A DNA stretch of 64,000 nt, from positions 1-64,000 of the forward strand of contig CAIXFN010000110.1 in NCBI GenBank assembly GCA_903918755.1. The letters run 5' to 3'. Shown here piece after piece: positions 1-64,000 of this stretch (its first letter is position 1; each line of letters opens with the position of its first letter). This DNA comes from an uncultured Pedosphaera sp. Lineage in GTDB: Bacteria; Verrucomicrobiota; Verrucomicrobiia; Limisphaerales; Pedosphaeraceae. Below the pieces are notes generated by a model that saw nothing but the letters and a program-made list of their open reading frames with translations, had not been told where the DNA came from and ran no database searches. Position numbers and translations under genes: made by a program.

Positions 1-2
1 CC

Positions 3-299
3 CCCGCCGGCGAAATAGAGGATCCATCCGACCTCCTGTTCGTCGTCGAAGGCCGCCCACCCCGCCCTTGGAAAGAACTCAGCATTTGGGAACAGGACCT
101 CCTCTGGGCCATGAGCCAACCGCCCGAGCCCGACGAACCGGAACCACCCTACCTCGAATCCATCGCCCCCCAGGCTGATGCCGTCACCGAAAACTCCGAC
201 GCCTCCCCCGCTCGGAGTCCCACGTTCACGCGGCCGGGTGCCAATCCAGAACCCCCACCCACTCCGCACCAACAGCGCCCGCACGAAAAAGACGAATAG
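3..299 (+). CDS. C-terminal fragment of an unidentified protein
   Basis: The reading frame is open from the left edge of the window to a TAG stop at 297-299, so this is the last 98 codons of a gene that starts outside. The first visible part (ending LSIWEQDLLWAM) looks like ordinary globular sequence with W and hydrophobic residues. From about the ATG at 111 on, it is a low-complexity acidic and proline-rich tail (PEPDEPEPP) with a basic end. I do not recognise the family. An independent start at 111 would give 62 residues of almost pure low-complexity sequence, so the partial-gene reading is preferred. The downstream region is non-coding and repeat-rich. Confidence 0.5.
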   Translation, partial: PAGEIEDPSDLLFVVEGRPPRPWKELSIWEQDLLWAMSQPPEPDEPEPPYLESIAPQADAVTENSDASPARSPTFTRPGANPEPPPTPHQQRPHEKDE

Positions 300-448
300 C
301 CACTCCCTCCGCCCCAAAAACCACCCCTCGTCCTCCCCAATTTGCGTCCGCACCAACCGGTGCCGGGCTCGCTCTTTGACATATTAATCTCCAAACAAAC
401 GCCTGCCGGGACCCGGAACCTCCCGGCAGGCCCGCCGCCCACGCCCTT

Positions 449-495
449 GCGCCAGCCCAACCAATTGTAGCAGAAGAGGTTACGGCCTGCCCTGC
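449..495 (+). repeat. 47-bp direct repeat, copy 1
   Basis: This segment, starting gcgccagcccaaccaattg and ending ctgccctgc, is repeated exactly at 613-659. Similarity fades and resumes further downstream (aggctctgacttc versus aggcactgacttc), which suggests a longer degenerate unit of roughly 100 bp. Confidence 0.85.
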
Positions 496-612
496 GTAGC
501 TGCCAGCGAAGCACGGGAGGCTCTGACTTCTCCCCCTGCACGCCTAAGATCTCCGAACCAACCGCCTTCCAGACACCGGACGCACTCACCAGATGTCGGG
601 GGCCACACCTCC

Positions 613-659
613 GCGCCAGCCCAACCAATTGTAGCAGAAGAGGTTACGGCCTGCCCTGC
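613..659 (+). repeat. 47-bp direct repeat, copy 2
   Basis: Exact second copy of 449-495, 164 bp further on. The flank continues with cagcgaagac and gacgcggggaggc, elements that also resemble intergenic DNA near 47.95 kb. Confidence 0.85.
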
Positions 660-800
660 ATCCTGTCCGGCGTATCAGCGAAGACGGAAGCCTCTTGGCG
701 ACGCGGGGAGGCACTGACTTCGTTTCTCCTACACCTCAAATTTCGCGCAACGTAAGACCCATCGGGCCTGAGCGTCCCATTTGCCCTAATCCTCTCCGTC

Positions 801-830
801 GTCCAGGCTCCGGACACTTAATCCAGTTTC
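801..830 (-). repeat. Dispersed 30-bp repeat, copy a
   Basis: Read on the minus strand this is gaaactggattaagtgtccg followed by gagcctggac. It is near-identical to 923-952 (same strand) and to 29917-29946 and 30061-30090 (opposite strand). Confidence 0.8.
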
Positions 831-922
831 CCGCCCTGCCCCAAAATCCCCGCAACCGGAGCGCTTCCCATCCCATAAGCCCGATTCGTCCCCTGGCTCC
901 CATGATTACCATCCCCCCCGGC

Positions 923-952
923 GTCCAGCCTCCGGACACTTAATCCAATTTC
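923..952 (-). repeat. Dispersed 30-bp repeat, copy b
   Basis: Second copy on the minus strand, 122 bp from copy a, with two or three substitutions. Confidence 0.8.
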
Positions 953-1071
953 CGGCCAACCTCACGCCTCCTGGGCCGCGCTCCCGTCACACCGCGCCGC
1001 CGTCCCATCGCCCCCAAACCGCGCCGAGGAGACGCTTGCCAGCGACCGGTGGGATTGGGTATGGTGGACGG

Positions 1072-2646
1072 ATGAATCGCATTTTCGCTTGGGCGCTGTT
1101 GTTCCTGTTCGCCGCCGCGCCGCTGGTCCGGGCCGATGGCCCGGATGACGCGTATGTGGGCGTGTACGGACTCATCCAGCAGGCGGACGAGTTTTATGAC
1201 AAGGGCCAATCCGCCCCCGCGATGGCCAAGTATTTGGAGGCGCAATCCGCCCTCAAGAAATTTTCAACCAGCTATCCGGATTGGAACCTGACGATCATCA
1301 AATATCGCGGCAAATACGTCGCGGAAAAGATCGCGGAATTGACCAAGGGCGCCCCGGCCCCCGCGCCGATCGTTCCGGCGGTCCCGGCCACCACCGGCAC
1401 CGGCACCCCGGCAGCACCGACTACTCCCCCGGCTGCCGTCGTCCCCGAACCCCCGGCCCAGTCCCTCCAGGACCAACTGGCCCGGCTGAGCGCGGAAAAA
1501 GTTTTGCTGGAAGCCAAATTGAAGGAAGCACTGGCCGCGCAACCGGCCGCCGTGGATCCCCGGGAATTGGAAAAGGCGCAGGCCGCGGTGGTCCAACTCC
1601 AAAAGGAAAAAGAATTACTGCAGGTGAGTCTGGATGCGGCCAAAGCCGCGTCCACGGCAGCTCCCGGCGTCGTGACGACCGGCGCGGGCAAGAATAATAA
1701 TAGCAACGGGACGAAACCCAACCGCCAGGCCGCCGAGGCGCAAGCCAAGCTGGACGCCCTGCAAACCGAGCGGGATATGCTCCGCGTCAAAAATGCGGCG
1801 TTGGAAAGCCAGATCAAGCAAGTCAGTGCCGGGGCGGCCCCGGTGGCTCCGGCGGTCACGGCGGTGGTGCCGATGACGGATGTGACCGGCGCTGAGCGGA
1901 TCAAGGGTGCGGATTTGCAAATCGCGACGTTGCGGGCGCGCATTGAGGCCCTGGAATCCCCCCGCGTGCCCTATACAGCGGAGGAATTGGCCCTGTTCAA
2001 AGGGTCGGAAGCCAAGCTCGCAGCCGCGACCCCCACGCCCAAGAAGCCCAAACCCCTGCCCCCGGGCGCGGCCACGATCATGGCCGAGGCGAATCGCTAT
2101 TTTGTGGGTCACCAATATGACAAAGCCGAGGAAAAATACCTCGAATTGCTCAAAATGGACGACCAAAACGTCGGCACCCTGGGCAACCTCGCCCTCATCC
2201 AACTGGAATTGAACCACCTCGAAGACGCCGAGAAGCATCTCCAACAGGGGTTGGCGGTGGATCCCAACGACTCGTTCTCCCTGGGTGTGCTGGGTCGGGT
2301 GAAGTTCCAGCAAGGCAAATACGAAGAGGCGCAGGACACGCTCAGCCGCGCCGCGCAATTGGATCCCAAGAACGCGGAAGTGCAAAATTATCTCGGCATC
2401 ACTTTGGACCACAAGGGTTTGCGCGGGCCGGCCGAAACCGCTTTGCGCAAGGCCATCCAGATCGCCCCGGAATACGGCGCCGCGCACAACAACCTGGCGG
2501 TGGTTTATATCACCCAGAAACCCCCGTTGGTGGAATTGTCGCGCTGGCACTATCAAAAGGCGCGCGCTGCCGGCCATCCGGTGAACCCGGAACTGGAGCG
2601 GATGATCGACGCCGCCACCGCCAAACCGGCGGACGCCGCGAAATAA
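1072..2646 (+). CDS. Exported coiled-coil and TPR protein
   Basis: A 524-residue protein. The ATG at 1072 is chosen because it begins a clean signal peptide (MNRIFAWALLFLFAAAPLV, cleavage after RA); the in-frame ATG at 1036 only adds a polar leader in front. A Pro/Ala/Thr-rich linker follows (about residues 100-145). Next come long Ala/Glu/Lys/Leu stretches predicted to form coiled coil (about 145-310), interrupted by a basic Asn/Gly patch. The C-terminal 190 residues are tetratricopeptide repeats (pattern A.....Y..A...Y...L..DP.N....NLA). This points to a secreted or periplasmic scaffold for protein contacts; the partner is unknown. A TPR role in protein binding is family knowledge, the location is inferred. 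The next gene starts 22 bp downstream. Confidence 0.82.
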   Translation: MNRIFAWALLFLFAAAPLVRADGPDDAYVGVYGLIQQADEFYDKGQSAPAMAKYLEAQSALKKFSTSYPDWNLTIIKYRGKYVAEKIAELTKGAPAPAPIVPAVPATTGTGTPAAPTTPPAAVVPEPPAQSLQDQLARLSAEKVLLEAKLKEALAAQPAAVDPRELEKAQAAVVQLQKEKELLQVSLDAAKAASTAAPGVVTTGAGKNNNSNGTKPNRQAAEAQAKLDALQTERDMLRVKNAALESQIKQVSAGAAPVAPAVTAVVPMTDVTGAERIKGADLQIATLRARIEALESPRVPYTAEELALFKGSEAKLAAATPTPKKPKPLPPGAATIMAEANRYFVGHQYDKAEEKYLELLKMDDQNVGTLGNLALIQLELNHLEDAEKHLQQGLAVDPNDSFSLGVLGRVKFQQGKYEEAQDTLSRAAQLDPKNAEVQNYLGITLDHKGLRGPAETALRKAIQIAPEYGAAHNNLAVVYITQKPPLVELSRWHYQKARAAGHPVNPELERMIDAATAKPADAAK

Positions 2647-2668
2647 TTTCTCCCGTCCCCCGAAGCCC

Positions 2669-3097
2669 ATGTCCGGTTTGCGCCAGGCCACCCGGGAATT
2701 CCTGGTGCGAACCCGCGGTCGGGGCTTTTACGAAATCACGACCACCGTCACCGACTGGGTCCGGGAAAGCCGAATTTCCACGGGCCTGCTGACGCTGCAC
2801 CTCCGTCACACCTCCGCCTCGTTGTTGATCCAGGAAAACGCCGATCCCGGCGTGCGGGTCGATTTCGAACGCTTCTTTGCCCGCCTGGTGCCGGACGGAG
2901 ATCCCCTGTTTGAGCACACCGCGGAAGGTGAGGATGACATGCCAGCGCACATCCGCACCGCGCTGACGGCGGTCAACCTGAGCCTGCCGATCGTGGAAGG
3001 GCGGGCCGCTCTGGGCACCTGGCAGGGAATTTACGTCTGGGAACATCGCCAGATACCGCATACCCGCCGTGTGGCGGGACACATTAATGGGGAATAA
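2669..3097 (+). CDS. yjbQ: YjbQ family protein (UPF0047)
   Basis: A 142-residue protein matching the compact YjbQ/UPF0047 family over its full length. Visible family features are the HLRHTSASLLIQENADP segment with its conserved His-Thr-Ser and Asn, the EGEDDMPAHIRTAL stretch, the LGTWQGIYVWEHR segment and the terminal Arg/His-rich end. Members form small trimers with a metal or phosphate-binding pocket, and some have weak thiamine-phosphate synthase activity; the physiological role is unsettled. It is cytosolic (no signal peptide) although both neighbours encode exported proteins, so it may share a transcript without sharing a function. Confidence 0.9.
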   Translation: MSGLRQATREFLVRTRGRGFYEITTTVTDWVRESRISTGLLTLHLRHTSASLLIQENADPGVRVDFERFFARLVPDGDPLFEHTAEGEDDMPAHIRTALTAVNLSLPIVEGRAALGTWQGIYVWEHRQIPHTRRVAGHINGE

Positions 3098-3146
3098 GCT
3101 GGCCAAATTTGCCAACCAGTGGCAGCTTGCGAGGCAATAACTTGCG

Positions 3147-5492
3147 ATGATGATTACCTCAACTTCCAGCAAAAACACGCGGAAATACCTGCTTGGTTTG
3201 ATTGCGGTGACCGCCCTCGTCGGCGGCGCGCAGGCGGAAATCGAACCGGCCACCAACCGCTTTGGGTTCACCGGCCCGGAGATTTTCCCCATCGACAACC
3301 AGATCACGCTGCTGCATGCGGCGGATCTCGACGGCGACGGCCGCAATGACCTGATCGTGGTCAATAATGCGCGTTCCAAGATCAATCTCCTTTATAATCA
3401 AACCGGGCTTACCAATCGCGCGACCGGCAAACCCGAGGGCAAAAAGGAATTAAACGAATTGCCGCCCGATGCCCGGTTTCGCATTGAATCCATTGCCTCG
3501 GAGAAACACATCGCCTCGCTGGTGGTCACCGACCTGAATAACGACGGCCGGCCAGACATCGCCTATTTCGGAGGCGATCCCAAGGAACTGATCGTCCAAT
3601 ACAATCTGGGCACCAACGGCTGGAGCGCCGCCAAGCGCTGGTCGATTGAAGACGGGCAATTCAGCCCCAATGCGCTGGTTGCGGGCGATCTCAACGGCGA
3701 TCATCTCACGGACTTGATCCTCCTCGGGGATACGCAAATCCATTTCCTGGCGCAAAAGCCGGACCACACGTTTGGCGAGCCGGAGAAAATCCCGTATTCC
3801 GGCAGCGTAAAGGCCATTCACCTGGCGGACATCGACGGAGACGGCCGGAGCGATTTGCTGCTCATCAATTGGGAGAGTCCCACGCCGTTCCGCTTCCGGT
3901 TGCAAAACAATGCTGGCCAGTTGGGACCGGAGATGTATTTCACCCTCCCCCCGCTCCGTTCCTTCACGGTGGATAGCCTGGAGGGCAATGAAAAGACCCA
4001 ACTGATCACCATCGCCCAAAACTCCGGACGCGCGGCGATCTCGGAGTTCATCCGCAAGGAAGCCGAGGAATTGTCCGGGGCGTTCAAAAAGGGCCAGTTT
4101 CAAGTCATGCCCTTGAACAAGACCGACAAGGCGCGCCGCGGCGAATTGTGGGCGGATGTGAACGGCGATGGCCTGCCGGACCTGCTGGTGGCGGAACCGG
4201 AGAGCGGACAGATCTCGATCTTCCTGCAAAAAGCCGACGGCTCCCTGGATTCCCCGCGCAAGTTCTCCACCCTGACCGGCGTCAGCCAGTTGGCCGTGGC
4301 GGATTGGACGGGCGACGGCAAACCCAGCATTTTCCTCCTGAGCACCGATGAGCGCCAGGTCGGTGTCGCGCAGATGGATGACAAAGGCCGCCTGCCCTTC
4401 CCCACTTTGATCCCCATCGAAGGCAAGCCGCTGGCCATGAGTGTGGGGCGCTTGCAACCCGATGGCAGACCGACGCTGGCGGTTATCGTCGATCAGGACG
4501 GACGCCGCTCGCTGGTGACGCGCACCGCGGACGGCCACAGCCACAGCCAGAAGCTGAATGAGAATTTCAAATCGAACCCCACTTCGATGGCTATTCAGGA
4601 CGTCAATCAGGATGGCCTGAATGATCTGGTGGTGTTGATTCCCTACGAGAAGATCAAAGTCCTCCTGCAGGTGCCGGACCACGATTTCGACGAACAGGAC
4701 ATCGCGCCCCCAGGCGGCAGCGTGGAAGATCCCTGGCTGAGTTCGGCGGACGTGGACGGGGATGGCAAGGCCGAGTTGCTACTGGCGCAAAAGAATTTCC
4801 TGCGGGCCGTGGTGCTGAAACAGGAGGCGGACGCCAAAAGTTCCACGAACCATGGTGGCTGGGTTTTCAGTGTGAAGGAACAAATCAACGGGGCGGGCAG
4901 CAATTCCCGACTGGTCGGCGCGGCCGCCATTCCCAATGGCACGAACGCGGTCAATTCCCTCTTCCTGCTGGATGCGGAACGCAAGCAAATCACCGTGGTG
5001 GAGCGCGACAGTTCCGGCGTGTGGCAAGTGATCAAAAACGTCGCCCTGCCCTACACCGCATTCACCAGTTTGCAGGCCGTGAGTTTGGGTGGAAAACAGC
5101 CGAACACGGTCGCGTTTCTGGGCCGGGACGCGGTGGCCTGGATGCCGTTGCAAGGATCGGTCTGGGAATTCAAGGAACTCGACAGCTACGAGACCCCCAT
5201 CAAGGACGGGCACCTGAATGACGTGGTGGTGGGCGATCTGGACAATGACGGACGCAAGGATTTGGTGTTCCTGGAAACCGGCAAGAATTACCTCGACCTG
5301 GTGGCGTTTGATGCCGAGCGAAAACTGGTTCCGGCGAATCGCTGGCCGGTCTTTGAGGAGCGCACCTTTCGGAGCCGCCGCAGTGAAGCGCCGGAGCCGC
5401 GGGAAGCGTTGATTGCCGATGTCACGGGCGATGGCAAGAACGATCTCATCATCATCGTCCACGACCGCATCCTGGTTTACCCGCAGGACTGA
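3147..5492 (+). CDS. Exported FG-GAP/VCBS repeat protein
   Basis: A 781-residue protein with an N-terminal signal peptide (basic KNTRKY, then LLGLIAVTALVGGAQA). It is composed almost wholly of FG-GAP/VCBS-type repeats. At least eight copies of a calcium-binding loop are visible, such as DLDGDGRNDL, DLNNDGRPDI, DLNGDHLTDL, DIDGDGRSDL, DVNGDGLPDL, DVNQDGLNDL, DVDGDGKAEL and DLDNDGRKDL, spaced as expected for the blades of a beta-propeller. Such propellers are integrin-alpha-like and usually bind ligands or surfaces; no enzyme motif is seen. ATG occurs twice at the start (3147 and 3150). The next gene begins 30 bp downstream and is also exported. Confidence 0.85.
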   Translation: MMITSTSSKNTRKYLLGLIAVTALVGGAQAEIEPATNRFGFTGPEIFPIDNQITLLHAADLDGDGRNDLIVVNNARSKINLLYNQTGLTNRATGKPEGKKELNELPPDARFRIESIASEKHIASLVVTDLNNDGRPDIAYFGGDPKELIVQYNLGTNGWSAAKRWSIEDGQFSPNALVAGDLNGDHLTDLILLGDTQIHFLAQKPDHTFGEPEKIPYSGSVKAIHLADIDGDGRSDLLLINWESPTPFRFRLQNNAGQLGPEMYFTLPPLRSFTVDSLEGNEKTQLITIAQNSGRAAISEFIRKEAEELSGAFKKGQFQVMPLNKTDKARRGELWADVNGDGLPDLLVAEPESGQISIFLQKADGSLDSPRKFSTLTGVSQLAVADWTGDGKPSIFLLSTDERQVGVAQMDDKGRLPFPTLIPIEGKPLAMSVGRLQPDGRPTLAVIVDQDGRRSLVTRTADGHSHSQKLNENFKSNPTSMAIQDVNQDGLNDLVVLIPYEKIKVLLQVPDHDFDEQDIAPPGGSVEDPWLSSADVDGDGKAELLLAQKNFLRAVVLKQEADAKSSTNHGGWVFSVKEQINGAGSNSRLVGAAAIPNGTNAVNSLFLLDAERKQITVVERDSSGVWQVIKNVALPYTAFTSLQAVSLGGKQPNTVAFLGRDAVAWMPLQGSVWEFKELDSYETPIKDGHLNDVVVGDLDNDGRKDLVFLETGKNYLDLVAFDAERKLVPANRWPVFEERTFRSRRSEAPEPREALIADVTGDGKNDLIIIVHDRILVYPQD

Positions 5493-5521
5493 AATCCCCA
5501 ACGCCAAGCCCCCAACGCCTC

Positions 5522-6721
5522 ATGGCCAGTGACACCACCGCGATCTCCAGGAAATTGCTGGCCGGATTTTCGTGGCTGATGCTGGCGGTGGCCCCGTTGG
5601 CCGGCGCCCAGACCAGTCCTCCCCTCCCCGCGGCGGAACCCGGCCTGAGTTATACCAATTACCGAATCGCCAGCGGCCCCTGGTCCGTTCATGTGGTGAA
5701 GCTGGACCGTTCCGCCGGCCAGTTGGAATTGCGCTCGGCCCACGCGACGGGACAGGCGGTGGGCCTGGCGAAACTTTCCGATTTGGTGACCGGCCTGAAT
5801 CCCGCCTGGGGTAAACCGCTGGCGGCCATAAACGGCGATTTTTACCAGATGGAACGCGCCTTTGCCGGCCACCCGCGCGGTTTGCAAATCGTGGACGGGG
5901 AATTGTTCAGCGCGCCCAAGGGCGGTGTGAGTTTCTGGCTGGATGCCCAGGGCCAACCGCACGCCACCAATGTGGTCTCCCGCCTCCACGTCACCTGGCC
6001 GGGTGGCAACTCCCTGCCGATCGGCTTGAACGAAGAGCGTTTGCCCACAGCAGTGGTGCTTTACTCCTCCGCGGTGGGGGCCACCACCCACACCTTGCGC
6101 GGCCGGGAACTGGTCCTGGAAAGCGCGCAGGGGACGGACCCGTTGGTCCTGCGCCCCGGTAAGACCTTGTCCGCGAAGGTGCGGGAGATTCGCCCGGTGG
6201 GTGACACCCCGCTCACCCCGGACACGCTTGTCTTGTCGCTCGGCCCCGCGCTGAAGAATTTGCCGACGCTCACCACCGGTGCCGTGGTGCAGATTGCGCT
6301 GGAGACGCTGCCCAGCCTGGCGGGCGCCAAGACCGCCCTGAGCGGCGGGCCGGTGCTGATCCGGGCCGGCCAGCGGCAGAAGGCGCGACCAGACGAAGCC
6401 GGGTCTTACGAATCCACTACGATGTTTGAACGCCATCCCCGCTCGGCCGTGGGTTGGAACGCACGAGAGTTCTTTCTGGTGGAAGTGGACGGCCGCCAAA
6501 AGAACCTTTCCGTGGGAATGACCCTCGATGAGTTGGCGGCGGAAATGGCGAAACTGGGTTGCACGGACGCCACGAGTTTTGACGGCGGCGGCTCGGCGGC
6601 ACTCTGGTATGGCGGGGAAATCCGCAGCAGCCCTTCCGAAGGCCATGAGCGAATCATTGCCAACGCCCTGGCCATTGTCCGCCGCGAGCCCGGTTCCCTC
6701 GCGCCGCCGTCGACAAAATAG
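5522..6721 (+). CDS. Phosphodiester glycosidase family protein (NAGPA-like)
   Basis: A 399-residue exported protein with signal peptide (KLLAGFSWLMLAVAPLAGAQ). It has the NAGPA/phosphodiester glycosidase fold signatures: AAINGDFY near residue 103, LSGGPVLIRAG in the middle, HPRSAVGW followed by the hydrophobic strand FFLVEVDGR, and the C-terminal SFDGGGSAALW motif, which corresponds to the family's DGGGS. Family members cleave phosphodiester-linked N-acetylglucosamine or related sugars from teichoic-acid-like, polysaccharide or glycoprotein substrates. The substrate here is unknown. It sits between a beta-propeller gene and a glycoside hydrolase gene, which fits a role in processing extracellular glycans. 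Confidence 0.85.
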   Translation: MASDTTAISRKLLAGFSWLMLAVAPLAGAQTSPPLPAAEPGLSYTNYRIASGPWSVHVVKLDRSAGQLELRSAHATGQAVGLAKLSDLVTGLNPAWGKPLAAINGDFYQMERAFAGHPRGLQIVDGELFSAPKGGVSFWLDAQGQPHATNVVSRLHVTWPGGNSLPIGLNEERLPTAVVLYSSAVGATTHTLRGRELVLESAQGTDPLVLRPGKTLSAKVREIRPVGDTPLTPDTLVLSLGPALKNLPTLTTGAVVQIALETLPSLAGAKTALSGGPVLIRAGQRQKARPDEAGSYESTTMFERHPRSAVGWNAREFFLVEVDGRQKNLSVGMTLDELAAEMAKLGCTDATSFDGGGSAALWYGGEIRSSPSEGHERIIANALAIVRREPGSLAPPSTK

Positions 6722-6755
6722 GGCCCCCGGGGGCCTGGGTGTCCCGGCCGAATTC

Positions 6756-8258
6756 ATGAAAGACCACCTCATCCGGAAGCCGGCTGGTAACCGGCTCCGT
6801 CATTGGCTGCTGCTGGTGCTTGGCGTTTGGATCAGCCTGGCGGGCGCTACCGTCCAAGCCCAAACAAACAGTGCGCCCCTGACGAACCACTTACCCAAAA
6901 TCCGGGTCGCAGCCGGCAAACGGGCCTTTGTTTCCGAAACCGGCCAACCGTTTGTCCCCTTGGGCGTGACCTATTATCGACCGGGAACGGGTTGGGCGCC
7001 GCAGGTTTGGACCAAGTGGGATGCCGAGGCCACGCGCAAGGATTTTGCCGCGATGCGCCATGTGGGAGTAAACTGCGTCCGCGTGTTTCTCTCCTACCAC
7101 TCCTTCTATTCGCAACCGGGGGTTTTGAATCCGGAGGGATTGGCCAAGTTCGATCAGTTTCTGGAAATCGCCGAGGCCGCCGGTATTTATGTGCATCCCA
7201 CCGGACCGGACCATTGGGAAGGCCCGGCGGTCGGTCAACCGGTGGCCATCGAAGACCCGAACACGGTGGCAGCGTTGGAAAACTTCTGGCAACTCTTCGC
7301 TGCCCGTTACCGGGGTCGTTCGGTCATTTTTGGTTATGATCTGAAGAATGAGCCGGAACTCGCGTGGGACGGCGACATCCTCCGCCAACGCTGGAATACC
7401 TGGCTGGCCAAAAAATACCCGGGAGAAGACGCCCGCAAAGTGGCTTGGGGAACCAATGGTCCCCAGCCGGACGCCAAAGGAATACTGCCCCCGCCCTCCG
7501 ATCAGGACGCGCTGAAGAGCCGGCCCTTGCTGGATTACCAGACCTTCCGCGAGGAGATCGCGGATGAATGGACTGCCCACCAGGCGACCGCGATCAAACT
7601 CGTCGATCCCGACGCGCTCGTGACGGTCGGGTTGATTCAGTGGGCGGTCCCCGCCCTGCTCCCCGGGCCGGTGAAATACTATGCCGCTTTTCGTCCCGCC
7701 CGGCAGGCGAAATTCCTGGATTTCCTGGAAATTCACTTCTACCCCTTTGCGCAGGGGGCGTTTGAATACCGGACGGAGGCGGAGGAAATGCACAACCTGT
7801 CGTATCTGGAAAGTGTGGTCCGGGAAACCGTGTGTCCTGACAAACCCACGATCCTGGCGGAATTTGGCTGGTACGGCGGCGGCAAACCGCGCTTTGACAA
7901 TGGCCAGCATCCGGCCGCGACGGAAGAGCAGCAAGCACACTATTGTCGTCGGCTGGTGGAGACCTCCGCCGGATTTGTCTGCGGCTGGTTGAACTGGGGA
8001 TTTTACGACACCCCGGAGGCCACCGATTGCAGCGAATTCACCGGCCTGGCGAAGCCGGATGGCCAACTCAAAGCTTGGGGCAAGACCTTTCAGATGCTCG
8101 CCCAACGGTATCAGGGTCAAGCGCTGGCGCTCCCGGCCATCTCTCCGCGCCCGACCATGGATTGGGACGCCTGCCTCACCAGTCTCGCGGCCGCCCGCGA
8201 ATTTCGGGAAAAATACCACACCGCATTTGCCGCTGATCCCGCCCGGAAAGAAAATTAA
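6756..8258 (+). CDS. Exported clan-A glycoside hydrolase (cellulase/beta-mannanase-like)
   Basis: A 500-residue protein. The ATG at 6756 is preferred over upstream in-frame codons because it begins a signal peptide (basic stretch, then HWLLLVLGVWISLAG, AQ cleavage) and the longer form would overlap the previous gene by 194 bp. The sequence follows a GH5/clan-A TIM barrel: FVPLGVTYYRPG at strand 1, MRHVGVNCVRVFLSYHSF, GYDLKNEPELAW with the acid/base Glu199 in Asn-Glu-Pro, LEIHFYPF with the conserved His-Tyr, and ILAEFGWYGGG with the likely nucleophile Glu369. The ending CGWLNWGFYDTPEATDCSEF fits strand 8. The exact substrate (beta-mannan, cellulose, galactan) cannot be told from sequence. Confidence 0.85.
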   Translation: MKDHLIRKPAGNRLRHWLLLVLGVWISLAGATVQAQTNSAPLTNHLPKIRVAAGKRAFVSETGQPFVPLGVTYYRPGTGWAPQVWTKWDAEATRKDFAAMRHVGVNCVRVFLSYHSFYSQPGVLNPEGLAKFDQFLEIAEAAGIYVHPTGPDHWEGPAVGQPVAIEDPNTVAALENFWQLFAARYRGRSVIFGYDLKNEPELAWDGDILRQRWNTWLAKKYPGEDARKVAWGTNGPQPDAKGILPPPSDQDALKSRPLLDYQTFREEIADEWTAHQATAIKLVDPDALVTVGLIQWAVPALLPGPVKYYAAFRPARQAKFLDFLEIHFYPFAQGAFEYRTEAEEMHNLSYLESVVRETVCPDKPTILAEFGWYGGGKPRFDNGQHPAATEEQQAHYCRRLVETSAGFVCGWLNWGFYDTPEATDCSEFTGLAKPDGQLKAWGKTFQMLAQRYQGQALALPAISPRPTMDWDACLTSLAAAREFREKYHTAFAADPARKEN

Positions 8259-8260
8259 AG

Positions 8261-8842
8261 ATGACCAAAGGCCAAACGAAAGAAACCCCCAGTCGCCATT
8301 TTTTGGCGGCCGATAAAGCTTGGGAACAGGGGGACCTGGCGCGCGCCTTTGAGTTATTCCGGCAGGGTGCGGAATCCGGCGACCCCTCGTGTTATCACAA
8401 CCTGGGGTATTTTTTTCACTGCGGCCTCCACGGGAAGCGCGACCAGAAGTCCGCCCTGCGGTGGTATCAAAAAGCCTATCAAAATGGCGAAGCCAGTGCC
8501 GCCAACAACATCGCGACCATCCACCGGCAACGCGGCGAATCGGGCCGGATGATTTGGTGGTACCGCCGGGCTCTGAAAATGGGGGACATGGAGGCGCTGT
8601 TTGACCTCGGCATGTGCTATGAAAAAGGGTTAGGTTGCGATCTTAATCTGGCGAAGGCGGCCGCCTGTTACCAAGCCGTGCTGGAATCCGATCAGGTTTC
8701 GGAAGAATGCTCGGTCCGGGCGGCGCAACGGCTGTTCCGCCTGCAGCGTCGTCGATCCCGGCCGCCAGCGGCAAAACCCGGCGCCGGCATCACTTCCCTG
8801 CGGAAGGGCGGTTCTCGCGGTCGAGTTCGTACCGCAACTTGA
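8261..8842 (+). CDS. Sel1-like repeat protein
   Basis: A 193-residue protein without signal peptide. Residues 15-150 form three to four Sel1-like/TPR helical repeats (AWEQGDLARAFELFRQGAESGDPSCYHNLGY, then similar units with A..WYQKA...G and A...LG..YE.G.G). The C-terminal 45 residues are Arg/Pro/Gly-rich and probably disordered. Sel1 repeats mediate protein-protein contacts; the partner is unknown. It starts 2 bp after the glycoside hydrolase stop, so the two are probably cotranscribed. Its 3' end overlaps the 3' end of the convergent SIMPL gene by 53 bp. Confidence 0.75.
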   Translation: MTKGQTKETPSRHFLAADKAWEQGDLARAFELFRQGAESGDPSCYHNLGYFFHCGLHGKRDQKSALRWYQKAYQNGEASAANNIATIHRQRGESGRMIWWYRRALKMGDMEALFDLGMCYEKGLGCDLNLAKAAACYQAVLESDQVSEECSVRAAQRLFRLQRRRSRPPAAKPGAGITSLRKGGSRGRVRTAT

Positions 8843-9731
8843 GATACAGGGTGAACTGCACCACGGGTTCGCCGTTGCCGGGATTGATCACGGTATCATA
8901 TCCGTTGGCGTTTAACGGGTTGAAATAGAAGGTGCGGCTTTTGCGCAAATCCTGGACCGTATACTTGGATTGGTAAGCGGAGCGCTCCACCCGTTCGCCC
9001 TCAAAGGCGGTGTAGCTCTCGTACGACTCGGAAGGATAGTAAACCCCCGGCTTGTGGGCGACCACGAGCGGCGAGGCGGCGAGATTGATACCAAAGAGTT
9101 GGCGGTACGCCGCCGCCTTGCCCTGAATGATGGCGGCGGCTTCGACGAGCAGCCGGCCCTGCACCGGGGCGGGATTCCGCACGACGTAGTCCACCTTGAT
9201 AAGGTCGAAAATCTGCTGACGCGCCGCAGCGATCACCACCCGGTCCAGCAGCGCCTTGTCACGATAATGGATCGAGACATTCTTCTTCAGTTCAAACCCG
9301 GTCAGTTCTTCCTTGGCCACGCTTTCCTGCACGCGATAACCATAAATCTTCTCCTGCGCGATGAAGTCCACGAAAACGTCGTTGCTGCCGATTCCCAGTG
9401 GCTTCAACGCCTCCCCGAACTGCTGCAGGACGGCATCCATTTTCTGGAGGCAGGCCACCGGCGTTTCGCCCGATTGCGCGAGCCCGAATACGGCGACGAA
9501 TTCATCCGCCGGCACGTTGATCAGCACGCTGGCGTCCAGAAACATCGCATTACTGCCGGCGGGCACTTCATTGGGAACGGGCAGGCGCTTTTCGCGTTCA
9601 CTCTGCTCCGGCCGCAGCCGCCCGCTCCCGTAGGGTTGGGAAAAACCAATATTGCCGCTGACCTGTGCGGGACAATTCTCCCGGGAAATCAGCAGCCCCA
9701 AAACCAGGAGGCAGGCGGGGATTTTAGTCAT
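8790..9731 (-). CDS. Exported SIMPL-domain (DUF541) protein
   Basis: A 313-residue protein. The ATG at 9731 is chosen because it directly begins a signal peptide (TKIPACLLVLGLLISRENC, AQ cleavage); the in-frame ATG at 9815 would add 28 polar residues. The Cys in that segment makes a lipoprotein possible but the lipobox is poor. The body matches the SIMPL domain: LDASVLINVPADEFVAVFGL at the first strand, LQKMDAVLQQFGEALKPLGI, the Y/F-rich middle, then AAAIIQGKAAAYRQLFG and the late E.Y..Y..F segment. SIMPL proteins of bacteria (for example YggE) are envelope proteins with unclear function linked to oxidative stress. It is transcribed divergently from clpP with 145 bp between starts. Confidence 0.78.
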   Translation of the reverse strand: MTKIPACLLVLGLLISRENCPAQVSGNIGFSQPYGSGRLRPEQSEREKRLPVPNEVPAGSNAMFLDASVLINVPADEFVAVFGLAQSGETPVACLQKMDAVLQQFGEALKPLGIGSNDVFVDFIAQEKIYGYRVQESVAKEELTGFELKKNVSIHYRDKALLDRVVIAAARQQIFDLIKVDYVVRNPAPVQGRLLVEAAAIIQGKAAAYRQLFGINLAASPLVVAHKPGVYYPSESYESYTAFEGERVERSAYQSKYTVQDLRKSRTFYFNPLNANGYDTVINPGNGEPVVQFTLYLKLRYELDRENRPSAGK

Positions 9732-9876
9732 GCGGGTACCTTGGCCCATCACCGCCTTTCCAGCAAGGTGGAAGGCAGTTTCCCGGCAAGGCCTCTCCCC
9801 CGGTGCCATACCCACACTTGACGGGCAAATGCCCCTCCGTTAGGTTGCGCTCAGATTCGATCCTTAATCAATAGCT

Positions 9877-10518
9877 ATGCAAAACTTTTTGGTACCAATG
9901 GTGGTGGAGCAGACCGGCCGCGGCGAGCGGGGCTACGACATTTATTCCCGGCTGCTGGTGGACCACATCATTTTCCTGGGCACCCCGGTGGACGACATGG
10001 TGGCGAACCTGATCATCGCCCAGTTGCTATTCCTCCAGATGAAGGATCCCAAGAAGGACATCCATCTTTATATCAACTCCCCCGGCGGCAGCGTGACAGC
10101 CGGCCTGGCGATTTATGATACCATGCAATTTCTGACCTGCGATGTGAACACCTACTGCATCGGGCAGGCGGCCAGCATGGGCGCGGTGCTCCTGGCGGGC
10201 GGGACCAAAGGCAAGCGGTTTGCCCTGCCCAATGCCAACATCATGATCCACCAGGTGCTCGGCGGCGCCGAGGGCCAGGCCAGCGACGTGGAAATCCGCG
10301 TCAAATACATGCTCAAACTCAAGGGCCGGCTGAATTCCATTCTCGCTCATCACACCGGGCGCTCCATCGAGCAGGTGGAGAAGGATTGCGATCGCGATAA
10401 TTTCATGTCCGCCGAGGAAGCCAAGGCGTACGGCATCGTGGATGAAGTCGTGCAGTCCCGGAAACAGATTCCCGGCTTGATCGAGAAAGCCGCCGCCCCG
10501 GTTGACAAGAAGGACTAA
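9877..10518 (+). CDS. clpP: ATP-dependent Clp protease proteolytic subunit
   Basis: A 213-residue ClpP, full family length. The Ser-His-Asp triad is complete: Ser100 in GQAASMGAV, His125 in NIMIHQV and Asp174 in [23 protein letters not shown] (oxyanion/substrate strand) and the N-terminal gating loop ([22 protein letters not shown]) are present. It forms the 14-subunit barrel that degrades proteins unfolded by ClpX. The clpX gene begins 9 bp downstream, so they are cotranscribed. No trigger factor gene lies upstream; the neighbour there is a divergent SIMPL gene. Confidence 0.98.
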
Positions 10519-10527
10519 GGCATCACC

Positions 10528-11823
10528 ATGGCCCGCCCCACCAACATCACGCTGTGCAGCTTCTGCGGGAAATCCCACGCGGAAGTGAAGAAATTGATTG
10601 CGGGGCCGGGCGTTTACATCTGCGACAACTGCGTGGTGCTGTGCAAGACCGTGCTGGACAAGGAGTTGTCCACCCAGATCCGCAAACCGCGGCCGAAGGT
10701 GAACATCCCCAAACCGGCGGAGATCAAGCGCCTGCTGGACCGTCAATGCATCGGCCAGGAGCATGCCAAGCGCACCCTGGCGGTGGCCGTCCACAATCAT
10801 TACAAGCGCATCCAGCATGAACCCGCGGGGGCCGAGGGCGAGACGCCCGAATTGCCCCCCCTGGGCCGCCACGCGGAAGTCGAGATCGAGAAAAGCAACA
10901 TCCTGATGGTGGGGCCGACCGGCTCCGGCAAGACCCTGCTGGCCCGCACCCTGGCCCAAATCCTGGACGTGCCCTTCGCCATCGCCGACGCCACGACGCT
11001 GACCGAGGCGGGCTACGTGGGCGAAGACGTCGAAAACATCATCCTGCGCCTGCTGCAAAACTCGGATTACGACGTCAAGCGCGCGCAACGCGGAATTGTT
11101 TACATCGACGAAATCGACAAGATCGCCCGCAAGACCGAAAACGTCTCCATCACGCGCGACGTCTCCGGCGAAGGCGTGCAACAGGCCCTGCTGAAGATTC
11201 TGGAAGGCACCGTCTGCAATGTTCCCCCGCAGGGCGGTCGCAAGCACCCGCAACAGGAGTATATCCGGGTGGATACCAGCAACATCCTCTTTATTTGCGG
11301 CGGCGCCTTTGTGGGGCTCGAGAAAGTCATCCAGCGACGCCTGGGCAGCCAGGTCATGGGCTTTAACGCGGTCGAACAGAACCGGCGGGTGGCCGAAGGC
11401 CACGCCCGGTTGGAAGTCCTGCAGCACATTGAACCCGAGGACTTGCTTAGTTTCGGTTTCATTCCCGAATTCATTGGCCGGCTGCCAATGATGACGGTGC
11501 TGTCCGAATTGACCGCGGAACAAATGGTTTCGATCCTCACGGATCCAAAGAATGCGCTGGTGAAGCAATTCGCCAAGCTCATGGCCATGGAAGGGGTGGA
11601 GTTGGAATTTTCTGACGACGCCCTGGCCGAACTCGCCTCCCAAGCCCTCAAGAAAGGCACCGGCGCCCGGGCGCTGCGCGGGTTGCTGGAACGCATCATG
11701 CTCGATGTGATGTATGACGTGCCCAGCAGCGAGGACGTCCTCCACGTCAAGATCACCAAGGCGGCTGTGACCGGGGCGGGCAAACCGATCATCCGGCGTA
11801 AACAGGATCAGGCCGCCGCCTGA
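10528..11823 (+). CDS. clpX: ATP-dependent Clp protease ATP-binding subunit ClpX
   Basis: A 431-residue AAA+ unfoldase. The N-terminal zinc-binding domain has Cys10, Cys13, Cys32 and Cys35 (CSFC...CDNC). The Walker A motif GPTGSGKT starts at residue 129, the pore loop region [10 protein letters not shown] follows, and the Walker B is [10 protein letters not shown]. The ClpP-contact loop region (GFNAVEQ) is short but recognisable, with IPEFIGRLP as sensor-1/arginine-finger context and [10 protein letters not shown] as sensor 2. It recognises tagged substrates and threads them into ClpP. It follows clpP by 9 bp and precedes recF by 54 bp. Confidence 0.98.
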
Positions 11824-11877
11824 ACGGCGCCCGGGAAAAGGCTCGCGGACCGCGCACCTTCCCGGCAAGCTTTCGCC

Positions 11878-12957
11878 GTGCATCTGGCTCAATTGAAGCT
11901 GCGCGATTTCCGCAATTACGCGCGGTTGGATGTCAGTTTTACCCCCGGATTCCAGGTTTTTCTCGGCGACAACGCCCAGGGCAAGACCAACATTCTGGAG
12001 GCCATTTACCTTATGGCCACCCTGCGCTCCTTCCGCGGCGTGGGCGGCGCGCAGATGATCCGGCACGGCCAGAAGGGCTATTTTGTCGGCGGCACGGTGG
12101 TGGGCCAGGGGGAACGGGATATCAAAATCTACTGGTCCGCAGCCGAGCGTAAACTGAGTCTGGATCAGCAACCCGTGCGGCGCCTGACGGATTATCTCGG
12201 CGCCCTGCGCGTGGTGGTCTTCTGCACCGAAGACCTGCAACTGGTCAAAGGTCCCGGCCGCGGGCGACGAAGATTCATTGACCTGCTGCTGTCCCAAACC
12301 CATCCCGGCTACCTCACCTTGCTCCAGCGCTATGCCGGGGCCTTGCGCTCGCGCAACGCGCTGCTCAAACAACGGATGCCCGACGAAGCCGCGCTGGACA
12401 GTTTCTCCATCGAACTCGTCAAAGCCGGCGAGGAAATTATCCGCCTGCGCCACGAACTGGCGCCCAAACTATCCCCGCTGGCCCGACTGGCCTACCGGCG
12501 GGTATCCCATGACGCCGAGGAGCTGCGCCTGACCTACGCCCCGACGGTCAAAGCCGATTTCGCGGTCGAACTCGCCCAATCCCGAGCGCGCGAACGCACC
12601 TTCCGCTCGACCCTCATCGGTCCGCATCGCGACGATCTCGACTTCCGCCTGAATGACCGCCCCGCCGGGCAGTACGGCAGTGAAGGCCAGAAGCGCACGC
12701 TGGCCATCGCCCTCAAAATGGCCCAGGCGGAATACCTCACCGGCATCCATGGCTCGCCCCCCATTCTGCTGATTGATGACGTCATGGGCGAACTGGACGC
12801 CAAACGGCGGGCGGGATTCATGCCCCTCTTAAACCGCTCCGAACAGGCGCATGGCCAGGTTTTCATGACTTGCACCGAAGAAACCTGGCCGCGCGAACTC
12901 GTCCGCGACGGCCAGCGGTGGGACGTCAAATCCGGGATCCTGGCCAAAGCCGGATAA
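11878..12957 (+). CDS. recF: DNA replication and repair protein RecF
   Basis: A 359-residue RecF with a GTG start at 11878; family length is about 360-370. It shows the N-terminal LKLRDFRNY strand, the Walker A GDNAQGKTN near residue 33, the ABC-type signature region SEGQKRTLAIALKMAQ, and Walker B ILLIDDVMGELD. RecF loads RecA at gapped DNA with RecO and RecR. It usually lies by dnaN or gyrB; here it follows clpX instead, and neither dnaN nor gyrB is in the window. A hairpin at 13001-13020 probably ends this transcript. Confidence 0.96.
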   Translation: MHLAQLKLRDFRNYARLDVSFTPGFQVFLGDNAQGKTNILEAIYLMATLRSFRGVGGAQMIRHGQKGYFVGGTVVGQGERDIKIYWSAAERKLSLDQQPVRRLTDYLGALRVVVFCTEDLQLVKGPGRGRRRFIDLLLSQTHPGYLTLLQRYAGALRSRNALLKQRMPDEAALDSFSIELVKAGEEIIRLRHELAPKLSPLARLAYRRVSHDAEELRLTYAPTVKADFAVELAQSRARERTFRSTLIGPHRDDLDFRLNDRPAGQYGSEGQKRTLAIALKMAQAEYLTGIHGSPPILLIDDVMGELDAKRRAGFMPLLNRSEQAHGQVFMTCTEETWPRELVRDGQRWDVKSGILAKAG

Positions 12958-13000
12958 ACGGCGGAGCCATCGACAGCCTAAAATCCCCCCCACGAGGCAG

Positions 13001-13020
13001 AACTCCCCTCCCGGGGAGTT
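13001..13020 (+). terminator. Probable terminator after recF
   Basis: Perfect 8-bp stem (aactcccc/ggggagtt) with a 4-nt tccc loop, 43 bp after the recF stop, followed by the T-rich run gattttgatattttctt. This also separates clpPX-recF from the kdp unit. Confidence 0.7.
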
Positions 13021-13096
13021 GATTTTGATATTTTCTTAATACATTCCGCCCCCCTTTTGATTACCGGCCCGGGGCAACCCGTTCCATATTTACCTT

Positions 13097-13705
13097 GTGA
13101 ATATGGTTTATTCAGAAGGGTCGGTTTGGTTCGCCCAAACGGCGGGAGTCCCGGTGCTGGAGCGGACCCTGGCGGAAGGACTACCCCGATGGACCGCGAA
13201 AACCGGGGCGGTTGACATGGAAGCGCCCGGGAACCTCGCCGAGCAAACCCTGGTTGCCCACCAAGCCAACCTGCATCGCCGGAAAGTAATCCTGGTGCCC
13301 GTCGACTTCACCCCCGGCTCCACCCGGGTGACCGAGGCGGGGATTGAAATGGCACGAAAAATGGATGCTTTGCTGACTTTGGTCCATGCCATCCACCTGA
13401 ATTTGAGCCCGTACGGTCCGGCGAGTCCCGACCGGCTGAAAGTCGAACTTTTTCGGGAATCCGTTGCGCAAGCCGAGCCGCTGTTGCAAATGGCGCACCG
13501 CGCCGGGGTGCCGGCCACTTGCGCCATCGCGGAAGGCGCGCCCGCGGAAGTCATCACCAAACTCGCGGAACATTGGCAGGCCGCCGCCGTCATTCTGGCG
13601 CGGCCTCGCCCGGGATTCCTGGCCCGGTGGCTCGGAAAACGGACGGTGGAACGGGTCATGGAACGCGTCCGTTGCCCCGTCGTCACTTTGGCAGTCACGG
13701 AATAA
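13097..13705 (+). CDS. Universal stress protein (UspA domain), first gene of the kdp unit
   Basis: A 202-residue protein (GTG start at 13097; ATG at 13103 is the alternative). Residues 60-200 form one UspA domain: KVILVPVDFTPGS as strand 1, AGIEMARKMDALLTLVHAIH, AIAEGAPAEVITKLAEHWQAAAVILARPRPGFLARWLGKRTVERVMERVRCPVVTLAV at the end. The usual ATP-binding G-2x-G-9x-G(S/T) motif is degenerate (RPRPGFLARWLGKRTVERV), so nucleotide binding is uncertain. The first 55 residues have no known match. The next ORF begins 15 bp downstream and all following kdp genes are in the same direction, which suggests a role in potassium or osmotic stress. Confidence 0.85.
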   Translation: MNMVYSEGSVWFAQTAGVPVLERTLAEGLPRWTAKTGAVDMEAPGNLAEQTLVAHQANLHRRKVILVPVDFTPGSTRVTEAGIEMARKMDALLTLVHAIHLNLSPYGPASPDRLKVELFRESVAQAEPLLQMAHRAGVPATCAIAEGAPAEVITKLAEHWQAAAVILARPRPGFLARWLGKRTVERVMERVRCPVVTLAVTE

Positions 13706-13720
13706 TCAACTCGCAAACTT

Positions 13721-13804
13721 ATGATCGACCTTCTCTATCTGGCATTGACGGTGGGCTTCTTCGTCGCCGCCGCCGCTTACGTCGCGTTTTGCAACAAAAT
13801 CTAG
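13721..13804 (+). CDS. 27-residue single-span membrane protein upstream of kdpF
   Basis: ATG at 13721, TAG at 13802. The product begins MIDLLYLALTVGFFVAAAAY and ends CNKI: one hydrophobic helix with a short polar tail. It lies 15 bp after usp and 7 bp before the kdpF start. Short membrane ORFs of this pattern (LALT..FF......C) occur upstream of kdp genes in other bacteria, to my recollection, but have no assigned function. It could be an extra small subunit or stabiliser of KdpFABC, like KdpF. Too short for most gene finders. Confidence 0.65.
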   Translation: MIDLLYLALTVGFFVAAAAYVAFCNKI

Positions 13805-13811
13805 GAAACAT

Positions 13812-13895
13812 ATGGAAAACATTTTTGTCGGACTGATCGCGGTGGCGGTGTGCGTTTACCTCTTTTACGCCATGATCCGCCCGGAAAAATTTTAA
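13812..13895 (+). CDS. kdpF: K+-transporting ATPase subunit KdpF
   Basis: ATG at 13812, TAA ending at 13895, 27 residues: MENIFVGLIAVAVCVYLFYA then MIRPEKF. The single transmembrane helix followed by the Y-L-x-Y-A-M-I-R-P-E-K-F end is characteristic of KdpF, a lipid-like stabilising peptide of the KdpFABC complex. It starts 7 bp after the preceding small ORF and ends 16 bp before kdpA. Confidence 0.92.
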   Translation: MENIFVGLIAVAVCVYLFYAMIRPEKF

Positions 13896-13911
13896 TCAAC
13901 CACGGAAATTT

Positions 13912-15828
13912 ATGCGCAATATAGACTGGCTGCAATTGACGGCTTTTGTCGGTATCCTCCTGCTCCTTACCAAACCCATGGGGCTCTACCTGGGTCAGGT
14001 GCTGGATGCCAAGGGCAAGACCTGGCTGGACTGGCTGATCCGCCCGGGCGAACGGCTGACCTACCGGGTGCTCGGAATCAACCCCGCCGAAGAACAGAAC
14101 TGGCAGCGTTACACGCTGGCGATGCTCTGGTTCAGCCTCGTGGGCATGATCTTCAGTTATGTCATCCTCCGGGTGCAGCAGTGGCTGCCGTTGAATCCCC
14201 AGAAATTCGGGGCCCTCACCCCGCATCTGGCCTTCAACACGGCCGCCAGCTTCACCACCAACACCAACTGGCAGAGCTACGGCGGGGAATCCACCATGTC
14301 CTATCTGTCTCAGATGGTGGCGTTGACGATTCATAACTTCACCTCGGCCGCCGTCGGCATCGCCCTCGCCGCCGCCCTGGTGCGGGGCATCGCGCGGCAC
14401 ACCGCCAAGACCATCGGCAATTTCTGGGTGGATCTCGTGCGGGTGACCTATTACCTGCTGCTCCCGCTGTGCTTCATCTATGCGCTCGTTCTCGTATCGC
14501 AAGGGATGATTCAAAACTTCCAGCCGAATGCGACCGCCAAACTGACCGAGACCTATACTGTCCAGGTGGCGAAGGTGGACGACAAGGGCCAACCCGTCAC
14601 CACCAATGTCCCGGTCATGATCCAGGTGCCAAAGCTGGACGACCAGAAACAAGCGGTCCTGAGCAATGGCGCGCCGGTGCTGGTGGATGCTCCCAAGCTG
14701 GACGAGAAGGGGCAACCCGTCATGACCAACATCACCGTGATGGTGGATCAGACCATCACCGAACAATCCATTCCGGAAGGACCCATGGCTTCGCAAGTCG
14801 CCATCAAGATGCTGGGGACCAATGGCGGCGGTTACACCAACGCCAACGCCGCGCATCCCTTTGAAAACCCCACCCCGCTGGCCAACTTCCTCCAGATGCT
14901 GTCGATCTTCGCCATCCCCACGGGGCTGACGTATTACCTCGGCCGCATGACGAAGAATCAGGGTCACGGTTGGGCCGTCTGGGGCGCCATGTTCGCGCTT
15001 TTCCTCGTGGCGGCGCTGGTTTGCTGGTGGGCGGAGGCCGCCGGCAACCCCATCCATCAAAAAATGGGTATCGCTGTCGCGGACGGCAACTTTGAAGGCA
15101 AGGAGGTGCGTTTCGGCATTTTTAATTCCGCCTTGTTCGCCACGGTAACGACCGACGCGTCCTGCGGCGCCGTGAACTCCATGCATGATTCGTTCACCGG
15201 GCTCGGGGGCCTGATTCCGATGCTCAACATTCAACTGGGCGAACTGGTGTTCGGCGGCGTGGGGGCGGGCCTCTACGGCATGCTGGTGTTCGTGATTCTC
15301 GCCGTCTTTATCGCCGGGCTGATGGTGGGCCGCACGCCGGAGTATCTGGGCAAGAAAATCGGCGCCTACGAGGTAAAAGCCTGCCTCCTCTCCATGCTGG
15401 TGCTCGCGTTATCCATCCTGGGCTTCACGGCCTGGGCGGCGGTGACGGATTGGGGCAAGGCGGGTCTGAACAATAGCGGACCGCATGGTCTGTCCGAAAT
15501 TCTCTATGCCTTCACCTCCTGCACCGGCAATAACGGCAGTGCGTTCGCCGGCCTCACGGCGAACGAACCTTGGTACAACACAACCCTGGGGCTGGCCACT
15601 TTGATCGGCCGGTTCCTGATGATTGTGCCGATCATGGCGCTGGCGGGTTCCCTGGCCGGCAAGAAGATCTCGCCCCAGAGCGTGGGCACCTTCCCGGTCT
15701 CCGGTCCCACCTTCACCATTTTGCTGATCGGCACCGTGCTGCTGGTCGGGGCGCTCACCTATCTGCCGGCCCTGGCCCTCGGGCCGGTGGTGGAACATTT
15801 CCTGACTGCGCAAGGCAAACTCTTTTAA
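13912..15828 (+). CDS. kdpA: K+-transporting ATPase subunit KdpA with repeat insertion
   Basis: A 638-residue KdpA, the channel-like potassium-binding subunit of KdpFABC. It has the four pore repeats: NTAASFTTNTNWQSY (P1), MLGTNGGGYTNANAAHPFENP (P2, split here only for naming), TTDASCGAVNSMHDS (P3) and SCTGNNGSAFAGL (P4). Typical members have about 560-600 residues. The excess is an insertion of about 70 residues (roughly 214-283) in the extracytoplasmic loop before P2, made of three imperfect repeats of 20-21 residues (A/P-K-[VL]-D-[DE]-[KQ]-x-Q...). It lies 16 bp from kdpF and 15 bp from kdpB, so it is cotranscribed. Confidence 0.97.
   Translation: MRNIDWLQLTAFVGILLLLTKPMGLYLGQVLDAKGKTWLDWLIRPGERLTYRVLGINPAEEQNWQRYTLAMLWFSLVGMIFSYVILRVQQWLPLNPQKFGALTPHLAFNTAASFTTNTNWQSYGGESTMSYLSQMVALTIHNFTSAAVGIALAAALVRGIARHTAKTIGNFWVDLVRVTYYLLLPLCFIYALVLVSQGMIQNFQPNATAKLTETYTVQVAKVDDKGQPVTTNVPVMIQVPKLDDQKQAVLSNGAPVLVDAPKLDEKGQPVMTNITVMVDQTITEQSIPEGPMASQVAIKMLGTNGGGYTNANAAHPFENPTPLANFLQMLSIFAIPTGLTYYLGRMTKNQGHGWAVWGAMFALFLVAALVCWWAEAAGNPIHQKMGIAVADGNFEGKEVRFGIFNSALFATVTTDASCGAVNSMHDSFTGLGGLIPMLNIQLGELVFGGVGAGLYGMLVFVILAVFIAGLMVGRTPEYLGKKIGAYEVKACLLSMLVLALSILGFTAWAAVTDWGKAGLNNSGPHGLSEILYAFTSCTGNNGSAFAGLTANEPWYNTTLGLATLIGRFLMIVPIMALAGSLAGKKISPQSVGTFPVSGPTFTILLIGTVLLVGALTYLPALALGPVVEHFLTAQGKLF
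14569..14754 (+). repeat. Three tandem 60-63-bp coding repeats inside kdpA
   Basis: Units begin near 14569, 14629 and 14692 with aaggtggac, aagctggac and aagctggac, respectively. Each encodes K-[VL]-D-[DE], a Gln, then a T/S-N segment and a P/T-V-[ML] ending. They form the extra extracytoplasmic loop of KdpA. Confidence 0.75.
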
Positions 15829-15843
15829 CCAACTGGAATTACC

Positions 15844-17859
15844 ATGACCCATAAAGCTCCCTCCCTCTTTGATTGGAATATCGCCGGGCCGGCCATCCTG
15901 GATGCGTTCCGGAAACTGAACCCGCGCGCCATGGTCAAGAATCCCGTGATGTTTGTCACCCTGATCGGGGCGATCCTGACCACCGTGGATGTGTTCCTCC
16001 CCACCACGGAACGCGGTATCATCGCCCAGATCGCGCTCTGGCTCTGGTTCACGGTGCTCTTCGCCAACTTCGCCGAAGCGGTGGCGGAAGGCCGGGGCAA
16101 GGCGCAGGCCAATTCCCTGCGCAAGACCCGCACCAACACGGTGGCCCAGAAGGTGCGCGCCGATGGCAAATTGGAACAGATCGATGCCAACAGCCTGCGC
16201 AAGGGTGACGTGGTGCTGGTGCATGCGGGCGAAATCATTCCCGGCGACGGCGAGGTGGTGCTCGGGGCCGCCACGGTGGATGAATCCGCCATCACCGGCG
16301 AATCGGCGCCCGTCGTCCGCGAAAGCGGCGGCGACCGCAGCGCGGTCACCGGCGGCACCCGCGTGCTCTCCGACGAAATCCAGATCCGGATCACGGCTGA
16401 TCCCGGCCACGGATTCCTGGATCGCATGATCTCGCTGGTGGAAGGCGCGAAGCGGCAAAAGACCCCAAACGAGATCGCCCTCACCATCATGCTCGCGGCG
16501 TTGACGCTCATCTTCATGTTCGTGATCATGGCGTTGAAACCGATGGGAATTTATTCCGGGGCGGCCTTTTCCATCCCCGTGCTCATTGCCCTGCTCGTGT
16601 GCCTCATTCCCACCACGATCGGCGGGTTATTGAGCGCGATCGGCATCGCGGGCATGGACCGGTTGTTGCAACGGAACGTGCTGGCGATGAGCGGCCGCGC
16701 CGTGGAAGCGGCCGGCGACGTGGATGTGCTGCTGCTCGATAAAACCGGCACCATCACCCTCGGCAACCGGCAGGCCACGGAATTCATCCCAGCCCCGGGT
16801 GTGCCGGAACAAGAACTGGCGGACGCCGCCCAATTATCTTCCCTGGCGGATGAAACCCCCGAGGGCCGAAGTGTCGTGGTGCTGGCGAAAAAGTTTGGCA
16901 TCCGGGCGCGGGAAATCCACGAACTCCCCAATGCGCAATTCGTCAAATTCACCGCCCAAACCCGCATGAGTGGCGTGGACCTCGGGGGCGTGCAGTACCG
17001 GAAGGGCGCCGCGGAGGCCATCTACAAATTCGCGAATTGCGGGGCGGCCCCGGAGGTGATGCAGGCCGTCGAACGGGTGGCGCGCGGCGGCGGCACCCCG
17101 CTCCTGGTGGCCACACGTGATAAAATCCTCGGCGTCATCCACCTGAAGGACATCGTCAAAGGCGGCCTGCCGGAGCGGTTCAAACGGCTGCGCGCCATGG
17201 GCATCAAAACCGTGATGATCACCGGCGACAACAAACTCACCGCCGCCGCCATCGCGCTGGAGGCCGGGGTGGATGATTTTCTGGCCGAGGCCAAGCCCGA
17301 AGACAAACTGGCCCTGATCCGCAAGGAGCAACAGGGCGGCCGGATGATCGCCATGATCGGCGACGGCACCAACGACGCCCCGGCCCTGGCCCAGGCGGAT
17401 GTGGGTGTGGCCATGAACACGGGCACCCAGGCCGCGAAGGAAGCCGGCAACATGGTGGATCTGGATTCGAACCCCACCAAATTGCTGGAAATCATCGAGA
17501 TCGGCAAACAACTGCTGATCACCCGCGGGGCCTTGACCACCTTCAGTATCGCGAACGATGTGGCGAAATACTTCGCCATTATCCCGGCGATGCTGATGAC
17601 CACGTTCCCGGCCATCAGTTCGCTGAACATCATGCACCTGCAAAGCTCGGGCAGCGCGATCCTGAGCGCGGTGATCTTTAACGCCCTGATCATTGTCTTC
17701 CTGATTCCCCTGGCCCTGCGCGGGGTGAAATTCCAAGCCATCGGGGCTCTGCAAATCCTGCAACGCAACCTGCTCATTTATGGGGCGGGCGGCGTCATCA
17801 TCCCCTTCGTGGGCATTAAACTGATCGATATCCTCATCACGTCCCTTCACCTTGCTTGA
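15844..17859 (+). CDS. kdpB: K+-transporting ATPase catalytic subunit KdpB
   Basis: A 671-residue P-type ATPase, normal KdpB length. The phosphorylation site is LLDKTGTI with Asp299. TGES (actuator domain loop, ITGESAPV), MITGDN (P domain) and [16 protein letters not shown] (hinge) are all intact. The N-terminal Ser region used for inhibitory phosphorylation in E. coli is represented by TGESAP. KdpB hydrolyses ATP to drive potassium through KdpA. It begins 15 bp after kdpA, and kdpC starts 6 bp after its stop. Confidence 0.98.
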
Positions 17860-17865
17860 TCCTTT

Positions 17866-18450
17866 ATGAAAGCTATTCTTCACGACTTGCGCGTTTCCTT
17901 TCTGGCCACCCTGGTCCTGGCCTTGGTCTGCTGCGGGCTCTATCCACTGGTGGTTTTTGGCGCGGCCCAATTGCTCTTCCCGGCCAAGGCCAATGGTAGC
18001 CTCATCACCGATGCCGCGGGCGTCACCCGCGGTTCGGCTCTGCTCGGTCAATTGTTCACCGGCGACAAATACTTCAACTCCCGGCCGTCGGCCGCGGGCA
18101 ACGGTTACGACGGCACGAGTTCCGGCGGAAGCAACCTCGGACCGACCTCGCAAAAACTGGCGGACTCCATCAAGGACCGGATCGCGGATTACCGGAAACG
18201 GAACGGTCTCAAAGATACGGATGCCGTGCCGGCAGACGCGGTCACGGCCTCGGGGAGCGGCTTGGATCCGCACATCAGCCCCGCGAATGCGGCATGGCAA
18301 ATCGCCCGCGTGGCCAAGGCCCGGAACCTCAAGGAGGAGCAGGTGCGGGAAATGGTCCGGCAATATACGGACGCCCCCAACCTCGGTTTTCTGGGCGACC
18401 CCGGGGTGAATGTGCTGCGACTCAACCTGGCGCTCGATCAGGTAAAATGA
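17866..18450 (+). CDS. kdpC: K+-transporting ATPase subunit KdpC
   Basis: A 194-residue KdpC with one N-terminal membrane helix (FLATLVLALVCCGLYPLVVF) and a periplasmic domain. Diagnostic segments are the GSALLGQLFTGDKYFNSRPSAAGNGYD stretch (R-P-S-A), SGGSNLGPTS, the VTASGSGLDPHISPANAAWQ motif and the end LGDPGVNVLRLNLALD-like segment. KdpC is a catalytic chaperone that couples KdpA and KdpB. It is 6 bp downstream of kdpB. A stem-loop follows at 18474. Confidence 0.97.
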   Translation: MKAILHDLRVSFLATLVLALVCCGLYPLVVFGAAQLLFPAKANGSLITDAAGVTRGSALLGQLFTGDKYFNSRPSAAGNGYDGTSSGGSNLGPTSQKLADSIKDRIADYRKRNGLKDTDAVPADAVTASGSGLDPHISPANAAWQIARVAKARNLKEEQVREMVRQYTDAPNLGFLGDPGVNVLRLNLALDQVK

Positions 18451-18473
18451 CGTCCCCCCTCCCGGGCAGACGC

Positions 18474-18504
18474 AACCTTGCTGGCGACCACCGCCGGCAA
18501 GGTT
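18474..18504 (+). promoter_or_regulatory. Stem-loop between kdpC and the next small ORF
   Basis: A 13-bp stem (aaccttgctggcg with cgccggcaaggtt, one position paired as G-U in RNA) around a 5-nt loop, 24 bp after the kdpC stop. The following sequence (tggacatttcc) is not a U-run, so it is more likely a processing or attenuating hairpin than a full terminator. It could reduce kdpDE relative to kdpFABC. Confidence 0.5.
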
Positions 18505-18588
18505 TGGACATTTCCGGCATGGCCGCTACGATAAGCCGGCGGCGGAACGCGGGAAAAAGACACGGACAACAACGCAGGACTAATCATC

Positions 18589-18840
18589 ATGGATGGACTG
18601 ACACTCTTTGGCTTATTCGCCGTCACGGCGATGCTCGTGACGTATGCGCTCGAAGACCGCAGCCGTTGGTATGTGCTGGGTTTTGCCGGCGCCTGCGTGC
18701 TGGGCTCCGCCTACGGTTTCCTGCAAGGGGCCTGGCCCTTCGGGCTCGTCGAGGGGATTTGGTCCATCGTCGCCCTCCGGCGCTGGTGGCGGATGCCCGC
18801 GCGCCCGGCTCCATCGGCAACGAAATCCCCGCATCCCTAA
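18589..18840 (+). CDS. 83-residue membrane protein between kdpC and kdpD
   Basis: ATG at 18589. The product has an N-terminal hydrophobic helix (LTLFGLFAVTAMLVTYALED), a second hydrophobic region (WYVLGFAGACVLGSAYGFLQ), a third short one (WPFGLVEGIWSIVALRRWW) and a basic proline-rich tail. Small proteins with a LE..S.....FA......AYGFLQGAWPFG..E..WA..A..RW pattern occur in many bacteria as hypothetical proteins; no function is assigned. It is 53 bp before kdpD. Position suggests, but does not prove, a link to Kdp signalling. Confidence 0.75.
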   Translation: MDGLTLFGLFAVTAMLVTYALEDRSRWYVLGFAGACVLGSAYGFLQGAWPFGLVEGIWSIVALRRWWRMPARPAPSATKSPHP

Positions 18841-18893
18841 CCCGCGACCACGGCGGATAGCCGGTCGCAAACCGCACCCTCCTCTTTGATTTT

Positions 18894-21575
18894 GTGAACG
18901 ACGACCTCCGACCCGATCCGGACAGCCTGCTGGAAGCCATCCAACGACAGGACGACACGAGCAAGCGCGGCCAGCTCAAAATTTTCTTAGGGATGGCCGC
19001 CGGCGTGGGCAAGACCTATGCCATGCTGGAGGCGGCTCGCAAGCAGTTATCGCAGGGGGTGGATGTCGTGGTGGGTTACGTCGAGACTCATGGGCGCAAG
19101 GACACCGACGCCTTGAATCAGGGCCTCCCGGCCATCCCCCGAAAAACCAGCGAGCATCGCGGCATCAAACTTTCGGAGATGGATGTGGACGCCTTGCTAG
19201 AACGGCGCCCGAAGCTGGCCCTGGTGGATGAACTCGCGCACACCAACGCCCCCGGTTCGCGGCATCCCAAACGCTATCAGGATATCCTCGAACTGCTCGA
19301 CGCGGGCATCGATGTTTACACCACGCTGAACGTCCAGCATGTCGAAAGCCGCGCGCAAACGGTCGAACAAATCACCGGCTCCACCATCCACGAAACCGTG
19401 CCAGACCGGGTGCTGGACCTGGCGGAAATCGAATTGATCGATATCTCGCCCGATGACCTCATGCGGCGCCTGGATGAGGGCAAGGTGTATATGCCTGACC
19501 GTGCAGCCGTGGCCATGGTGAATTTTTTCCGCGAGGGCAATCTTACGGCCCTGCGGGAAATGGCGTTGCGCCTGGCCGCCGAACGCGTCGGCCAGGACGT
19601 GCGGGATTACCACCAGGTGATGCAAATCCAGCAACCCTGGAAAACCGGTCACCGGTTGCTCGTCGCCGTGAGTGCGAGTCCCCTCTCCGCCCAATTGGTC
19701 CGCTGGACGCGGCGGTTGGCGGACAGTCTGGACGGCCAATGGCTGGCGCTGCACGTCGAAACTTCCCGCCCGATCGGGGAGGCGGAACAGGCGCAACTCA
19801 CCCGGAACCTCGCGCTGGCCCGGGAGTTGGGGGCCGAGGTGGTCACGTCGGTGGACGAGGACGTAATCCGCGGCGTCCTGCGCGTGGCCCGGCAGCACAA
19901 CGTCACCCAGATTGTGGTGGGCAAGCCGGCGCCGGGTGGTTGGCGGCAGTATTTTGGCGGTGGCCCCCTGCCCCGGCGGTTGGTGGAGGAAAGCGGCGAC
20001 ATCGACATTCATGTGGTGCGCGCGGGCAATGCGGACGGCGCCCAACCCCCGCGCGAAACCCGCCCCCGGAATCCCCAGGCCTGGAACCAGTATGCCCTGG
20101 GACTGGCCGTCGTCGGCGGGGTGACGCTCTTTGGCCACCTGCTCAATCCGCTGGTCGTCAACTACCGGGCCGTGGCGCTGCTCTACCTCCTGGCGGTGGT
20201 CGTGCTGGCCCTGTTTGTCGGCCGGGGTCCGGTGCTCGTTGCCGCCACGGTCAGCGCGCTCCTCTGGAACTTCTTTTTCCTCCCCCCCGTTTACACATTT
20301 TGGATCACGACGTTTGAAGACGGCTTGATGTTCGGGATGTACTTCGTGGTCGCGGTGGTCATGGGACAATTGGTGTCGCGCTTCCGGGCCCAGGAGCGGG
20401 CGGAACGCCGGCGGGAGGAACGGACGGCCGCCCTGTATCTCCTCACCCGGGAGCTCGTGGAGGCGGTGACCGTGGACGCGATCGTCAAGGTCATCGTGAA
20501 CCACATCGGAACGCTGTTCCGGGCCGAAGCCGCGGTGCTCCTGGCCAATGGCAACGGCCGGCTGGCGACCGCCCCCCGGCCGGGCGGCACGCTGACGTTG
20601 AGCGATAAGGAATTCACCGTGGCCGCCTGGGTCTTCCAGCACAATCAGAAGGCCGGCCAATTCACCGACAATCTACCCTCGTCGGAAGCCATCCATATTC
20701 CTCTGGCGACGGCGGGAAACCCCGTTGGAGTGCTGGCTGTTCGCTGGCCGGGACGGGTGTCACCCACTTTTGAGCAAACCGCCCTGTTGGATTCCATCGC
20801 CCGACAGGCCGCCTTGGTGCTTGATCGGCAGCGGCTCCACGAGGTGGCGCAACAGTCGCAATTGGCCGCCGAATCGGAACGCCTGAGCCGAACGCTGCTG
20901 GATTCCATCTCCCACGAATTACGGACCCCCATCGCCGCCATCGCCAGTGCCGCCGGGGTGTTGGGGGAGACTTCCGGGGCAATGCCCCCGGGATTTGAGA
21001 ACGTCCTGGGTGAAATCCGCGAAGCGGTCGACCGGCTGAACCGGCTCGTGGGAAACCTGCTGGACATCGCCCGCGTGGAATCCGGCCAGGTCAAACCCAA
21101 GCTGGACTGGTGCGACGTGGGGGACCTGATTCATGTCACCGTCAAGCACCTGGAGCGGGAACTGGGCGGCCGCCCGGTGGAAATCACCATCGAACCGGCA
21201 TTGCCGCTGGTCTGGCTGGACTTCGTGCTGATGGAACAAGCGCTGACCAACCTCCTGCTCAACGCCGCCAATCACACCCCCGCCGGTCGGGCCGTGCGGT
21301 TGACTGCTGCCCGGGTCGGCCGCCAACTCGTCCTCACCGTGACGGATGAAGGTCCGGGCATCCCGGAAGCGTCCCTGCCGCGGTTGTTCGACAAATTCTA
21401 CCGGGTTCCGGGCACCGCCACCGGCGGCACCGGATTGGGACTTTCGATTGTCAAAGGCTTCGTGGAAGCGCAGAATGGCAGGGTGCAAGTGGAAAACCAA
21501 TCCAGTGGCGGCGCCCGGTTCACCATCTCGTTGCCCTTGGGGGATGCTCCCGCGGTGCTGGCCGAGCCGGCATGA
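18894..21575 (+). CDS. kdpD: Sensor histidine kinase KdpD
   Basis: An 893-residue KdpD with a GTG start at 18894. Order: N-terminal KdpD domain with Walker A GMAAGVGKT (33-41) and VDELAHTNAPGSRH; a Usp-like domain (about 252-376); four membrane helices (about 398-490, DUF4118); a GAF-like region (about 515-645); HisKA with SISHELRTP, His674; and HATPase with NLLLNAANH, DEGPGIP and GGTGLGLSIV. KdpD senses low potassium and ionic strength and controls KdpE phosphorylation. The kdpE start overlaps its stop by 4 bp (ATGA), so translation is coupled. Confidence 0.97.
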   Translation: MNDDLRPDPDSLLEAIQRQDDTSKRGQLKIFLGMAAGVGKTYAMLEAARKQLSQGVDVVVGYVETHGRKDTDALNQGLPAIPRKTSEHRGIKLSEMDVDALLERRPKLALVDELAHTNAPGSRHPKRYQDILELLDAGIDVYTTLNVQHVESRAQTVEQITGSTIHETVPDRVLDLAEIELIDISPDDLMRRLDEGKVYMPDRAAVAMVNFFREGNLTALREMALRLAAERVGQDVRDYHQVMQIQQPWKTGHRLLVAVSASPLSAQLVRWTRRLADSLDGQWLALHVETSRPIGEAEQAQLTRNLALARELGAEVVTSVDEDVIRGVLRVARQHNVTQIVVGKPAPGGWRQYFGGGPLPRRLVEESGDIDIHVVRAGNADGAQPPRETRPRNPQAWNQYALGLAVVGGVTLFGHLLNPLVVNYRAVALLYLLAVVVLALFVGRGPVLVAATVSALLWNFFFLPPVYTFWITTFEDGLMFGMYFVVAVVMGQLVSRFRAQERAERRREERTAALYLLTRELVEAVTVDAIVKVIVNHIGTLFRAEAAVLLANGNGRLATAPRPGGTLTLSDKEFTVAAWVFQHNQKAGQFTDNLPSSEAIHIPLATAGNPVGVLAVRWPGRVSPTFEQTALLDSIARQAALVLDRQRLHEVAQQSQLAAESERLSRTLLDSISHELRTPIAAIASAAGVLGETSGAMPPGFENVLGEIREAVDRLNRLVGNLLDIARVESGQVKPKLDWCDVGDLIHVTVKHLERELGGRPVEITIEPALPLVWLDFVLMEQALTNLLLNAANHTPAGRAVRLTAARVGRQLVLTVTDEGPGIPEASLPRLFDKFYRVPGTATGGTGLGLSIVKGFVEAQNGRVQVENQSSGGARFTISLPLGDAPAVLAEPA

Positions 21576-22273
21576 AAACCGAACCCACCCCGCCCGCCCC
21601 GGTGGTGCTGGTGATCGATGATGAGGTGCAAATCCGGCGGCTCTTGCGGCTCACGCTGGAAGGCAACGGTTACCGGGTTTACGAAGCGACCAACGGCCAG
21701 GAGGGTCTGGCGGAGGCCGCCCAGAGACGCCCGGACGCCGTCGTCCTCGACCTGGGATTGCCCGATCTGGATGGAGTCAAGGTCCTGCAACGCTTGCGGG
21801 AATGGAGTCAGGTGCCGGTGATTGTGCTTTCGGTCCGCGATCGAGAAGAGGACAAGATCGCCGCCTTGGACCAGGGCGCGGATGACTATCTCACCAAACC
21901 GTTCGGCACCGGGGAGTTGCTGGCTCGCTTGCGCGTGGCGCTGCGGCATGCCCAACCCACGGCGGATGCCGCCGTCTTCAAATCCGGCCCGCTGGAGGTG
22001 GATCTGGTGTCGCGAGCGGTGCTGGTGAAAGGCCATCCGGTGAAATTGACCGCCACCGAATACAGCCTGCTCGCGTTGTTTGTACGCCATGCCGGAAAGG
22101 TGCTCACCCACCGGCAGATTTTGCGCGAAGTCTGGGGCCCCACGTATGTAGAGCAAACCCACTATCTACGCGTTTACATGACCCACTTGCGCGAGAAAAT
22201 CGAAACCGTTCCCGCCGAGCCCGAATTGTTGATCACCGAGTCAGGGGTCGGCTATCGGTTGATGATCAAGTAA
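21572..22273 (+). CDS. kdpE: Response regulator KdpE (OmpR family)
   Basis: A 233-residue OmpR/PhoB-type regulator. The receiver domain has the acidic pair IDDE, the phosphoacceptor Asp60 in AVVLDLGLPDLDG, the conserved Thr/Ser (VIVLSVRD) and Lys (DDYLTKPF). The C-terminal winged helix (about 138-231) includes LTATEYSLLALFVRHAGKVL and the recognition segment near YVEQTHYLRVYMTHLREKIE. It activates kdpFABC in other bacteria. It overlaps kdpD by 4 bp and ends 8 bp from the convergent LuxR-type regulator gene. Confidence 0.96.
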   Translation: MKTEPTPPAPVVLVIDDEVQIRRLLRLTLEGNGYRVYEATNGQEGLAEAAQRRPDAVVLDLGLPDLDGVKVLQRLREWSQVPVIVLSVRDREEDKIAALDQGADDYLTKPFGTGELLARLRVALRHAQPTADAAVFKSGPLEVDLVSRAVLVKGHPVKLTATEYSLLALFVRHAGKVLTHRQILREVWGPTYVEQTHYLRVYMTHLREKIETVPAEPELLITESGVGYRLMIK

Positions 22274-22281
22274 CCGGGGAA

Positions 22282-22926
22282 CTACTCCTGGCTCAGCGTT
22301 TCGAGCGCCCACACTGTGGCGGCATGGCGGCTTTCCACGCCCAATTTTTCAAATATATGGCACAGGTGCTTTTTCACTGTCAAGACGCTGAGGCCGAGAA
22401 TGGCGCTGACATCGGCGTTGGCCTTGCCTTGGGCCACCCAAAAAAGCACCTCCGCCTCGCGGGCGGTGAGTCCGGATTTTTCCAGGGGCGCCGGGGAGGT
22501 GAATTGCGGTTGCAGCTTCATCGCCGCCATCCGCTCCTTCAGCCGGGCAATCTGTTGCTCCTGTTTTTTTAAGCGGGCGCTGATGGCCCCCAGCAGTTCC
22601 TCCCGCATCATGGGTTTGGTCAGGTAGTCATCCGCCCCACAATCCATGCCCGCGCGCTGATCCTCCCGCTCGCCTTTGGCGGTAAGGAAAATGAACGGAA
22701 TGCCGGAGGTGACATCGTCCGACCGCAGGGCATCCAGCACTTCATAGCCGTTCAATTCCGGCATCATGATGTCGCACAGGATTAGATCGGGCGGATTGGC
22801 CACCGCCATCTCCACCCCCACGCGACCGTTGACCGCGCCTTCAGCCAGGTAACCTTCATGCTGGAGTATCACCAACAAATTTCGCCGCATCTGCGGCTGG
22901 TCTTCGATCACAAGGATTCGTTTCAT
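22282..22926 (-). CDS. Response regulator with LuxR-type DNA-binding domain
   Basis: A 214-residue NarL/FixJ-type regulator. The receiver domain (1-120) has IEDQ, phosphoacceptor Asp52 in LILCDIMMPELNGY, FLTAKG and DDYLTKP. A short helical linker with repeated K/R/E/Q (about 121-145) precedes the LuxR helix-turn-helix (150-208, LTAREAEVLFWVAQGKANADVSAILGLSVLTVKKH read in parts). Phosphorylation would come from the kinase encoded just upstream, whose stop codon overlaps this start (ATGA at 22923-22926). Target genes are unknown. Confidence 0.93.
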   Translation of the reverse strand: MKRILVIEDQPQMRRNLLVILQHEGYLAEGAVNGRVGVEMAVANPPDLILCDIMMPELNGYEVLDALRSDDVTSGIPFIFLTAKGEREDQRAGMDCGADDYLTKPMMREELLGAISARLKKQEQQIARLKERMAAMKLQPQFTSPAPLEKSGLTAREAEVLFWVAQGKANADVSAILGLSVLTVKKHLCHIFEKLGVESRHAATVWALETLSQE

Positions 22927-25334
22927 TCGAGGGCGGGAAGTTTTTCCAGGGTGGCACGGTGGAGGGTGGTGGTGAAACCGGTCTTAATGAACAGCGGGAG
23001 GCGGACGACCACCGTCGTCCCCTGCCCTTCAATGCTGTCGATGTGGATCTGGCCACCGTGCAAATCCACGCAGCGTTTGACGATGACCAACCCGAGTCCG
23101 CTGCCGGGCAACTGGCCGACATTCAGGCCGCGATGAAAGGCCGTGAAGATGCGCTTCAAATCTTCCGTGGGAATCCCAATGCCACGATCCCGCACGGTCA
23201 GCACCGCCTCGCCGCCTTCGCGGTGAGCAAAGAAGGTGACTTTCTGGTTGGCCCGGGAGTACTTGACGGCGTTGGTGAGCAGGTTTTGAAAGATGTGACG
23301 CAAAAGGCTCTCATCGCCCCGGGCCGGCTCATCCACGCCATCCTCTCCAAATTCGATCGGGCACTGCCCGTTGGTTGCCGAGCGCACATCTTCCACCAGC
23401 CGGCGGCAAAAACTGGAAACATCCAGTGCGGTGGGCCGGAAATGCGTTTTGCCCGCTTCCACCCGGCCCAGGACGAGCACCTCCTCCATCATCCCCGCCA
23501 TGTAACGGCAGCAGTCCTGGATGTCGCGCAGATGTTCGGCCCGTTCCGCGGGACTCAGCGTGTCCAGGTAGGCCCCCAGGATTTCCGAAGACGACAGAAT
23601 GATACTGAGCGGCGTCCGGAATTCGTGCGAAACCAAATTGACAAAATTTCCCTTCAACTCATTAAGTTCCCGCTCTTTCTGCAAGGCGGTGCGCAATTCG
23701 GATTCGACGCGGCGGAGTTCCGCGTCCGCCATTTGCCGCTCCGCGACCTCACTCACCAACCGCTCATTGGTCGCGGCCAGGCTGGCGGTGCGCGTCGTCA
23801 CCCGTTGCCGCAGCACCTGAATCCAGACCAAGGCCGCCAGCATTACCGCCCCCCCCACAAAGCTGACCCGCACAATCGTTCCCACCGTCCACAGCGTGGG
23901 AGTGTCCAGAACCGCCAGGTCGGCGGGACCCCGCATCAGCAAACGGAAGGAGCGGGCCCTGGCCCCCGGACCCGCTTCCTGTTCGATGATCCCCGTGACC
24001 CGCACGAGGCTGTCCCGTACCACCGGGAGGGCCGGAGCATCCTCCAACTCCGCCTCAAAAATGGTCACCCCGGCCTGCAGCGAGAGCACCTCATTGGTCC
24101 GTCGCCCAACCAACCGGAGCGCCGTTTGCAAAACCCGGGCCTCCAGACTCACCAACTCCGAATCGTTATCGGAATTCAAGGCCGCGGCGGCCGGAATGGC
24201 TTTGGCCAGCGGGGCATTGGTGGACGGCCCGGCCAGATAATACTCCCCATCCGTCAGCACCGCCCGGGGCAGGCCCGAAGCGGGATAACCGATGACTTCG
24301 ACCCGGTCCCCGGGCTTCACCTCGGGAGGGGGCGGGGGGTCAAGGTAACGACCACCCGGATCCTCGTGCCGCCATGGCTGCCGGGGAGTGACGTGCAAGG
24401 CTCCCGAGGCGTCCCGGATAAAAATCTCCCCACCGGCCCGGCGCAGGGTGACCACCCCGGCCACCTTCACCCGGTCGCCATAACGGGCATTCAATCCGTA
24501 GGTGATCAGACTTTTGACCAACCGTGGCGGTTCGGAAAAAACCCCGAGATCCGCTGGACGCAGCACCGTGATCGCGCCGAGGTTTTGCACGAGCAACCAA
24601 AAACCGATGATCTTGCCCTCCCGGTCCAGATTCATCGAACAAACCCCGCGGGCGGAAACCCGCGCGCCGATCAAATTGGTGGGAAACTGTTTGTCTTGAA
24701 AGTCCGGCATTGAAATGGGGATGTGATCATTGCCCACCGCCAGGTCCAGCCGGAGGAAATCCTGGTGGTACGCCATGGAGTGCACCACCCCCTGGACCTC
24801 CAGCAATTGGCAATCCACCTGACCGCTCGCCAGTTGCTCGTAAGTGGTGGGCAGCGCCGGCGGCAAAGGCGCCGAGCCCAGGATCCTCAACGATGACGGC
24901 CGCGCATGAGAACCGAACTCCCCATCACTCACGCCCGCAATCTCCAACAACTGGCCCATTGCGAGATTGGTTTCCGTGAAAGTCCGGAACAACCAGAAAC
25001 CAGCGGTTTCGTCCTGCACGAACAAAGTCTTGAAACGGGCATCGTAAAAGGTCACCACGCCGCGCAGGCGCAGGGGGTAATGCCGTTTGGTCTCGGACAC
25101 CGGTAGGGACAACAATTCCCGTCCCGTGGTAATCACCGGCAGGTTGTTCGTGCCTGCGGTCACTCCTTGCGCACTTGACCGCGCGACAGCGGCGAGCAGT
25201 AATCCGGCAAGCAACCAACCGATGACGACCCGCGGTAACCTGGCCAAGCCATGGCCGATCCCCACTTCCCGTAAACGGAAAGGGACGCGAAGCGGGCGGC
25301 AGAGGTGATGCGCCAGGCGGAGGCGGCTCGTCAT
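22923..25334 (-). CDS. Membrane sensor histidine kinase with OB-like sensor repeats
   Basis: An 803-residue kinase. The ATG at 25334 is chosen over a TTG at 25382. The N-terminus is basic, then VVIGWLLAGLLLAAVARSSA is a signal peptide or anchor. The extracytoplasmic part (about 60-475) holds repeated OB-fold-like units of the type seen in verrucomicrobial and acidobacterial kinases (YPLRLRGVVTFYD...FVQDETAGFWL; later RVKVAGVVTLRRAGGEIFIRD). A membrane helix (about 480-510, WTVGTIVRVSFVGGAVMLAA) and coiled coil lead to HisKA with LVSHEFRTPLS (His570) and HATPase (N-box NLLTNAVKYS, DRGIGIP, GSGLGLVIV). There is no receiver domain. It is translationally coupled to the LuxR-type regulator; the stimulus is unknown. 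Confidence 0.9.
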   Translation of the reverse strand: MTSRLRLAHHLCRPLRVPFRLREVGIGHGLARLPRVVIGWLLAGLLLAAVARSSAQGVTAGTNNLPVITTGRELLSLPVSETKRHYPLRLRGVVTFYDARFKTLFVQDETAGFWLFRTFTETNLAMGQLLEIAGVSDGEFGSHARPSSLRILGSAPLPPALPTTYEQLASGQVDCQLLEVQGVVHSMAYHQDFLRLDLAVGNDHIPISMPDFQDKQFPTNLIGARVSARGVCSMNLDREGKIIGFWLLVQNLGAITVLRPADLGVFSEPPRLVKSLITYGLNARYGDRVKVAGVVTLRRAGGEIFIRDASGALHVTPRQPWRHEDPGGRYLDPPPPPEVKPGDRVEVIGYPASGLPRAVLTDGEYYLAGPSTNAPLAKAIPAAAALNSDNDSELVSLEARVLQTALRLVGRRTNEVLSLQAGVTIFEAELEDAPALPVVRDSLVRVTGIIEQEAGPGARARSFRLLMRGPADLAVLDTPTLWTVGTIVRVSFVGGAVMLAALVWIQVLRQRVTTRTASLAATNERLVSEVAERQMADAELRRVESELRTALQKERELNELKGNFVNLVSHEFRTPLSIILSSSEILGAYLDTLSPAERAEHLRDIQDCCRYMAGMMEEVLVLGRVEAGKTHFRPTALDVSSFCRRLVEDVRSATNGQCPIEFGEDGVDEPARGDESLLRHIFQNLLTNAVKYSRANQKVTFFAHREGGEAVLTVRDRGIGIPTEDLKRIFTAFHRGLNVGQLPGSGLGLVIVKRCVDLHGGQIHIDSIEGQGTTVVVRLPLFIKTGFTTTLHRATLEKLPALE

Positions 25335-25421
25335 ATTGAAACGAAGATATCCCGGATCCAGCCCAACACCCAATACTCCCAAAGAGGTATGGCGCCGGGT
25401 GCAACCATTCCTTGGGACCGG

Positions 25422-26621
25422 TCAGGCTTCCCGCGCCACCATCTCCTTGATGGTTTCGCCAATGGCCAGGGAGGCCGTGGCCGCCGGGCTCGGGGCATTG
25501 ATGACATGCAACGCGTGACGCCGACGCACAAAACAAAAATCCTGCACGAGCGTTCCATCCGGCGACATCGCCTGCGCGCGCACGCCCGCACCGCCGGTTT
25601 CCAGATCATCCACCTGAACCTCCGGCACCAGCCGTTGAAGCGATTCACAAAAGAGTCGCTGGCTAAAGGAACGGCACAATTCCGCCCAGCACATCCGCTT
25701 GTGCTTTTGCAAAAAGCGCCACAACCCGGAAAACGTGACGGCATCGATGAAATCGCCCACATTGACATCCGCCTTGCGATAACCCTCCCGCGCGAAGGCC
25801 AGGACCGCGTTGGGCCCCGCCTCCACCCCACCCTCGATCAGGCGCGTGAAGTGTACCCCCAGAAAGGGAAATTCGGGATCCGGAACCGGATAGATCAAAT
25901 GCCGCACCAGCGACTGTCGGGCGGGTTTCAATTTGTAATACTCGCCGCGGAATGGAACGATCCGCACTTCGCGCTCCTCCCCGGCCAACTGGCTCACGCG
26001 ATCGCTATGCAGTCCCGCGCAATTCACGATAAAATCCGCCTCGTAAGTGGCCGTGGCGGTTTCCGCCACCCAATTCCCGCCCTGTTCCCGCAAAGTGGTC
26101 ACCCGGGCATTCGTAATCACCTGACCGCCGGAGCGTTGAATTTCGCGGACGATGGCCGCAGTGACCTGGGGATAATCCACGATCCCCTCTTGAGGCACGT
26201 GCAACGCCGCAATGCCGCCCACATGCGGTTCGATTTCCCGCATTTGTTCGCGATTCAGCATCCGCAGCCCCTGCAGGCCATTTTGCGTTCCCCGTTCGTG
26301 GAGGTTCTTGAGGCGGCCCAATTCGGTTTCGTCCACCGCCACGACCAGCTTGCCACAAATCTCGTGGGCAATATCGTGCTCCCGGCAAAAGGCCACCATT
26401 TCCTGAATACCGGAGACGGCCAGCAAAGCCTTCGCGGAACCAGGCTTGTAATAAAGTCCGGCGTGCAGCACCCCGCTATTGTTGCCGGTCTGGTGGCGAC
26501 CCACCCCGGCTTCCTTTTCCAGAACCGTCACCTGCGCGCCCGGAATGCCGCGGACCATCTTGTAGGCCGCGGCCAAACCGACGATCCCACCGCCAATCAC
26601 CAAAATTCGTCTGATAGCCAT
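25422..26621 (-). CDS. lhgO: L-2-hydroxyglutarate oxidase
   Basis: A 399-residue FAD-dependent oxidoreductase of the DAO family. The dinucleotide-binding motif is GGGIVGLAAAYKM near residue 10. The family-typical GRHQTGNNSGVLHAGLYYKPGS, the substrate-side CGKLVVAVDETEL, GGIAALHVPQEGIVDY, NCAGLHSDRVSQ and PFRGEYYKL segments are present, as is HFTRLIEGGVEAGPNAVLAF. LhgO oxidises L-2-hydroxyglutarate to 2-oxoglutarate, passing electrons to the quinone pool in E. coli. It stands alone between the kinase gene and the first LamG gene, with 87 bp to the kinase start. Confidence 0.93.
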   Translation of the reverse strand: MAIRRILVIGGGIVGLAAAYKMVRGIPGAQVTVLEKEAGVGRHQTGNNSGVLHAGLYYKPGSAKALLAVSGIQEMVAFCREHDIAHEICGKLVVAVDETELGRLKNLHERGTQNGLQGLRMLNREQMREIEPHVGGIAALHVPQEGIVDYPQVTAAIVREIQRSGGQVITNARVTTLREQGGNWVAETATATYEADFIVNCAGLHSDRVSQLAGEEREVRIVPFRGEYYKLKPARQSLVRHLIYPVPDPEFPFLGVHFTRLIEGGVEAGPNAVLAFAREGYRKADVNVGDFIDAVTFSGLWRFLQKHKRMCWAELCRSFSQRLFCESLQRLVPEVQVDDLETGGAGVRAQAMSPDGTLVQDFCFVRRRHALHVINAPSPAATASLAIGETIKEMVAREA

Positions 26622-26735
26622 TTCAGCCGGGACAGTAAAGGTGGGCTTGCGCGGGATTCAATGGAATTCTGTCAGAGCAGAGGGGTGCCGGTGGCCCCCT
26701 CCCTGACCGAAGCTCGAACGGTTTTGCCGGCTGAT

Positions 26736-29555
26736 TTACGGGTGATACAAGCGGTAGTAGCGCTGCGCGCCGGGAGTGACGGTCAGGGTCACGGATTGAT
26801 CCAAGCCGTCGGCCGCGGGTGTGGCAGCAACCGTGGTCCAGGTGCCCGAACCGAGGTTCGTACTGATTTGCACAGTGTAACCGAGCGCGTTCGCGGGCCA
26901 GGTCAGCACAAGGCCCGCTGGCGAGGTGGACGCCCGCAGCGTCGGCGGGGTCTCCGGGAGGCACTTACCAAGGCTGCCGGCGGCGTAAATGCTGTAAATC
27001 TCGTCCAAAGACAAAGCGCGGTGGTAGATCGAAACCTCATCTTCCGCGCCATTGAGGAAGAATTGCCCCTCGGCCGAGCCCAGAGTCAGCGGCACACCGG
27101 GATTCGGAATGTTGATGGAACTACTCACCGTGGAACTCACCGCCCCATCCGCATAGAGGGTAAACGTGTTGCCACTGCGGGTCACCGCCACGTGATGCCA
27201 CTCGTTGAGCGACGGGTTAAAAGAACCCGAACCAAGCTTAAGCAGCCCGCCGCCGACTCCAGTCACCGCCAACTGCAGAACGCCACCATTGAGCCAAAAT
27301 ATCCACTTGTTGGCGTTCCCAGGTCCCGCATCATCGGCCAGGAAAGCGCAGGTTCCATTCGCTGCCAGTTTCACCCACAATTCAATCGTGAAATCGTTCG
27401 TGCCCAATCCCCAGGCGGAGCTCGCCGCAGCCTGGGCATACTGACCTGTGCCATTGAAACTGAAGGCCTGGCCCACTTCACCAGAAGTATAGCCGGCTCC
27501 GTTCACCAAGGTAAGCGCGTTGGTGCCGGCCAGATCTCCGCCATTCCCTTCCGCCGTCCACCAGGACACCAGTCCATTCGTGATCGCAGCGCAAATCGGC
27601 GGGTTGACCGTCAAGGTGGCGACCGCACTAGTGGCAATTCCATACGAATTGGCAACCAAGCAGATATAACCGCCGGCATTTGTCAACTGAAGGTGGGTCA
27701 AAGTCAACGTGGAGTTCGTCGCCCCCGTCAAAGGGTTGCCATTAAAAAGCCATTGATAGCGCAAGGGCGCGACCCCGGAGGCGATGGCGGAGAGATTGAC
27801 GGTGACATCGACAGCTACACTTTTGCTGGCGGGTGGCAGCACCACAACGGGAGGCGCGGTAGTCACGCAACGCCCGAGATAGCCGGCGTTGTAAACCCTG
27901 GCGATCTCGGGCGCACTCAGCGACCGGTTGTAAAGGGCGATCTCATCCTCGGCGCCGCGAAAATAGGCGGGCGAATAGCCAGCGTAGGAATTCAAGAGCC
28001 GACCAAAGGCCAGGGCCGTTGCCGGGTTGGGCATCGCAACGGAGTTGGTGACGGCCGAAAGTAACACCCCATCGCCATAAAATGAGAACACTGTTCCTTG
28101 ATGAGTGAGCGCCACATGATGCCACTGGTTCAGGGCGGGCGTGAAAGCCGAGGAATGAATTACCACCAAGGGACGGGGCACGGACGCCACCGCGAACTCC
28201 AAGACACTGAAGTTCCATGACAATGCCCATTCATTGGCGGAGTTCCCGCCCCCTTCGTTAGCCACCAGTGGCTGGAGCAGGAAGTCCTGGACGGTGGGCC
28301 GCATCCAAAGTTCAATGGTGAAATCGTTACTGGCCACGCCCAAAGCCAGGGCAGGATTATACGGCACAATCACGCACTGGCCCCCCGACGGATCAAAGTT
28401 AAAGGCCTGGCCAACTTCCCCGGCCATGAAGCCAGCCCCATTGACCAGCGTGCCATGATTGGTCCCAAAGGAATCCTGCGCCGTGCCTTCTCCGCCCCAC
28501 CAACCGAGCAGGCCATTGCTCACCTCGGCACAACTGCGGGGATTGACCGTGAGCGTGGCCACCGCAGAGGTGACCATCCCATAAGCATTGGAAATCACCA
28601 GCACATAGGACCCTGAATCCGTAAATTGGACGTTGGTGAGCACGAGCGAGGAGGCCGTGGCGGAGGCCAGATTGGTGCCGTTCAAACCCCATTGATACAC
28701 CAGTGGCCCGGTACCGGAGATCAGGCTGTTGAAGGTAACCAAGGCGCGCTCATAAACCGTCTGGCTCTGCGGTGGAGTGAGCACCACGGGCGTAATCGGC
28801 ACGCTACATTTGCCCAAACTGCCCGCCCGATAAATGAGATTGATTTCGTTGTCGGTGAGCGCGCGGTTGTAGAAGGAAATTTCATCCTCCTCACCATTCA
28901 GAAAAAACGTGCCTTCCGCGGAACCGAACGTGAGGGGCGCAAGGGCATCCGGAATCACCACGCTGCTGGTTGCTCGCGAAATCACGGCGCCATCGGCATA
29001 CAGTGTAAAAGCACTGCCACTCCGGGTTATGGCCAAATGGTGCCATTCGTCCAGGCTGGGACTATACGCGACGGAGCCCAAATGCGACGGCCCCACGCCG
29101 GCGTTATATACGGCCATTTCCAAAGTGCCATTATTAAGCCACAAAACCCATTTATTGTGGCCGTTAGCTCCGGCATCACACGCCAGAAATGCCTGGCTGG
29201 AGGCGGCCGAGGTTAGCTTGACCCAAAATTCAATGGAAAAGTCGGCCGAGCCAAACGCCCATTTGGAACTGCTCGGAACCTGGGCATATTGATCGATCCC
29301 ATTGAAGGCGAAGGCAGTTCCAACTTTCCCGGCAGCGTAACCGGCGCCGTTCATCAGCGTGGCGTTTTGACCATCGATGGAATCCGCGCCATTGCCATCC
29401 CCGGACCATGAAGCAAACAATCCGGCGGGGGTGGGAGCGCAGGACTGGGCCAGGCTGTTACGACCGGACAGCCCGAAGGCCACAGCGGTGAGAACAAGTA
29501 TTTTGGCAAGGGAAGCAAAGCCAACCTTGGCTACATTTCGGCAAGAATTTTTCAT
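26736..29555 (-). CDS. Secreted LamG/Ig protein 1 (short form without cohesin-dockerin)
   Basis: A 939-residue secreted protein. Signal peptide: NVAKVGFASLAKILVLTAV, then LAQ cleavage near 37. Order: LamG (40-248), Ig-like (250-338), LamG (340-562), Ig-like (563-651), LamG (653-866), then a C-terminal domain (868-939) with LVLTWPANALGYTVQ and the ending RYYRLYHP. Each LamG has FSIE/FTIE.W.K...W and W(H)H(L/V)A.TR.G..F.LYADG, as in concanavalin-like lectin folds that bind glycans or proteins. The two cohesin-like domains and the dockerin region of the other three paralogues are absent: LamG 3 joins the C-terminal domain directly. A ribosome site (aaggaaaa) precedes the ATG at 29555. Confidence 0.9.
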   Translation of the reverse strand: MKNSCRNVAKVGFASLAKILVLTAVAFGLSGRNSLAQSCAPTPAGLFASWSGDGNGADSIDGQNATLMNGAGYAAGKVGTAFAFNGIDQYAQVPSSSKWAFGSADFSIEFWVKLTSAASSQAFLACDAGANGHNKWVLWLNNGTLEMAVYNAGVGPSHLGSVAYSPSLDEWHHLAITRSGSAFTLYADGAVISRATSSVVIPDALAPLTFGSAEGTFFLNGEEDEISFYNRALTDNEINLIYRAGSLGKCSVPITPVVLTPPQSQTVYERALVTFNSLISGTGPLVYQWGLNGTNLASATASSLVLTNVQFTDSGSYVLVISNAYGMVTSAVATLTVNPRSCAEVSNGLLGWWGGEGTAQDSFGTNHGTLVNGAGFMAGEVGQAFNFDPSGGQCVIVPYNPALALGVASNDFTIELWMRPTVQDFLLQPLVANEGGGNSANEWALSWNFSVLEFAVASVPRPLVVIHSSAFTPALNQWHHVALTHQGTVFSFYGDGVLLSAVTNSVAMPNPATALAFGRLLNSYAGYSPAYFRGAEDEIALYNRSLSAPEIARVYNAGYLGRCVTTAPPVVVLPPASKSVAVDVTVNLSAIASGVAPLRYQWLFNGNPLTGATNSTLTLTHLQLTNAGGYICLVANSYGIATSAVATLTVNPPICAAITNGLVSWWTAEGNGGDLAGTNALTLVNGAGYTSGEVGQAFSFNGTGQYAQAAASSAWGLGTNDFTIELWVKLAANGTCAFLADDAGPGNANKWIFWLNGGVLQLAVTGVGGGLLKLGSGSFNPSLNEWHHVAVTRSGNTFTLYADGAVSSTVSSSINIPNPGVPLTLGSAEGQFFLNGAEDEVSIYHRALSLDEIYSIYAAGSLGKCLPETPPTLRASTSPAGLVLTWPANALGYTVQISTNLGSGTWTTVAATPAADGLDQSVTLTVTPGAQRYYRLYHP

Positions 29556-29609
29556 GACGTTTTCCTTGGTACAACTCCGACCGTCATGGTCGATAGTGCG
29601 AAGCTTAAT

Positions 29610-29650
29610 GCGATAAACCTCTATTATTCAAATATCTTAACAAATGAATT
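29610..29650 (-). promoter_or_regulatory. Candidate promoter of LamG gene 1
   Basis: On the minus strand this A/T-rich block reads aattcatttgttaag...aataatagaggtttatcgc, 55-95 bp before the ATG. The elements aattcatt and aggtttatcgc recur in the same order and at a similar distance upstream of LamG gene 3 (40395-40434). A ttcatt/taatag pair spaced 16 bp could be a sigma-70-like promoter; this is tentative. Confidence 0.4.
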
Positions 29651-29740
29651 AACATAAGTCAAACAAAAAATGAAGTAGGAATCGCCGCTATCAGAGGAGA
29701 TCTGGATTTTGACGGTCAATTTCAATCCGCGCGCCGACGC

Positions 29741-29804
29741 GAAACTGGACCCGTCTTCGCTGAGAGCAGCTACGCCGGGCAGGTTAAATGTCCGGGACCT
29801 GGAC
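29741..29804 (+). repeat. Dispersed repeat, split copy
   Basis: Starts gaaactggac and ends aaatgtccgggacctggac, the two ends of the 30-bp repeat, with about 35 bp of extra sequence between them. Confidence 0.55.
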
Positions 29805-30086
29805 TCGGGGGGGGAACCCCGGGGATTGATTGACCACAGATGGCTCAGAGTGCACAGATGCGAATCGATCAAACTGGGGACACGGTTGGCGAGGCGAACT
29901 CGGCCAGTGGTGGCGCGAAACTGGACTAAGTGTCCGGAACCTGGACTCGGAGGGGGGAACCCCGGGGATTGATTGACCACAGATGGCTCAAAGTGCACAG
30001 ATGCGAATCGATCAAACTCGGAGAACAGTTGGCGAGGTGAATTCTGCCAGTGATGCCCGCGAAACTGGATTAAGTTTGTTTAACCT
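29801..30086 (+). repeat. Tandem repeat of about 142 bp, two copies
   Basis: Copy 1 is 29801-29942 and copy 2 is 29943-30086. Both begin ggactcgg, run through ggattgattgaccacagatg, cagatgcgaatcgatcaaac and ggcgagg, and end with the dispersed gaaactgg element. A third unit begins at 30087 and stops after ggactcgg. Confidence 0.85.
29917..29946 (+). repeat. Dispersed 30-bp repeat, copy c
   Basis: Plus-strand copy, gaaactggactaagtgtccg then gaacctggac; differs from the minus-strand reading of 801-830 at two positions. Confidence 0.8.
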
Positions 30087-30090
30087 GGAC
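30061..30090 (+). repeat. Dispersed 30-bp repeat, copy d
   Basis: Plus-strand copy, gaaactggattaagt then more diverged (ttgttta) before acctggac. Confidence 0.7.
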
Positions 30091-30526
30091 TCGGCGGGAT
30101 ATGGTCCCGGGGGTAGCACCAATTACGAGGTCGGGCGAGCGGATTAAGAAACGAGTTTATCGATAACGGATTAGGCTCAACGTGCTGTCGGTGGGGCGGG
30201 GCCGCGCTTCGGTTGAGACGGCACCTGGCGACGGCCACGATCGGGACCCCACCCCGGTTGGTCCGGCGGAGGCAGGCAGCCGTAGCAATATGTCAAAGAG
30301 CAGGCCGGGCGGAACCTTGGTTCCAGAGGGCCAAAAACCAGGCGTTGCCGAGCAGGCGGTATGGCGGCAGCCGAAACAGGATCGACCCCCCAAGCATTTT
30401 AGCACGAATTGGGGGGCTTTGAATTGCTACGGGAGGAATTTAGGCGCATTTGGTTGGTAACGTCTTGGGCGGCAAACAGCCCGAATTTGGAAATCACGTC
30501 CGTCTTGACCTGGATAAGGCGTCAGC

Positions 30527-30561
30527 AAAAAAAAGCCCCCGATGATGCCATCGGGGGCTTT
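30527..30561 (-). terminator. Rho-independent terminator of LamG gene 2
   Basis: Perfect 13-bp stem (aaagcccccgatg/catcgggggcttt) with a 4-nt loop at 30532-30561. On the minus strand it is followed by a run of eight T (30527-30534 as A on the plus strand). It lies 16 bp after the stop of the 1408-residue LamG gene. Confidence 0.93.
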
Positions 30562-30576
30562 GCTCCGCTTCCCTTA

Positions 30577-33500
30577 TCAAGGATGGTAGAGACGGTAGTA
30601 GCGCTGCGCGCCGGGAGTCACGGCCAAGGTCACCGATTGATCCGAGCCATTGGCAATGGGGGTCGCCGAAACCGTGGTCCAGGTGCCGGATCCGAGGTCC
30701 GTGCTGGTTTGCACGGTGTAACCGAGCGCATTGACCGGCCAGGTCAGCACAAGGCCCGCGGGCGAGGTGGCGGCCCGCAGCGTCGGTGCATTCAGCGTAC
30801 CCACGATGATCACGCCGTTTTGATAGGTCGTGGACAAGGCGATCGCGTTGGCGTCGGTGACCTGGCTGACGGTCGGTCGGTTGGTGAACAGGAGGTTGGT
30901 GCTGTTGGAGGCGGTGGGCAACACCGTGAAGTTCAGGCGCGCCACTTCGTTGGTGCCGGCACTGAATACGGTTCCGGGGGGCAAACTCAGGAGCACGGCC
31001 ACCACGCCATTCGTGGCGGTGTGGTTCGTGTTGACGATCAAGTTGGCACCCGCGTCCCCGCTGCCCAAGGTCACCCCAGTGAGTTGCACCTGCGCGGGAT
31101 CCGATTGCAGGCTGAAACCGATGCCGTTCTCGTTGCCCAACGCGGTCAACTGCACGGATACCTGGCAGGTCTGAGACGGCAACGCCGCGGCGTTGACCAC
31201 TTTCAAAATGCGCCCGGAATCCGCCGGCCCGAAATCCAACCCGACCGGTTGCTTAAAGAAGCCCAGCGGACCATTCACATCCACCGTGGGACCGCCGGCC
31301 ACTGTCAAGGGATCGAGACCGGCGGCGTAGCGCCCCGCCTGCACCCAATCCGCGACGGTCAACTGCCCGTCACCGTAGGTTGAGCGCGGCGCGCAATCCA
31401 CGCGCTGGAATTCGCTGGCGTTGGTAATCGTGTCCAAACCGGCCACAAACCGGCCCACCTGCACCCAGTCGATGATGGTTACCAGCCCATCACCGTAGGG
31501 CAGTGGCGCCGCATCGCCTTCAGAACCCAGGAAGGGGATGGTGACGGTACCAGCAGCAAATGCCGAAGACAGTTTGTTCGCCAGCGGATCGGAAATCTGG
31601 CGCGCCGTCGGGAGGTCGCCAAACGTGATGGGTGTAACGATTGGATTGGTGCCGGAATTTACAAAGAAGCTGACTTCCGCCACTTCCTGGGTTCCAGCCG
31701 CAAAGGTGCTACTACCCGCCATCGCCAGCGCGATGCCGATCCGGCCCACCCCGGCAGAATTAGTATTGAAAATTGTGGTGGCATTGGTCACGTCGGTCCC
31801 TGCGACCACGTTGGCAAATGTCAATAGTGCCGGGTTAAAGTTAATCGTGCAACCCAAGGCGTTCTCCGTACCCAGGGAACGGAGCGTGATGGGCACGAGG
31901 ACAATGCCTGAAGTCGCCGTAACGCTACTCACCTGCACCAGGGAGGGTGGCGGCAAAACCGTGAGCAAGGCATTGCTACTGACGACCGAACCGCTCAAGT
32001 TGGTAACGATAACGGAATAATTCCCCGCATCGGCGCCGGTGACATTCGTCAATGCCAGGAGGGCATTGGTCGCGCCGGGGAGGTTGACACCATTCAGTTG
32101 CCACTGGTAATTCAGGGGCGCCGGGCCAAAAACTCCCACCGTAAAGCTGACGTTAGCCCAAGAGGGGACAACCTTGCTTAGCGGTTGCGTGAAGATCGTA
32201 GGCGGGATTGGCGGCAGACACTTACCAATGCTCCCGGCTACATAAATACTGCTGATCTCATCCAAAGACAAGGCGCGGCTGTAGATGGCAACTTCATCTT
32301 CCGCGCCGTTGAGGAAGAATTGACCCTCAGCCGAGCCAAGAGTCAGAGGCACTCCAGAATTGGGAATGTTAACAAAGCTGGTCGCCGTGGAACTCACGGC
32401 ACCATCCGCATAGAGCGTAAAGGTGCTGCCGCTGCGGGTAACGGCCACGTGATGCCATTGATTCGAAGGGTTGAAGGAACCGGAACCGAGATAAACCGGT
32501 CCGCTGGCCGGTCCGTTCACATGTAACTGCAACACGCCCCCGTTGACCCAAAATATCCACTTGTTGGCGTTATAAGTTCCCGCGTCATCGGCCAGAAGCG
32601 CGTAGGTTCCGTTCGCTGCCAATTTCACCCACAGTTCAATGGTGAAATCGTTCGTGCCAAATCCCCAGGCAGAATTGGCAGCGGCCTGCGCATATTGATT
32701 TACGCCATTAAAACTAAAGGCCTGGCCGACTTCGCCAGCGGTGTACCCGGTGCCGTTCACCAAAGTAAGCACGTTGGTGCCCGCCAGATCTCCGAGATTT
32801 CCTTCCGCCGTCCACCAAGATACCAAGCCATTCGTGATCGAGGCACAAGTTGGCGGATCGACGGTCAAAGTGGCCAGCGCACTAGTGGAACTCCCAAATG
32901 CATTGGAGACCAGGAAACTGTAGCCGCCAGCGTTGGTATATTGGAGACCCGCCAAGATCAGCGTGGAGTTCGTTGCTCCGGCCAAGGGGCTGCCATTAAA
33001 AAGCCATTGATAGGAAAACGGGGCCAACCCCGAGGCGCTTGCCGAGAAGCTGACAGTGGCGTTTACGGTCGCACTCTTGCTGGTTGGTTGCCCCACCACC
33101 ACGGGGGCTGCCGGGGTCACACAACGCCCGACATAACCGGCGGCGTAAATCCCGGCGATATCCGTCCCGCTCAGGGCCCGGTTGTAAAGTGCTATTTCAT
33201 CCATAGCCCCACGAAAGTATTTGGTCGCGTTACCGACATAAGCATTTACCAGTCGACCAAAGGTCAAGGCCGTTCCCGGATTGGGCATCGCCACGGAGTT
33301 TGTGACGGCCGAAAGTAGCACCCCATCTCCGTAAAATGAAAACACTGTTCCATTATGGGTGACCGCCACATGATGCCACTGGCTCAGAGCTGGCGTAAAG
33401 GTAAACGAACGAATTATCGCTGAACCACGCGTCGGATTCGCAGCTAGCAACTCCAGAACATTATCGTTCAACGAAAATGCCCAGGAATTATTTTGAACCC

Positions 33501-34803
33501 CGCCACCATCATTACCCACCAAAGGCTGGAACCCCCCGGCCGTCGGCCGCATCCAGAGTTCAATGGTGAAATCATTACTGACCACACCCAAAGCCAGGGC
33601 CGGACTGTAAGGCACAATGACGCACTGCCCCCCCGACAAATTAAAGTTAAAGGCTTGCCCTACTTCGCCGGCAATGAAGCCAGCCCCATTGACCAGCGCG
33701 CCATGATTCGTCCCGAAGGAATCCTGCGCCGTGCCTTCCCCGGCCCACCAACCAAGCAGGCCATTGCTCACATCAGCACAACTACGGGCATTGACCGTGA
33801 GCGTGGCGACCGCGGAAGTGATCATTCCATATGCATTGGACACCACCAGCGAATAAGCACCCGAATCCGCAACTTGGGTGTTGGTAAGCACCAGTGTCGG
33901 GGATGTGGCGGCCGGCAAATTGGTCCCGTTCAAAACCCATTGGCAGGCCAAAGGCCCTGTTCCGGAGACCAAAGTGCTTAAGGTGACAAGAGTGCCCGCA
34001 TAAACGGTCTGGCTCTGCGGTTGCGTGAGCACCACAGGTGCGATCGGACCGCTACATTTGCCCAAACCGCCCGCCAGGTAAATGAACTTGATATCAGCTT
34101 CACTCAGCGCACGGTTATAGATGGCGATTTCATCCTCCGCCCCTCCCAGAAAAAACGTGCCTTCTGCGGAACCAAACGTCAGCGGCGCACCGGCATCCGG
34201 AATCACCACGTTGCTCGTCGCCCGGGAAATCACCGCGCCGTCGGCATAAAGCGTAAATGTACTGCCGCTGCGGGTTATGGCCAAATGATGCCACTGGTTC
34301 AGCGAGGGACTGTAAGCTACGGAGCCCACATAGGACGCCCCACCACCGGCGTTGAACACGTGCATTTCCAACGCCCCATTATCGAGCCAGAAAATCCATT
34401 TGTTATTGCCAAAGGCTCCGGAATCACAAGCTAGAAATGCCTGACTCGCCGCTGGCGAAGTCAATTTAAACCATAATTCAATGGAAAAGTCCGCCGATCC
34501 AAACGCCCATTTGGAGCTGGCCGGCACCTGGGCATATTGATAGCTACCGTTGAAGGCGAAGGCCGTCCCCACCTCTCCGGCTGCATAACTGGCGCCGTTC
34601 ATCAGTGTGGCGTTTTGGCCACCGATGGAGTCGAGGCCGTTGCCTTCGCCTGACCACGAAGCGATTAATCCGGCAGGAGTCGGTGCGCAGGACTGGGCCA
34701 AGGTGGTGCGCCCGAACAGCCCGAAGGCGACAGCGGTGAAAGCGAGCATCTTGGCAAGGGAAGCAAATGCAGCCTTGGATGAATTTCTGCCGAATTTTTT
34801 CAT
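30577..34803 (-). CDS. Secreted LamG/Ig/cohesin-dockerin protein 2
   Basis: A 1408-residue secreted protein. The ATG at 34803 follows aaggaaa and begins the signal peptide (SSKAAFASLAKMLAFTAVAF, then LAQ). Order: LamG (40-246), Ig (250-337), LamG (340-560), Ig (562-650), LamG (652-865), Ig (868-957), cohesin-like (960-1090), two dockerin-like EF-hand segments (1095-1165; YGDGLVTIIDWVQVGRFVAG and YGDGQLTVADWVQAGRYAAG), cohesin-like (1185-1325), and the C-terminal domain ending RYYRLYHP. Cohesins and dockerins bind each other in cellulosomes; both in one chain suggests intra- or inter-chain assembly, which is inference. It ends in a strong terminator. Confidence 0.9.
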   Translation of the reverse strand: MKKFGRNSSKAAFASLAKMLAFTAVAFGLFGRTTLAQSCAPTPAGLIASWSGEGNGLDSIGGQNATLMNGASYAAGEVGTAFAFNGSYQYAQVPASSKWAFGSADFSIELWFKLTSPAASQAFLACDSGAFGNNKWIFWLDNGALEMHVFNAGGGASYVGSVAYSPSLNQWHHLAITRSGSTFTLYADGAVISRATSNVVIPDAGAPLTFGSAEGTFFLGGAEDEIAIYNRALSEADIKFIYLAGGLGKCSGPIAPVVLTQPQSQTVYAGTLVTLSTLVSGTGPLACQWVLNGTNLPAATSPTLVLTNTQVADSGAYSLVVSNAYGMITSAVATLTVNARSCADVSNGLLGWWAGEGTAQDSFGTNHGALVNGAGFIAGEVGQAFNFNLSGGQCVIVPYSPALALGVVSNDFTIELWMRPTAGGFQPLVGNDGGGVQNNSWAFSLNDNVLELLAANPTRGSAIIRSFTFTPALSQWHHVAVTHNGTVFSFYGDGVLLSAVTNSVAMPNPGTALTFGRLVNAYVGNATKYFRGAMDEIALYNRALSGTDIAGIYAAGYVGRCVTPAAPVVVGQPTSKSATVNATVSFSASASGLAPFSYQWLFNGSPLAGATNSTLILAGLQYTNAGGYSFLVSNAFGSSTSALATLTVDPPTCASITNGLVSWWTAEGNLGDLAGTNVLTLVNGTGYTAGEVGQAFSFNGVNQYAQAAANSAWGFGTNDFTIELWVKLAANGTYALLADDAGTYNANKWIFWVNGGVLQLHVNGPASGPVYLGSGSFNPSNQWHHVAVTRSGSTFTLYADGAVSSTATSFVNIPNSGVPLTLGSAEGQFFLNGAEDEVAIYSRALSLDEISSIYVAGSIGKCLPPIPPTIFTQPLSKVVPSWANVSFTVGVFGPAPLNYQWQLNGVNLPGATNALLALTNVTGADAGNYSVIVTNLSGSVVSSNALLTVLPPPSLVQVSSVTATSGIVLVPITLRSLGTENALGCTINFNPALLTFANVVAGTDVTNATTIFNTNSAGVGRIGIALAMAGSSTFAAGTQEVAEVSFFVNSGTNPIVTPITFGDLPTARQISDPLANKLSSAFAAGTVTIPFLGSEGDAAPLPYGDGLVTIIDWVQVGRFVAGLDTITNASEFQRVDCAPRSTYGDGQLTVADWVQAGRYAAGLDPLTVAGGPTVDVNGPLGFFKQPVGLDFGPADSGRILKVVNAAALPSQTCQVSVQLTALGNENGIGFSLQSDPAQVQLTGVTLGSGDAGANLIVNTNHTATNGVVAVLLSLPPGTVFSAGTNEVARLNFTVLPTASNSTNLLFTNRPTVSQVTDANAIALSTTYQNGVIIVGTLNAPTLRAATSPAGLVLTWPVNALGYTVQTSTDLGSGTWTTVSATPIANGSDQSVTLAVTPGAQRYYRLYHP

Positions 34804-35118
34804 AGCGTTTCCTTTTTTTACGATTCCGCCGACCTTTGGCAACAGGTTTGAAGTAAAAACAACAAAAATTTGATTGCCAACGAAACTACCCAATGAAGCG
34901 GTGGCAAGCAAGCAACTTTTTGACTCATCTGCGAATTCGGCTTATTCCCTCCGCTAATGCTCCCGGGGCAAATTCCACCCAACGGAGTCGCGAAGGATGG
35001 TGTCGTTGTCCGGGCGACGGGCCGATTTGTGGAAAAAAATCGGCAAGTTGGGATTGGCGACTTGCCGCCACTTCTCCCAGTCCAGGAAATCGGCGGGTTT
35101 ACCAGCCTGGTTTGGCCC
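34804..35118. other. Non-coding gap between LamG genes 3 and 2
   Basis: Contains the upstream region of LamG gene 2 (conserved blocks at 34890-34957). The remainder up to the terminator of gene 3 holds small inverted repeats (ggcaagt/acttgcc near 35043-35070) and no supported gene. Confidence 0.55.
34890..34957 (-). promoter_or_regulatory. Conserved upstream block of LamG gene 2
   Basis: The plus-strand words ccaatgaa (34890), gcaagcaac (34908) and cctccgctaa (34948) recur upstream of LamG gene 3 at 40425, 40443 and 40481. Spacing is 18 bp in both for the first pair and 40 versus 38 bp for the second. The block lies 87-154 bp before the ATG, so it probably contains the promoter or an operator; no factor is known. 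Confidence 0.45.
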
Positions 35119-35160
35119 AAAAAAAGCCAGCAAGCGGCGCTACTCAAACCGCCTGCTGGC
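35119..35160 (-). terminator. Rho-independent terminator of LamG gene 3
   Basis: 12-bp stem (gccagcaagcgg with ccgcctgctggc, one G-U pair in RNA) at 35126-35160, with seven T following on the minus strand (35119-35125). It is 47 bp after the stop of the 1713-residue gene. Confidence 0.88.
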
Positions 35161-35206
35161 AACAGCCCACGGCAGGAAGGCACCGATGGCCCCCCTGCCG
35201 CAACAA

Positions 35207-38200
35207 TCAAGGATGATAGAGCCGGTAGTACCGCTGCGCGCCGGGAGCCACGGCCAGGGTGACCGATTGATCCGAGCCGTTGGTGACGGGCGTGGCCGCC
35301 ACGGTGGTCCAGGTGCCGGAACCCAGGTCCGTGCTGCTTTGGACCGTATAACCGAGCGCGTTCACCGGCCAGGTCAACACCAGGCCCCCGGACAAGGCGG
35401 TTGCCCGCAACGTCGGCGCGGTCAACGTGCCCACGATGATGGCCCCATTTAGATACGTCGTGGACAAGGCGATCGCGTTGGCGTCGGTGACCTGACTTAC
35501 CGTCGGACGATTGGTGAACAAAAGGTTGGTGCTGTTCGAGGCGTTGGGCAACACCGTGAAGTTCAGGCGCGCCACTTCGTAAATGCCGGGGCTGAATACT
35601 GATCCGGGCGGCAGGCTCAGCAGCACGGCCACCACGCCATTGGTGGCGGTGTGGTTAGTATTGACAATCAGATTGGCGCCCACGTCCCCACTGCCCAGGG
35701 TCACCCCCGAGAGCTGCACCTGCGCGGGATCCGATTGCAGGCTGAAACCAATGCCGTTTTCATTGCCCAGCGCGGTCAATTGCACGGATACCTGGCAATT
35801 CTGGGACGGAAACGCCGCGGCACTCACCACTTTCAAAATGCGACCGGAATCGGCCGGGCCGAAATCCAGTCCGACCGGTTGCTTGAACGACATCGGGCCA
35901 TTCACATCCACCGTGGGACCGCCGGCGACCGTCAAGGGATCCAGTCCCGCCGCGTACCGACCGGCTTGCACCCAGTCCGCGACCGTCAACTGCCCATCGC
36001 CGTAAGTCCCACGCGGCGCACAATCGACGCGTTGGAATTCGCTGGCGTTCGTAATTGTATCCAAGCCGGCGACAAAGCGGCCCACCTGCACCCAGTCGAT
36101 AATGGTCACAACCGAATCACCGTTGGGCAGCGGTGCCACATCGCCTTCATACCCCAAGAAGGGTATCGTGACGGTGCCGGAAGCGAAAGCCGAGGCCAAC
36201 TTGTTCGCCAGCGGATCGGAAACCTGGCGCGCCGTCGGGACATCACCAAACGTGATGGGAGTAACGACGGGATTGGTGCCAGAATTGACAAAGAAGCTGA
36301 CCTCCGCCACCTCCTGGGTGCCGGCCGAAAAGGTGCCACCACCCGCCAACGCCAGCGCAATGCCAAGCCGGCCCGCCGCAGCGGAATTAGTGTTAAAAAT
36401 GGCCGTTGCATTCGTCGCACCCGTCCCCGGGGCAACGGCGGCAAACGTCAATAACGAGGCGTCAAAGTTAACTGAGTACCCCAGGGCATTCTCGGTCCCC
36501 AGCGAACGAAGCGTTATGGGCACCACGACGATCGCGGAAGTCGCCGTCACGCTACCGGCCTGCACCAGCGAAGGCGGCGGTAAGACTGTGAGCACGGCAT
36601 TACTACTGGCAACCATGCCGCTTAGATTCGTGACGATCACCGAATAATTCCCGGCATCCGCACCGGTGACATTGGTCAGGCTCAGGGAAGCATTGGTCGC
36701 GCCGCTGAGGTTGCCCCCGTTCAACTGCCATTGATAAGCCAGCGGCGGAGGACCGGCGGCCCCCACCACAAAACTGACATTCGTCCAGGAGGGCACAATC
36801 TGGCTTTGCGGTTGCATCAGGATCGAAGGCGGAACCTGCGGCAAACACTTGCCCTGGTTTCCGGCCAGATAAATACTGCTGATCTCATCGAAAGACAGGG
36901 CGCGATTGTAAATCGAAACCTCATCTTCCTCGCCATTGAGAAAGAACCGTCCTTCGGCCGCGCCGAGGGTCATCGGTACCCCAGGAGTCGGAATACTTTC
37001 ACTGGTGTAGAGCGAAGAACTCACGGCCCCATCCGCATAGAGAGTAAAGGCGCTGCCGCTGCGGGTGACCGCCACGTGATGCCATTGGTTGAGCGAAGGG
37101 TTAAAGGCACCGAAGCCAAGGGCCAGCGGTCCGGTGGCGGGCCCATTCACATGCATTTGCAGAATGCCGCCATTGAGCCAGAATATCCACTTGTTGGCGT
37201 TCTCCGTTCCTGAATCGTCGGCCAAAAAAGCGACATTTCCACTTGATTTTAGATTCACCCAAAGTTCAATGGTGAAATCATTCGTGCCAAATCCCCAAGC
37301 TGGGCTCGGCGCAGCTTGGGCGTACTGATTTACGCCATTGAAACTAAAGGCCTGGCCTGTTTCACCGGAACCGTAACTGGCACCGTTCACCAACGTAAGC
37401 GTGTTGGTACCGGCCAGATCTCCGGTATTTCCTTCCGCCGTCCACCACGACACCAAGCCATTGGTGATCGAAGCACACGTAGGCGGATTGACCGTCAAGA
37501 TGGCCACGGAACTGGTCGTGGTGCCATACGGATTGCTAACCAGGATGGTATAGTTGCCGGAGTTGGTTAACTGAACGTGGGGCAAAGTCAACGTGGAGTT
37601 CGTCGCCCCCGTCAAAGGGTTGCCATTAAATTGCCACTGATAACCCAACGGTGCCACCCCGGAGGCGACAGCGGCCAGACTGGTCGAGGCGTTCTCGGTC
37701 ACGCTCTTGCTCGTTGGCTGGCCTACAACAGTGGGGCTCGCGGGAGTCACGCAACGTCCGAGAGCAGCCGCGTTGTAAATGCCGGCGATATCAGCCGCGC
37801 TCAGGGCCTGATTGTAGAGGGCGATTTCATCCACCGCGCCATTAAAGTAGTAAGGCGAATGATTATATCCAGGCATGGTGTTAATCGCGCGGCCAAACAC
37901 CAGAGGCGTGGCCGGGGTCGGCATGGCAACCGAATTTGAGACCGTCGAAAGCAAGACCCCGTCGCCATAAAATGAAAAAACTGTTCCATTCCGCGTCACG
38001 GCGACATGATGCCATTGGTTCAGAGCTGGGGAATAAGCCCCGGAGCGCAGAGAAACGGCTGCACCGGAGGGATTCGCCACAAACATTTCCAAGGCCCCAA
38101 AGTTCCATGAGAATGCCCATTGATTGTATTGCGCGCCACCCGCATCGTTCGCCACCAAAGGCTGCCCCCCTCCGGCGACGGGCCGCATCCAAAGTTCAAT

Positions 38201-40348
38201 GGTGAAGTCATTGCCGCCACTCCCCAACGCCAGCGCTGGGTTATAGGGCACCATCACGTATTGGTTCGTATTCGCATTCAGGTTAAATGCCTGGCCAACT
38301 TCCCCGCCAACGAAACCCACCCCATTTACTACAGCGCCGTGGTTGGTGCCAAAGGAATCCTGCGCGGTTCCCTCCCCGGCCCACCAACCGAGCAACCCGT
38401 TGGTCAAACTGGCACAAGTGCGGGCGTTGACCGTGAGGGTGGCCACCGCAGTGGTAACCATGCCATAAGCATTTGATACCACCAGCGTATAGGCCCCCGA
38501 ATCCGTGAGTTGGGCATTGGTCAGCGAGAGGGAGGAAGCGGTGGCGGCTGGCAAATTGGTGCCGTTCAGTTCCCATTGGTACACCACAGGCGCGCTGGCA
38601 GATATCAAGGCACTCAAGGTAACAGCATTCCCGACAAATACGTTCTGGCTTTGGGGTTGGGCGATCACCACGGGCGAAACCGCCCCGGTGCATTTGCCCA
38701 AACGTTCCGCCAGATAAATGAGGCTAATTTCATTATCCGTCAACGCGCGGTTGTAGATAGTGATTTCATCCTCCGCCCCGTTGAGAAAATACGCGCCTTC
38801 CGCGGAGCCGAACGTCAACGGCGCCCCGGCATCCGGAATCACCACGCTGCTGGTCACTCTCGAAATGGGCACTCCGTCCGCATAAAGGGTAAAATTGTTG
38901 CCACTGCGGGTAATGGCCAGATGATGCCACTGGTTCAGACTGGGGCTGTAGGGTGCGGAACCCACGTACGTCGGCCCGCCGCCAGCGTTAAACACGTGCA
39001 ATTCCAAAGCCCCATTGTCGAGCCAGAAAATCCATTTGTTGTTGCCGTAAGCTCCGGCATCACAAGCCAGAAATGCCTGGCTGGCGCTGGAGGAATTGAG
39101 TTTGACCCATAATTCAATGGAAAAGTCCGCCGTTCCAAAGGCCCATCCGGGGCTGCTCGGAACCTGCGCATATTGATTGGCCCCGTTGAAACCAAAGGCC
39201 AGCCCCACTTCCCCGGCCACATAACCGGCCCCATTGAGCAGCGTGGCATTTTTGCCGCCGATGGAATCCGCGCCATTGCCTTCGCCGGCCCACCAACCCA
39301 GCAACCCGTTGCTCAAACTCGCGCAAGCGCGGGCATTGACCGTGAGGGTCGCCACGGCGCTGGTCACCATCCCATAAGCATTGGACACCACCAGCGCATA
39401 GGCGCCGGAATTCGAGACTTGGGGATTGGCGAACACGAGGGTGGACGAGGTGGCGGTTGGCAGATTAGTACCATTCCACACCCATTGATACGACAATGGC
39501 GCGCTGCCCGAGACAAGGGTACTTAAAGTAACGGGAGTGCCCGCATAAACCGTCTGGCTCTGCGGTTGCGTGAGCACCACGGGGGGGACCGGTCCGCTAC
39601 ATTTGCCCAAACCGCCGGCCAAATAAATGGATTTGATTTCCGTGTCGCTGAGCGCGCGATTGTAGATGGCGATTTCATCCTCCGCCCCATTCAGAAAATA
39701 CGCGCCCTCGGCGGAACCGAACGTCAGCGGCACACCGGCATCGGGAATCACCACGCTGCTGGTCATTCTCGAAACTACCACCCCGTCCGCATAAAGGGTG
39801 AAATTGTTGCCACTGCGGGTGATGGCCAGGTGATGCCACTGGTTCAGGCTGGGGCTGTAAGGCACCGAACCCAGGAAAGTGGGCGCGCCACCAGCGATAT
39901 ACACGTGCATTTCCAAAGCTCCGTTGTCGAGCCAGAAAATCCATTTGTTGTTCCCGTAAGGTCCCGCATCACAAGCCAGAAATGCCTGAGAGGCCGCGGA
40001 GGAATTTAATTTGACCCACAACTCAATCGAAAAGTCCGCCGAGCCAAAGGCCCATTTGGAACTACTCGGAACCTGGGCATATTGATTGCTCCCATTGAAG
40101 GCGAAGGCCGCTCCCACTTCCCCGGCGCCGTAACCGGCACCGTTCAGCAAGGTGGCGTTAAGCCCACCGATGGAATCAAGGCCGTTGCCTTCCCCGGACC
40201 ACGAGGCAATCAACCCGGTGGGCGTGGGTGCGCAGGACTGGGCCAAGGTGGTGCGATCTGACAACCCGAAGGCCAACGAGGCGAAAGCGAGCATTTTGGC
40301 AAGTGAAGCAAATGCAACCTTGGATTGATTATTGCCGAACATTTTCAT
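35207..40348 (-). CDS. Secreted LamG/Ig/cohesin-dockerin protein 3 (largest)
   Basis: A 1713-residue secreted protein; ATG at 40348 preceded by aaaggaa. Signal peptide: SKVAFASLAKMLAFASLAF, then LAQ. It carries four LamG/Ig pairs: LamG about 40-246, 345-553, 643-865 and 957-1168, each followed by an Ig-like domain of about 88 residues. Then come cohesin-like 1 (1264-1395), the dockerin-like pair (1401-1475; PNGDSVVTIIDWVQVGRFVA and YGDGQLTVADWVQAGRYAAG), cohesin-like 2 (1490-1630) and the RYYRLYHP C-terminal domain. LamG units 1 and 2 are so alike in protein and DNA that one is a recent duplicate of the other; this makes the protein one unit longer than paralogue 2. The first EF-hand-like loop has Ser in place of Gly (NGDS). 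Confidence 0.9.
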   Translation of the reverse strand: MKMFGNNQSKVAFASLAKMLAFASLAFGLSDRTTLAQSCAPTPTGLIASWSGEGNGLDSIGGLNATLLNGAGYGAGEVGAAFAFNGSNQYAQVPSSSKWAFGSADFSIELWVKLNSSAASQAFLACDAGPYGNNKWIFWLDNGALEMHVYIAGGAPTFLGSVPYSPSLNQWHHLAITRSGNNFTLYADGVVVSRMTSSVVIPDAGVPLTFGSAEGAYFLNGAEDEIAIYNRALSDTEIKSIYLAGGLGKCSGPVPPVVLTQPQSQTVYAGTPVTLSTLVSGSAPLSYQWVWNGTNLPTATSSTLVFANPQVSNSGAYALVVSNAYGMVTSAVATLTVNARACASLSNGLLGWWAGEGNGADSIGGKNATLLNGAGYVAGEVGLAFGFNGANQYAQVPSSPGWAFGTADFSIELWVKLNSSSASQAFLACDAGAYGNNKWIFWLDNGALELHVFNAGGGPTYVGSAPYSPSLNQWHHLAITRSGNNFTLYADGVPISRVTSSVVIPDAGAPLTFGSAEGAYFLNGAEDEITIYNRALTDNEISLIYLAERLGKCTGAVSPVVIAQPQSQNVFVGNAVTLSALISASAPVVYQWELNGTNLPAATASSLSLTNAQLTDSGAYTLVVSNAYGMVTTAVATLTVNARTCASLTNGLLGWWAGEGTAQDSFGTNHGAVVNGVGFVGGEVGQAFNLNANTNQYVMVPYNPALALGSGGNDFTIELWMRPVAGGGQPLVANDAGGAQYNQWAFSWNFGALEMFVANPSGAAVSLRSGAYSPALNQWHHVAVTRNGTVFSFYGDGVLLSTVSNSVAMPTPATPLVFGRAINTMPGYNHSPYYFNGAVDEIALYNQALSAADIAGIYNAAALGRCVTPASPTVVGQPTSKSVTENASTSLAAVASGVAPLGYQWQFNGNPLTGATNSTLTLPHVQLTNSGNYTILVSNPYGTTTSSVAILTVNPPTCASITNGLVSWWTAEGNTGDLAGTNTLTLVNGASYGSGETGQAFSFNGVNQYAQAAPSPAWGFGTNDFTIELWVNLKSSGNVAFLADDSGTENANKWIFWLNGGILQMHVNGPATGPLALGFGAFNPSLNQWHHVAVTRSGSAFTLYADGAVSSSLYTSESIPTPGVPMTLGAAEGRFFLNGEEDEVSIYNRALSFDEISSIYLAGNQGKCLPQVPPSILMQPQSQIVPSWTNVSFVVGAAGPPPLAYQWQLNGGNLSGATNASLSLTNVTGADAGNYSVIVTNLSGMVASSNAVLTVLPPPSLVQAGSVTATSAIVVVPITLRSLGTENALGYSVNFDASLLTFAAVAPGTGATNATAIFNTNSAAAGRLGIALALAGGGTFSAGTQEVAEVSFFVNSGTNPVVTPITFGDVPTARQVSDPLANKLASAFASGTVTIPFLGYEGDVAPLPNGDSVVTIIDWVQVGRFVAGLDTITNASEFQRVDCAPRGTYGDGQLTVADWVQAGRYAAGLDPLTVAGGPTVDVNGPMSFKQPVGLDFGPADSGRILKVVSAAAFPSQNCQVSVQLTALGNENGIGFSLQSDPAQVQLSGVTLGSGDVGANLIVNTNHTATNGVVAVLLSLPPGSVFSPGIYEVARLNFTVLPNASNSTNLLFTNRPTVSQVTDANAIALSTTYLNGAIIVGTLTAPTLRATALSGGLVLTWPVNALGYTVQSSTDLGSGTWTTVAATPVTNGSDQSVTLAVAPGAQRYYRLYHP

Positions 40349-40859
40349 AGCGATTCCTTTTACAACTCCGCCCGCCTTGATGAATAAGTTTCGAGCGATA
40401 AACCTGTATTTAACCCCAATTTAACCAATGAATTTCTCTGAAGCAAGCAACAAATGCACTTCAATCTTTTTTTACTGGAACCTCCGCTAAGCATTATGGC
40501 ACAATCACTTCCACGCGAATCCGAGCGGATGCGGGGACGCACGGGGCGGGGCGTCGACAAATCCTCTAGCAATCCGCAGCCCAATTTGTTCGTCGCGGCG
40601 AACCAGGCTAGTGCGATCGGAATCCATTGGCGCGCCAGCGAGGGGATCTGATGAACAAATAATCGATGAATCCGGGGTGTAGAATTCTGCTCCCGGGAGC
40701 GTGGTTAAATTTGGCTGAGTAGGGGTTGGGGCTGGTGGCACTCGCCGTCCTGCCAAGCGCACTGCATGGATTCTGACAAAGGTTGTCGGTACATGAAAAG
40801 CTTCATCGCCGCCGATATCGGCGGCCTCATGAATTGGGTTTCACGAGCTGATGCAAATC
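40349..40859. other. Non-coding gap upstream of LamG gene 3
   Basis: 40395-40490 holds the conserved upstream elements of the LamG genes. Beyond that, up to 40859, no gene is supported; a perfect palindrome (gccgccgatatcggcggc near 40809-40826) could form a hairpin after the small minus-strand gene that ends at 40860. Confidence 0.55.
40395..40490 (-). promoter_or_regulatory. Conserved upstream block of LamG gene 3
   Basis: Contains gcgataaacctgtatt (40395-40410) and aaccaatgaatt (40423-40434), shared with the region before LamG gene 1. It also contains ccaatgaa, gcaagcaac and cctccgctaa, shared with the region before LamG gene 2. It lies 47-142 bp before the ATG and is the likely promoter region. 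Confidence 0.45.
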
Positions 40860-41243
40860 CTAATACGGATGCACGTGGTCAGTTCCGGTCCAAACAACTG
40901 AATTTGAACGTCCGATGGTCGCCGTGATGTCTCCCCGGTAACTGGGCTCCAGGTAAACGTCCGCACTGGCCAGATTGGTTTTGCCGGTCGCATCCAGAAA
41001 GGAGATGGCCAGATCGGAGTCGCCTTCCGGTTTGACATGTAACGTGACGGATTTTCCGGGGGTAAGTCTCCCCACGATGGGGCTTTTTCCGCGGATGATC
41101 ACGGTGAGCGCAGTGATGGGAGTGGCGGTGGCATTTCTAATTCTCAATGATACCCCGGGTTCAGCAATGAAGCGATGCCAGAAGGCAAATCCCAGGACAG
41201 CCAAGACCGCCAAGTTGAATAGAACGAAAAGTTTTCGCGACAT
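40860..41243 (-). CDS. Small membrane-anchored or exported protein
   Basis: A 127-residue protein. The N-terminus is a typical signal peptide or anchor (MSRKLFVLFNLAVLAVLGFA). The rest looks like a small beta-rich domain (VSLRIRNATATPITALTVII, LTPGKSVTLHVKPEGDSDLA) ending in DHVHPY. Such sequences resemble small immunoglobulin-like extracytoplasmic domains, but I do not recognise a family. No clear ribosome site is seen before the ATG at 41243. It stands alone, with a possible hairpin downstream at 40809-40826. Confidence 0.65.
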   Translation of the reverse strand: MSRKLFVLFNLAVLAVLGFAFWHRFIAEPGVSLRIRNATATPITALTVIIRGKSPIVGRLTPGKSVTLHVKPEGDSDLAISFLDATGKTNLASADVYLEPSYRGDITATIGRSNSVVWTGTDHVHPY

Positions 41244-41762
41244 TGCAGCAGTGATTTACGAAATAATGGGCAGCGATTTGCGGTGAAGGATACCAGGATA
41301 TCGGTAAAAGGCAAACGCCCGGGGCCGACTTGTCGAATGCCTTATGCAGGGGTTGGTGCGGGCAGGCTTGCGGATGCGAGATTAGACAGGAGGGACAGGA
41401 TTTTCAGGATGGCAGGTGGGGTGCCGCGCCGCTGGGGCTTGGTACTACTAAAGAAGGTGGCGGGCTATAAACATGGCGCGCCTATGGCGCTTTTGACGAC
41501 ATTCCAGGTCTGCCGACTAGTTTTTCGCGTTACGGATGGTTCGGCGGTTGGCAGGAATGAGAAAGGAGGAATCCGAATGCCGCTTCAGCTTCGCGCGCTT
41601 CGCGATCTTCTCTTCAAAAATCCCACAATTCCTTTATTCAGCCCGCCGACGTGCCTTTGTGGTTTTTACCGCGAAGGGCGCGATGGAACGCAAAGGGCGC
41701 GGCGGATGCGCCGACCGCGTCAACGCGGAACTCCAAGCCGGGGACTCCTAACCTGGGAGGAG
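41244..41762. other. Non-coding gap
   Basis: No supported gene. It includes simple phrases such as gggacaggattttcaggatg and gcgcgcctatggcgc. At about 41711-41738 (gccgaccgcgtcaacgcgga then actccaag) it has a diverged copy of the palindromic repeat seen at 43008 and 43139, with a different stem sequence. Confidence 0.5.
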
Positions 41763-42779
41763 CTACGGAGTCGGGAGGTTCACCAGAGCGGTTTGGTCCA
41801 GAAACGGTTGCGCATCGAGGAAGTTTGCGAGGTTGGTGGTGGTGACGCGCGCGATTTCCCGCAGGGCTTCCTCGGTCAGAAACGCCTGATGGGCGGTGAT
41901 GAGCACGTTGGGAAAGGTGAGGAGGCGCGACAGTTCATCGTCCAGGAGGATTTCATCGGAATGATCCTCGAAAAAGATACCCTCCTCTTCCTCGTAAACA
42001 TCCAGCGCCACCCCGCCGACCTGGCCATTTTTCAGGGCGTCAATCAGGGCGGCGGTGTCCACGAGTTTTCCCCGGCTGGTATTGAGCAGGTAGGCGCCCG
42101 GTTTCATGCGGGCAAAGTTTTCCGCGTTGAGCAGGTAACGTGATTCGGGCGTGAGGGGCAGATGGAGCGACACGATGTGACTGCGCCCCAGCAGCGTCGG
42201 CAGATCGACGTATTCCACTCCGCGAGCGGCCGCCCACTCCGGAGCGGGGAACGGATCGTAGGCAAGCACCTGGGTCCCAAAGCCCTGGAAGATTTGGGCC
42301 ACGATCTTACCGATTTTGCCAGTGCCGATGATCCCGACGGTTTTGCCAAACAGGTCAAAGCCCACAAGTCCGCTGAGGGAAAAATTATGTTCCCGCACCC
42401 GATTGTAAGCGCGGTGGATTTTGCGATTGAGCGCCAGCAAGAGCGCGAAAGTATGCTCAGCCACGGCGTGCGGCGAATAAGCGGGCACGCGGATGACGGC
42501 CAGGCCCAATTTTCGCGCCGCGACGAGATCCACGTTGTTGAATCCCGCGCAACGGAGCGCCACGAGCCGGACGCCGGCCTGCTGGATCTGCGCCAGGCAC
42601 GCGGCATCCAGCCGGTCATTCACAAAGACGCACACCGCGCGCGCGGCCCCGACCGTGGCCACGGTTTCACTGCTGAGCCGGAATTCATGGAACTGCAGTT
42701 TCAGCCGGCTGGCGGCAGGGGCGGCTTCAAAATACTGCCGGTCGTAGGGTTTGGTGTCGTAAAAGGCGATGGTGCTCAT
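41763..42779 (-). CDS. D-2-hydroxyacid dehydrogenase (D-lactate dehydrogenase-like)
   Basis: A 338-residue NAD-dependent dehydrogenase. The ATG at 42779 is chosen because STIAFYDTKPYD is the usual N-terminus of the LdhA branch; an in-frame ATG at 42836 adds 19 unrelated residues. Visible are LVALRCAGFNNVDL with the substrate-binding Arg region, YSPHAVAEHTFALLL, the Rossmann motif GKTVGIIGTGKIGKI, LPLTPESRYLLN, the catalytic Arg in LLNTSRGKLVDT, Glu in DVYEEEEGIF and the late His in NVLITAHQAF. It probably reduces pyruvate to D-lactate or a similar oxoacid. It could serve fermentation, together with the PFOR encoded about 14 kb away. Confidence 0.92.
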   Translation of the reverse strand: MSTIAFYDTKPYDRQYFEAAPAASRLKLQFHEFRLSSETVATVGAARAVCVFVNDRLDAACLAQIQQAGVRLVALRCAGFNNVDLVAARKLGLAVIRVPAYSPHAVAEHTFALLLALNRKIHRAYNRVREHNFSLSGLVGFDLFGKTVGIIGTGKIGKIVAQIFQGFGTQVLAYDPFPAPEWAAARGVEYVDLPTLLGRSHIVSLHLPLTPESRYLLNAENFARMKPGAYLLNTSRGKLVDTAALIDALKNGQVGGVALDVYEEEEGIFFEDHSDEILLDDELSRLLTFPNVLITAHQAFLTEEALREIARVTTTNLANFLDAQPFLDQTALVNLPTP

Positions 42780-43007
42780 AGTTTGACGGACCGAACGGCA
42801 ACCGCCGGCGCGGAATGGGTGAACTTCAGCCCGCAAGCCCAGCGAAGTGGCCCCGGCGGAACAAGAGAAGGGTAGTTTGATTCTGCCGGGTGGGCAAGTT
42901 TATGTGGAGCACCGCCCCAGCGCCGCTGAATGCAGGAGTGGCCGCCAAATCGGAGTCCGATTGGCCGCAGGCTCGAATCTTGCCAACGCTCCCGTCGGCC
43001 CACATCC

Positions 43008-43040
43008 GACCGCCTGAAGGCGGAACTCCCAGCCTGACGC
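43008..43040. repeat. Palindromic repeat, copy 1
   Basis: Core accgcctgaaggcggaact with the palindrome ccgcctgaaggcgg, followed by ccNagcctgacgc. Repeated at 43139-43171; the core also appears inverted at 43063-43078 (tccgccttcaggcgg). Confidence 0.8.
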
Positions 43041-43138
43041 GGCTCCCTCCCGGGTTCGTAGATCCGCCTTCAGGCGGTTGCCGCGTCCTATTCGCCAGAA
43101 AGCTGTCAGCCGGCCCACGATTCCGGCGTCCCACACCC

Positions 43139-43171
43139 GACCGCCTGAAGGCGGAACTCCAAGCCTGACGC
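43139..43171. repeat. Palindromic repeat, copy 2
   Basis: Same 33-bp unit as 43008-43040 with one substitution, directly downstream of LamG gene 4 in its direction of transcription. The 14-bp palindrome can form a hairpin in RNA of either strand but has no T-run. Confidence 0.8.
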
Positions 43172-43187
43172 ATTCCCGCCTTAACCA

Positions 43188-46100
43188 TCAAGGATGGTAG
43201 AGGCGGTAGTAACGCTGCGCGCCGGGGGTGATCGGAAGGGTGACCGATTGATCGGCGCCGCTGGCGACGGGGGTGGCAGAAACGGTGGTCCACGTGCCGG
43301 ATCCCATGTCCGTGCTGGTTTGCACGGTGTAACCGAGAGCGTTCAGCGGCCAGGTCAGAGCCACGCCCGCGGGCGAAGTGGTTGCCCGCAGGGTCGGCGC
43401 CGTCAGCGTACCCACGATGATCACGCCATTTTGATACGTCGTGGACAAGGCGATCGCATTGGCGTCGGTGACCTGACTTACCGTCGGCCGGTTGGTGAAC
43501 AGAATGTTGGTGCTGTTGGAGGCGGTGGGCAAGAGCGTGAAGTTCAGGCGCGCCACTTCGTAGGTACCGGCACTGAATACGGTTCCGGGCGGCAAGCTGA
43601 GGAGCATGGCCACCACGCCATTGGTCGCAGTGTGGTTGGTGTTCACAATCAAATTGGCGCCCGGATCGCCACTGCCCAGGGTCACGCCCGTAAGCCGCAC
43701 CTGCGCGGGATCCGATTGCAGGCTGAAACCGACCGCGTTTTCATTGCCCAGTGCGGTCAGTTGCACGGATACCCGACAAGTCTCGGACGGCAGCGCCGCG
43801 GCATTCATCACTTTCAAGATGCGGCCGGAATCCGCCGGGCCAAAATCCAGACCCACGGGTTGCTTGAAGCCCAGCGGGCCGTTCACATCCACCGTGGGTC
43901 CCCCCGCCACTGTCAGGGCATCCAGTCCGGCGGCATAGCGACCGGCCTGTACCCAATCCGCCACGGTCAACTGGCCGTCGCCAAAGGTGTCGCGGGGCGC
44001 ACAATCAGCGCGCTGAAACTCGCTGGCGTTGGTGATGGTATCCAAACCGGCGACGAAGCGGCCCACCTGCACCCAGTCAATCAGCGTCACAGCGCTGTCC
44101 CCGTTCGGCAGCGGCGCGACGTCGCCTTCATAACCCAGCCAGGGAATCGTCACGGTGCCCGCCACGAAGGCGGAAGGAAGAATATTGGCGAGTGAATCGG
44201 AAACCTGCCGGGCAGTCGGGGTATCGCCGAAGCTGATGGTCGCCGTCACGGGATTGGTGCCGGATTTGACAAAGAAGCTCACGTCCGCGACCTCCTGCGT
44301 GCCCACCGGGAAGGTGCTGGTGCCCGGCAACGCCAGCAACACCCCCAACCGACCGAGGGAAGCGGCATTCGTATTGAAGAAAACGGTGGCCGTGCCGCCA
44401 ATGGCCGAACCAGAACTAATTCCGGCGAACGTCAGATAAGCCGGATTAAAGTTCAGGCTGAATCCCAGACCGTTCTCGGTGCCGCGCGCCAGGAGCGTCA
44501 CCGGCACCGTCACCACGGCCGAGGTGGCGGTGACGCTAGAAACTTGCGCAAGCGACGGCGGGGGCAAAACCGTCAGCACGGCGTTGCTGCTCGTCACCGC
44601 CCCATATTGATTGGTGACGGTGACGGTGTAAACGCCGGCGTCCGTGGCCGTGACGTTCGTTAGCGAGAGCACCGAGTTGGTGGCATTCGCCAGCAGATTA
44701 GTCCCGAATTGCCATTGGTAAGCCAGGGGAGCGTTACCGGAAACGGCAACCGAGAAATTTACGTTCGTAAACGTGGGCACTGTCTGGCTCGCCGGTTGGG
44801 TGAGGATCGCGGGCGGGAATTGGGGCAAACATTTGCCCGCGCTGTCGGAGTTGAAAATGGCGCCCACTTCGGCGGGTGCCAAGGCCCGATTGTAAAAGGA
44901 AACCTCATCAATCTGGCCCTTGAAGTAGTCACGGATGGAAAAACTGGCATAGGGCCCCGCCCCGATCCCAATGGGATTGGGCGCATTGAGCACGGTAAGC
45001 GGCGGATCCGTGCGCTGGGCAACCAAACTGCCGTTGACAAAAATCTGGCGGGTCCCGTTGGTCTGGTTGTAAACCGCCGCCACATGGGCCCAAACCCCAT
45101 TGGTTACCGCATTATTCGGCGAATTGAACACATGGAGCGAACCGTTGCCCTGATTCGCCGCATCCGCAATGCCGAATTGGAGAATGTTGCCCGGCACAAG
45201 CACGAAAACGTAGCAACGCTCATTGGCATAATCGCCGGTATCCCCCCATTTGCCGAAAATCATCTGGGCGCCGGAAGCCGCTTGCGGCAAGACCCAGGCT
45301 TCAATGGAAAAACTGCCGGTGGGGCTCAGGCTGGGTTGGCTGGGAATCCGGAGATATTGATTGGTGCCGTTAAACTTGAATGACTGCCCCACCTTTCCCG
45401 GAGCAAAACCCACGCCATTGACCAGCGATCCGTTATTGCCGCCGACCAAATCCAGGGCGCTACCCTCCCCCGCCCACCAACTGACCAGGCCATTAAGAAC
45501 CGGCGCGCAGACCGCCTGGGTTACAGTCAGGCTGGCAACCTGACTGGTCATGGCACCGAAATAGTTGGTGACCACTGCGGAATACCCCCCGGCCGCCGAC
45601 AACGGGAGATTGGTTAAAACAAGACTTGACGCAGTCGCCCCATTGAGTATGGCGCCATCAAATAACCATTGATAGGCCAGGGGCGCGGAGCCACTTGCGG
45701 AAATACTGAACGTTACATTGCCGCCTTGAGCAAGAGCCCGGCTCAGCGGTTGCGCGACGATAACCGGGGGCTGGCCAGTCACAGTCAGGGTCGCCACCTG
45801 ACTGGTTGCGGAACCGAACAAGTTGGCGACCACGGCGGAATAATCGCCTGCGGCCGAAAGGGGCAGGTTGGTTAAAATCAAACTTGCTCCGGTTGCTCCA
45901 TTGATTACGGCACCATTGAACAACCATTGATAGGCCAACGGCGCGGAACCGCCCGCGGAGATATTGAAAGTCACGTTCGCGCCCAGAGCAAGGGCCCGTC
46001 CCAAAGGCTGGGCGATGATGACCGGGGGCTGGCCAGTCACAGTCAGAGTCGCCACCTGACTGGTTGCGGAACCGAACAAGTTGGTGATCACCGCGGAATA

Positions 46101-47609
46101 ATCGCCCGTGGCCGACAGGGGCAAATTGTTCAAAACCAAGTTTGCGGAGTTGGCGCCATTGATTACCGCACCATTAAACAACCATTGATAGGCCAGCGGC
46201 GCGGAACCGCCCGCGGAGATATTGAAAGTCACGTTCGCGCCCAAAGCGAGCGCCCGGCCGAGCGGTTGGGAGATGATGACCGGCGGCTGGCCGGTCACAG
46301 TCAGAGTCGCCACCTGGCTGGTCACGGCCCCGAAAAAGTTGGTGATCACCGCGGAATAATCGCCCGTGGCCGACAGGGGCAGATTGTTCAAAACCAAATT
46401 TGCGGAGTTGGCGCCATTGATTACCGCACCATTAAACAACCATTGATAGCTCAACGGAGCGGAGCCGCTCGCGGAAACATTGAAGGTCACATTCGCGCCC
46501 AGCGGAAGCCCCCGCCCCTGCGGCTGGAGGTTGATGACCGGGGCCAGACCGGTCACCGTAAGGGTGGCGTTGCTGCTCAAGGCCATCCCATAGGCATTGG
46601 TCACGAGGACGGAATAAACGCCGTTGTTCGCGGGCACGGGGTTGGTCAGGGTATAGGAGGAACCGGTGGCACCCGCCACCGTGTTCCCGTCAAATAACCA
46701 TTGATAGGCCACGGGTCCCGAGCCCGTCACGGCGACGCTGAAACTGGCCGACTGCCCCGGGATCACCGACTGATCCTGGGGCTGGCTGATGATTTGCGGG
46801 GGGGCGGGTTGGGTGCACTTACCTGCCGCCCCGGCCAGATAAAGTCCCCGCACCTGAACAGGGTTCAAGGCCACATTGTAAAAAGAGACCTCATCAATCT
46901 TGCCGGTGAAGAAATCACGAATGGAATCGCTAGCATAAGGCCCCGCGCCGATTCCCACCGGATTGCCGGCGTTCAAGATGGTGATCGGCGGGTCCGTGCG
47001 CTGAGCCACGACCACCCCATTCAAATAAATCTGCCGGGTGCCGCTAATTTGATCATAAACCGCCACGACATGAGACCAGACATTGAAAGAAATAACGTTA
47101 TTGCCCGTTTGCAACCCCTGAAAAGCACCATTCCATTGGTTGGCGAGATCGGAAATCGCAAAAATCATCGCATTGCCCGGAACAATCGCGAAAACGTAGC
47201 AACGTTCATCGGAATAATCACCGGTATCCCCCCACTTGCTGAGAATAATCTGGGCTCCGGCGCTGGGTAGCGGGTAAATCCAGGCCTCGATGGTAAAACT
47301 CCCAGTGGGGTGGAGACTCGGGTTATCCGCGATTTGCACATACTGGTTGGCGCCATTGAAAGTAAATGACTGCCCCACCTCGCCGGCGGCGAAGCCCACC
47401 CCGTTGACCAACACCCCGTTATTGGTCCCGGCAAAATCGTTGGCATTACCCTCGGCCCGCCACCAACTTACGAGTCCAGGGGGCGTCGGCAGGCAGTCCT
47501 GAGCTCCGGCTGGGAAACTGGAAAACAGGAAAAACGCCAACGCGGACACTCCGGCCAAGCCATGAAAAGAACGGGAAAACGGTCGAAGCAGCGTGCGGCA
47601 AACATGCAT
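43188..47609 (-). CDS. Secreted LamG/multi-Ig/cohesin-dockerin protein 4
   Basis: A 1473-residue secreted protein. The ATG at 47609 has ggag 10 bp upstream and begins a signal peptide (basic RTLLRPFSRSF, then GLAGVSALAFFLFSSFPAGA); an upstream in-frame ATG at 47705 is less likely. Order: LamG of a different subtype (40-260, with SFTIEAWIYP and KWGDTGDYSDERCYVF), Ig 1 (265-354), four tandem near-identical Ig-like domains of 86 residues (355-698), a second LamG of the same subtype (700-925), Ig 6 (930-1020), cohesin-like (1022-1155), dockerin-like pair (1158-1232), cohesin-like (1245-1390) and the common C-terminal domain. The 3' third is almost identical to paralogues 2 and 3; the front is diverged. 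Confidence 0.9.
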   Translation of the reverse strand: MHVCRTLLRPFSRSFHGLAGVSALAFFLFSSFPAGAQDCLPTPPGLVSWWRAEGNANDFAGTNNGVLVNGVGFAAGEVGQSFTFNGANQYVQIADNPSLHPTGSFTIEAWIYPLPSAGAQIILSKWGDTGDYSDERCYVFAIVPGNAMIFAISDLANQWNGAFQGLQTGNNVISFNVWSHVVAVYDQISGTRQIYLNGVVVAQRTDPPITILNAGNPVGIGAGPYASDSIRDFFTGKIDEVSFYNVALNPVQVRGLYLAGAAGKCTQPAPPQIISQPQDQSVIPGQSASFSVAVTGSGPVAYQWLFDGNTVAGATGSSYTLTNPVPANNGVYSVLVTNAYGMALSSNATLTVTGLAPVINLQPQGRGLPLGANVTFNVSASGSAPLSYQWLFNGAVINGANSANLVLNNLPLSATGDYSAVITNFFGAVTSQVATLTVTGQPPVIISQPLGRALALGANVTFNISAGGSAPLAYQWLFNGAVINGANSANLVLNNLPLSATGDYSAVITNLFGSATSQVATLTVTGQPPVIIAQPLGRALALGANVTFNISAGGSAPLAYQWLFNGAVINGATGASLILTNLPLSAAGDYSAVVANLFGSATSQVATLTVTGQPPVIVAQPLSRALAQGGNVTFSISASGSAPLAYQWLFDGAILNGATASSLVLTNLPLSAAGGYSAVVTNYFGAMTSQVASLTVTQAVCAPVLNGLVSWWAGEGSALDLVGGNNGSLVNGVGFAPGKVGQSFKFNGTNQYLRIPSQPSLSPTGSFSIEAWVLPQAASGAQMIFGKWGDTGDYANERCYVFVLVPGNILQFGIADAANQGNGSLHVFNSPNNAVTNGVWAHVAAVYNQTNGTRQIFVNGSLVAQRTDPPLTVLNAPNPIGIGAGPYASFSIRDYFKGQIDEVSFYNRALAPAEVGAIFNSDSAGKCLPQFPPAILTQPASQTVPTFTNVNFSVAVSGNAPLAYQWQFGTNLLANATNSVLSLTNVTATDAGVYTVTVTNQYGAVTSSNAVLTVLPPPSLAQVSSVTATSAVVTVPVTLLARGTENGLGFSLNFNPAYLTFAGISSGSAIGGTATVFFNTNAASLGRLGVLLALPGTSTFPVGTQEVADVSFFVKSGTNPVTATISFGDTPTARQVSDSLANILPSAFVAGTVTIPWLGYEGDVAPLPNGDSAVTLIDWVQVGRFVAGLDTITNASEFQRADCAPRDTFGDGQLTVADWVQAGRYAAGLDALTVAGGPTVDVNGPLGFKQPVGLDFGPADSGRILKVMNAAALPSETCRVSVQLTALGNENAVGFSLQSDPAQVRLTGVTLGSGDPGANLIVNTNHTATNGVVAMLLSLPPGTVFSAGTYEVARLNFTLLPTASNSTNILFTNRPTVSQVTDANAIALSTTYQNGVIIVGTLTAPTLRATTSPAGVALTWPLNALGYTVQTSTDMGSGTWTTVSATPVASGADQSVTLPITPGAQRYYRLYHP
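45516..46547 (-). repeat. Four tandem 258-bp repeats encoding Ig-like domains
   Basis: Units are 46290-46547, 46032-46289, 45774-46031 and 45516-45773, exactly 258 bp each (86 residues). The middle units are nearly identical in DNA. Each encodes [QL]-x-P-V-I...QP..R.L..G.NVTF.ISA.GSAPL.YQWLF(N/D)GA and ends T.QVA.LTVT. No length change from unit to unit is seen. Confidence 0.95.
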
Positions 47610-48118
47610 AATCAGATTCTCCAATGATTCACACCTAGCCCGAGATCCCCTTGAACAGATAAAACCGGCCCGGATGCGATTTATTTGATTACTAACATAA
47701 CCCAAGGGTGGGAAATCACAAGGGAATTGATTGACACTATTCAGACTTCTGGCTTTTCGGACGCCGGATTGGGACGAAACCGTACGACCGCCCCATTTCG
47801 CTGTAGTTTCCCTTTCCGTGCGGATTCAAGATCGGGCACCCCGGTCAGTTAGAACCCCAAAACTGGTTTCTCACCCCTCCGAGCATGACCTCCCCGCCCC
47901 GGCCTGCCCCGCAGGCTGTCCACCATGGCCTCGGCGAACGTGGGAGGCCTTGACGAAGACCGAAGATTCAGAGCGACGCAGGGAGGAGGCGGAGTCCCCT
48001 GTTTCACCGGCCCAAAACGACGGACCGATAAGGGATTCTCCCGTCGAACCAGCGCAAAGCCCCCCCCCTCGCCCGCCACCTTACTCCCAGTTCCCGGGAG
48101 CCGGAAAGCTGAGGCACC
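47610..48118. other. Non-coding gap upstream of LamG gene 4
   Basis: Contains the presumptive promoter of LamG gene 4 in the A/T-rich stretch 47660-47740. From about 47880 to 48060 the sequence (gaagaccgaagattcagagc then gacgcagggagg) resembles the intergenic repeat near 680-710. An open frame 47731-48204 crosses this and the end of the next gene and is Pro/Arg-rich without family features, so it is not called. Confidence 0.5.
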
Positions 48119-48940
48119 TCAAATTTTTTGCAGGACCATCAAATCCTGAAGGGAAGGATGCCGGCCACCGGTCACCTGGCCTTCAATATGCGCCAAGACT
48201 TTGAACTTGGGCGCCAGAAACTTCAGGAGCACATCATGCTCGATCCCGATGGCGTGCTCGGGGCAGTTCACATTGCTGGTGTACCACCCCGGGGTGAGAC
48301 GATGCTTGAATTGGTAGGTGGTATTGGGATTCTCGTACCCGCGAACAATGTGGAAACTCAGAATGGCCAAGCCGCCCGGGGCCAACACTTCGTAAATCTT
48401 GTCCCGATACTGGAAGGCATCCTTTTCCTGCAAATGGGTGAAGACGGACATCGCGGTGATCAAGTCCTGGGACCCGTTGGCCACCGGCCAATCAATCTCG
48501 CCCGGTTTGGGCTGCGGGGTGCCGCTTTGTGGATACCAGGCGTTTTGGTCACGCGTCAGGTAAAATTCACAATTTTGGAGATCTCCGTAGGTATTGCGGC
48601 AGGCCGCGATGGACTTGGCGTCGGTATCCACGCCGAGGTATTTCCCGCCATTTTTGACGAAATAATGGCTCACCGGCGCCAAGCCCCCCATTCCGCACCC
48701 AAAATCCATGATGTTGGGTTTCTCCTTTTTGAGGTACAGGCTGAAGAGGGCCGAAAACATCCCCTGGTTTTGCAGCCACCCGGCGTAGCTGGCATAAGTG
48801 GCCGGCGTGAACATGGCGTTGGGCAGATGCGCAATCCACCAGCGCGTTTCCCGCCAGGAACCGATCGTGTCCAGTTTCCGCCAAACAAAGGAGGCGGGAA
48901 AATAGATCACGTAAAAAATCCGCTTAAAAATTTCTCTCAT
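48119..48940 (-). CDS. Class I SAM-dependent methyltransferase
   Basis: A 273-residue protein; the ATG at 48940 (REIFKRIFYVIYFP) is chosen over an in-frame ATG at 49015. The N-terminal 60 residues are hydrophobic/aromatic and may contact membranes. Motif I is IMDFGCGMGGLAPV (about 77-90), followed by YLGVDTDAKSI as the acidic ribose-binding position, and DLITAMSVFTHLQ as the post-motif strand with the HLxEKD-type segment. Motif III is VLAPGGLAILSFHIV. The substrate is unknown; this subfamily is often found near surface polysaccharide genes. It is divergent from the next methyltransferase gene, with 283 bp between starts. Confidence 0.87.
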   Translation of the reverse strand: MREIFKRIFYVIYFPASFVWRKLDTIGSWRETRWWIAHLPNAMFTPATYASYAGWLQNQGMFSALFSLYLKKEKPNIMDFGCGMGGLAPVSHYFVKNGGKYLGVDTDAKSIAACRNTYGDLQNCEFYLTRDQNAWYPQSGTPQPKPGEIDWPVANGSQDLITAMSVFTHLQEKDAFQYRDKIYEVLAPGGLAILSFHIVRGYENPNTTYQFKHRLTPGWYTSNVNCPEHAIGIEHDVLLKFLAPKFKVLAHIEGQVTGGRHPSLQDLMVLQKI

Positions 48941-49223
48941 TCTGCAAAATTGGCCCGAGGCTCGTTTGTGCCGGTCGTTGCCGATAGGATTAATTCCCCG
49001 GGGCCTTCCGGCCACGGACGGTTAAAAATCTGGCAAACGCTAGCAATCCCGCCACTGATGAGCAAACAAATTCTGGATTTAGCTCCCCACGCCAAGGGTA
49101 GTCCTTGCCACCCTCACGCTGTGACAAAAGGCGTTGACCTTGTCCGGAAGATTGCGCACGCTGAAAAAATCACGGTCGGGCAGCCGCCCTGATCGGGCGT
49201 CACGATTATTTACGGTTTGCGTT

Positions 49224-50120
49224 ATGTTTTCAAGTTTAGTCAAAAATCTCAAGTCCGCGCGGGAAAAGGGCTTTCGGGCGTGCGTCCGTTTCGGGGTGGA
49301 AAAATTTGACCCGTACCTGAATTACCCCATCGGCCGGCTCGAGTTTCTGCTCCAAGTGGCGCGCAACGAGCCCTATTTCGGCCATTTCTGCGCGGCCGGC
49401 CAAGGCGTGGCCGCCGGAGTCCACAATCAGCTCCGGAAGCAAATTCGCGAGGCCAACATGCGCCGCCTGGTCTTCCAGGGCTGCTCACTGCCCGCCGGCA
49501 ACGCCCGGATTGTGGAAGTGGGTTCCTGGGCCGGTTGGAGTGCCATCGTCTGGGCCAAAGCGCTGGTGGATTGCCAGCAAAAGACGGGCGAAGTAGTCTG
49601 CGTGGATCCGTGGGTAAACTACCTGGATCTGACGGCCAACCACACTCCGGTCTATCGCGCCATGGCGGCCGCCACCAAACGCGATGCCATCGTCCGACTT
49701 TTTTATCACAATGTCCGCGCCGCCGGTCATGCGGCCACCGTGCACCCGTTTCGCGGGTCTTCTGACCGTTGCCTCCCCCTGCTCCGCGACACTACCTTTC
49801 ATCTGGCGTTCATTGACGGGGACCATTCCTACGAGGCGGTGAAGCGCGATCTGCAAAACGCCGGCCGCCTGGTTGCGGAAGGCGGGCTCCTGTGCGGCGA
49901 TGATCTGGAGCTCCAGTTCGAGGATTTGGACGAGGCCAAGTTGCGGGAAAACCTGCATTGCGACTACCCGTTCGATCCCAAGACGAACCAACATTACCAT
50001 GTCGGCGTCACCCTGGCCGTGTGGGAATATTTCGGCCGCCGGGTCTCCGCCTGGGATGGATTGTGGGCCATGCGCAAGGTGGGCAACAGCTGGCAACCGG
50101 TGAACCTGCCCCCAGCCTGA
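49224..50120 (+). CDS. Class I SAM-dependent methyltransferase (Methyltransf_24 type)
   Basis: A 298-residue protein; the ATG at 49224 is preferred because the upstream extension from 49134 is polar and unlike the family. Motif I is RIVEVGSWAGWSAIVWAKAL, then VCVDPWVNY, and FHLAFIDGDHSYEAVKRDLQ (the DGDHxYxxVxxD pattern of Methyltransf_24), followed by LVAEGGLLCGDDL. Members often act on cell-surface sugars or peptides. The C-terminus has a Trp-rich end (VWEYFGRRVSAWDGLW). The next gene is a pseudopilin 174 bp away. Confidence 0.87.
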   Translation: MFSSLVKNLKSAREKGFRACVRFGVEKFDPYLNYPIGRLEFLLQVARNEPYFGHFCAAGQGVAAGVHNQLRKQIREANMRRLVFQGCSLPAGNARIVEVGSWAGWSAIVWAKALVDCQQKTGEVVCVDPWVNYLDLTANHTPVYRAMAAATKRDAIVRLFYHNVRAAGHAATVHPFRGSSDRCLPLLRDTTFHLAFIDGDHSYEAVKRDLQNAGRLVAEGGLLCGDDLELQFEDLDEAKLRENLHCDYPFDPKTNQHYHVGVTLAVWEYFGRRVSAWDGLWAMRKVGNSWQPVNLPPA

Positions 50121-50294
50121 CCCGGGCGGCTTTTTTCCCACCGGTGGTTGCTGGCTGAGATTCCCGCTGGCCCCACCAGAACAAAGGGTCGTTTTCGTGC
50201 TGGATGTATCCTTTCTGGCGAGCCCATAAGTGGGCGACTCCCCGCCAGACCAGCCAAATTTGCCAGATTCTTGGTTTGGGATTAGATTTGGGGG

Positions 50295-51038
50295 ATGAAA
50301 GGTAGGACAAACCGGGAGCCTTATTGCCTGGGCTTCACTCTCGTCGAATTGCTGGTCGTCATCGCCATCATTGGAATTCTGGCGGCATTGCTGCTGCCAA
50401 CCCTTTCGGCCGCCCGGGAAAAAAGCCGGCGGGTGGCCTGCAAGAACAACCTGCATCAATTCCATCTGGTGATCCAAATGTACAGTTCCGACTTCCGGGA
50501 CGTGCTACCTTCCGGCATCCGTGACAATGGCGACCAATGCGCGACTTTTATTTCTTCGGACACGCGAGACTCGCTCGTCCGTTACGCATCCGGCAATGAA
50601 AGATTTACGGTTTGCCCAAACCTTGATCGAACCCCGGCCTGGGGGACCAATGGTCCATTTCAAATCGCGGGAGTCGGATATTCCATCGGTTACTTCTACT
50701 TTGGCGGGCACACGGACACCCCGTGGGGGAGCTATGGCGGGAATCCCGGCTGGATCTCGCCACTAAAGATGACAGACCCCGGAAACCTCCTGCTGACCGC
50801 CGAACTCAACGAATGGTCCGCTAGCGAGCATTGGACTTACGCTCCGCATGGCCCGCGCGGTTCCATCTTTCGCGGCACCCCCTTCAACCGCCTCGCGGGC
50901 GGAATGACCGCCCAGCAGGCCGGCGCTGAGGGTGGGAACATCGGTTACTTGAATGGCGGCGTGGAGTGGCGTCCGGTTGTCCGAATGGGGCAGTACATTA
51001 CGACCGGATTTGGCACGACCTACCTCGGCGCCTGGTGA
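50295..51038 (+). CDS. Type II secretion-type pseudopilin (prepilin leader protein)
   Basis: A 247-residue protein with a prepilin leader: short basic start, then [20 protein letters not shown], with the peptidase site before Phe and the conserved Glu at +5. The usual R.K.R...C..NL segment ([15 protein letters not shown]) follows. The rest ([19 protein letters not shown], and [12 protein letters not shown]) matches the large family of verrucomicrobial and planctomycete G-like pseudopilins with a surface-exposed domain. It ends with [11 protein letters not shown], which corresponds to the H-x9-DG-type tail of this family, here with N-G in place of D-G. Such proteins occur in many copies per genome; the secretion machinery itself is not in the window. 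Confidence 0.88.
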
Positions 51039-51138
51039 ATTTGCAGATTGAGCTTCCCCCCCGACTTGCCGTATTTTCCGCCGTCGTACCGCGTTGAACA
51101 AATGCCGGATTCGCTGGTCGGATTAAGAATAATATTTT

Positions 51139-53910
51139 ATGATGTCAAACTCACCGGGCGGGCCCGGGCGCAGGTCTTTGGGCCGGGACTTTTGCATCGC
51201 CTTGCTCATCGTGGCCGGCGTTCTGGCGGTGTTGTTTTTCGACTCGTTCAGCCCGGAAAAAGTCCATTTTTCGAATGATTCCCCGCTGGGGGTGATGAAG
51301 AGTCATTCCCCCTACGTGGTCGATTATCTTTCCGGGGCATGGTATTCGCTGAATTGGTTGGGCACCGAATTGGTCGCGGCGGCACCGGACATTTCCTGGT
51401 TGATATTTTATTTGTTGGGCCCGGTGTACAATGCCAAGTTTTTCGCCGCCCTCGCCCTCTTGACCCTCGGAATGTGCGCCTGGCTGTTCTTCCGGCAATT
51501 GCGTTTCGCACCGGGGGTCTGCGTCGTGGGCGGACTGGCAGTGGCCTTGAATTCGGATTATTTCTCACTGGCGTGCTGGGGGGTGGCCACCCACACTTTG
51601 AGCTTGGGGGTTAACTTTCTGGCCCTCGCCGCATTGGCGGATCCCTCGCCCCGGCGGCGTTGGGTGCGACTGATGCTCGCCGGCTTCGCCGTCGGCTGCG
51701 GCATCATGGAGGGCTTCGATGTCGGTGCCCTCTTCAGTTTGATCGTCGGTTCCTATGCCCTCTTTCAGGCGGTAAATGGCCAACCTGGTCCCTTGCCCGG
51801 CCGATTGATACGCGGTGCTTCCCGGGTGGCCTTGGTGGCCATCTGCGCCGGGGTCATAGCGGCCCAAACCCTCACCTCGCTGGTCGGCACCCAAATTCAG
51901 GGCGTGGTGGGCACTTCGGAAACGGAAAAGGAAACCAAAGCGCGCTGGGAATTTGCCACGCAATGGAGCCTGCCGAGGATTGAAACCCTGCAGATCATCA
52001 TCCCCGGACTGTTCGGTTATCGGATGGATACCCCAAACTCCGGCCATTATTGGGGCATTATCGGCGGCCAACCGCAAGTATTGGAAATGATGACCTCGCC
52101 CGACCCGGCGGCGCGGGCGGAGGTTGCCCGCCTGGGGGCGGACCCCGCCAATTCCAACTATTTCCGATTCACCGGCGGCGGCGATTACGCGGGCGTGCTG
52201 GTGGTGCTCGTGGCGCTGTGGTCCGGGCTGCAATCGGCCCGGCGGCAGGGTTCGGTTTTCTCGCTGGAGCAACGGCGGGCAATTTGGTTTTGGAGCGGAC
52301 TGGCCCTGATCGGCCTCCTGCTTGCCTACGGAAAATACGCCCCGTTTTACCGGTTGTTCTATTCCCTGCCATACGCCTCCACCATCCGCAACCCGGCCAA
52401 ATTTCTTCATGTTTTTAATTGGGGTATCCTCATCATCTTCACCTATGGCCTGCAGGGTCTTTACCGCAGCTATCTGGTGCCGTCCGCGAGCGGCTCCGGC
52501 GGGGTGCTGACCCGCTTCAAGACCTGGCAAGCCAAGGCCCCTGCCTTTGATCAGAAATGGATAACTGGCTGCTTTGTGGCTATCGGCGCCAGCCTGGTGG
52601 GCTGGATGGTTTACGCCGGCTCCGCCAATGACCTCAAGGCCTACCTGCAAACTGTGGCTATCGGCTCGGGCGAAGCGGCCCAGGTGGCGGCTTTCAGCAG
52701 CCATGCGGTGGGTTGGTTTGTGCTTTTCCTGATCCTGGCGGTGACCGCCCTGGCCCTGATTTTCAGCGGACAATTTGGCGGTCGCCGGGCCAATGCGGGA
52801 CTGGCTCTGCTGGGTCTGCTGGTCGTAACGGATCTCGGCCGCGCCAATCTGCCGTGGCTCATCTTCTGGGATTACCCTTACAAATACGCCACCAACCCGG
52901 TCATCGATTTCCTGCGCGAAAAACCCTATTTGAATCGCGTCGCCGTGCTGCCATTCCGGGGGCAGGATGAGCAATCCCAACTGTTTGGCAGCCTCTATGG
53001 TATTGAATGGAATCAACACCTGTTCCCCTATTACGACATTCAGACCCTGGACATCATCCAGGAACCGCGCGAAACCACGGACAATAACGCCTTCCGCAGC
53101 GCCATCCCGGTTCCCGGCCGCGGTCATCCCAAAGCCGATCCCAAGAATTTTCCGCGCCTCTGGGAATTAACGAACACGCGGTATCTGCTCGGCGCGGCGG
53201 GATTCGCCGAGGGCATGAACGAACAACTCGATCCCCAGCATCGTTTCCGGGTGCTCCAAAGATTCTCGATTGCGCCCAAAGTAACGCACCCCGGTCCGTT
53301 GACCGATTTCACCGCCCAATCGGATACCAACGGCCCCCTGGCGATCATCGAGTTCACGGGCGCCCTGCCCCGGGCGCGGCTCTATGCGAACTGGATTGTA
53401 GAGACCAATGCCACCACCACCCTCGCCCAGTTGAACAATCCGGCGTTCCAGCCGGCGGAGACGGTTTTCGTGGACCGCGCGCCCCCCGTGCCTCCCAGCG
53501 CCACCAGCAAGGAGGCCCCGGGCACTGTGGAAATCAAACCGAATTACATCCCGAAACGCGTGGAACTGGCCGCGGACGTGAAAGCCCCCGCTGTCCTCCT
53601 GCTGAACGAGAAAGTGGATCCGCGTTGGGAAGTCTTCGTGGATGGCAAACCCGACACCCTGTTGCACTGCAATTTCATCATGCGCGGGGTATTCCTCTCG
53701 CCGGGCAAGCATGACGTTGTCTTTCAATTCGCGCCCCGTTACCGGGGTCTGATGATCAGCCTGGCCTCCATTGCCGTGGCGCTGGGGTTGGTCGGTTTTC
53801 TCCTAATCTTTCCCGGGAAACCGGAGCCCGGGGAAGCCACCGACGGGGTGACAGCGGCCAACCCGTCGCGCAAGGATAATTCCCGCCGGGACCCGACGTC
53901 GAAGAAATAG
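51139..53910 (+). CDS. Large multi-pass membrane protein (YfhO-like)
   Basis: A 923-residue integral membrane protein. About twelve hydrophobic helices occupy the first 600 residues (for example FCIALLIVAGVLAVLFF, WLIFYLLGPVYNAKFFAAL, AIWFWSGLALIGLLLAYGKY). A soluble domain follows (650-880) with repeated Y/W-rich strands, and then a last helix (LMISLASIAVALGLVGFLLI). The pattern SPYVVDYLSGAWYSLNW, VYNAKFFAALALLTLGMCAW, DYPYKYATNPVIDFLRE and AKFLHVFNWGILI resembles the YfhO/GT-C-like family that has an acidic first loop and is linked to envelope sugar transfer. No catalytic residues can be assigned with confidence. It ends 37 bp before the uridylyltransferase gene, so the two may be cotranscribed. 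Confidence 0.72.
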   Translation: MMSNSPGGPGRRSLGRDFCIALLIVAGVLAVLFFDSFSPEKVHFSNDSPLGVMKSHSPYVVDYLSGAWYSLNWLGTELVAAAPDISWLIFYLLGPVYNAKFFAALALLTLGMCAWLFFRQLRFAPGVCVVGGLAVALNSDYFSLACWGVATHTLSLGVNFLALAALADPSPRRRWVRLMLAGFAVGCGIMEGFDVGALFSLIVGSYALFQAVNGQPGPLPGRLIRGASRVALVAICAGVIAAQTLTSLVGTQIQGVVGTSETEKETKARWEFATQWSLPRIETLQIIIPGLFGYRMDTPNSGHYWGIIGGQPQVLEMMTSPDPAARAEVARLGADPANSNYFRFTGGGDYAGVLVVLVALWSGLQSARRQGSVFSLEQRRAIWFWSGLALIGLLLAYGKYAPFYRLFYSLPYASTIRNPAKFLHVFNWGILIIFTYGLQGLYRSYLVPSASGSGGVLTRFKTWQAKAPAFDQKWITGCFVAIGASLVGWMVYAGSANDLKAYLQTVAIGSGEAAQVAAFSSHAVGWFVLFLILAVTALALIFSGQFGGRRANAGLALLGLLVVTDLGRANLPWLIFWDYPYKYATNPVIDFLREKPYLNRVAVLPFRGQDEQSQLFGSLYGIEWNQHLFPYYDIQTLDIIQEPRETTDNNAFRSAIPVPGRGHPKADPKNFPRLWELTNTRYLLGAAGFAEGMNEQLDPQHRFRVLQRFSIAPKVTHPGPLTDFTAQSDTNGPLAIIEFTGALPRARLYANWIVETNATTTLAQLNNPAFQPAETVFVDRAPPVPPSATSKEAPGTVEIKPNYIPKRVELAADVKAPAVLLLNEKVDPRWEVFVDGKPDTLLHCNFIMRGVFLSPGKHDVVFQFAPRYRGLMISLASIAVALGLVGFLLIFPGKPEPGEATDGVTAANPSRKDNSRRDPTSKK

Positions 53911-53947
53911 CACCGCGAATCGCCCCCCGCCAGGGACCACCTGTTGA

Positions 53948-55360
53948 ATGACGACTGAGATCGCCGCTTTTGCGGAGTTTGCGGAAAAAATGCGCGCGGC
54001 CGGTTACAGCGCCGCGGCCCGCCGCGCGTTTCAAAACAACTTCGCAAACCTCCGGGCCGGCCACACCGGCCTGATTCCGGAAGCAGAAATTCAACCCGTC
54101 ACACAATTGCCCCGGCTGGCGGACCTGCCCGCGCAGGCAGGCGGCGACGCACTATTGGCCCAGACGGTGATGCTCAAGCTGAATGGCGGTCTGGGCACGG
54201 GCATGGGCCTGGACCGGGCCAAATCCCTGCTGCCGATCAAGGACGGGCTGACCTTCTTGGATTTCATCGCCCGGCAGGTGCTTCATTTGCGCCAACGCCA
54301 CGGCACGCCCCTGCGATTCCTGCTGATGAACAGCTTCAGCACCAGTGCGGATACGCAGGCGTTCCTCCGGAAGTATCCGGAACTGGGCGCGCCGGAGTCA
54401 TTGGAACTCCTGCAGAGCGCGGTCCCCAAAATCGATGCCGCCACCCTGCGACCGGCGGCCTGGCCGACGGATCCGGAATTGGAATGGTGCCCGCCGGGTC
54501 ATGGTGATATTTACCCTTCCTTGTTGGGCTCAGGCTGGCTGGATCGATTGCTGATAGCGGGAGTCAAATACCTCTTCGTTTCCAACGCGGACAACCTCGG
54601 CGCCAGTCTGGATCTGGATTTGCTGGCCTGGTTCGCCGCTTCGAACCAACCTTTTCTCATGGAAGTTTGCGAGCGCACGGCGTCCGACCGCAAGGGCGGA
54701 CATCTGGCGCAGCGGAGCGGCCGGTTCCTCCTGCGCGAATCCGCCCAATGCCCAGAGACGGACTTGTCGGCCTTCCAGGACATCCAACGGCACCGCTTTT
54801 TTAACACGAACAATCTCTGGATCCGACTCGACCATTTGCGCGCCCGCCTCGACGAAAACGACGGCTTCATTCCCCTGCCGATGATCAAGAACGGCAAGAC
54901 GGTGGACCCGCGCGACAAGCGGTCCCCCAAAGTCTGGCAATTGGAAACCGCCATGGGCGCGGCGATTGAATGTTTCCCGGGTGCCGGGGCCATCATTGTG
55001 CCCCGAACCCGTTTTGCGCCGGTCAAAACCACCGGCGACCTGCTGGCGCTGCGCTCGGATGCGTTTGTCGTCACGGATGACTGGCGTCTGCTACTCGCTC
55101 CGACCTGCGGGGGAATCCCTCCGGCGCTCGACCTGGATCCCGAGCATTACAAGCTGGTGGACCAGTTGGACGCGCTTTTGCCGGACGGTGTGCCGTCCCT
55201 TATCGGCTGCCGGGAATTGAGGGTGCGCGGGCCGGTGAGGTTGACCGCCGGCAATGTCCTGACCGGCCGGGTGACGATTACGAATGCCGGCGGCACGGCT
55301 CAAACGTTGCCGGCTGGTGACTATTGTGATCGGGACGTGGCGCTGCCGGTGGCGGTTTGA
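53948..55360 (+). CDS. UTP-glucose-1-phosphate uridylyltransferase (eukaryote-type UDPGP family)
   Basis: A 470-residue protein of the UDPGP (UGP2-like) family rather than the shorter bacterial GalU type. The nucleotide-binding motif is LKLNGGLGTGMGLDRAKSLL (about 75-95), followed by the conserved Lys in LPIKDGLTFLDF. LLMNSFST, the PPGHGDIYPSLLGSG loop, LFVSNADNLGA (metal/UTP side) and FNTNNLWIRL are also present. The C-terminal region contains a short left-handed beta-helix-like part (RVRGPVRLTAGNVLTGRVTI). It makes UDP-glucose from UTP and glucose-1-phosphate. It follows the YfhO-like gene by 37 bp, consistent with sugar supply to envelope polymers. Confidence 0.9.
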   Translation: MTTEIAAFAEFAEKMRAAGYSAAARRAFQNNFANLRAGHTGLIPEAEIQPVTQLPRLADLPAQAGGDALLAQTVMLKLNGGLGTGMGLDRAKSLLPIKDGLTFLDFIARQVLHLRQRHGTPLRFLLMNSFSTSADTQAFLRKYPELGAPESLELLQSAVPKIDAATLRPAAWPTDPELEWCPPGHGDIYPSLLGSGWLDRLLIAGVKYLFVSNADNLGASLDLDLLAWFAASNQPFLMEVCERTASDRKGGHLAQRSGRFLLRESAQCPETDLSAFQDIQRHRFFNTNNLWIRLDHLRARLDENDGFIPLPMIKNGKTVDPRDKRSPKVWQLETAMGAAIECFPGAGAIIVPRTRFAPVKTTGDLLALRSDAFVVTDDWRLLLAPTCGGIPPALDLDPEHYKLVDQLDALLPDGVPSLIGCRELRVRGPVRLTAGNVLTGRVTITNAGGTAQTLPAGDYCDRDVALPVAV

Positions 55361-55378
55361 TGACGGGGGTGGAGGGGC

Positions 55379-55474
55379 CTCAACCTCAAAGAGGTTGAGC
55401 CATGAAGCCCGGGGTTGCGAGGCACGAGCTACCCCGGGTAGGTGTAGTAAAATCTGGCAACCTCAACGAGGTTG
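55379..55474. repeat. REP-like palindromes upstream of the RAYT gene
   Basis: Three hairpins in order: ctcaacctc-aaa-gaggttgag (55379-55399), cccgggg...ccccggg (55408-55438, with ttgcgaggcacgagct between), and caacctc-aac-gaggttg (55458-55474). The first and third are variants of the same short palindrome found four times downstream of the gene. Confidence 0.9.
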
Positions 55475-55492
55475 TGGCAAAACGGATTTGCC

Positions 55493-55948
55493 ATGCCACA
55501 AGCCCTTTCGGCCGTTTACGTGCACTTGGTCTTTTCCACCAAGGAGCGACGTCCATTTTTGCGGGATCCGGAGATTCGCGATCAGTTGCACATCCAACTC
55601 GGGGCGATTTCAAAATCGTTGGAATGTCCACCCATTTTGACCGGTGGCGTGGAAGACCATGTACATCTCCTGGCGCGGTTCGGTCGTACGATTACTCAAG
55701 CCAATTGGGTGAAGGAACTGAAACGCATTTCAAATATATGGTTGCACGTTCAGGGCTGGGAGTATGCGGATTTTGAATGGCAGAGCGGTTACGCGGCATT
55801 TTCGGTGAGTCAATCCAGCCTCGAGAGAGTAAAACATTACATCGCCCAACAGGAAGACCATCACCGCAAGATTGGTTTTCAAGACGAACTGCGGGCGCTT
55901 TTACGCAAGCATGAGCTCGAATGGGATGACAATTATCTGTGGGAGTAA
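55493..55948 (+). CDS. REP-associated tyrosine transposase (RAYT, IS200-like)
   Basis: A 151-residue Y1 transposase. The ATG at 55493 is used because MPQALSAVYVHLVFSTKERR is the usual RAYT start; the in-frame ATG at 55472 lies inside the upstream palindrome. The HUH motif is EDHVHLLARF (His56, His58) and the likely nucleophile is Tyr116 in RVKHYIAQQEDHH. RAYTs are single-copy proteins related to IS200/IS605 TnpA that cut and move REP sequences. This one is flanked on both sides by palindromes of one family (two before, four after), so it appears to be a complete REP/RAYT unit. All motifs are intact. Confidence 0.93.
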   Translation: MPQALSAVYVHLVFSTKERRPFLRDPEIRDQLHIQLGAISKSLECPPILTGGVEDHVHLLARFGRTITQANWVKELKRISNIWLHVQGWEYADFEWQSGYAAFSVSQSSLERVKHYIAQQEDHHRKIGFQDELRALLRKHELEWDDNYLWE

Positions 55949-55955
55949 ATTGCCA

Positions 55956-56216
55956 CAACCTCGTTGAGGTTGATGGGGTTTTTTGCATGCTTACCCAGGG
56001 TAGCTCGTTCCTCGCAACCCATGGGCTTCATGGCACAACCTCTTTGAGGTTGGGGGACTTTTTTGAAGATTACCCGGGGTAGGCGCTCGTGCCTCGCGCC
56101 AACCCCGGGCTGGAGGACACAACCTCGTTGAGGTTGATGGGGGTTTTTGGGCGCGTACCCAGGTTAGCTCGTTCCTCGCAACCCATGGGCTGGGTGGCAC
56201 AACCTCGTTGAGGTTG
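55956..56216. repeat. REP-like palindrome array downstream of the RAYT gene
   Basis: The palindrome caacctc-NNN-gaggttg occurs at 55956-55972, 56036-56052, 56120-56136 and 56200-56216, with a spacing of 80, 84 and 80 bp. Loops are gtt or ttt. Between them is a second, longer inverted repeat (cccaggg/cccatggg- and cccggggt/accccggg-type stems with cgaggaacgagcta-like sequence), alternating in orientation as in BIME-type REP clusters. Confidence 0.92.
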
Positions 56217-56275
56217 GAGCGCGCCAAAAGCCACGTCCATAATCCGACCCGGCGGTTGCCGCGGACAATATCCCA

Positions 56276-56320
56276 AACCAAAAGGCCCGGCTGCACGCAC
56301 CAATTGCGGCAACCGGGCCT
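56276..56320 (-). terminator. Terminator after the PFOR gene
   Basis: On the minus strand a 12-bp stem (aggcccggttgc with gcagccgggcct, one G-U pair) at 56283-56320 is followed by tttggtttggg, T-rich. It is 48 bp after the PFOR stop codon. A second perfect 11-bp stem with a gaat loop lies between (56330-56355). Confidence 0.75.
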
Positions 56321-56329
56321 GACAACCGC

Positions 56330-56355
56330 CGCCTCCCGCCGAATGGCGGGAGGCG
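56330..56355. repeat. Inverted repeat after the PFOR gene
   Basis: cgcctcccgcc-gaat-ggcgggaggcg, an 11-bp stem with 4-nt loop, 12 bp after the PFOR stop on the minus strand. It precedes the terminator and may stabilise the 3' end of the transcript. Confidence 0.7.
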
Positions 56356-56367
56356 GGCGGCTGGCTG

Positions 56368-59300
56368 TTAGTTCAATTTCGCGACTTCGGCTTCGAACAA
56401 TTCCCGCGTCTTGGCCTGCAGTTCGGCGAGTTGGAGTTCGCCTTTTTCCAGCTTGGCCAGCAGCGCTTTCTGTGCCAGGTAGTCTTTGTTGACCACGCCG
56501 GCCTTGCTCTGCAGCATGCGCCAGGCTTTGCGACGTTCGACCGCGAACAACACCATCTGGCGGCTGACCGCGAAGTGCTTCAACTTGCCATTGATTTCGG
56601 CGGTGATGTAGCAACCGAAGTTGGTGACATGACTGCGGTGCGCGGGGTTGAAAACCCGGCGGTGAATCACGTCGTCCTGAGTGATGAACACGAGCATGTC
56701 ATCCAGCAGGATGAGTTCGCGCGCTTCCTCTTCCTTGATGGCCTTAACGTGCTTGCGGAAACGGCCTTCGGTGAGAGCCCAATGGGCCACGGTGAAGTTG
56801 TAAACCGCCCCGGTGGTCGAGTACTTGGCCTGCCACCAGTCACGATTGGGCGTCGGGTTACCCTTGAGGTCGAAAATCTCCTGCGAGGTTTCGCCATTGC
56901 GGGGGTTGAAGACAAACTCCGGCATGCCGCGCGCGTCGCGCACCATCTTGGCCTGGTCGGCGCTCATGTTGTCAGACACACCATGTTCCGGCTGGCAGGT
57001 GGTGTACGATTGGAAGAAGGCAGTGCCGCGGTATTCCAAACCGTCGAGCATGGCTTTGTAGAGTTTCGCCGCGTTCGCCATGGAGACCTGCGCGATGAAG
57101 GGGGAACCGTGGCCGCTGGTAAAGGCTTCCGCGACGTTCTTCTTCTCGATCAGTTTGCCCTGCGAGGCGACCCCGAACTGGTTCATGTCGTAACCGCCCA
57201 GCATCGTGGAGGAATCCGAGTTTTGACCGCCGGTGTTGGAATACACCTGCGTGTCGAGCATCAGAATTTTTACGTTCGGCCGGTTTTGCAGAATGACCTT
57301 CGAGACGTTCTGGAATCCGATGTCACCCAGCGCGCCGTCGCCACCCACAACCCACACCTTCGGCAATTCCCGGATTTCCTGGTCCGTCATCAACGCGTCA
57401 TCCAAATGCGTCCATTGGAAGTAATCCGCGGCGGTCGCCACGTTTTCTTCGCGTTCAAGGAGCGCGTCGCAGATGCGTTCGGGCACTACCGAGCGGCGGG
57501 CGTGGTTCAGGACGAGGGACTCACCCAGCAGCCAGCTGATCGTCGCACCGTCCTGGAAGAGCGAATTCATCCAAGGATACGGATGCGGGTTGGCGGGAGG
57601 CGTGGAACCGTAAACCGTGTTACAGCCGGTGCTAGCTCCCATGAACATGACACTCATGCCATTGGCATGGCGTCCATCAATGGCCTGCAAATCCCGGTGG
57701 TTGAAGGCATCCGTCCGCATGACCGCCGCCAGGGCGTCGATGATTTGTTCATCGGTGACCGGACCGTGCTGGGCTTCATAAGCCGCAACTCGGAGCGCGG
57801 TGTCCGCGTCGTTCTCGCCCCCGAGTCCCATCACGGCATGTTGTACCGCCTGACGGAACCGGAGGTACTCTTCCTCGCTGCGGGCCTTGATGGCTTGCAA
57901 TTTGGCCAGGCCGGAATTTTCCAGGTGGGTGGCCTTGGCACGCAGGCGGTCGGCCTTGCGGTGATACATCGGCCGCATATAGGCCTCGGTCACCGAGGCG
58001 GCGGCGCGCAGGATGCTCTTCTCGCCGCAACCGGCGCAGGCACCGTCGCCGGAAACCAGCGCCTCGTAATTGCGCCGCACCATGAGATGGTTGCGGAGCG
58101 CCGCTTCGCGGGAACCCGCGGCATCCTGCTCGTTGAACAGGCCGAGGTATTTCTGCGGGGTATCGGGCAGCAGGCGCGAAAAAATCTGCGCCGTGGTCAG
58201 TTCCGCGTTGAGGTGCTCGGTTTCGGTCGTCATGCGCAGGGCGTCATGATCACCGCACACTTGCACGCACTCGCCGCAGCCCTTGCACAGGTCGGACACA
58301 AAGATGGAGAACAAGCCGCCCGCGCCCGCGGTTTTTTGCTCCAGTGAGCGGAAAATCGCCGGCACGTTCGAGTAGGCCAGCGGCAGTTTGTCGATGATGT
58401 TCGTGAACTGCGCCCGGGCTTCGGCACCCACGGTCGTCAGCGCTTCGAGTTCCTGCCGGATGATGTCCTTGAACGGCATCTTGGTGCGGGACTTGACCGC
58501 CTCGTTCATCTTGGCCCGCGCGCGATCTTCGACGCCCTTCAACTCGGACGTGAGCCGGCCGCGTTCGGTCGGATCGGTGACATAGTAATGCGCCGCCGTC
58601 CGGAGCACCGTGGCCACATCCTGCGAGGTGTTGGGCAGCGCGGTATCGGGGCACGCCGTGATGCATTCCATGCACTGGGTGCAATTCTCGGCAATGTAAA
58701 CCGGGGTCTCCCGGCGGGCCACATATTTGGACTGCGTGGCGCCGCTACCGGATCCCATCACGCCCAGCGAGGCGAGCGCCCCGGCGGGCTGATGATAGCC
58801 CAGGCCGTTGCGGAATTCGGAGTCGAACTTGGCCAGCGTCTGGAACGAGTACCGCGGTGTTTGCTGCGCCGGGGTCGGCACGCCGGTGCCGCAGGCCGTG
58901 CCGCAACCGGCCGTGGGGATGAGCGTAGGGGCGCCCAACGGACGAACTGGCGGGTTGCGCATGGAGGAGCGATCGGCTTCGTCGAGGTCCCCGTAACGAA
59001 TCTCCTGCACGCGCGCAAACCCGCCGGTCATGACCGTCATGTTCGAGATGACGACGTCATCGCCGAACCGGCCGAATTTCTTCTTGTACTGGTTCCGCAC
59101 CGTGAGCTCGAATTGTTCCTCGGTGATGCCGTGCTGCTTGAGAAAGGGCGAAACGCGGAAAAACGCCCCGAGGAAGGTATTGCCCTGCATGCGCAACTGG
59201 AGATCACCGCGGGCCGTGGCCTGCCGGGCGATTTCAAACCCGGGCAGGATGTAAACCCGGATATGATTGTCCCGGACAAACTTCCGGTGGTGGGCAGGAA

Positions 59301-61122
59301 TCCGCTGCCACGCATTTTCCGGGGTGTCACTGGATTCCCAGACCAGGCAACCGCCGCGCTTGATACCTTCAAGCGGGTTCGTGTGGGTAAAAGCCTTGGG
59401 ATCGCAGCACAGGACCACGTCCACGTGGTTCAACTCGCAGTTCACCTTGATCTGGTCCGGGGCTACGGTGAGGTAGTAATTCGTCGGCGCGCCCTTTTTC
59501 TCCGAGCCGTATTTCGGGTTGGCCATGATGTACAGCTTCTCTTTGAGCCGCCCATCCGCCTCGAATTCCTGGTCGCGGTGCTTGATGAGATCGCCGAATT
59601 CGCCCACGATTTCGCCGAGGTTTTTCCCGGTTGTAATCATGCCCCAACCGCCGATGGAATGGAAGCGTACCGCGATCGCGCCCGCCGGCAGCAGGGACGG
59701 CGTGTCCTTGCTGATGACCGCGTACGGGTGATCAATACCCAGGGTGAAAAGGGTTTCGCCATCCACCGCGCCTTTGCCGTCCTTGCGGCGGGTCATGCCC
59801 GTGGCAAATTCATAAGCGCCAAGCGTGTGTTCGGGACGGAAATCGCGCGAACCAATCCCGTAACTACCCCGGAAAATGCGGGGGGTTTCCGCGGGAGTGA
59901 GCACCGGCGCCCCGGTGGGCGTGGCAAATCGGGCCGCTTCATTGGCCTTGCCGATGGCCACCCGGATGTCCCGCGCCAACGGATTGTCCCCGGCCAATCC
60001 CTCGTCCGTGCGTTCCAGAATGATGACGTTTTTCTTGCCGCGCAAGGCTTCCACAATGGCCGCCTCGGGAAACGGGCGGATCACATTCACGTGAATCGAG
60101 CCGACCTTCTCGTTGCGCTGTTCCCGCAGGTAGTCACAGGCCGCCTCAATGTTGTCGGCGGCGCAACCCAGCGAGACAAACACCGTTTCGGCATCACTGG
60201 TTTTGTATTGCGTCAGAAAACCATAATTCCGCCCCGTGAGCCGGCCGAATTCGGCAAAGGACTCCGCGAGGAACCCCAGAATGGGTTCGTTGAAGTTATT
60301 GCGGCGGGCAATGACGCCGTTCATGTGATGTTCCTGATTCTGCACCGGTCCGAGGAGGAGCGGATTCTTCAGATCCATCATTTCGGGCAACCGACGACGC
60401 TTCGGGCCGAACAATTCCCGTTGCGCGGGCGTGGGGCAGTCAATCTGGTCATCGGCAGCGCCCAGAAATTCCCGGAGCAATTCGGCTTCCGGCGCCAGGT
60501 AGGTGCGTTCCGAATGGGTCGTGAGCATGCCGTCCTGGATGTTCATTCCCGGATTCAACGCCAGTTCCGTCACGCGCCGGAGGATGATGCCCTGATCGGC
60601 CGCCTGCTGGGCGTCCTTGCTCATCAACATGATCCAGCCCACGTCCAAGGCCCCGCAAAAATCATCGTGACCGCAATGCACATTCAGGGCGTGCTTGGTG
60701 AGCGCGCGGGCGCCAATTTGCAGCACCATCGTGGAAAATTTGCCGGGGGCGTGATAGTACTGCTCCATCGCGTACGCAATACCCTGGCCAGAAGTGAAAT
60801 TGACCGTTCGCCGGCCGGTCACGGCGAACGCTGTGGCGCCGCCCTGCGCGGCGTGCTCGCCTTCCGTCTCCACGGCGATTTTTTGCTGGCCCCAGACGTT
60901 CAGTTCCCCCGCCGCAAACGACCCCTGATAAATTTCCCCACCTTCGGTGGAGGGCGTGATGGGATAAAAAACTCCGCCTTCGGTGATGCGGGTTTCCACA
61001 TGCTGGGCCACCAATTGGTTGCCGTTACATGTGACGCGGACACCGGGATACTTGGGAGCGCCGGCGGCTCCATTGGCCGCGCTGGCGTCGGATGCTTTAC
61101 CTGAGGCAGTCGAATGGTTCAT
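56368..61122 (-). CDS. Pyruvate:ferredoxin (flavodoxin) oxidoreductase, enlarged
   Basis: A single-chain 1584-residue 2-oxoacid oxidoreductase; usual PFOR length is about 1170-1230. Order: POR N-terminal pyrimidine domain (about 25-300, with EGGEIYQGSFAAGELNVWG and GQGIAYAMEQYYHAPGKF), domain II, the gamma domain starting VRFHSIGGWGMITTGKNL near 487, two 4Fe-4S clusters (Cys814, 817, 820, 824 in CTQCMECITACP; Cys946, 949, 952, 956 in CKGCGECVQVCG), and the TPP domain with GDGACAGCGEK (about 1024), VVGGDGALGDIGFQN and LDTQVYSNTGGQN (about 1290). It converts pyruvate and CoA to acetyl-CoA, CO2 and reduced ferredoxin. Extra length lies mainly between the gamma domain and the first cluster, and between the two clusters. 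The second cluster has Gly instead of Pro after its last Cys. Confidence 0.93.
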   Translation of the reverse strand: MNHSTASGKASDASAANGAAGAPKYPGVRVTCNGNQLVAQHVETRITEGGVFYPITPSTEGGEIYQGSFAAGELNVWGQQKIAVETEGEHAAQGGATAFAVTGRRTVNFTSGQGIAYAMEQYYHAPGKFSTMVLQIGARALTKHALNVHCGHDDFCGALDVGWIMLMSKDAQQAADQGIILRRVTELALNPGMNIQDGMLTTHSERTYLAPEAELLREFLGAADDQIDCPTPAQRELFGPKRRRLPEMMDLKNPLLLGPVQNQEHHMNGVIARRNNFNEPILGFLAESFAEFGRLTGRNYGFLTQYKTSDAETVFVSLGCAADNIEAACDYLREQRNEKVGSIHVNVIRPFPEAAIVEALRGKKNVIILERTDEGLAGDNPLARDIRVAIGKANEAARFATPTGAPVLTPAETPRIFRGSYGIGSRDFRPEHTLGAYEFATGMTRRKDGKGAVDGETLFTLGIDHPYAVISKDTPSLLPAGAIAVRFHSIGGWGMITTGKNLGEIVGEFGDLIKHRDQEFEADGRLKEKLYIMANPKYGSEKKGAPTNYYLTVAPDQIKVNCELNHVDVVLCCDPKAFTHTNPLEGIKRGGCLVWESSDTPENAWQRIPAHHRKFVRDNHIRVYILPGFEIARQATARGDLQLRMQGNTFLGAFFRVSPFLKQHGITEEQFELTVRNQYKKKFGRFGDDVVISNMTVMTGGFARVQEIRYGDLDEADRSSMRNPPVRPLGAPTLIPTAGCGTACGTGVPTPAQQTPRYSFQTLAKFDSEFRNGLGYHQPAGALASLGVMGSGSGATQSKYVARRETPVYIAENCTQCMECITACPDTALPNTSQDVATVLRTAAHYYVTDPTERGRLTSELKGVEDRARAKMNEAVKSRTKMPFKDIIRQELEALTTVGAEARAQFTNIIDKLPLAYSNVPAIFRSLEQKTAGAGGLFSIFVSDLCKGCGECVQVCGDHDALRMTTETEHLNAELTTAQIFSRLLPDTPQKYLGLFNEQDAAGSREAALRNHLMVRRNYEALVSGDGACAGCGEKSILRAAASVTEAYMRPMYHRKADRLRAKATHLENSGLAKLQAIKARSEEEYLRFRQAVQHAVMGLGGENDADTALRVAAYEAQHGPVTDEQIIDALAAVMRTDAFNHRDLQAIDGRHANGMSVMFMGASTGCNTVYGSTPPANPHPYPWMNSLFQDGATISWLLGESLVLNHARRSVVPERICDALLEREENVATAADYFQWTHLDDALMTDQEIRELPKVWVVGGDGALGDIGFQNVSKVILQNRPNVKILMLDTQVYSNTGGQNSDSSTMLGGYDMNQFGVASQGKLIEKKNVAEAFTSGHGSPFIAQVSMANAAKLYKAMLDGLEYRGTAFFQSYTTCQPEHGVSDNMSADQAKMVRDARGMPEFVFNPRNGETSQEIFDLKGNPTPNRDWWQAKYSTTGAVYNFTVAHWALTEGRFRKHVKAIKEEEARELILLDDMLVFITQDDVIHRRVFNPAHRSHVTNFGCYITAEINGKLKHFAVSRQMVLFAVERRKAWRMLQSKAGVVNKDYLAQKALLAKLEKGELQLAELQAKTRELFEAEVAKLN

Positions 61123-61531
61123 AAATCAGCTATTCTTAAATCGTGTTCCGACCTGATTCCCGGTCGTTAAAATAAATCAGCCCAAAAGACCCGAAAATCG
61201 TCAGGTCTAAGAGATGTATTTTGGCAGGTCATTCCGGGCACGACAAGCGAAATTCCCACCCGGCGGGGGACCGAATTCCCGCCCGCCTTCCCCCGAAATC
61301 CGCTTCCCTCGCCACTGAGGATTGGCTGGCTGGCCAAGCCCGACCCGCCCTTGGTCTGGTCAAGAATAAAGCTCCTGGAGCGGGGTTGCCGACCTTTTTT
61401 ATCACCGCGGAACTTTCCGCAAACACCCAATTCGATCGGGAGCCGCGAGCGGCAAACCATTCGATCACCCTCCCTGCCATGCCTAGCCAGATCTTGGCAT
61501 TTACAGCTCCCGACAACGTGGTGCCGTCTCC
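61123..61531. other. Non-coding gap upstream of the PFOR gene
   Basis: No supported gene. The stretch 61123-61220 is A/T-rich and should hold the PFOR promoter (minus strand); I could not fix a promoter with confidence. The rest is the 3' flank of the glycosyltransferase gene that ends at 61532. Frames on both strands here are shadows with no family features. Confidence 0.5.
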
Positions 61532-63460
61532 TCACCTGGCCTTCGGCGCGGGGGCAGGTTCCGGCGGGCCGAAGCCGATCTCGACCAGCAGCCATTCGAC
61601 CCCGCCCACTTCTGCCCGCAAGGTCAACGGAATCTTTCGCAGGACCCGCGCATCCATCCGGGTCAACCATTCCGCCACGGTGCCGGGAAAAACCAGCGAA
61701 AATTTATCCTGGCTTACCAGCACATACTGAACCCCGGCCGATTTCAGAACGGCCAGCGAATCCGCCGGCAACACATGTCGGAAACGTCTGCCTCCCAAAG
61801 GTTTCCACAAGGCGAACTCCGGATCATCCCACGTGACCAAACCGACCAAGCCGGCGTCCGTGGGCAGGGCTTCCAGGGCCGCGGCAAACGCGTCCGGCCG
61901 GTGGGCATAAACGGAATAAACCGTCCGCGCACGTTGCCACAAATGCCCCTGCCGATCCGCCCCCACCCGGGAAAGAACGGTTTGCACGGGCCATAGCGGC
62001 CGGGCCGGGGAGATGATCAAGACCATGGCCGAAAGGGCGAAAACCCCATAGGCACTCCACCGCCACCAATTCCGTCGGACCACCGTGCCCTGAGCGCTCC
62101 CTCCGAGGAGAATGGGCGCCAAGTACCCGTAGTAAGGATTGAACAGGCGTGCTGTGGTGGCAAAAGCACCTTTGATCAGGAACGGGAACACCGCAACGAG
62201 GGTGCCAAGGTGGAGCAGGACGAACTGACGGGGTTTCCCCACCGCTGGGCTGCGGGCCCGCCGACCAGCCAACCAACTGGCTCCCAGCAACAACATCAAC
62301 CCGCAACCAATCCCGGCATTTTCCTCGATTTGCATTTCCGGCAACCGCAATTCCGCTGCGCCCGTTTCAAAGGATTTTGCCATCGCCGCCGCCAGGCCGG
62401 GCGGAATCAACCGAACCATCAAGTGGTTCCAGGTAGACGCCAGCGGAAAAACGGGAGGAACCAAATTCTCGGTGAAAAGAACGAAAATATTGTGCCCAAT
62501 GTGCAACATTGCATCTCCGTTACCGATAACAAGATGCTCCGCCGCGTTCCCCGTCCAATCCCCGCAATTCTTGATGTTGAGGGCCGCCATGGGCAGGAAG
62601 GAGGCCAGCAAGGCGGCGCCCCCGACCAGAAGAGTCATCGTCAACCGACGGAACAACAGCCCGATTACCGGCAGGACCACGACCAGCCAGGGCAACCCCA
62701 GGGGAATGGTGCTGGATTTGGCCCCCGTCATCATGGCTGCAGCCAGAATGGAACACCACAAGTCCGGCAGGGAACGGTTCGCGCGCGCCCGGAGCCCGAA
62801 GTCCAGCGCCATCAGGGCGAGCATGCCGCTGAACAGGTCGTTGGCAATGCTGGCAGCTTGCAGGGTGTAGCAATAGCCGCTGGGCAACAACCACATCCAA
62901 TACCAGGCCGCCCGTCGCGACACCCCCAACCGCGTCAGCAGGCTGAAGAACAACCCCGGGAGCAGTAAGAACGAAAAACCGTTGATCAAAAACAACAGGC
63001 GGTCAGTCCGCGTGAACAAGAGCAACGGGGCCGCCACCCATTCCCAACCGCAGGAGCGCGTATTGAGACGGTGGAAATTGGTATGAATCCACTCCCAGTG
63101 CCCGGCTTGAAACCAATAAAGAATCCGCGGCACCCGATAAGCCAGACCATCATAATTGGTGGGCGGATGCAGCGCCCCCCCGAGCAACGCCAACCCGGCC
63201 AGCACCAGAAAAGCCGCCGCAAACGGACGACGAAACCGTTTCCCCCAATTTCGTTTCCTTGCCCCACCGGCAGGCCCCTCCGGGAATAACCGGCGCCGGA
63301 ATCCGTAGCTCAAGGCTGCGCCCAGTAGCAAGCCAGCGGCATACCCGGCGAAATTTAATTGGCTCACCGCCGAGAGCACCCATCCGAGGCAGTTCAGATA
63401 AACACACACCAGCAGCCAGACCGTGACCGCGCGCGGAAGTTTTGCCGTAGAGGGTGACAT
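61532..63460 (-). CDS. GT-C-like membrane glycosyltransferase
   Basis: A 642-residue multi-pass membrane protein; the ATG at 63460 is used because it directly begins hydrophobic sequence (RAVTVWLLVCVYLNCLGWVL) while upstream in-frame codons encode a polar leader. It has about eleven hydrophobic helices. A first extracytoplasmic loop contains PPTNYDGLAYRVPRILYWFQ and the H-x-EWIHTNFHRLNTRSCGW stretch; an acidic residue here (Asp in NYDGL) is the type of catalytic position used by GT39/GT83-like enzymes. The C-terminal soluble tail (about 540-642) is a small alpha/beta domain (TDAGLVGLVTWDDPEFALW, AGVQYVLVSQDKF). Likely role: transfer of a sugar from a polyprenyl phosphate to an envelope acceptor. 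Substrate unknown. Confidence 0.7.
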   Translation of the reverse strand: MSPSTAKLPRAVTVWLLVCVYLNCLGWVLSAVSQLNFAGYAAGLLLGAALSYGFRRRLFPEGPAGGARKRNWGKRFRRPFAAAFLVLAGLALLGGALHPPTNYDGLAYRVPRILYWFQAGHWEWIHTNFHRLNTRSCGWEWVAAPLLLFTRTDRLLFLINGFSFLLLPGLFFSLLTRLGVSRRAAWYWMWLLPSGYCYTLQAASIANDLFSGMLALMALDFGLRARANRSLPDLWCSILAAAMMTGAKSSTIPLGLPWLVVVLPVIGLLFRRLTMTLLVGGAALLASFLPMAALNIKNCGDWTGNAAEHLVIGNGDAMLHIGHNIFVLFTENLVPPVFPLASTWNHLMVRLIPPGLAAAMAKSFETGAAELRLPEMQIEENAGIGCGLMLLLGASWLAGRRARSPAVGKPRQFVLLHLGTLVAVFPFLIKGAFATTARLFNPYYGYLAPILLGGSAQGTVVRRNWWRWSAYGVFALSAMVLIISPARPLWPVQTVLSRVGADRQGHLWQRARTVYSVYAHRPDAFAAALEALPTDAGLVGLVTWDDPEFALWKPLGGRRFRHVLPADSLAVLKSAGVQYVLVSQDKFSLVFPGTVAEWLTRMDARVLRKIPLTLRAEVGGVEWLLVEIGFGPPEPAPAPKAR

Positions 63461-63624
63461 GGATCGGGATGCCAGGTTTAAGCGCCGGTTTCGGAGCCGC
63501 TGCCGGGGGCGCACGAGGATTCTGTGAAGTTCCGGTTCCGCATTGAGCGGCGCATCGTAGGTCCCTCCCCGCCGCCAGGTCAATCCCGCCTTTTCTTTTG
63601 TCTGGCATTGGCTAGAATTCGCCC

Positions 63625-64000
63625 ATGCCTTCATTCGACATAGTTTCGAAAGTGGACTCGATGGAAATCGAGAACGCCGTCAACCAGGCGAACAAAGAAC
63701 TGGCCAATCGCTTTGACCTCAAGGGAAGCAAAGCCGAAATCTTGCTCGAGAAAAACGAGATCAAACTTAGCGCCGAAGATAATTTTCGGGTCAAAATCCT
63801 CGTGGAAATCGTCCTCGGCAAACTCTCCAAACGCCAGATCAGCATGAAATGCATCGACAAAGGCGAACCGGATATCTCCCCCCTCGGACATGCCCGCCAG
63901 GTGATTAAAATCAAACAGGGCCTGGAATCGGACGTTGCCAAACAGATCACCGGTTTCATCCGGGAATCCAAATTCAAGGTCACCACCCAGATTCAAGGCG
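63625..64000 (+). CDS. yajQ: YajQ family nucleotide-binding protein, N-terminal part
   Basis: ATG at 63625; the frame remains open to the right edge, so 125 complete codons are visible of a family of about 160 residues. The start PSFDIVSKVDSMEIENAVNQ and then NRFDLKGSKAEI, LGKLSKRQISMKCID, GHARQVIKIKQGLESDVAKQ and FIRESKFKVTTQIQG are the full signature of YajQ (UPF0234). YajQ proteins bind cyclic di-GMP in Xanthomonas and are also described as binding tRNA and GTP; the function here is not known. It is divergent from the glycosyltransferase gene. Confidence 0.95.
   Translation, partial: MPSFDIVSKVDSMEIENAVNQANKELANRFDLKGSKAEILLEKNEIKLSAEDNFRVKILVEIVLGKLSKRQISMKCIDKGEPDISPLGHARQVIKIKQGLESDVAKQITGFIRESKFKVTTQIQG

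Follow-up and report, generated by a model that had tools for sequence, protein, structure and literature searches.

A cohesin, dockerin-like, cohesin cassette with suggested self-matching in large, probably secreted proteins of an uncultured Pedosphaera sp.

Cohesins and dockerins are best known for joining separate proteins, the dockerin of a scaffoldin facing other proteins and cellulosomal enzymes carrying stand-alone dockerins. Like the proteins described here, cellulosomal scaffoldins carry both folds, cohesin and dockerin, on a single polypeptide; examples are 3kcp and 4fl4, both of which appear among the structural matches of our models and whose longer chains presumably hold a cohesin, an X module and a dockerin. 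Non-cellulosomal proteins with both modules, as in the present case, are known from ANME archaea, where one chain can unite a dockerin with as many as five cohesins; these proteins are scaffoldin-like and could localise other dockerin proteins, whereas a fixed cohesin–dockerin–cohesin unit is not described in the part of the source drawn on here (PMC9012536). The adaptor of the planctomycete 'planctosome', a protein with a signal peptide, also carries cohesin and dockerin in one chain, but in the order dockerin, HYR domain, cohesin instead of as adjacent cohesin, dockerin and cohesin, and its proposed role, according to the excerpted text, is to bridge peptidases to an anchor (PMC6461901). A Lachnoclostridium scaffoldin, in the available portion of its description, likewise unites the two modules in a single chain (PMC11557425). 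Finally, dual-binding-mode dockerins, whose two modes are reported in the accessible text to be alternatives related by a 180 degree rotation (PMC5429695), share with the dockerin-like pair discussed below an internal two-fold symmetry and loop-end residues that contact the cohesin, as far as the available passages go (PMC5429695, PMC4728124).

The window analysed here is the whole 64,000-nucleotide stretch from an uncultured Pedosphaera sp. Its initial annotation had reported both module types in one chain and set this against a norm of separate proteins. The co-occurrence is borne out in three proteins, P0002–P0004, but the contrast was too strong, because chains with cohesin and dockerin have already been published; at least 22 ORFs of the same taxonomic order also carry a Pfam dockerin together with a Pfam cohesin (paired visually, by contig and frame length). 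Twenty of these were fetched and 16 used (set A5), and since the second cohesin of G096:C434 lies in another frame, only G048:C151 has the arrangement cohesin, dockerin, cohesin. What is new here is the regularity of the cassette, co-occurrence in one chain being already known. A literature search of titles and abstract beginnings found nothing on such a cassette and nothing linking Pedosphaera with cohesin.

Gene layout and domain identity

The four genes lie on the minus strand. P0001 (26736..29555; 939 aa) has, by ORF translation and Pfam scan, a signal-like N-terminus, three LamG and two Ig domains and a C-terminal YRLYHP domain, and neither a cohesin nor a dockerin-like part was seen there. 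P0002 (30577..34803; 1408 aa from the ATG at 34803, frame open from 34911), P0003 (35207..40348; 1713 aa) and P0004 (43188..47609; 1473 aa from the ATG at 47609, frame open from 47705) are probably large secreted proteins and share the order LamG/Ig repeats, cohesin, dockerin-like pair, cohesin, C-terminal domain. The arm comprises four LamG and four Ig domains in P0003, and two LamG and six Ig domains in P0004, where LamG is followed by Ig repeats, LamG and Ig. The four had been annotated as tandem paralogues; three do have the cassette order, but only P0001–P0003 are adjacent, P0004 being separated from P0003 by a D-2-hydroxyacid dehydrogenase gene. The NCBIfam comparison recorded only two families, both far below their cut-offs: TafC in all four proteins and PRK09918.1 in one of them.

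The cohesin family PF00963 was recognised in P0002, P0003 and P0004 at 46.1, 37.2 and 31.3 bits, respectively, against a curated cut-off of 24.1, and at E up to 1 each protein contains two such stretches. The upstream domains (minus strand; PF00963) are located at 31537..31953 in P0002, 44145..44564 in P0004 and 36164..36580 in P0003 (model residues 1-139). A genome-wide scan at E 0.001 returned five matches, four of them above the cut-off and none outside the window's cassettes; it included the downstream domain of P0002 (30802..31224, borders by alignment) and that of P0003 (35432..35854), which at 22.8 bits falls under the cut-off and is assigned by its fold as well. The downstream domain of P0004 (43413..43835) is absent from those five and was placed by the second stretch at E up to 1 and by alignment. 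C-terminal domains follow at 30580..30789, 35210..35422 and 43191..43403 in P0002, P0003 and P0004, respectively, again on the minus strand. A fourth cassette copy lies outside the window in the same genome (G000:C56:160979-161215); its cohesins were assigned by alignment because PF00963 failed to reach E 0.001 there.

The fold comparison was made on P0003 as the one representative of the window. An AlphaFold2 model of its cohesin, dockerin-like pair and cohesin (pLDDT 93.4, pTM 0.82, with residues 230-242 of low confidence) matched solved cohesins, 1g1k_A for the upstream domain (Z 18.8, rmsd 1.8, 134 residues aligned) and 6kgd_A for the downstream one (Z 19.1, rmsd 1.9, 136 residues aligned). 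The predicted structure is thus a cohesin jelly roll, as the annotation had supposed, and the plain Ig or fibronectin fold named there as the possible refutation is ruled out by this model. We regard P0002–P0004 as PF00963 cohesin proteins; that these cohesins bind dockerins is suggested by the covariation presented below.

The pairs were located by a pair search of the genome at 31279..31524 in P0002, 35906..36154 in P0003 (also covered by AlphaFold2 models) and 43887..44135 in P0004, all on the minus strand. Their assignment is less conventional. The annotation had looked to Dockerin_1 (PF00404), which yielded no match in the genome at E 0.001, none in P0002–P0004 even at E up to 1, and none in 61 cassettes of relatives at E 0.001 (set A3). 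Standard dockerin calcium loops have 12 residues and are duplicated. The pair likewise has two calcium-type loops with Asp conserved at the first and last positions, kept in 100, 101, 102 and 102 of 102 ORFs at the four sites, but it lacks the 12-residue loops of type I dockerins, the window copies being four to five residues longer than that standard in the stretch from the first to the fifth position.

The model of the pair (AlphaFold2, pLDDT 95.0) consists of a helix, a short helix and a helix, and all 27 rows listed by VIA-align were dockerin or cohesin–dockerin entries. It should be noted that in such comparisons helical models with Z below about 13 can reflect a common arrangement, and the best row here had Z 8.8 (2.1 A, 70 residues), 2ccl_B giving Z 8.5 (1.4 A over 62 residues). 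Foldseek placed dockerins in the top 11 of 28 rows, yet at E 0.41-1.7. Solved dockerins were not found by single-sequence search with the pair, an 82-row profile of it gave unrelated best rows among solved structures (E 0.22 or worse), and profile comparison with the 16 Pfam-type dockerins of set A5 gave a probability of 25%. As these sequence searches fail to tie the pair to dockerins, its assignment is based on the fold, the pattern of the loops and the position in the chain, and we treat the pair as dockerin-like by its modelled fold, beyond the reach of the Pfam Dockerin_1 model; in this structural sense the annotation of a dockerin-like pair holds. Binding of cohesin by the pair would presumably depend on calcium.

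Recurrence of the cassette in relatives

Queries with the dockerin-like pair alone showed that 132 of 136 pairs, from four phyla, are directly followed by a cohesin-like domain, which, together with the absence of PF00404 matches from the genome, sets these proteins apart from scaffoldins. Two sets contribute. In the first, 100 of 102 ORFs have a cohesin-like domain right behind the pair; these ORFs came from 100 hand-picked stretches of a larger match list (L138, without a dockerin-like ORF, was dropped). Of the two exceptions, L097 is truncated by the end of its contig, and L124 has a stop within the cassette. In the second, it follows 32 of 34 pairs, this being every match outside the window's genome in two pair searches. 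One of these, with the pair alone, covered three acidobacterial genomes, a KSB1 genome and a Planctomycetota genome, all reached via cassette loci; in the other, at most 18 first-look candidates were scored in the genomes listed. The cassette loci themselves (best 80 of 122) favour cohesin-bearing copies and were therefore kept out of the 132/136. Spacing is likewise constrained: the linker between upstream cohesin and pair measures 3-6 residues in 56 of 60 cases, and 17-49 residues separate the pair from the downstream cohesin.

PF00963 was detected at E 0.001 in 57 of the 61 cassettes of set A3. At E 1e-5 it gave no match in 6 of 9 and 10 of 10 relatives of two scanned groups, and when acidobacterial downstream domains were scanned alone, one of ten exceeded the cut-off and another reached E 0.063. 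Cohesin-like calls in Acidobacteria come from iterated profiles built from the window's own cohesins; a profile of 11 acidobacterial downstream domains matched the window's downstream cohesin with 99.5% probability, and solved cohesins were found by the same profile at E 0.12 at best, among unrelated rows of comparable E. A phage origin was also considered and rejected: viral contigs contained 49 pattern matches, and not one of them encodes a relative.

Covariation and candidate arrangements

Covariation was computed from 99 sequences (Meff 92), kinship being controlled by identity weighting, shifted mappings and within-genome shuffles only. The coupling S121-I161 ranked first of 10956 inter-domain pairs and A201-T365 second of 12533; the two are symmetry-equivalent, the former joining the upstream cohesin to half 1 of the dockerin-like pair and the latter joining the downstream cohesin to half 2, and the coupled positions are classical cohesin–dockerin interface positions. 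The symmetric score of 11.46, compared with a maximum of 10.69, was reached by none of 3483 shifted mappings. Odds ratios were 11.8 and 36.7 for this matched wiring versus 3.0 and 2.9 for the crossed one, the residue groups having been picked after the coupling tables were seen. By mutual information, the crossed coh365-doc161 (z 5.2) exceeded the matched coh121-doc161 (z 4.2), and the pair set 119/155, 363/195 did not discriminate between the two wirings. The symmetry is confined to the top few pairs: whole symmetric coupling maps barely correlate (0.094 versus 0.068-0.108 for other pairings). In the order-only set A32-V164 and V204-G276 drop to ranks 113 and 114, and in 25 sequences from outside the order ten tested pairs rank 110 to 10732.

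Conservation of the dockerin halves was also compared. In the order set, half 1 was less conserved where an upstream cohesin was not found (p 0.001, at positions picked after the conservation table was seen, and with ORFs truncated at contig ends, e.g. L112, counted among those 'without upstream cohesin'); in the other set it was not relaxed (p 0.636). Together, covariation and half conservation support the annotation's idea of recognition among modules of this same kind, and they suggest that dockerin halves and cohesins are matched to each other; the protein may thus close on itself or on its own copies. In dual-binding-mode dockerins, judging from the available text, the faces have the same specificity in two orientations, whereas here the top couplings give each face a different own-chain cohesin (PMC5429695, PMC4728124).

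We propose, at about an even chance, that the C-terminal part is a calcium-dependent, self-matched cohesin–dockerin clasp with contacts mainly within one chain. A divergent dockerin-like module of two calcium-type helix-loop halves would sit between two cohesins, half 1 recognising the upstream and half 2 the downstream one. If, as we infer, the couplings are physical contacts and these form mainly within the chain, a compact clasp would arise just before the C-terminal domain and could keep the long extracellular LamG/Ig arm in one fixed position. Both cohesins might be bound together, or they might alternate on the dockerin; they may not bind simultaneously, because the known dockerin modes, in the text available, are alternatives via a 180 degree rotation (PMC5429695). 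More tentatively, and well short of an even chance, the two pseudo-symmetric dockerin faces may each serve a separate cohesin of their own chain, forming a calcium-set intramolecular clasp or a two-way toggle that several phyla keep as an invariant cassette in their surface proteins.

The strongest rival, a possible though less favoured one, is homotypic assembly in trans, in which the dockerin would bind the cohesins of another copy and build dimers, chains or a surface layer, as the annotation had also envisaged; the surface layer or carbohydrate-capture system suggested there is conjectural. Nearly every copy has both donor and acceptor, there are four cassette copies in the genome of origin and 7, 8 and 15 pairs in the three acidobacterial genomes, and identical chains binding in trans would also covary, so the covariation would fit cis and homotypic trans alike and cannot separate them. 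The short linker before the dockerin and the pTM of the P0003 model, on the other hand, resemble a folded unit, and own-chain partners matched better than paralogue shuffles (p 0.0105). That value is one of five paralogue tests, with genome labels entered by hand; the others gave p 0.0045, 0.31 for the downstream side (not significant), 0.10 for a 152-sequence set and 0.028 for that set with four pairs. The annotation had left open whether the proteins join into chains or fold back on themselves; linker, pTM and own-chain match lean towards folding back without being decisive, and we consider a clasp within one chain more likely than one between copies.

It is improbable that the dockerin or the cohesins recruit separate proteins as a cellulosome-like adaptor would. 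Published adaptors do have both modules, in the source's available part (PMC6461901), and a reprolysin-type peptidase domain occurs in one of 19 scanned cassette-bearing relatives; against this stand the near-constant cohesin behind the pair and the genome itself (118 contigs, 96.92% complete), where at E 0.001 PF00404 is absent and PF00963 is confined to the window's cassettes. In a genome-wide search for the dockerin pattern on other proteins, as the annotation had called for, only three pair matches appeared outside the four cassettes, at E 0.38 or worse (two loci inspected); by these searches the genome shows no cellulosome-type enzymes with stand-alone dockerins. Equally unlikely is a passive stalk of rigid spacers that kept the folds and lost binding, for although structural conservation alone could account for fixed order and linkers, it is countered by symmetric covariation at classical interface positions and by the lesser conservation, in the order set, of a dockerin half whose cohesin was not found.

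Beyond the window, the cassette suggests that there is a lineage of dockerin-like modules escaping the Pfam Dockerin_1 model. If the dockerin-like part of a widespread cassette is indeed almost always coupled to an own-chain cohesin, with each dockerin half matched to one cohesin, this would represent a different use of the cohesin–dockerin pair, and faces dedicated to two own-chain cohesins would constitute a second use of the two-fold symmetry of dockerins. The cassette may thereby help to explain how, in Verrucomicrobiota and Acidobacteriota, surface proteins of very great length keep their shape or join.

A cohesin–dockerin-like cassette in LamG/Ig proteins

All four LamG/Ig proteins (P0001–P0004; translated ORFs at 26736-47609, minus strand) carry, on reading the sequence, a signal-peptide-like stretch at the N-terminus, and in three of them the C-terminal order is cohesin, dockerin-like pair, cohesin and a domain with a YRLYHP end. 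Domain scan and translation bear out this three-of-four architecture, as initially annotated, and find P0001 to be without cohesins and without the pair; the supposed tandem array, however, is limited to P0001–P0003, since P0004 is set apart by a D-2-hydroxyacid dehydrogenase gene (window 41763-42836). A fourth cassette lies outside the window, elsewhere in the same genome (G000:C56:160979-161215), and the P0002 cassette shares 87, 82 and 53% identity with the genome's other three. The YRLYHP domain (window 26739-26951, 30580-30789, 35210-35422 and 43191-43403, with further copies on other contigs) has 26 matches in the genome at E 0.001, in frames of very different length, and may be a common sorting or anchoring domain. 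The window also encodes a pyruvate:ferredoxin oxidoreductase-type protein of 1584 aa (56368-61122; POR_N, POR, PFOR_II, Fer4 and TPP domains).

By sequence and fold, the domains first described as cohesin-like are cohesins: PF00963 scores above its cut-off in P0002, P0003 and P0004, and cohesins 1 and 2 (upstream and downstream of the pair) as modelled for P0003 align with solved cohesin structures at Z 18.8 and 19.1, respectively. All five PF00963 matches in the genome at E 0.001 fall within this cluster, four of them above cut-off; 57 of 61 cassettes (3 from the window, 58 from relatives) match at the same threshold, and a profile of the 61 found solved cohesins at 4e-9.

The dockerin reading holds by fold but not by Pfam, as Dockerin_1 has no match in the whole genome at E 0.001. 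The model of the pair (pLDDT 95.0, pTM 0.88; helices 21-31, 40-46 and 61-71) retrieved dockerins in all of the top 11 Foldseek rows, at weak E-values of 0.41 to 1.7, and all 27 VIA rows came from dockerin or cohesin-dockerin entries, with 1.4 A over 62 residues against 2ccl_B. The best Z was 8.8, a size that according to the tool can stem from a common helical arrangement, and the all-dockerin list is the stronger point. Because sequence search with the pair found no solved dockerin, whereas the matches by fold are dockerins, we call it dockerin-like, outside the Pfam model. The first and last Asp of both loops are near-invariant (100, 101, 102 and 102 of 102 ORFs), and both loops of the window's copies exceed the standard calcium loop by 4-5 residues each.

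Spread and precedent

The pair alone, used as query, was present in 6 of 8 genomes of the Pedosphaeraceae and 98 of 320 of the Limisphaerales, and in 3 of 288 in an even draw over the phylum, the window's own among the three. In 100 fetched stretches, 102 ORFs carry the pair, with a cohesin directly after it in 100 and directly before it in 83, and a median of 233 residues beyond the pair in the 99 ORFs ending at a stop. Among the best 80 of 122 loci, 3-6 residues link the cohesin to the pair in 56 of 60 cases, and the linker after the pair has 17-49; these loci are labelled Pedosphaera, other Verrucomicrobia, Acidobacteria, a KSB1 and a Planctomycetota, with one each labelled Kiritimatiellae and Opitutae. 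The arms ahead of the cassette vary in 19 proteins (LamG, Ig, FG-GAP, RCC1, PA14, BACON, PKD, reprolysin-type peptidase), and the KSB1 protein ends, after the cassette, in a Por_Secre_tail sorting domain.

In 30 additional stretches, mostly from three acidobacterial genomes holding 7, 8 and 15 copies, a cohesin-like domain follows 32 of 34 pairs and precedes 13 of 34, a call that for Acidobacteria rests largely on profiles built in this analysis; 1 of 10 downstream domains there is above the Pfam cut-off, and a profile of 11 matches the window's cohesin 2 at a probability of 99.5%. Scanned copies in these genomes carry PA14, BACON, He_PIG, DUF11, PPC or peptidase domains.

A cohesin and a dockerin in one chain are already known from ANME archaea (PMC9012536), from a planctomycete adaptor (PMC6461901) and from a Lachnoclostridium scaffoldin (PMC11557425). 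Pfam dockerin and cohesin occur together in at least 22 ORFs of the order; by reading of those 22, the dockerin comes first in 14, the cohesin in 7, and one (G048:C151) is cohesin-dockerin-cohesin. Many PF00404-positive dockerins of the order are of TTLDITLIRR type, and most other PF00404 matches listed have, by eye, no cohesin in the same frame.

Proposed pairing of each half with its neighbouring cohesin

When 99 distinct cassettes (Meff 92) were analysed by mean-field covariation, S121-I161, between cohesin 1 and half 1 (the first helix-loop half of the dockerin-like pair), ranked first among 10956 pairs. Its symmetry equivalent between cohesin 2 and half 2, T365-A201, ranked second among 12533; a second equivalent set, A32-V164 and G276-V204, ranked 6 and 12. 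None of 3483 shifted mappings reached the joint symmetric score of 11.46, although the best came near at 10.69. On both sides the commonest residue combinations obey a single rule, cohesin Ser with Thr and Val with Ala, with exceptions. Odds ratios were 11.8 and 36.7 for matched against 3.0 and 2.9 for crossed combinations, the residue groups having been picked after the ranking was seen. Mutual information separated 32/164 and 276/204 (matched z 6.2 and 8.5, crossed 1.0 and 1.8); against this wiring, crossed 365-161 reached z 5.2, above the z 4.2 of matched 121-161, and the positions 119/155 and 363/195, tested as a third set, did not distinguish matched from crossed. With 152 dockerin-cohesin 2 sequences, A201-T365 ranked first of 12312. 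In the 74 sequences of the order the first pairs hold and A32-V164 and V204-G276 drop to ranks 113 and 114, and in the remaining 25 each of the ten pairs examined is weak. Positions 161 and 201 lie immediately ahead of the last loop Asp, in the part of the loop where known dockerins are described as contacting cohesins (S11-T12 with cohesin D39, PMC4728124; positions 11 and 15, PMC5429695).

Within the order set, five half-1 positions were less conserved in the 25 sequences for which no upstream cohesin was found than in the 74 with one (p 0.001; for half 2, p 0.009; for the difference, p 0.003), the five having been picked after the conservation table was seen and the permutation ignoring the tree. 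No such loss for half 1 was seen in the other set, which has 25 sequences with and 28 without an upstream cohesin (p 0.636).

A possible self-matched clasp

We propose that the pair and its flanking cohesins would form a self-matched clasp, to which, as a clasp more likely in cis, we give about an even chance. In 19 genomes with several cassettes, own-chain pairing exceeded shuffles (p 0.0105, four pairs), on the cohesin 1 side (p 0.0045) and not on the cohesin 2 side (p 0.31); with 152 sequences it gave p 0.10 and 0.028. The main rival, homotypic trans assembly between copies of the same protein, we consider rather unlikely. The AlphaFold2 model of the cohesin-dockerin-cohesin chain (pLDDT 93.4) suggests that all three domains are placed firmly, with pTM 0.82 despite a low-confidence linker. 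Calcium use, export and the ligand of the LamG/Ig arms are putative, by family. Known dockerins are described as having two alternative binding modes that differ by a 180 degree rotation (PMC5429695); in a self-matched clasp the pair might hold both cohesins simultaneously, or toggle between them.
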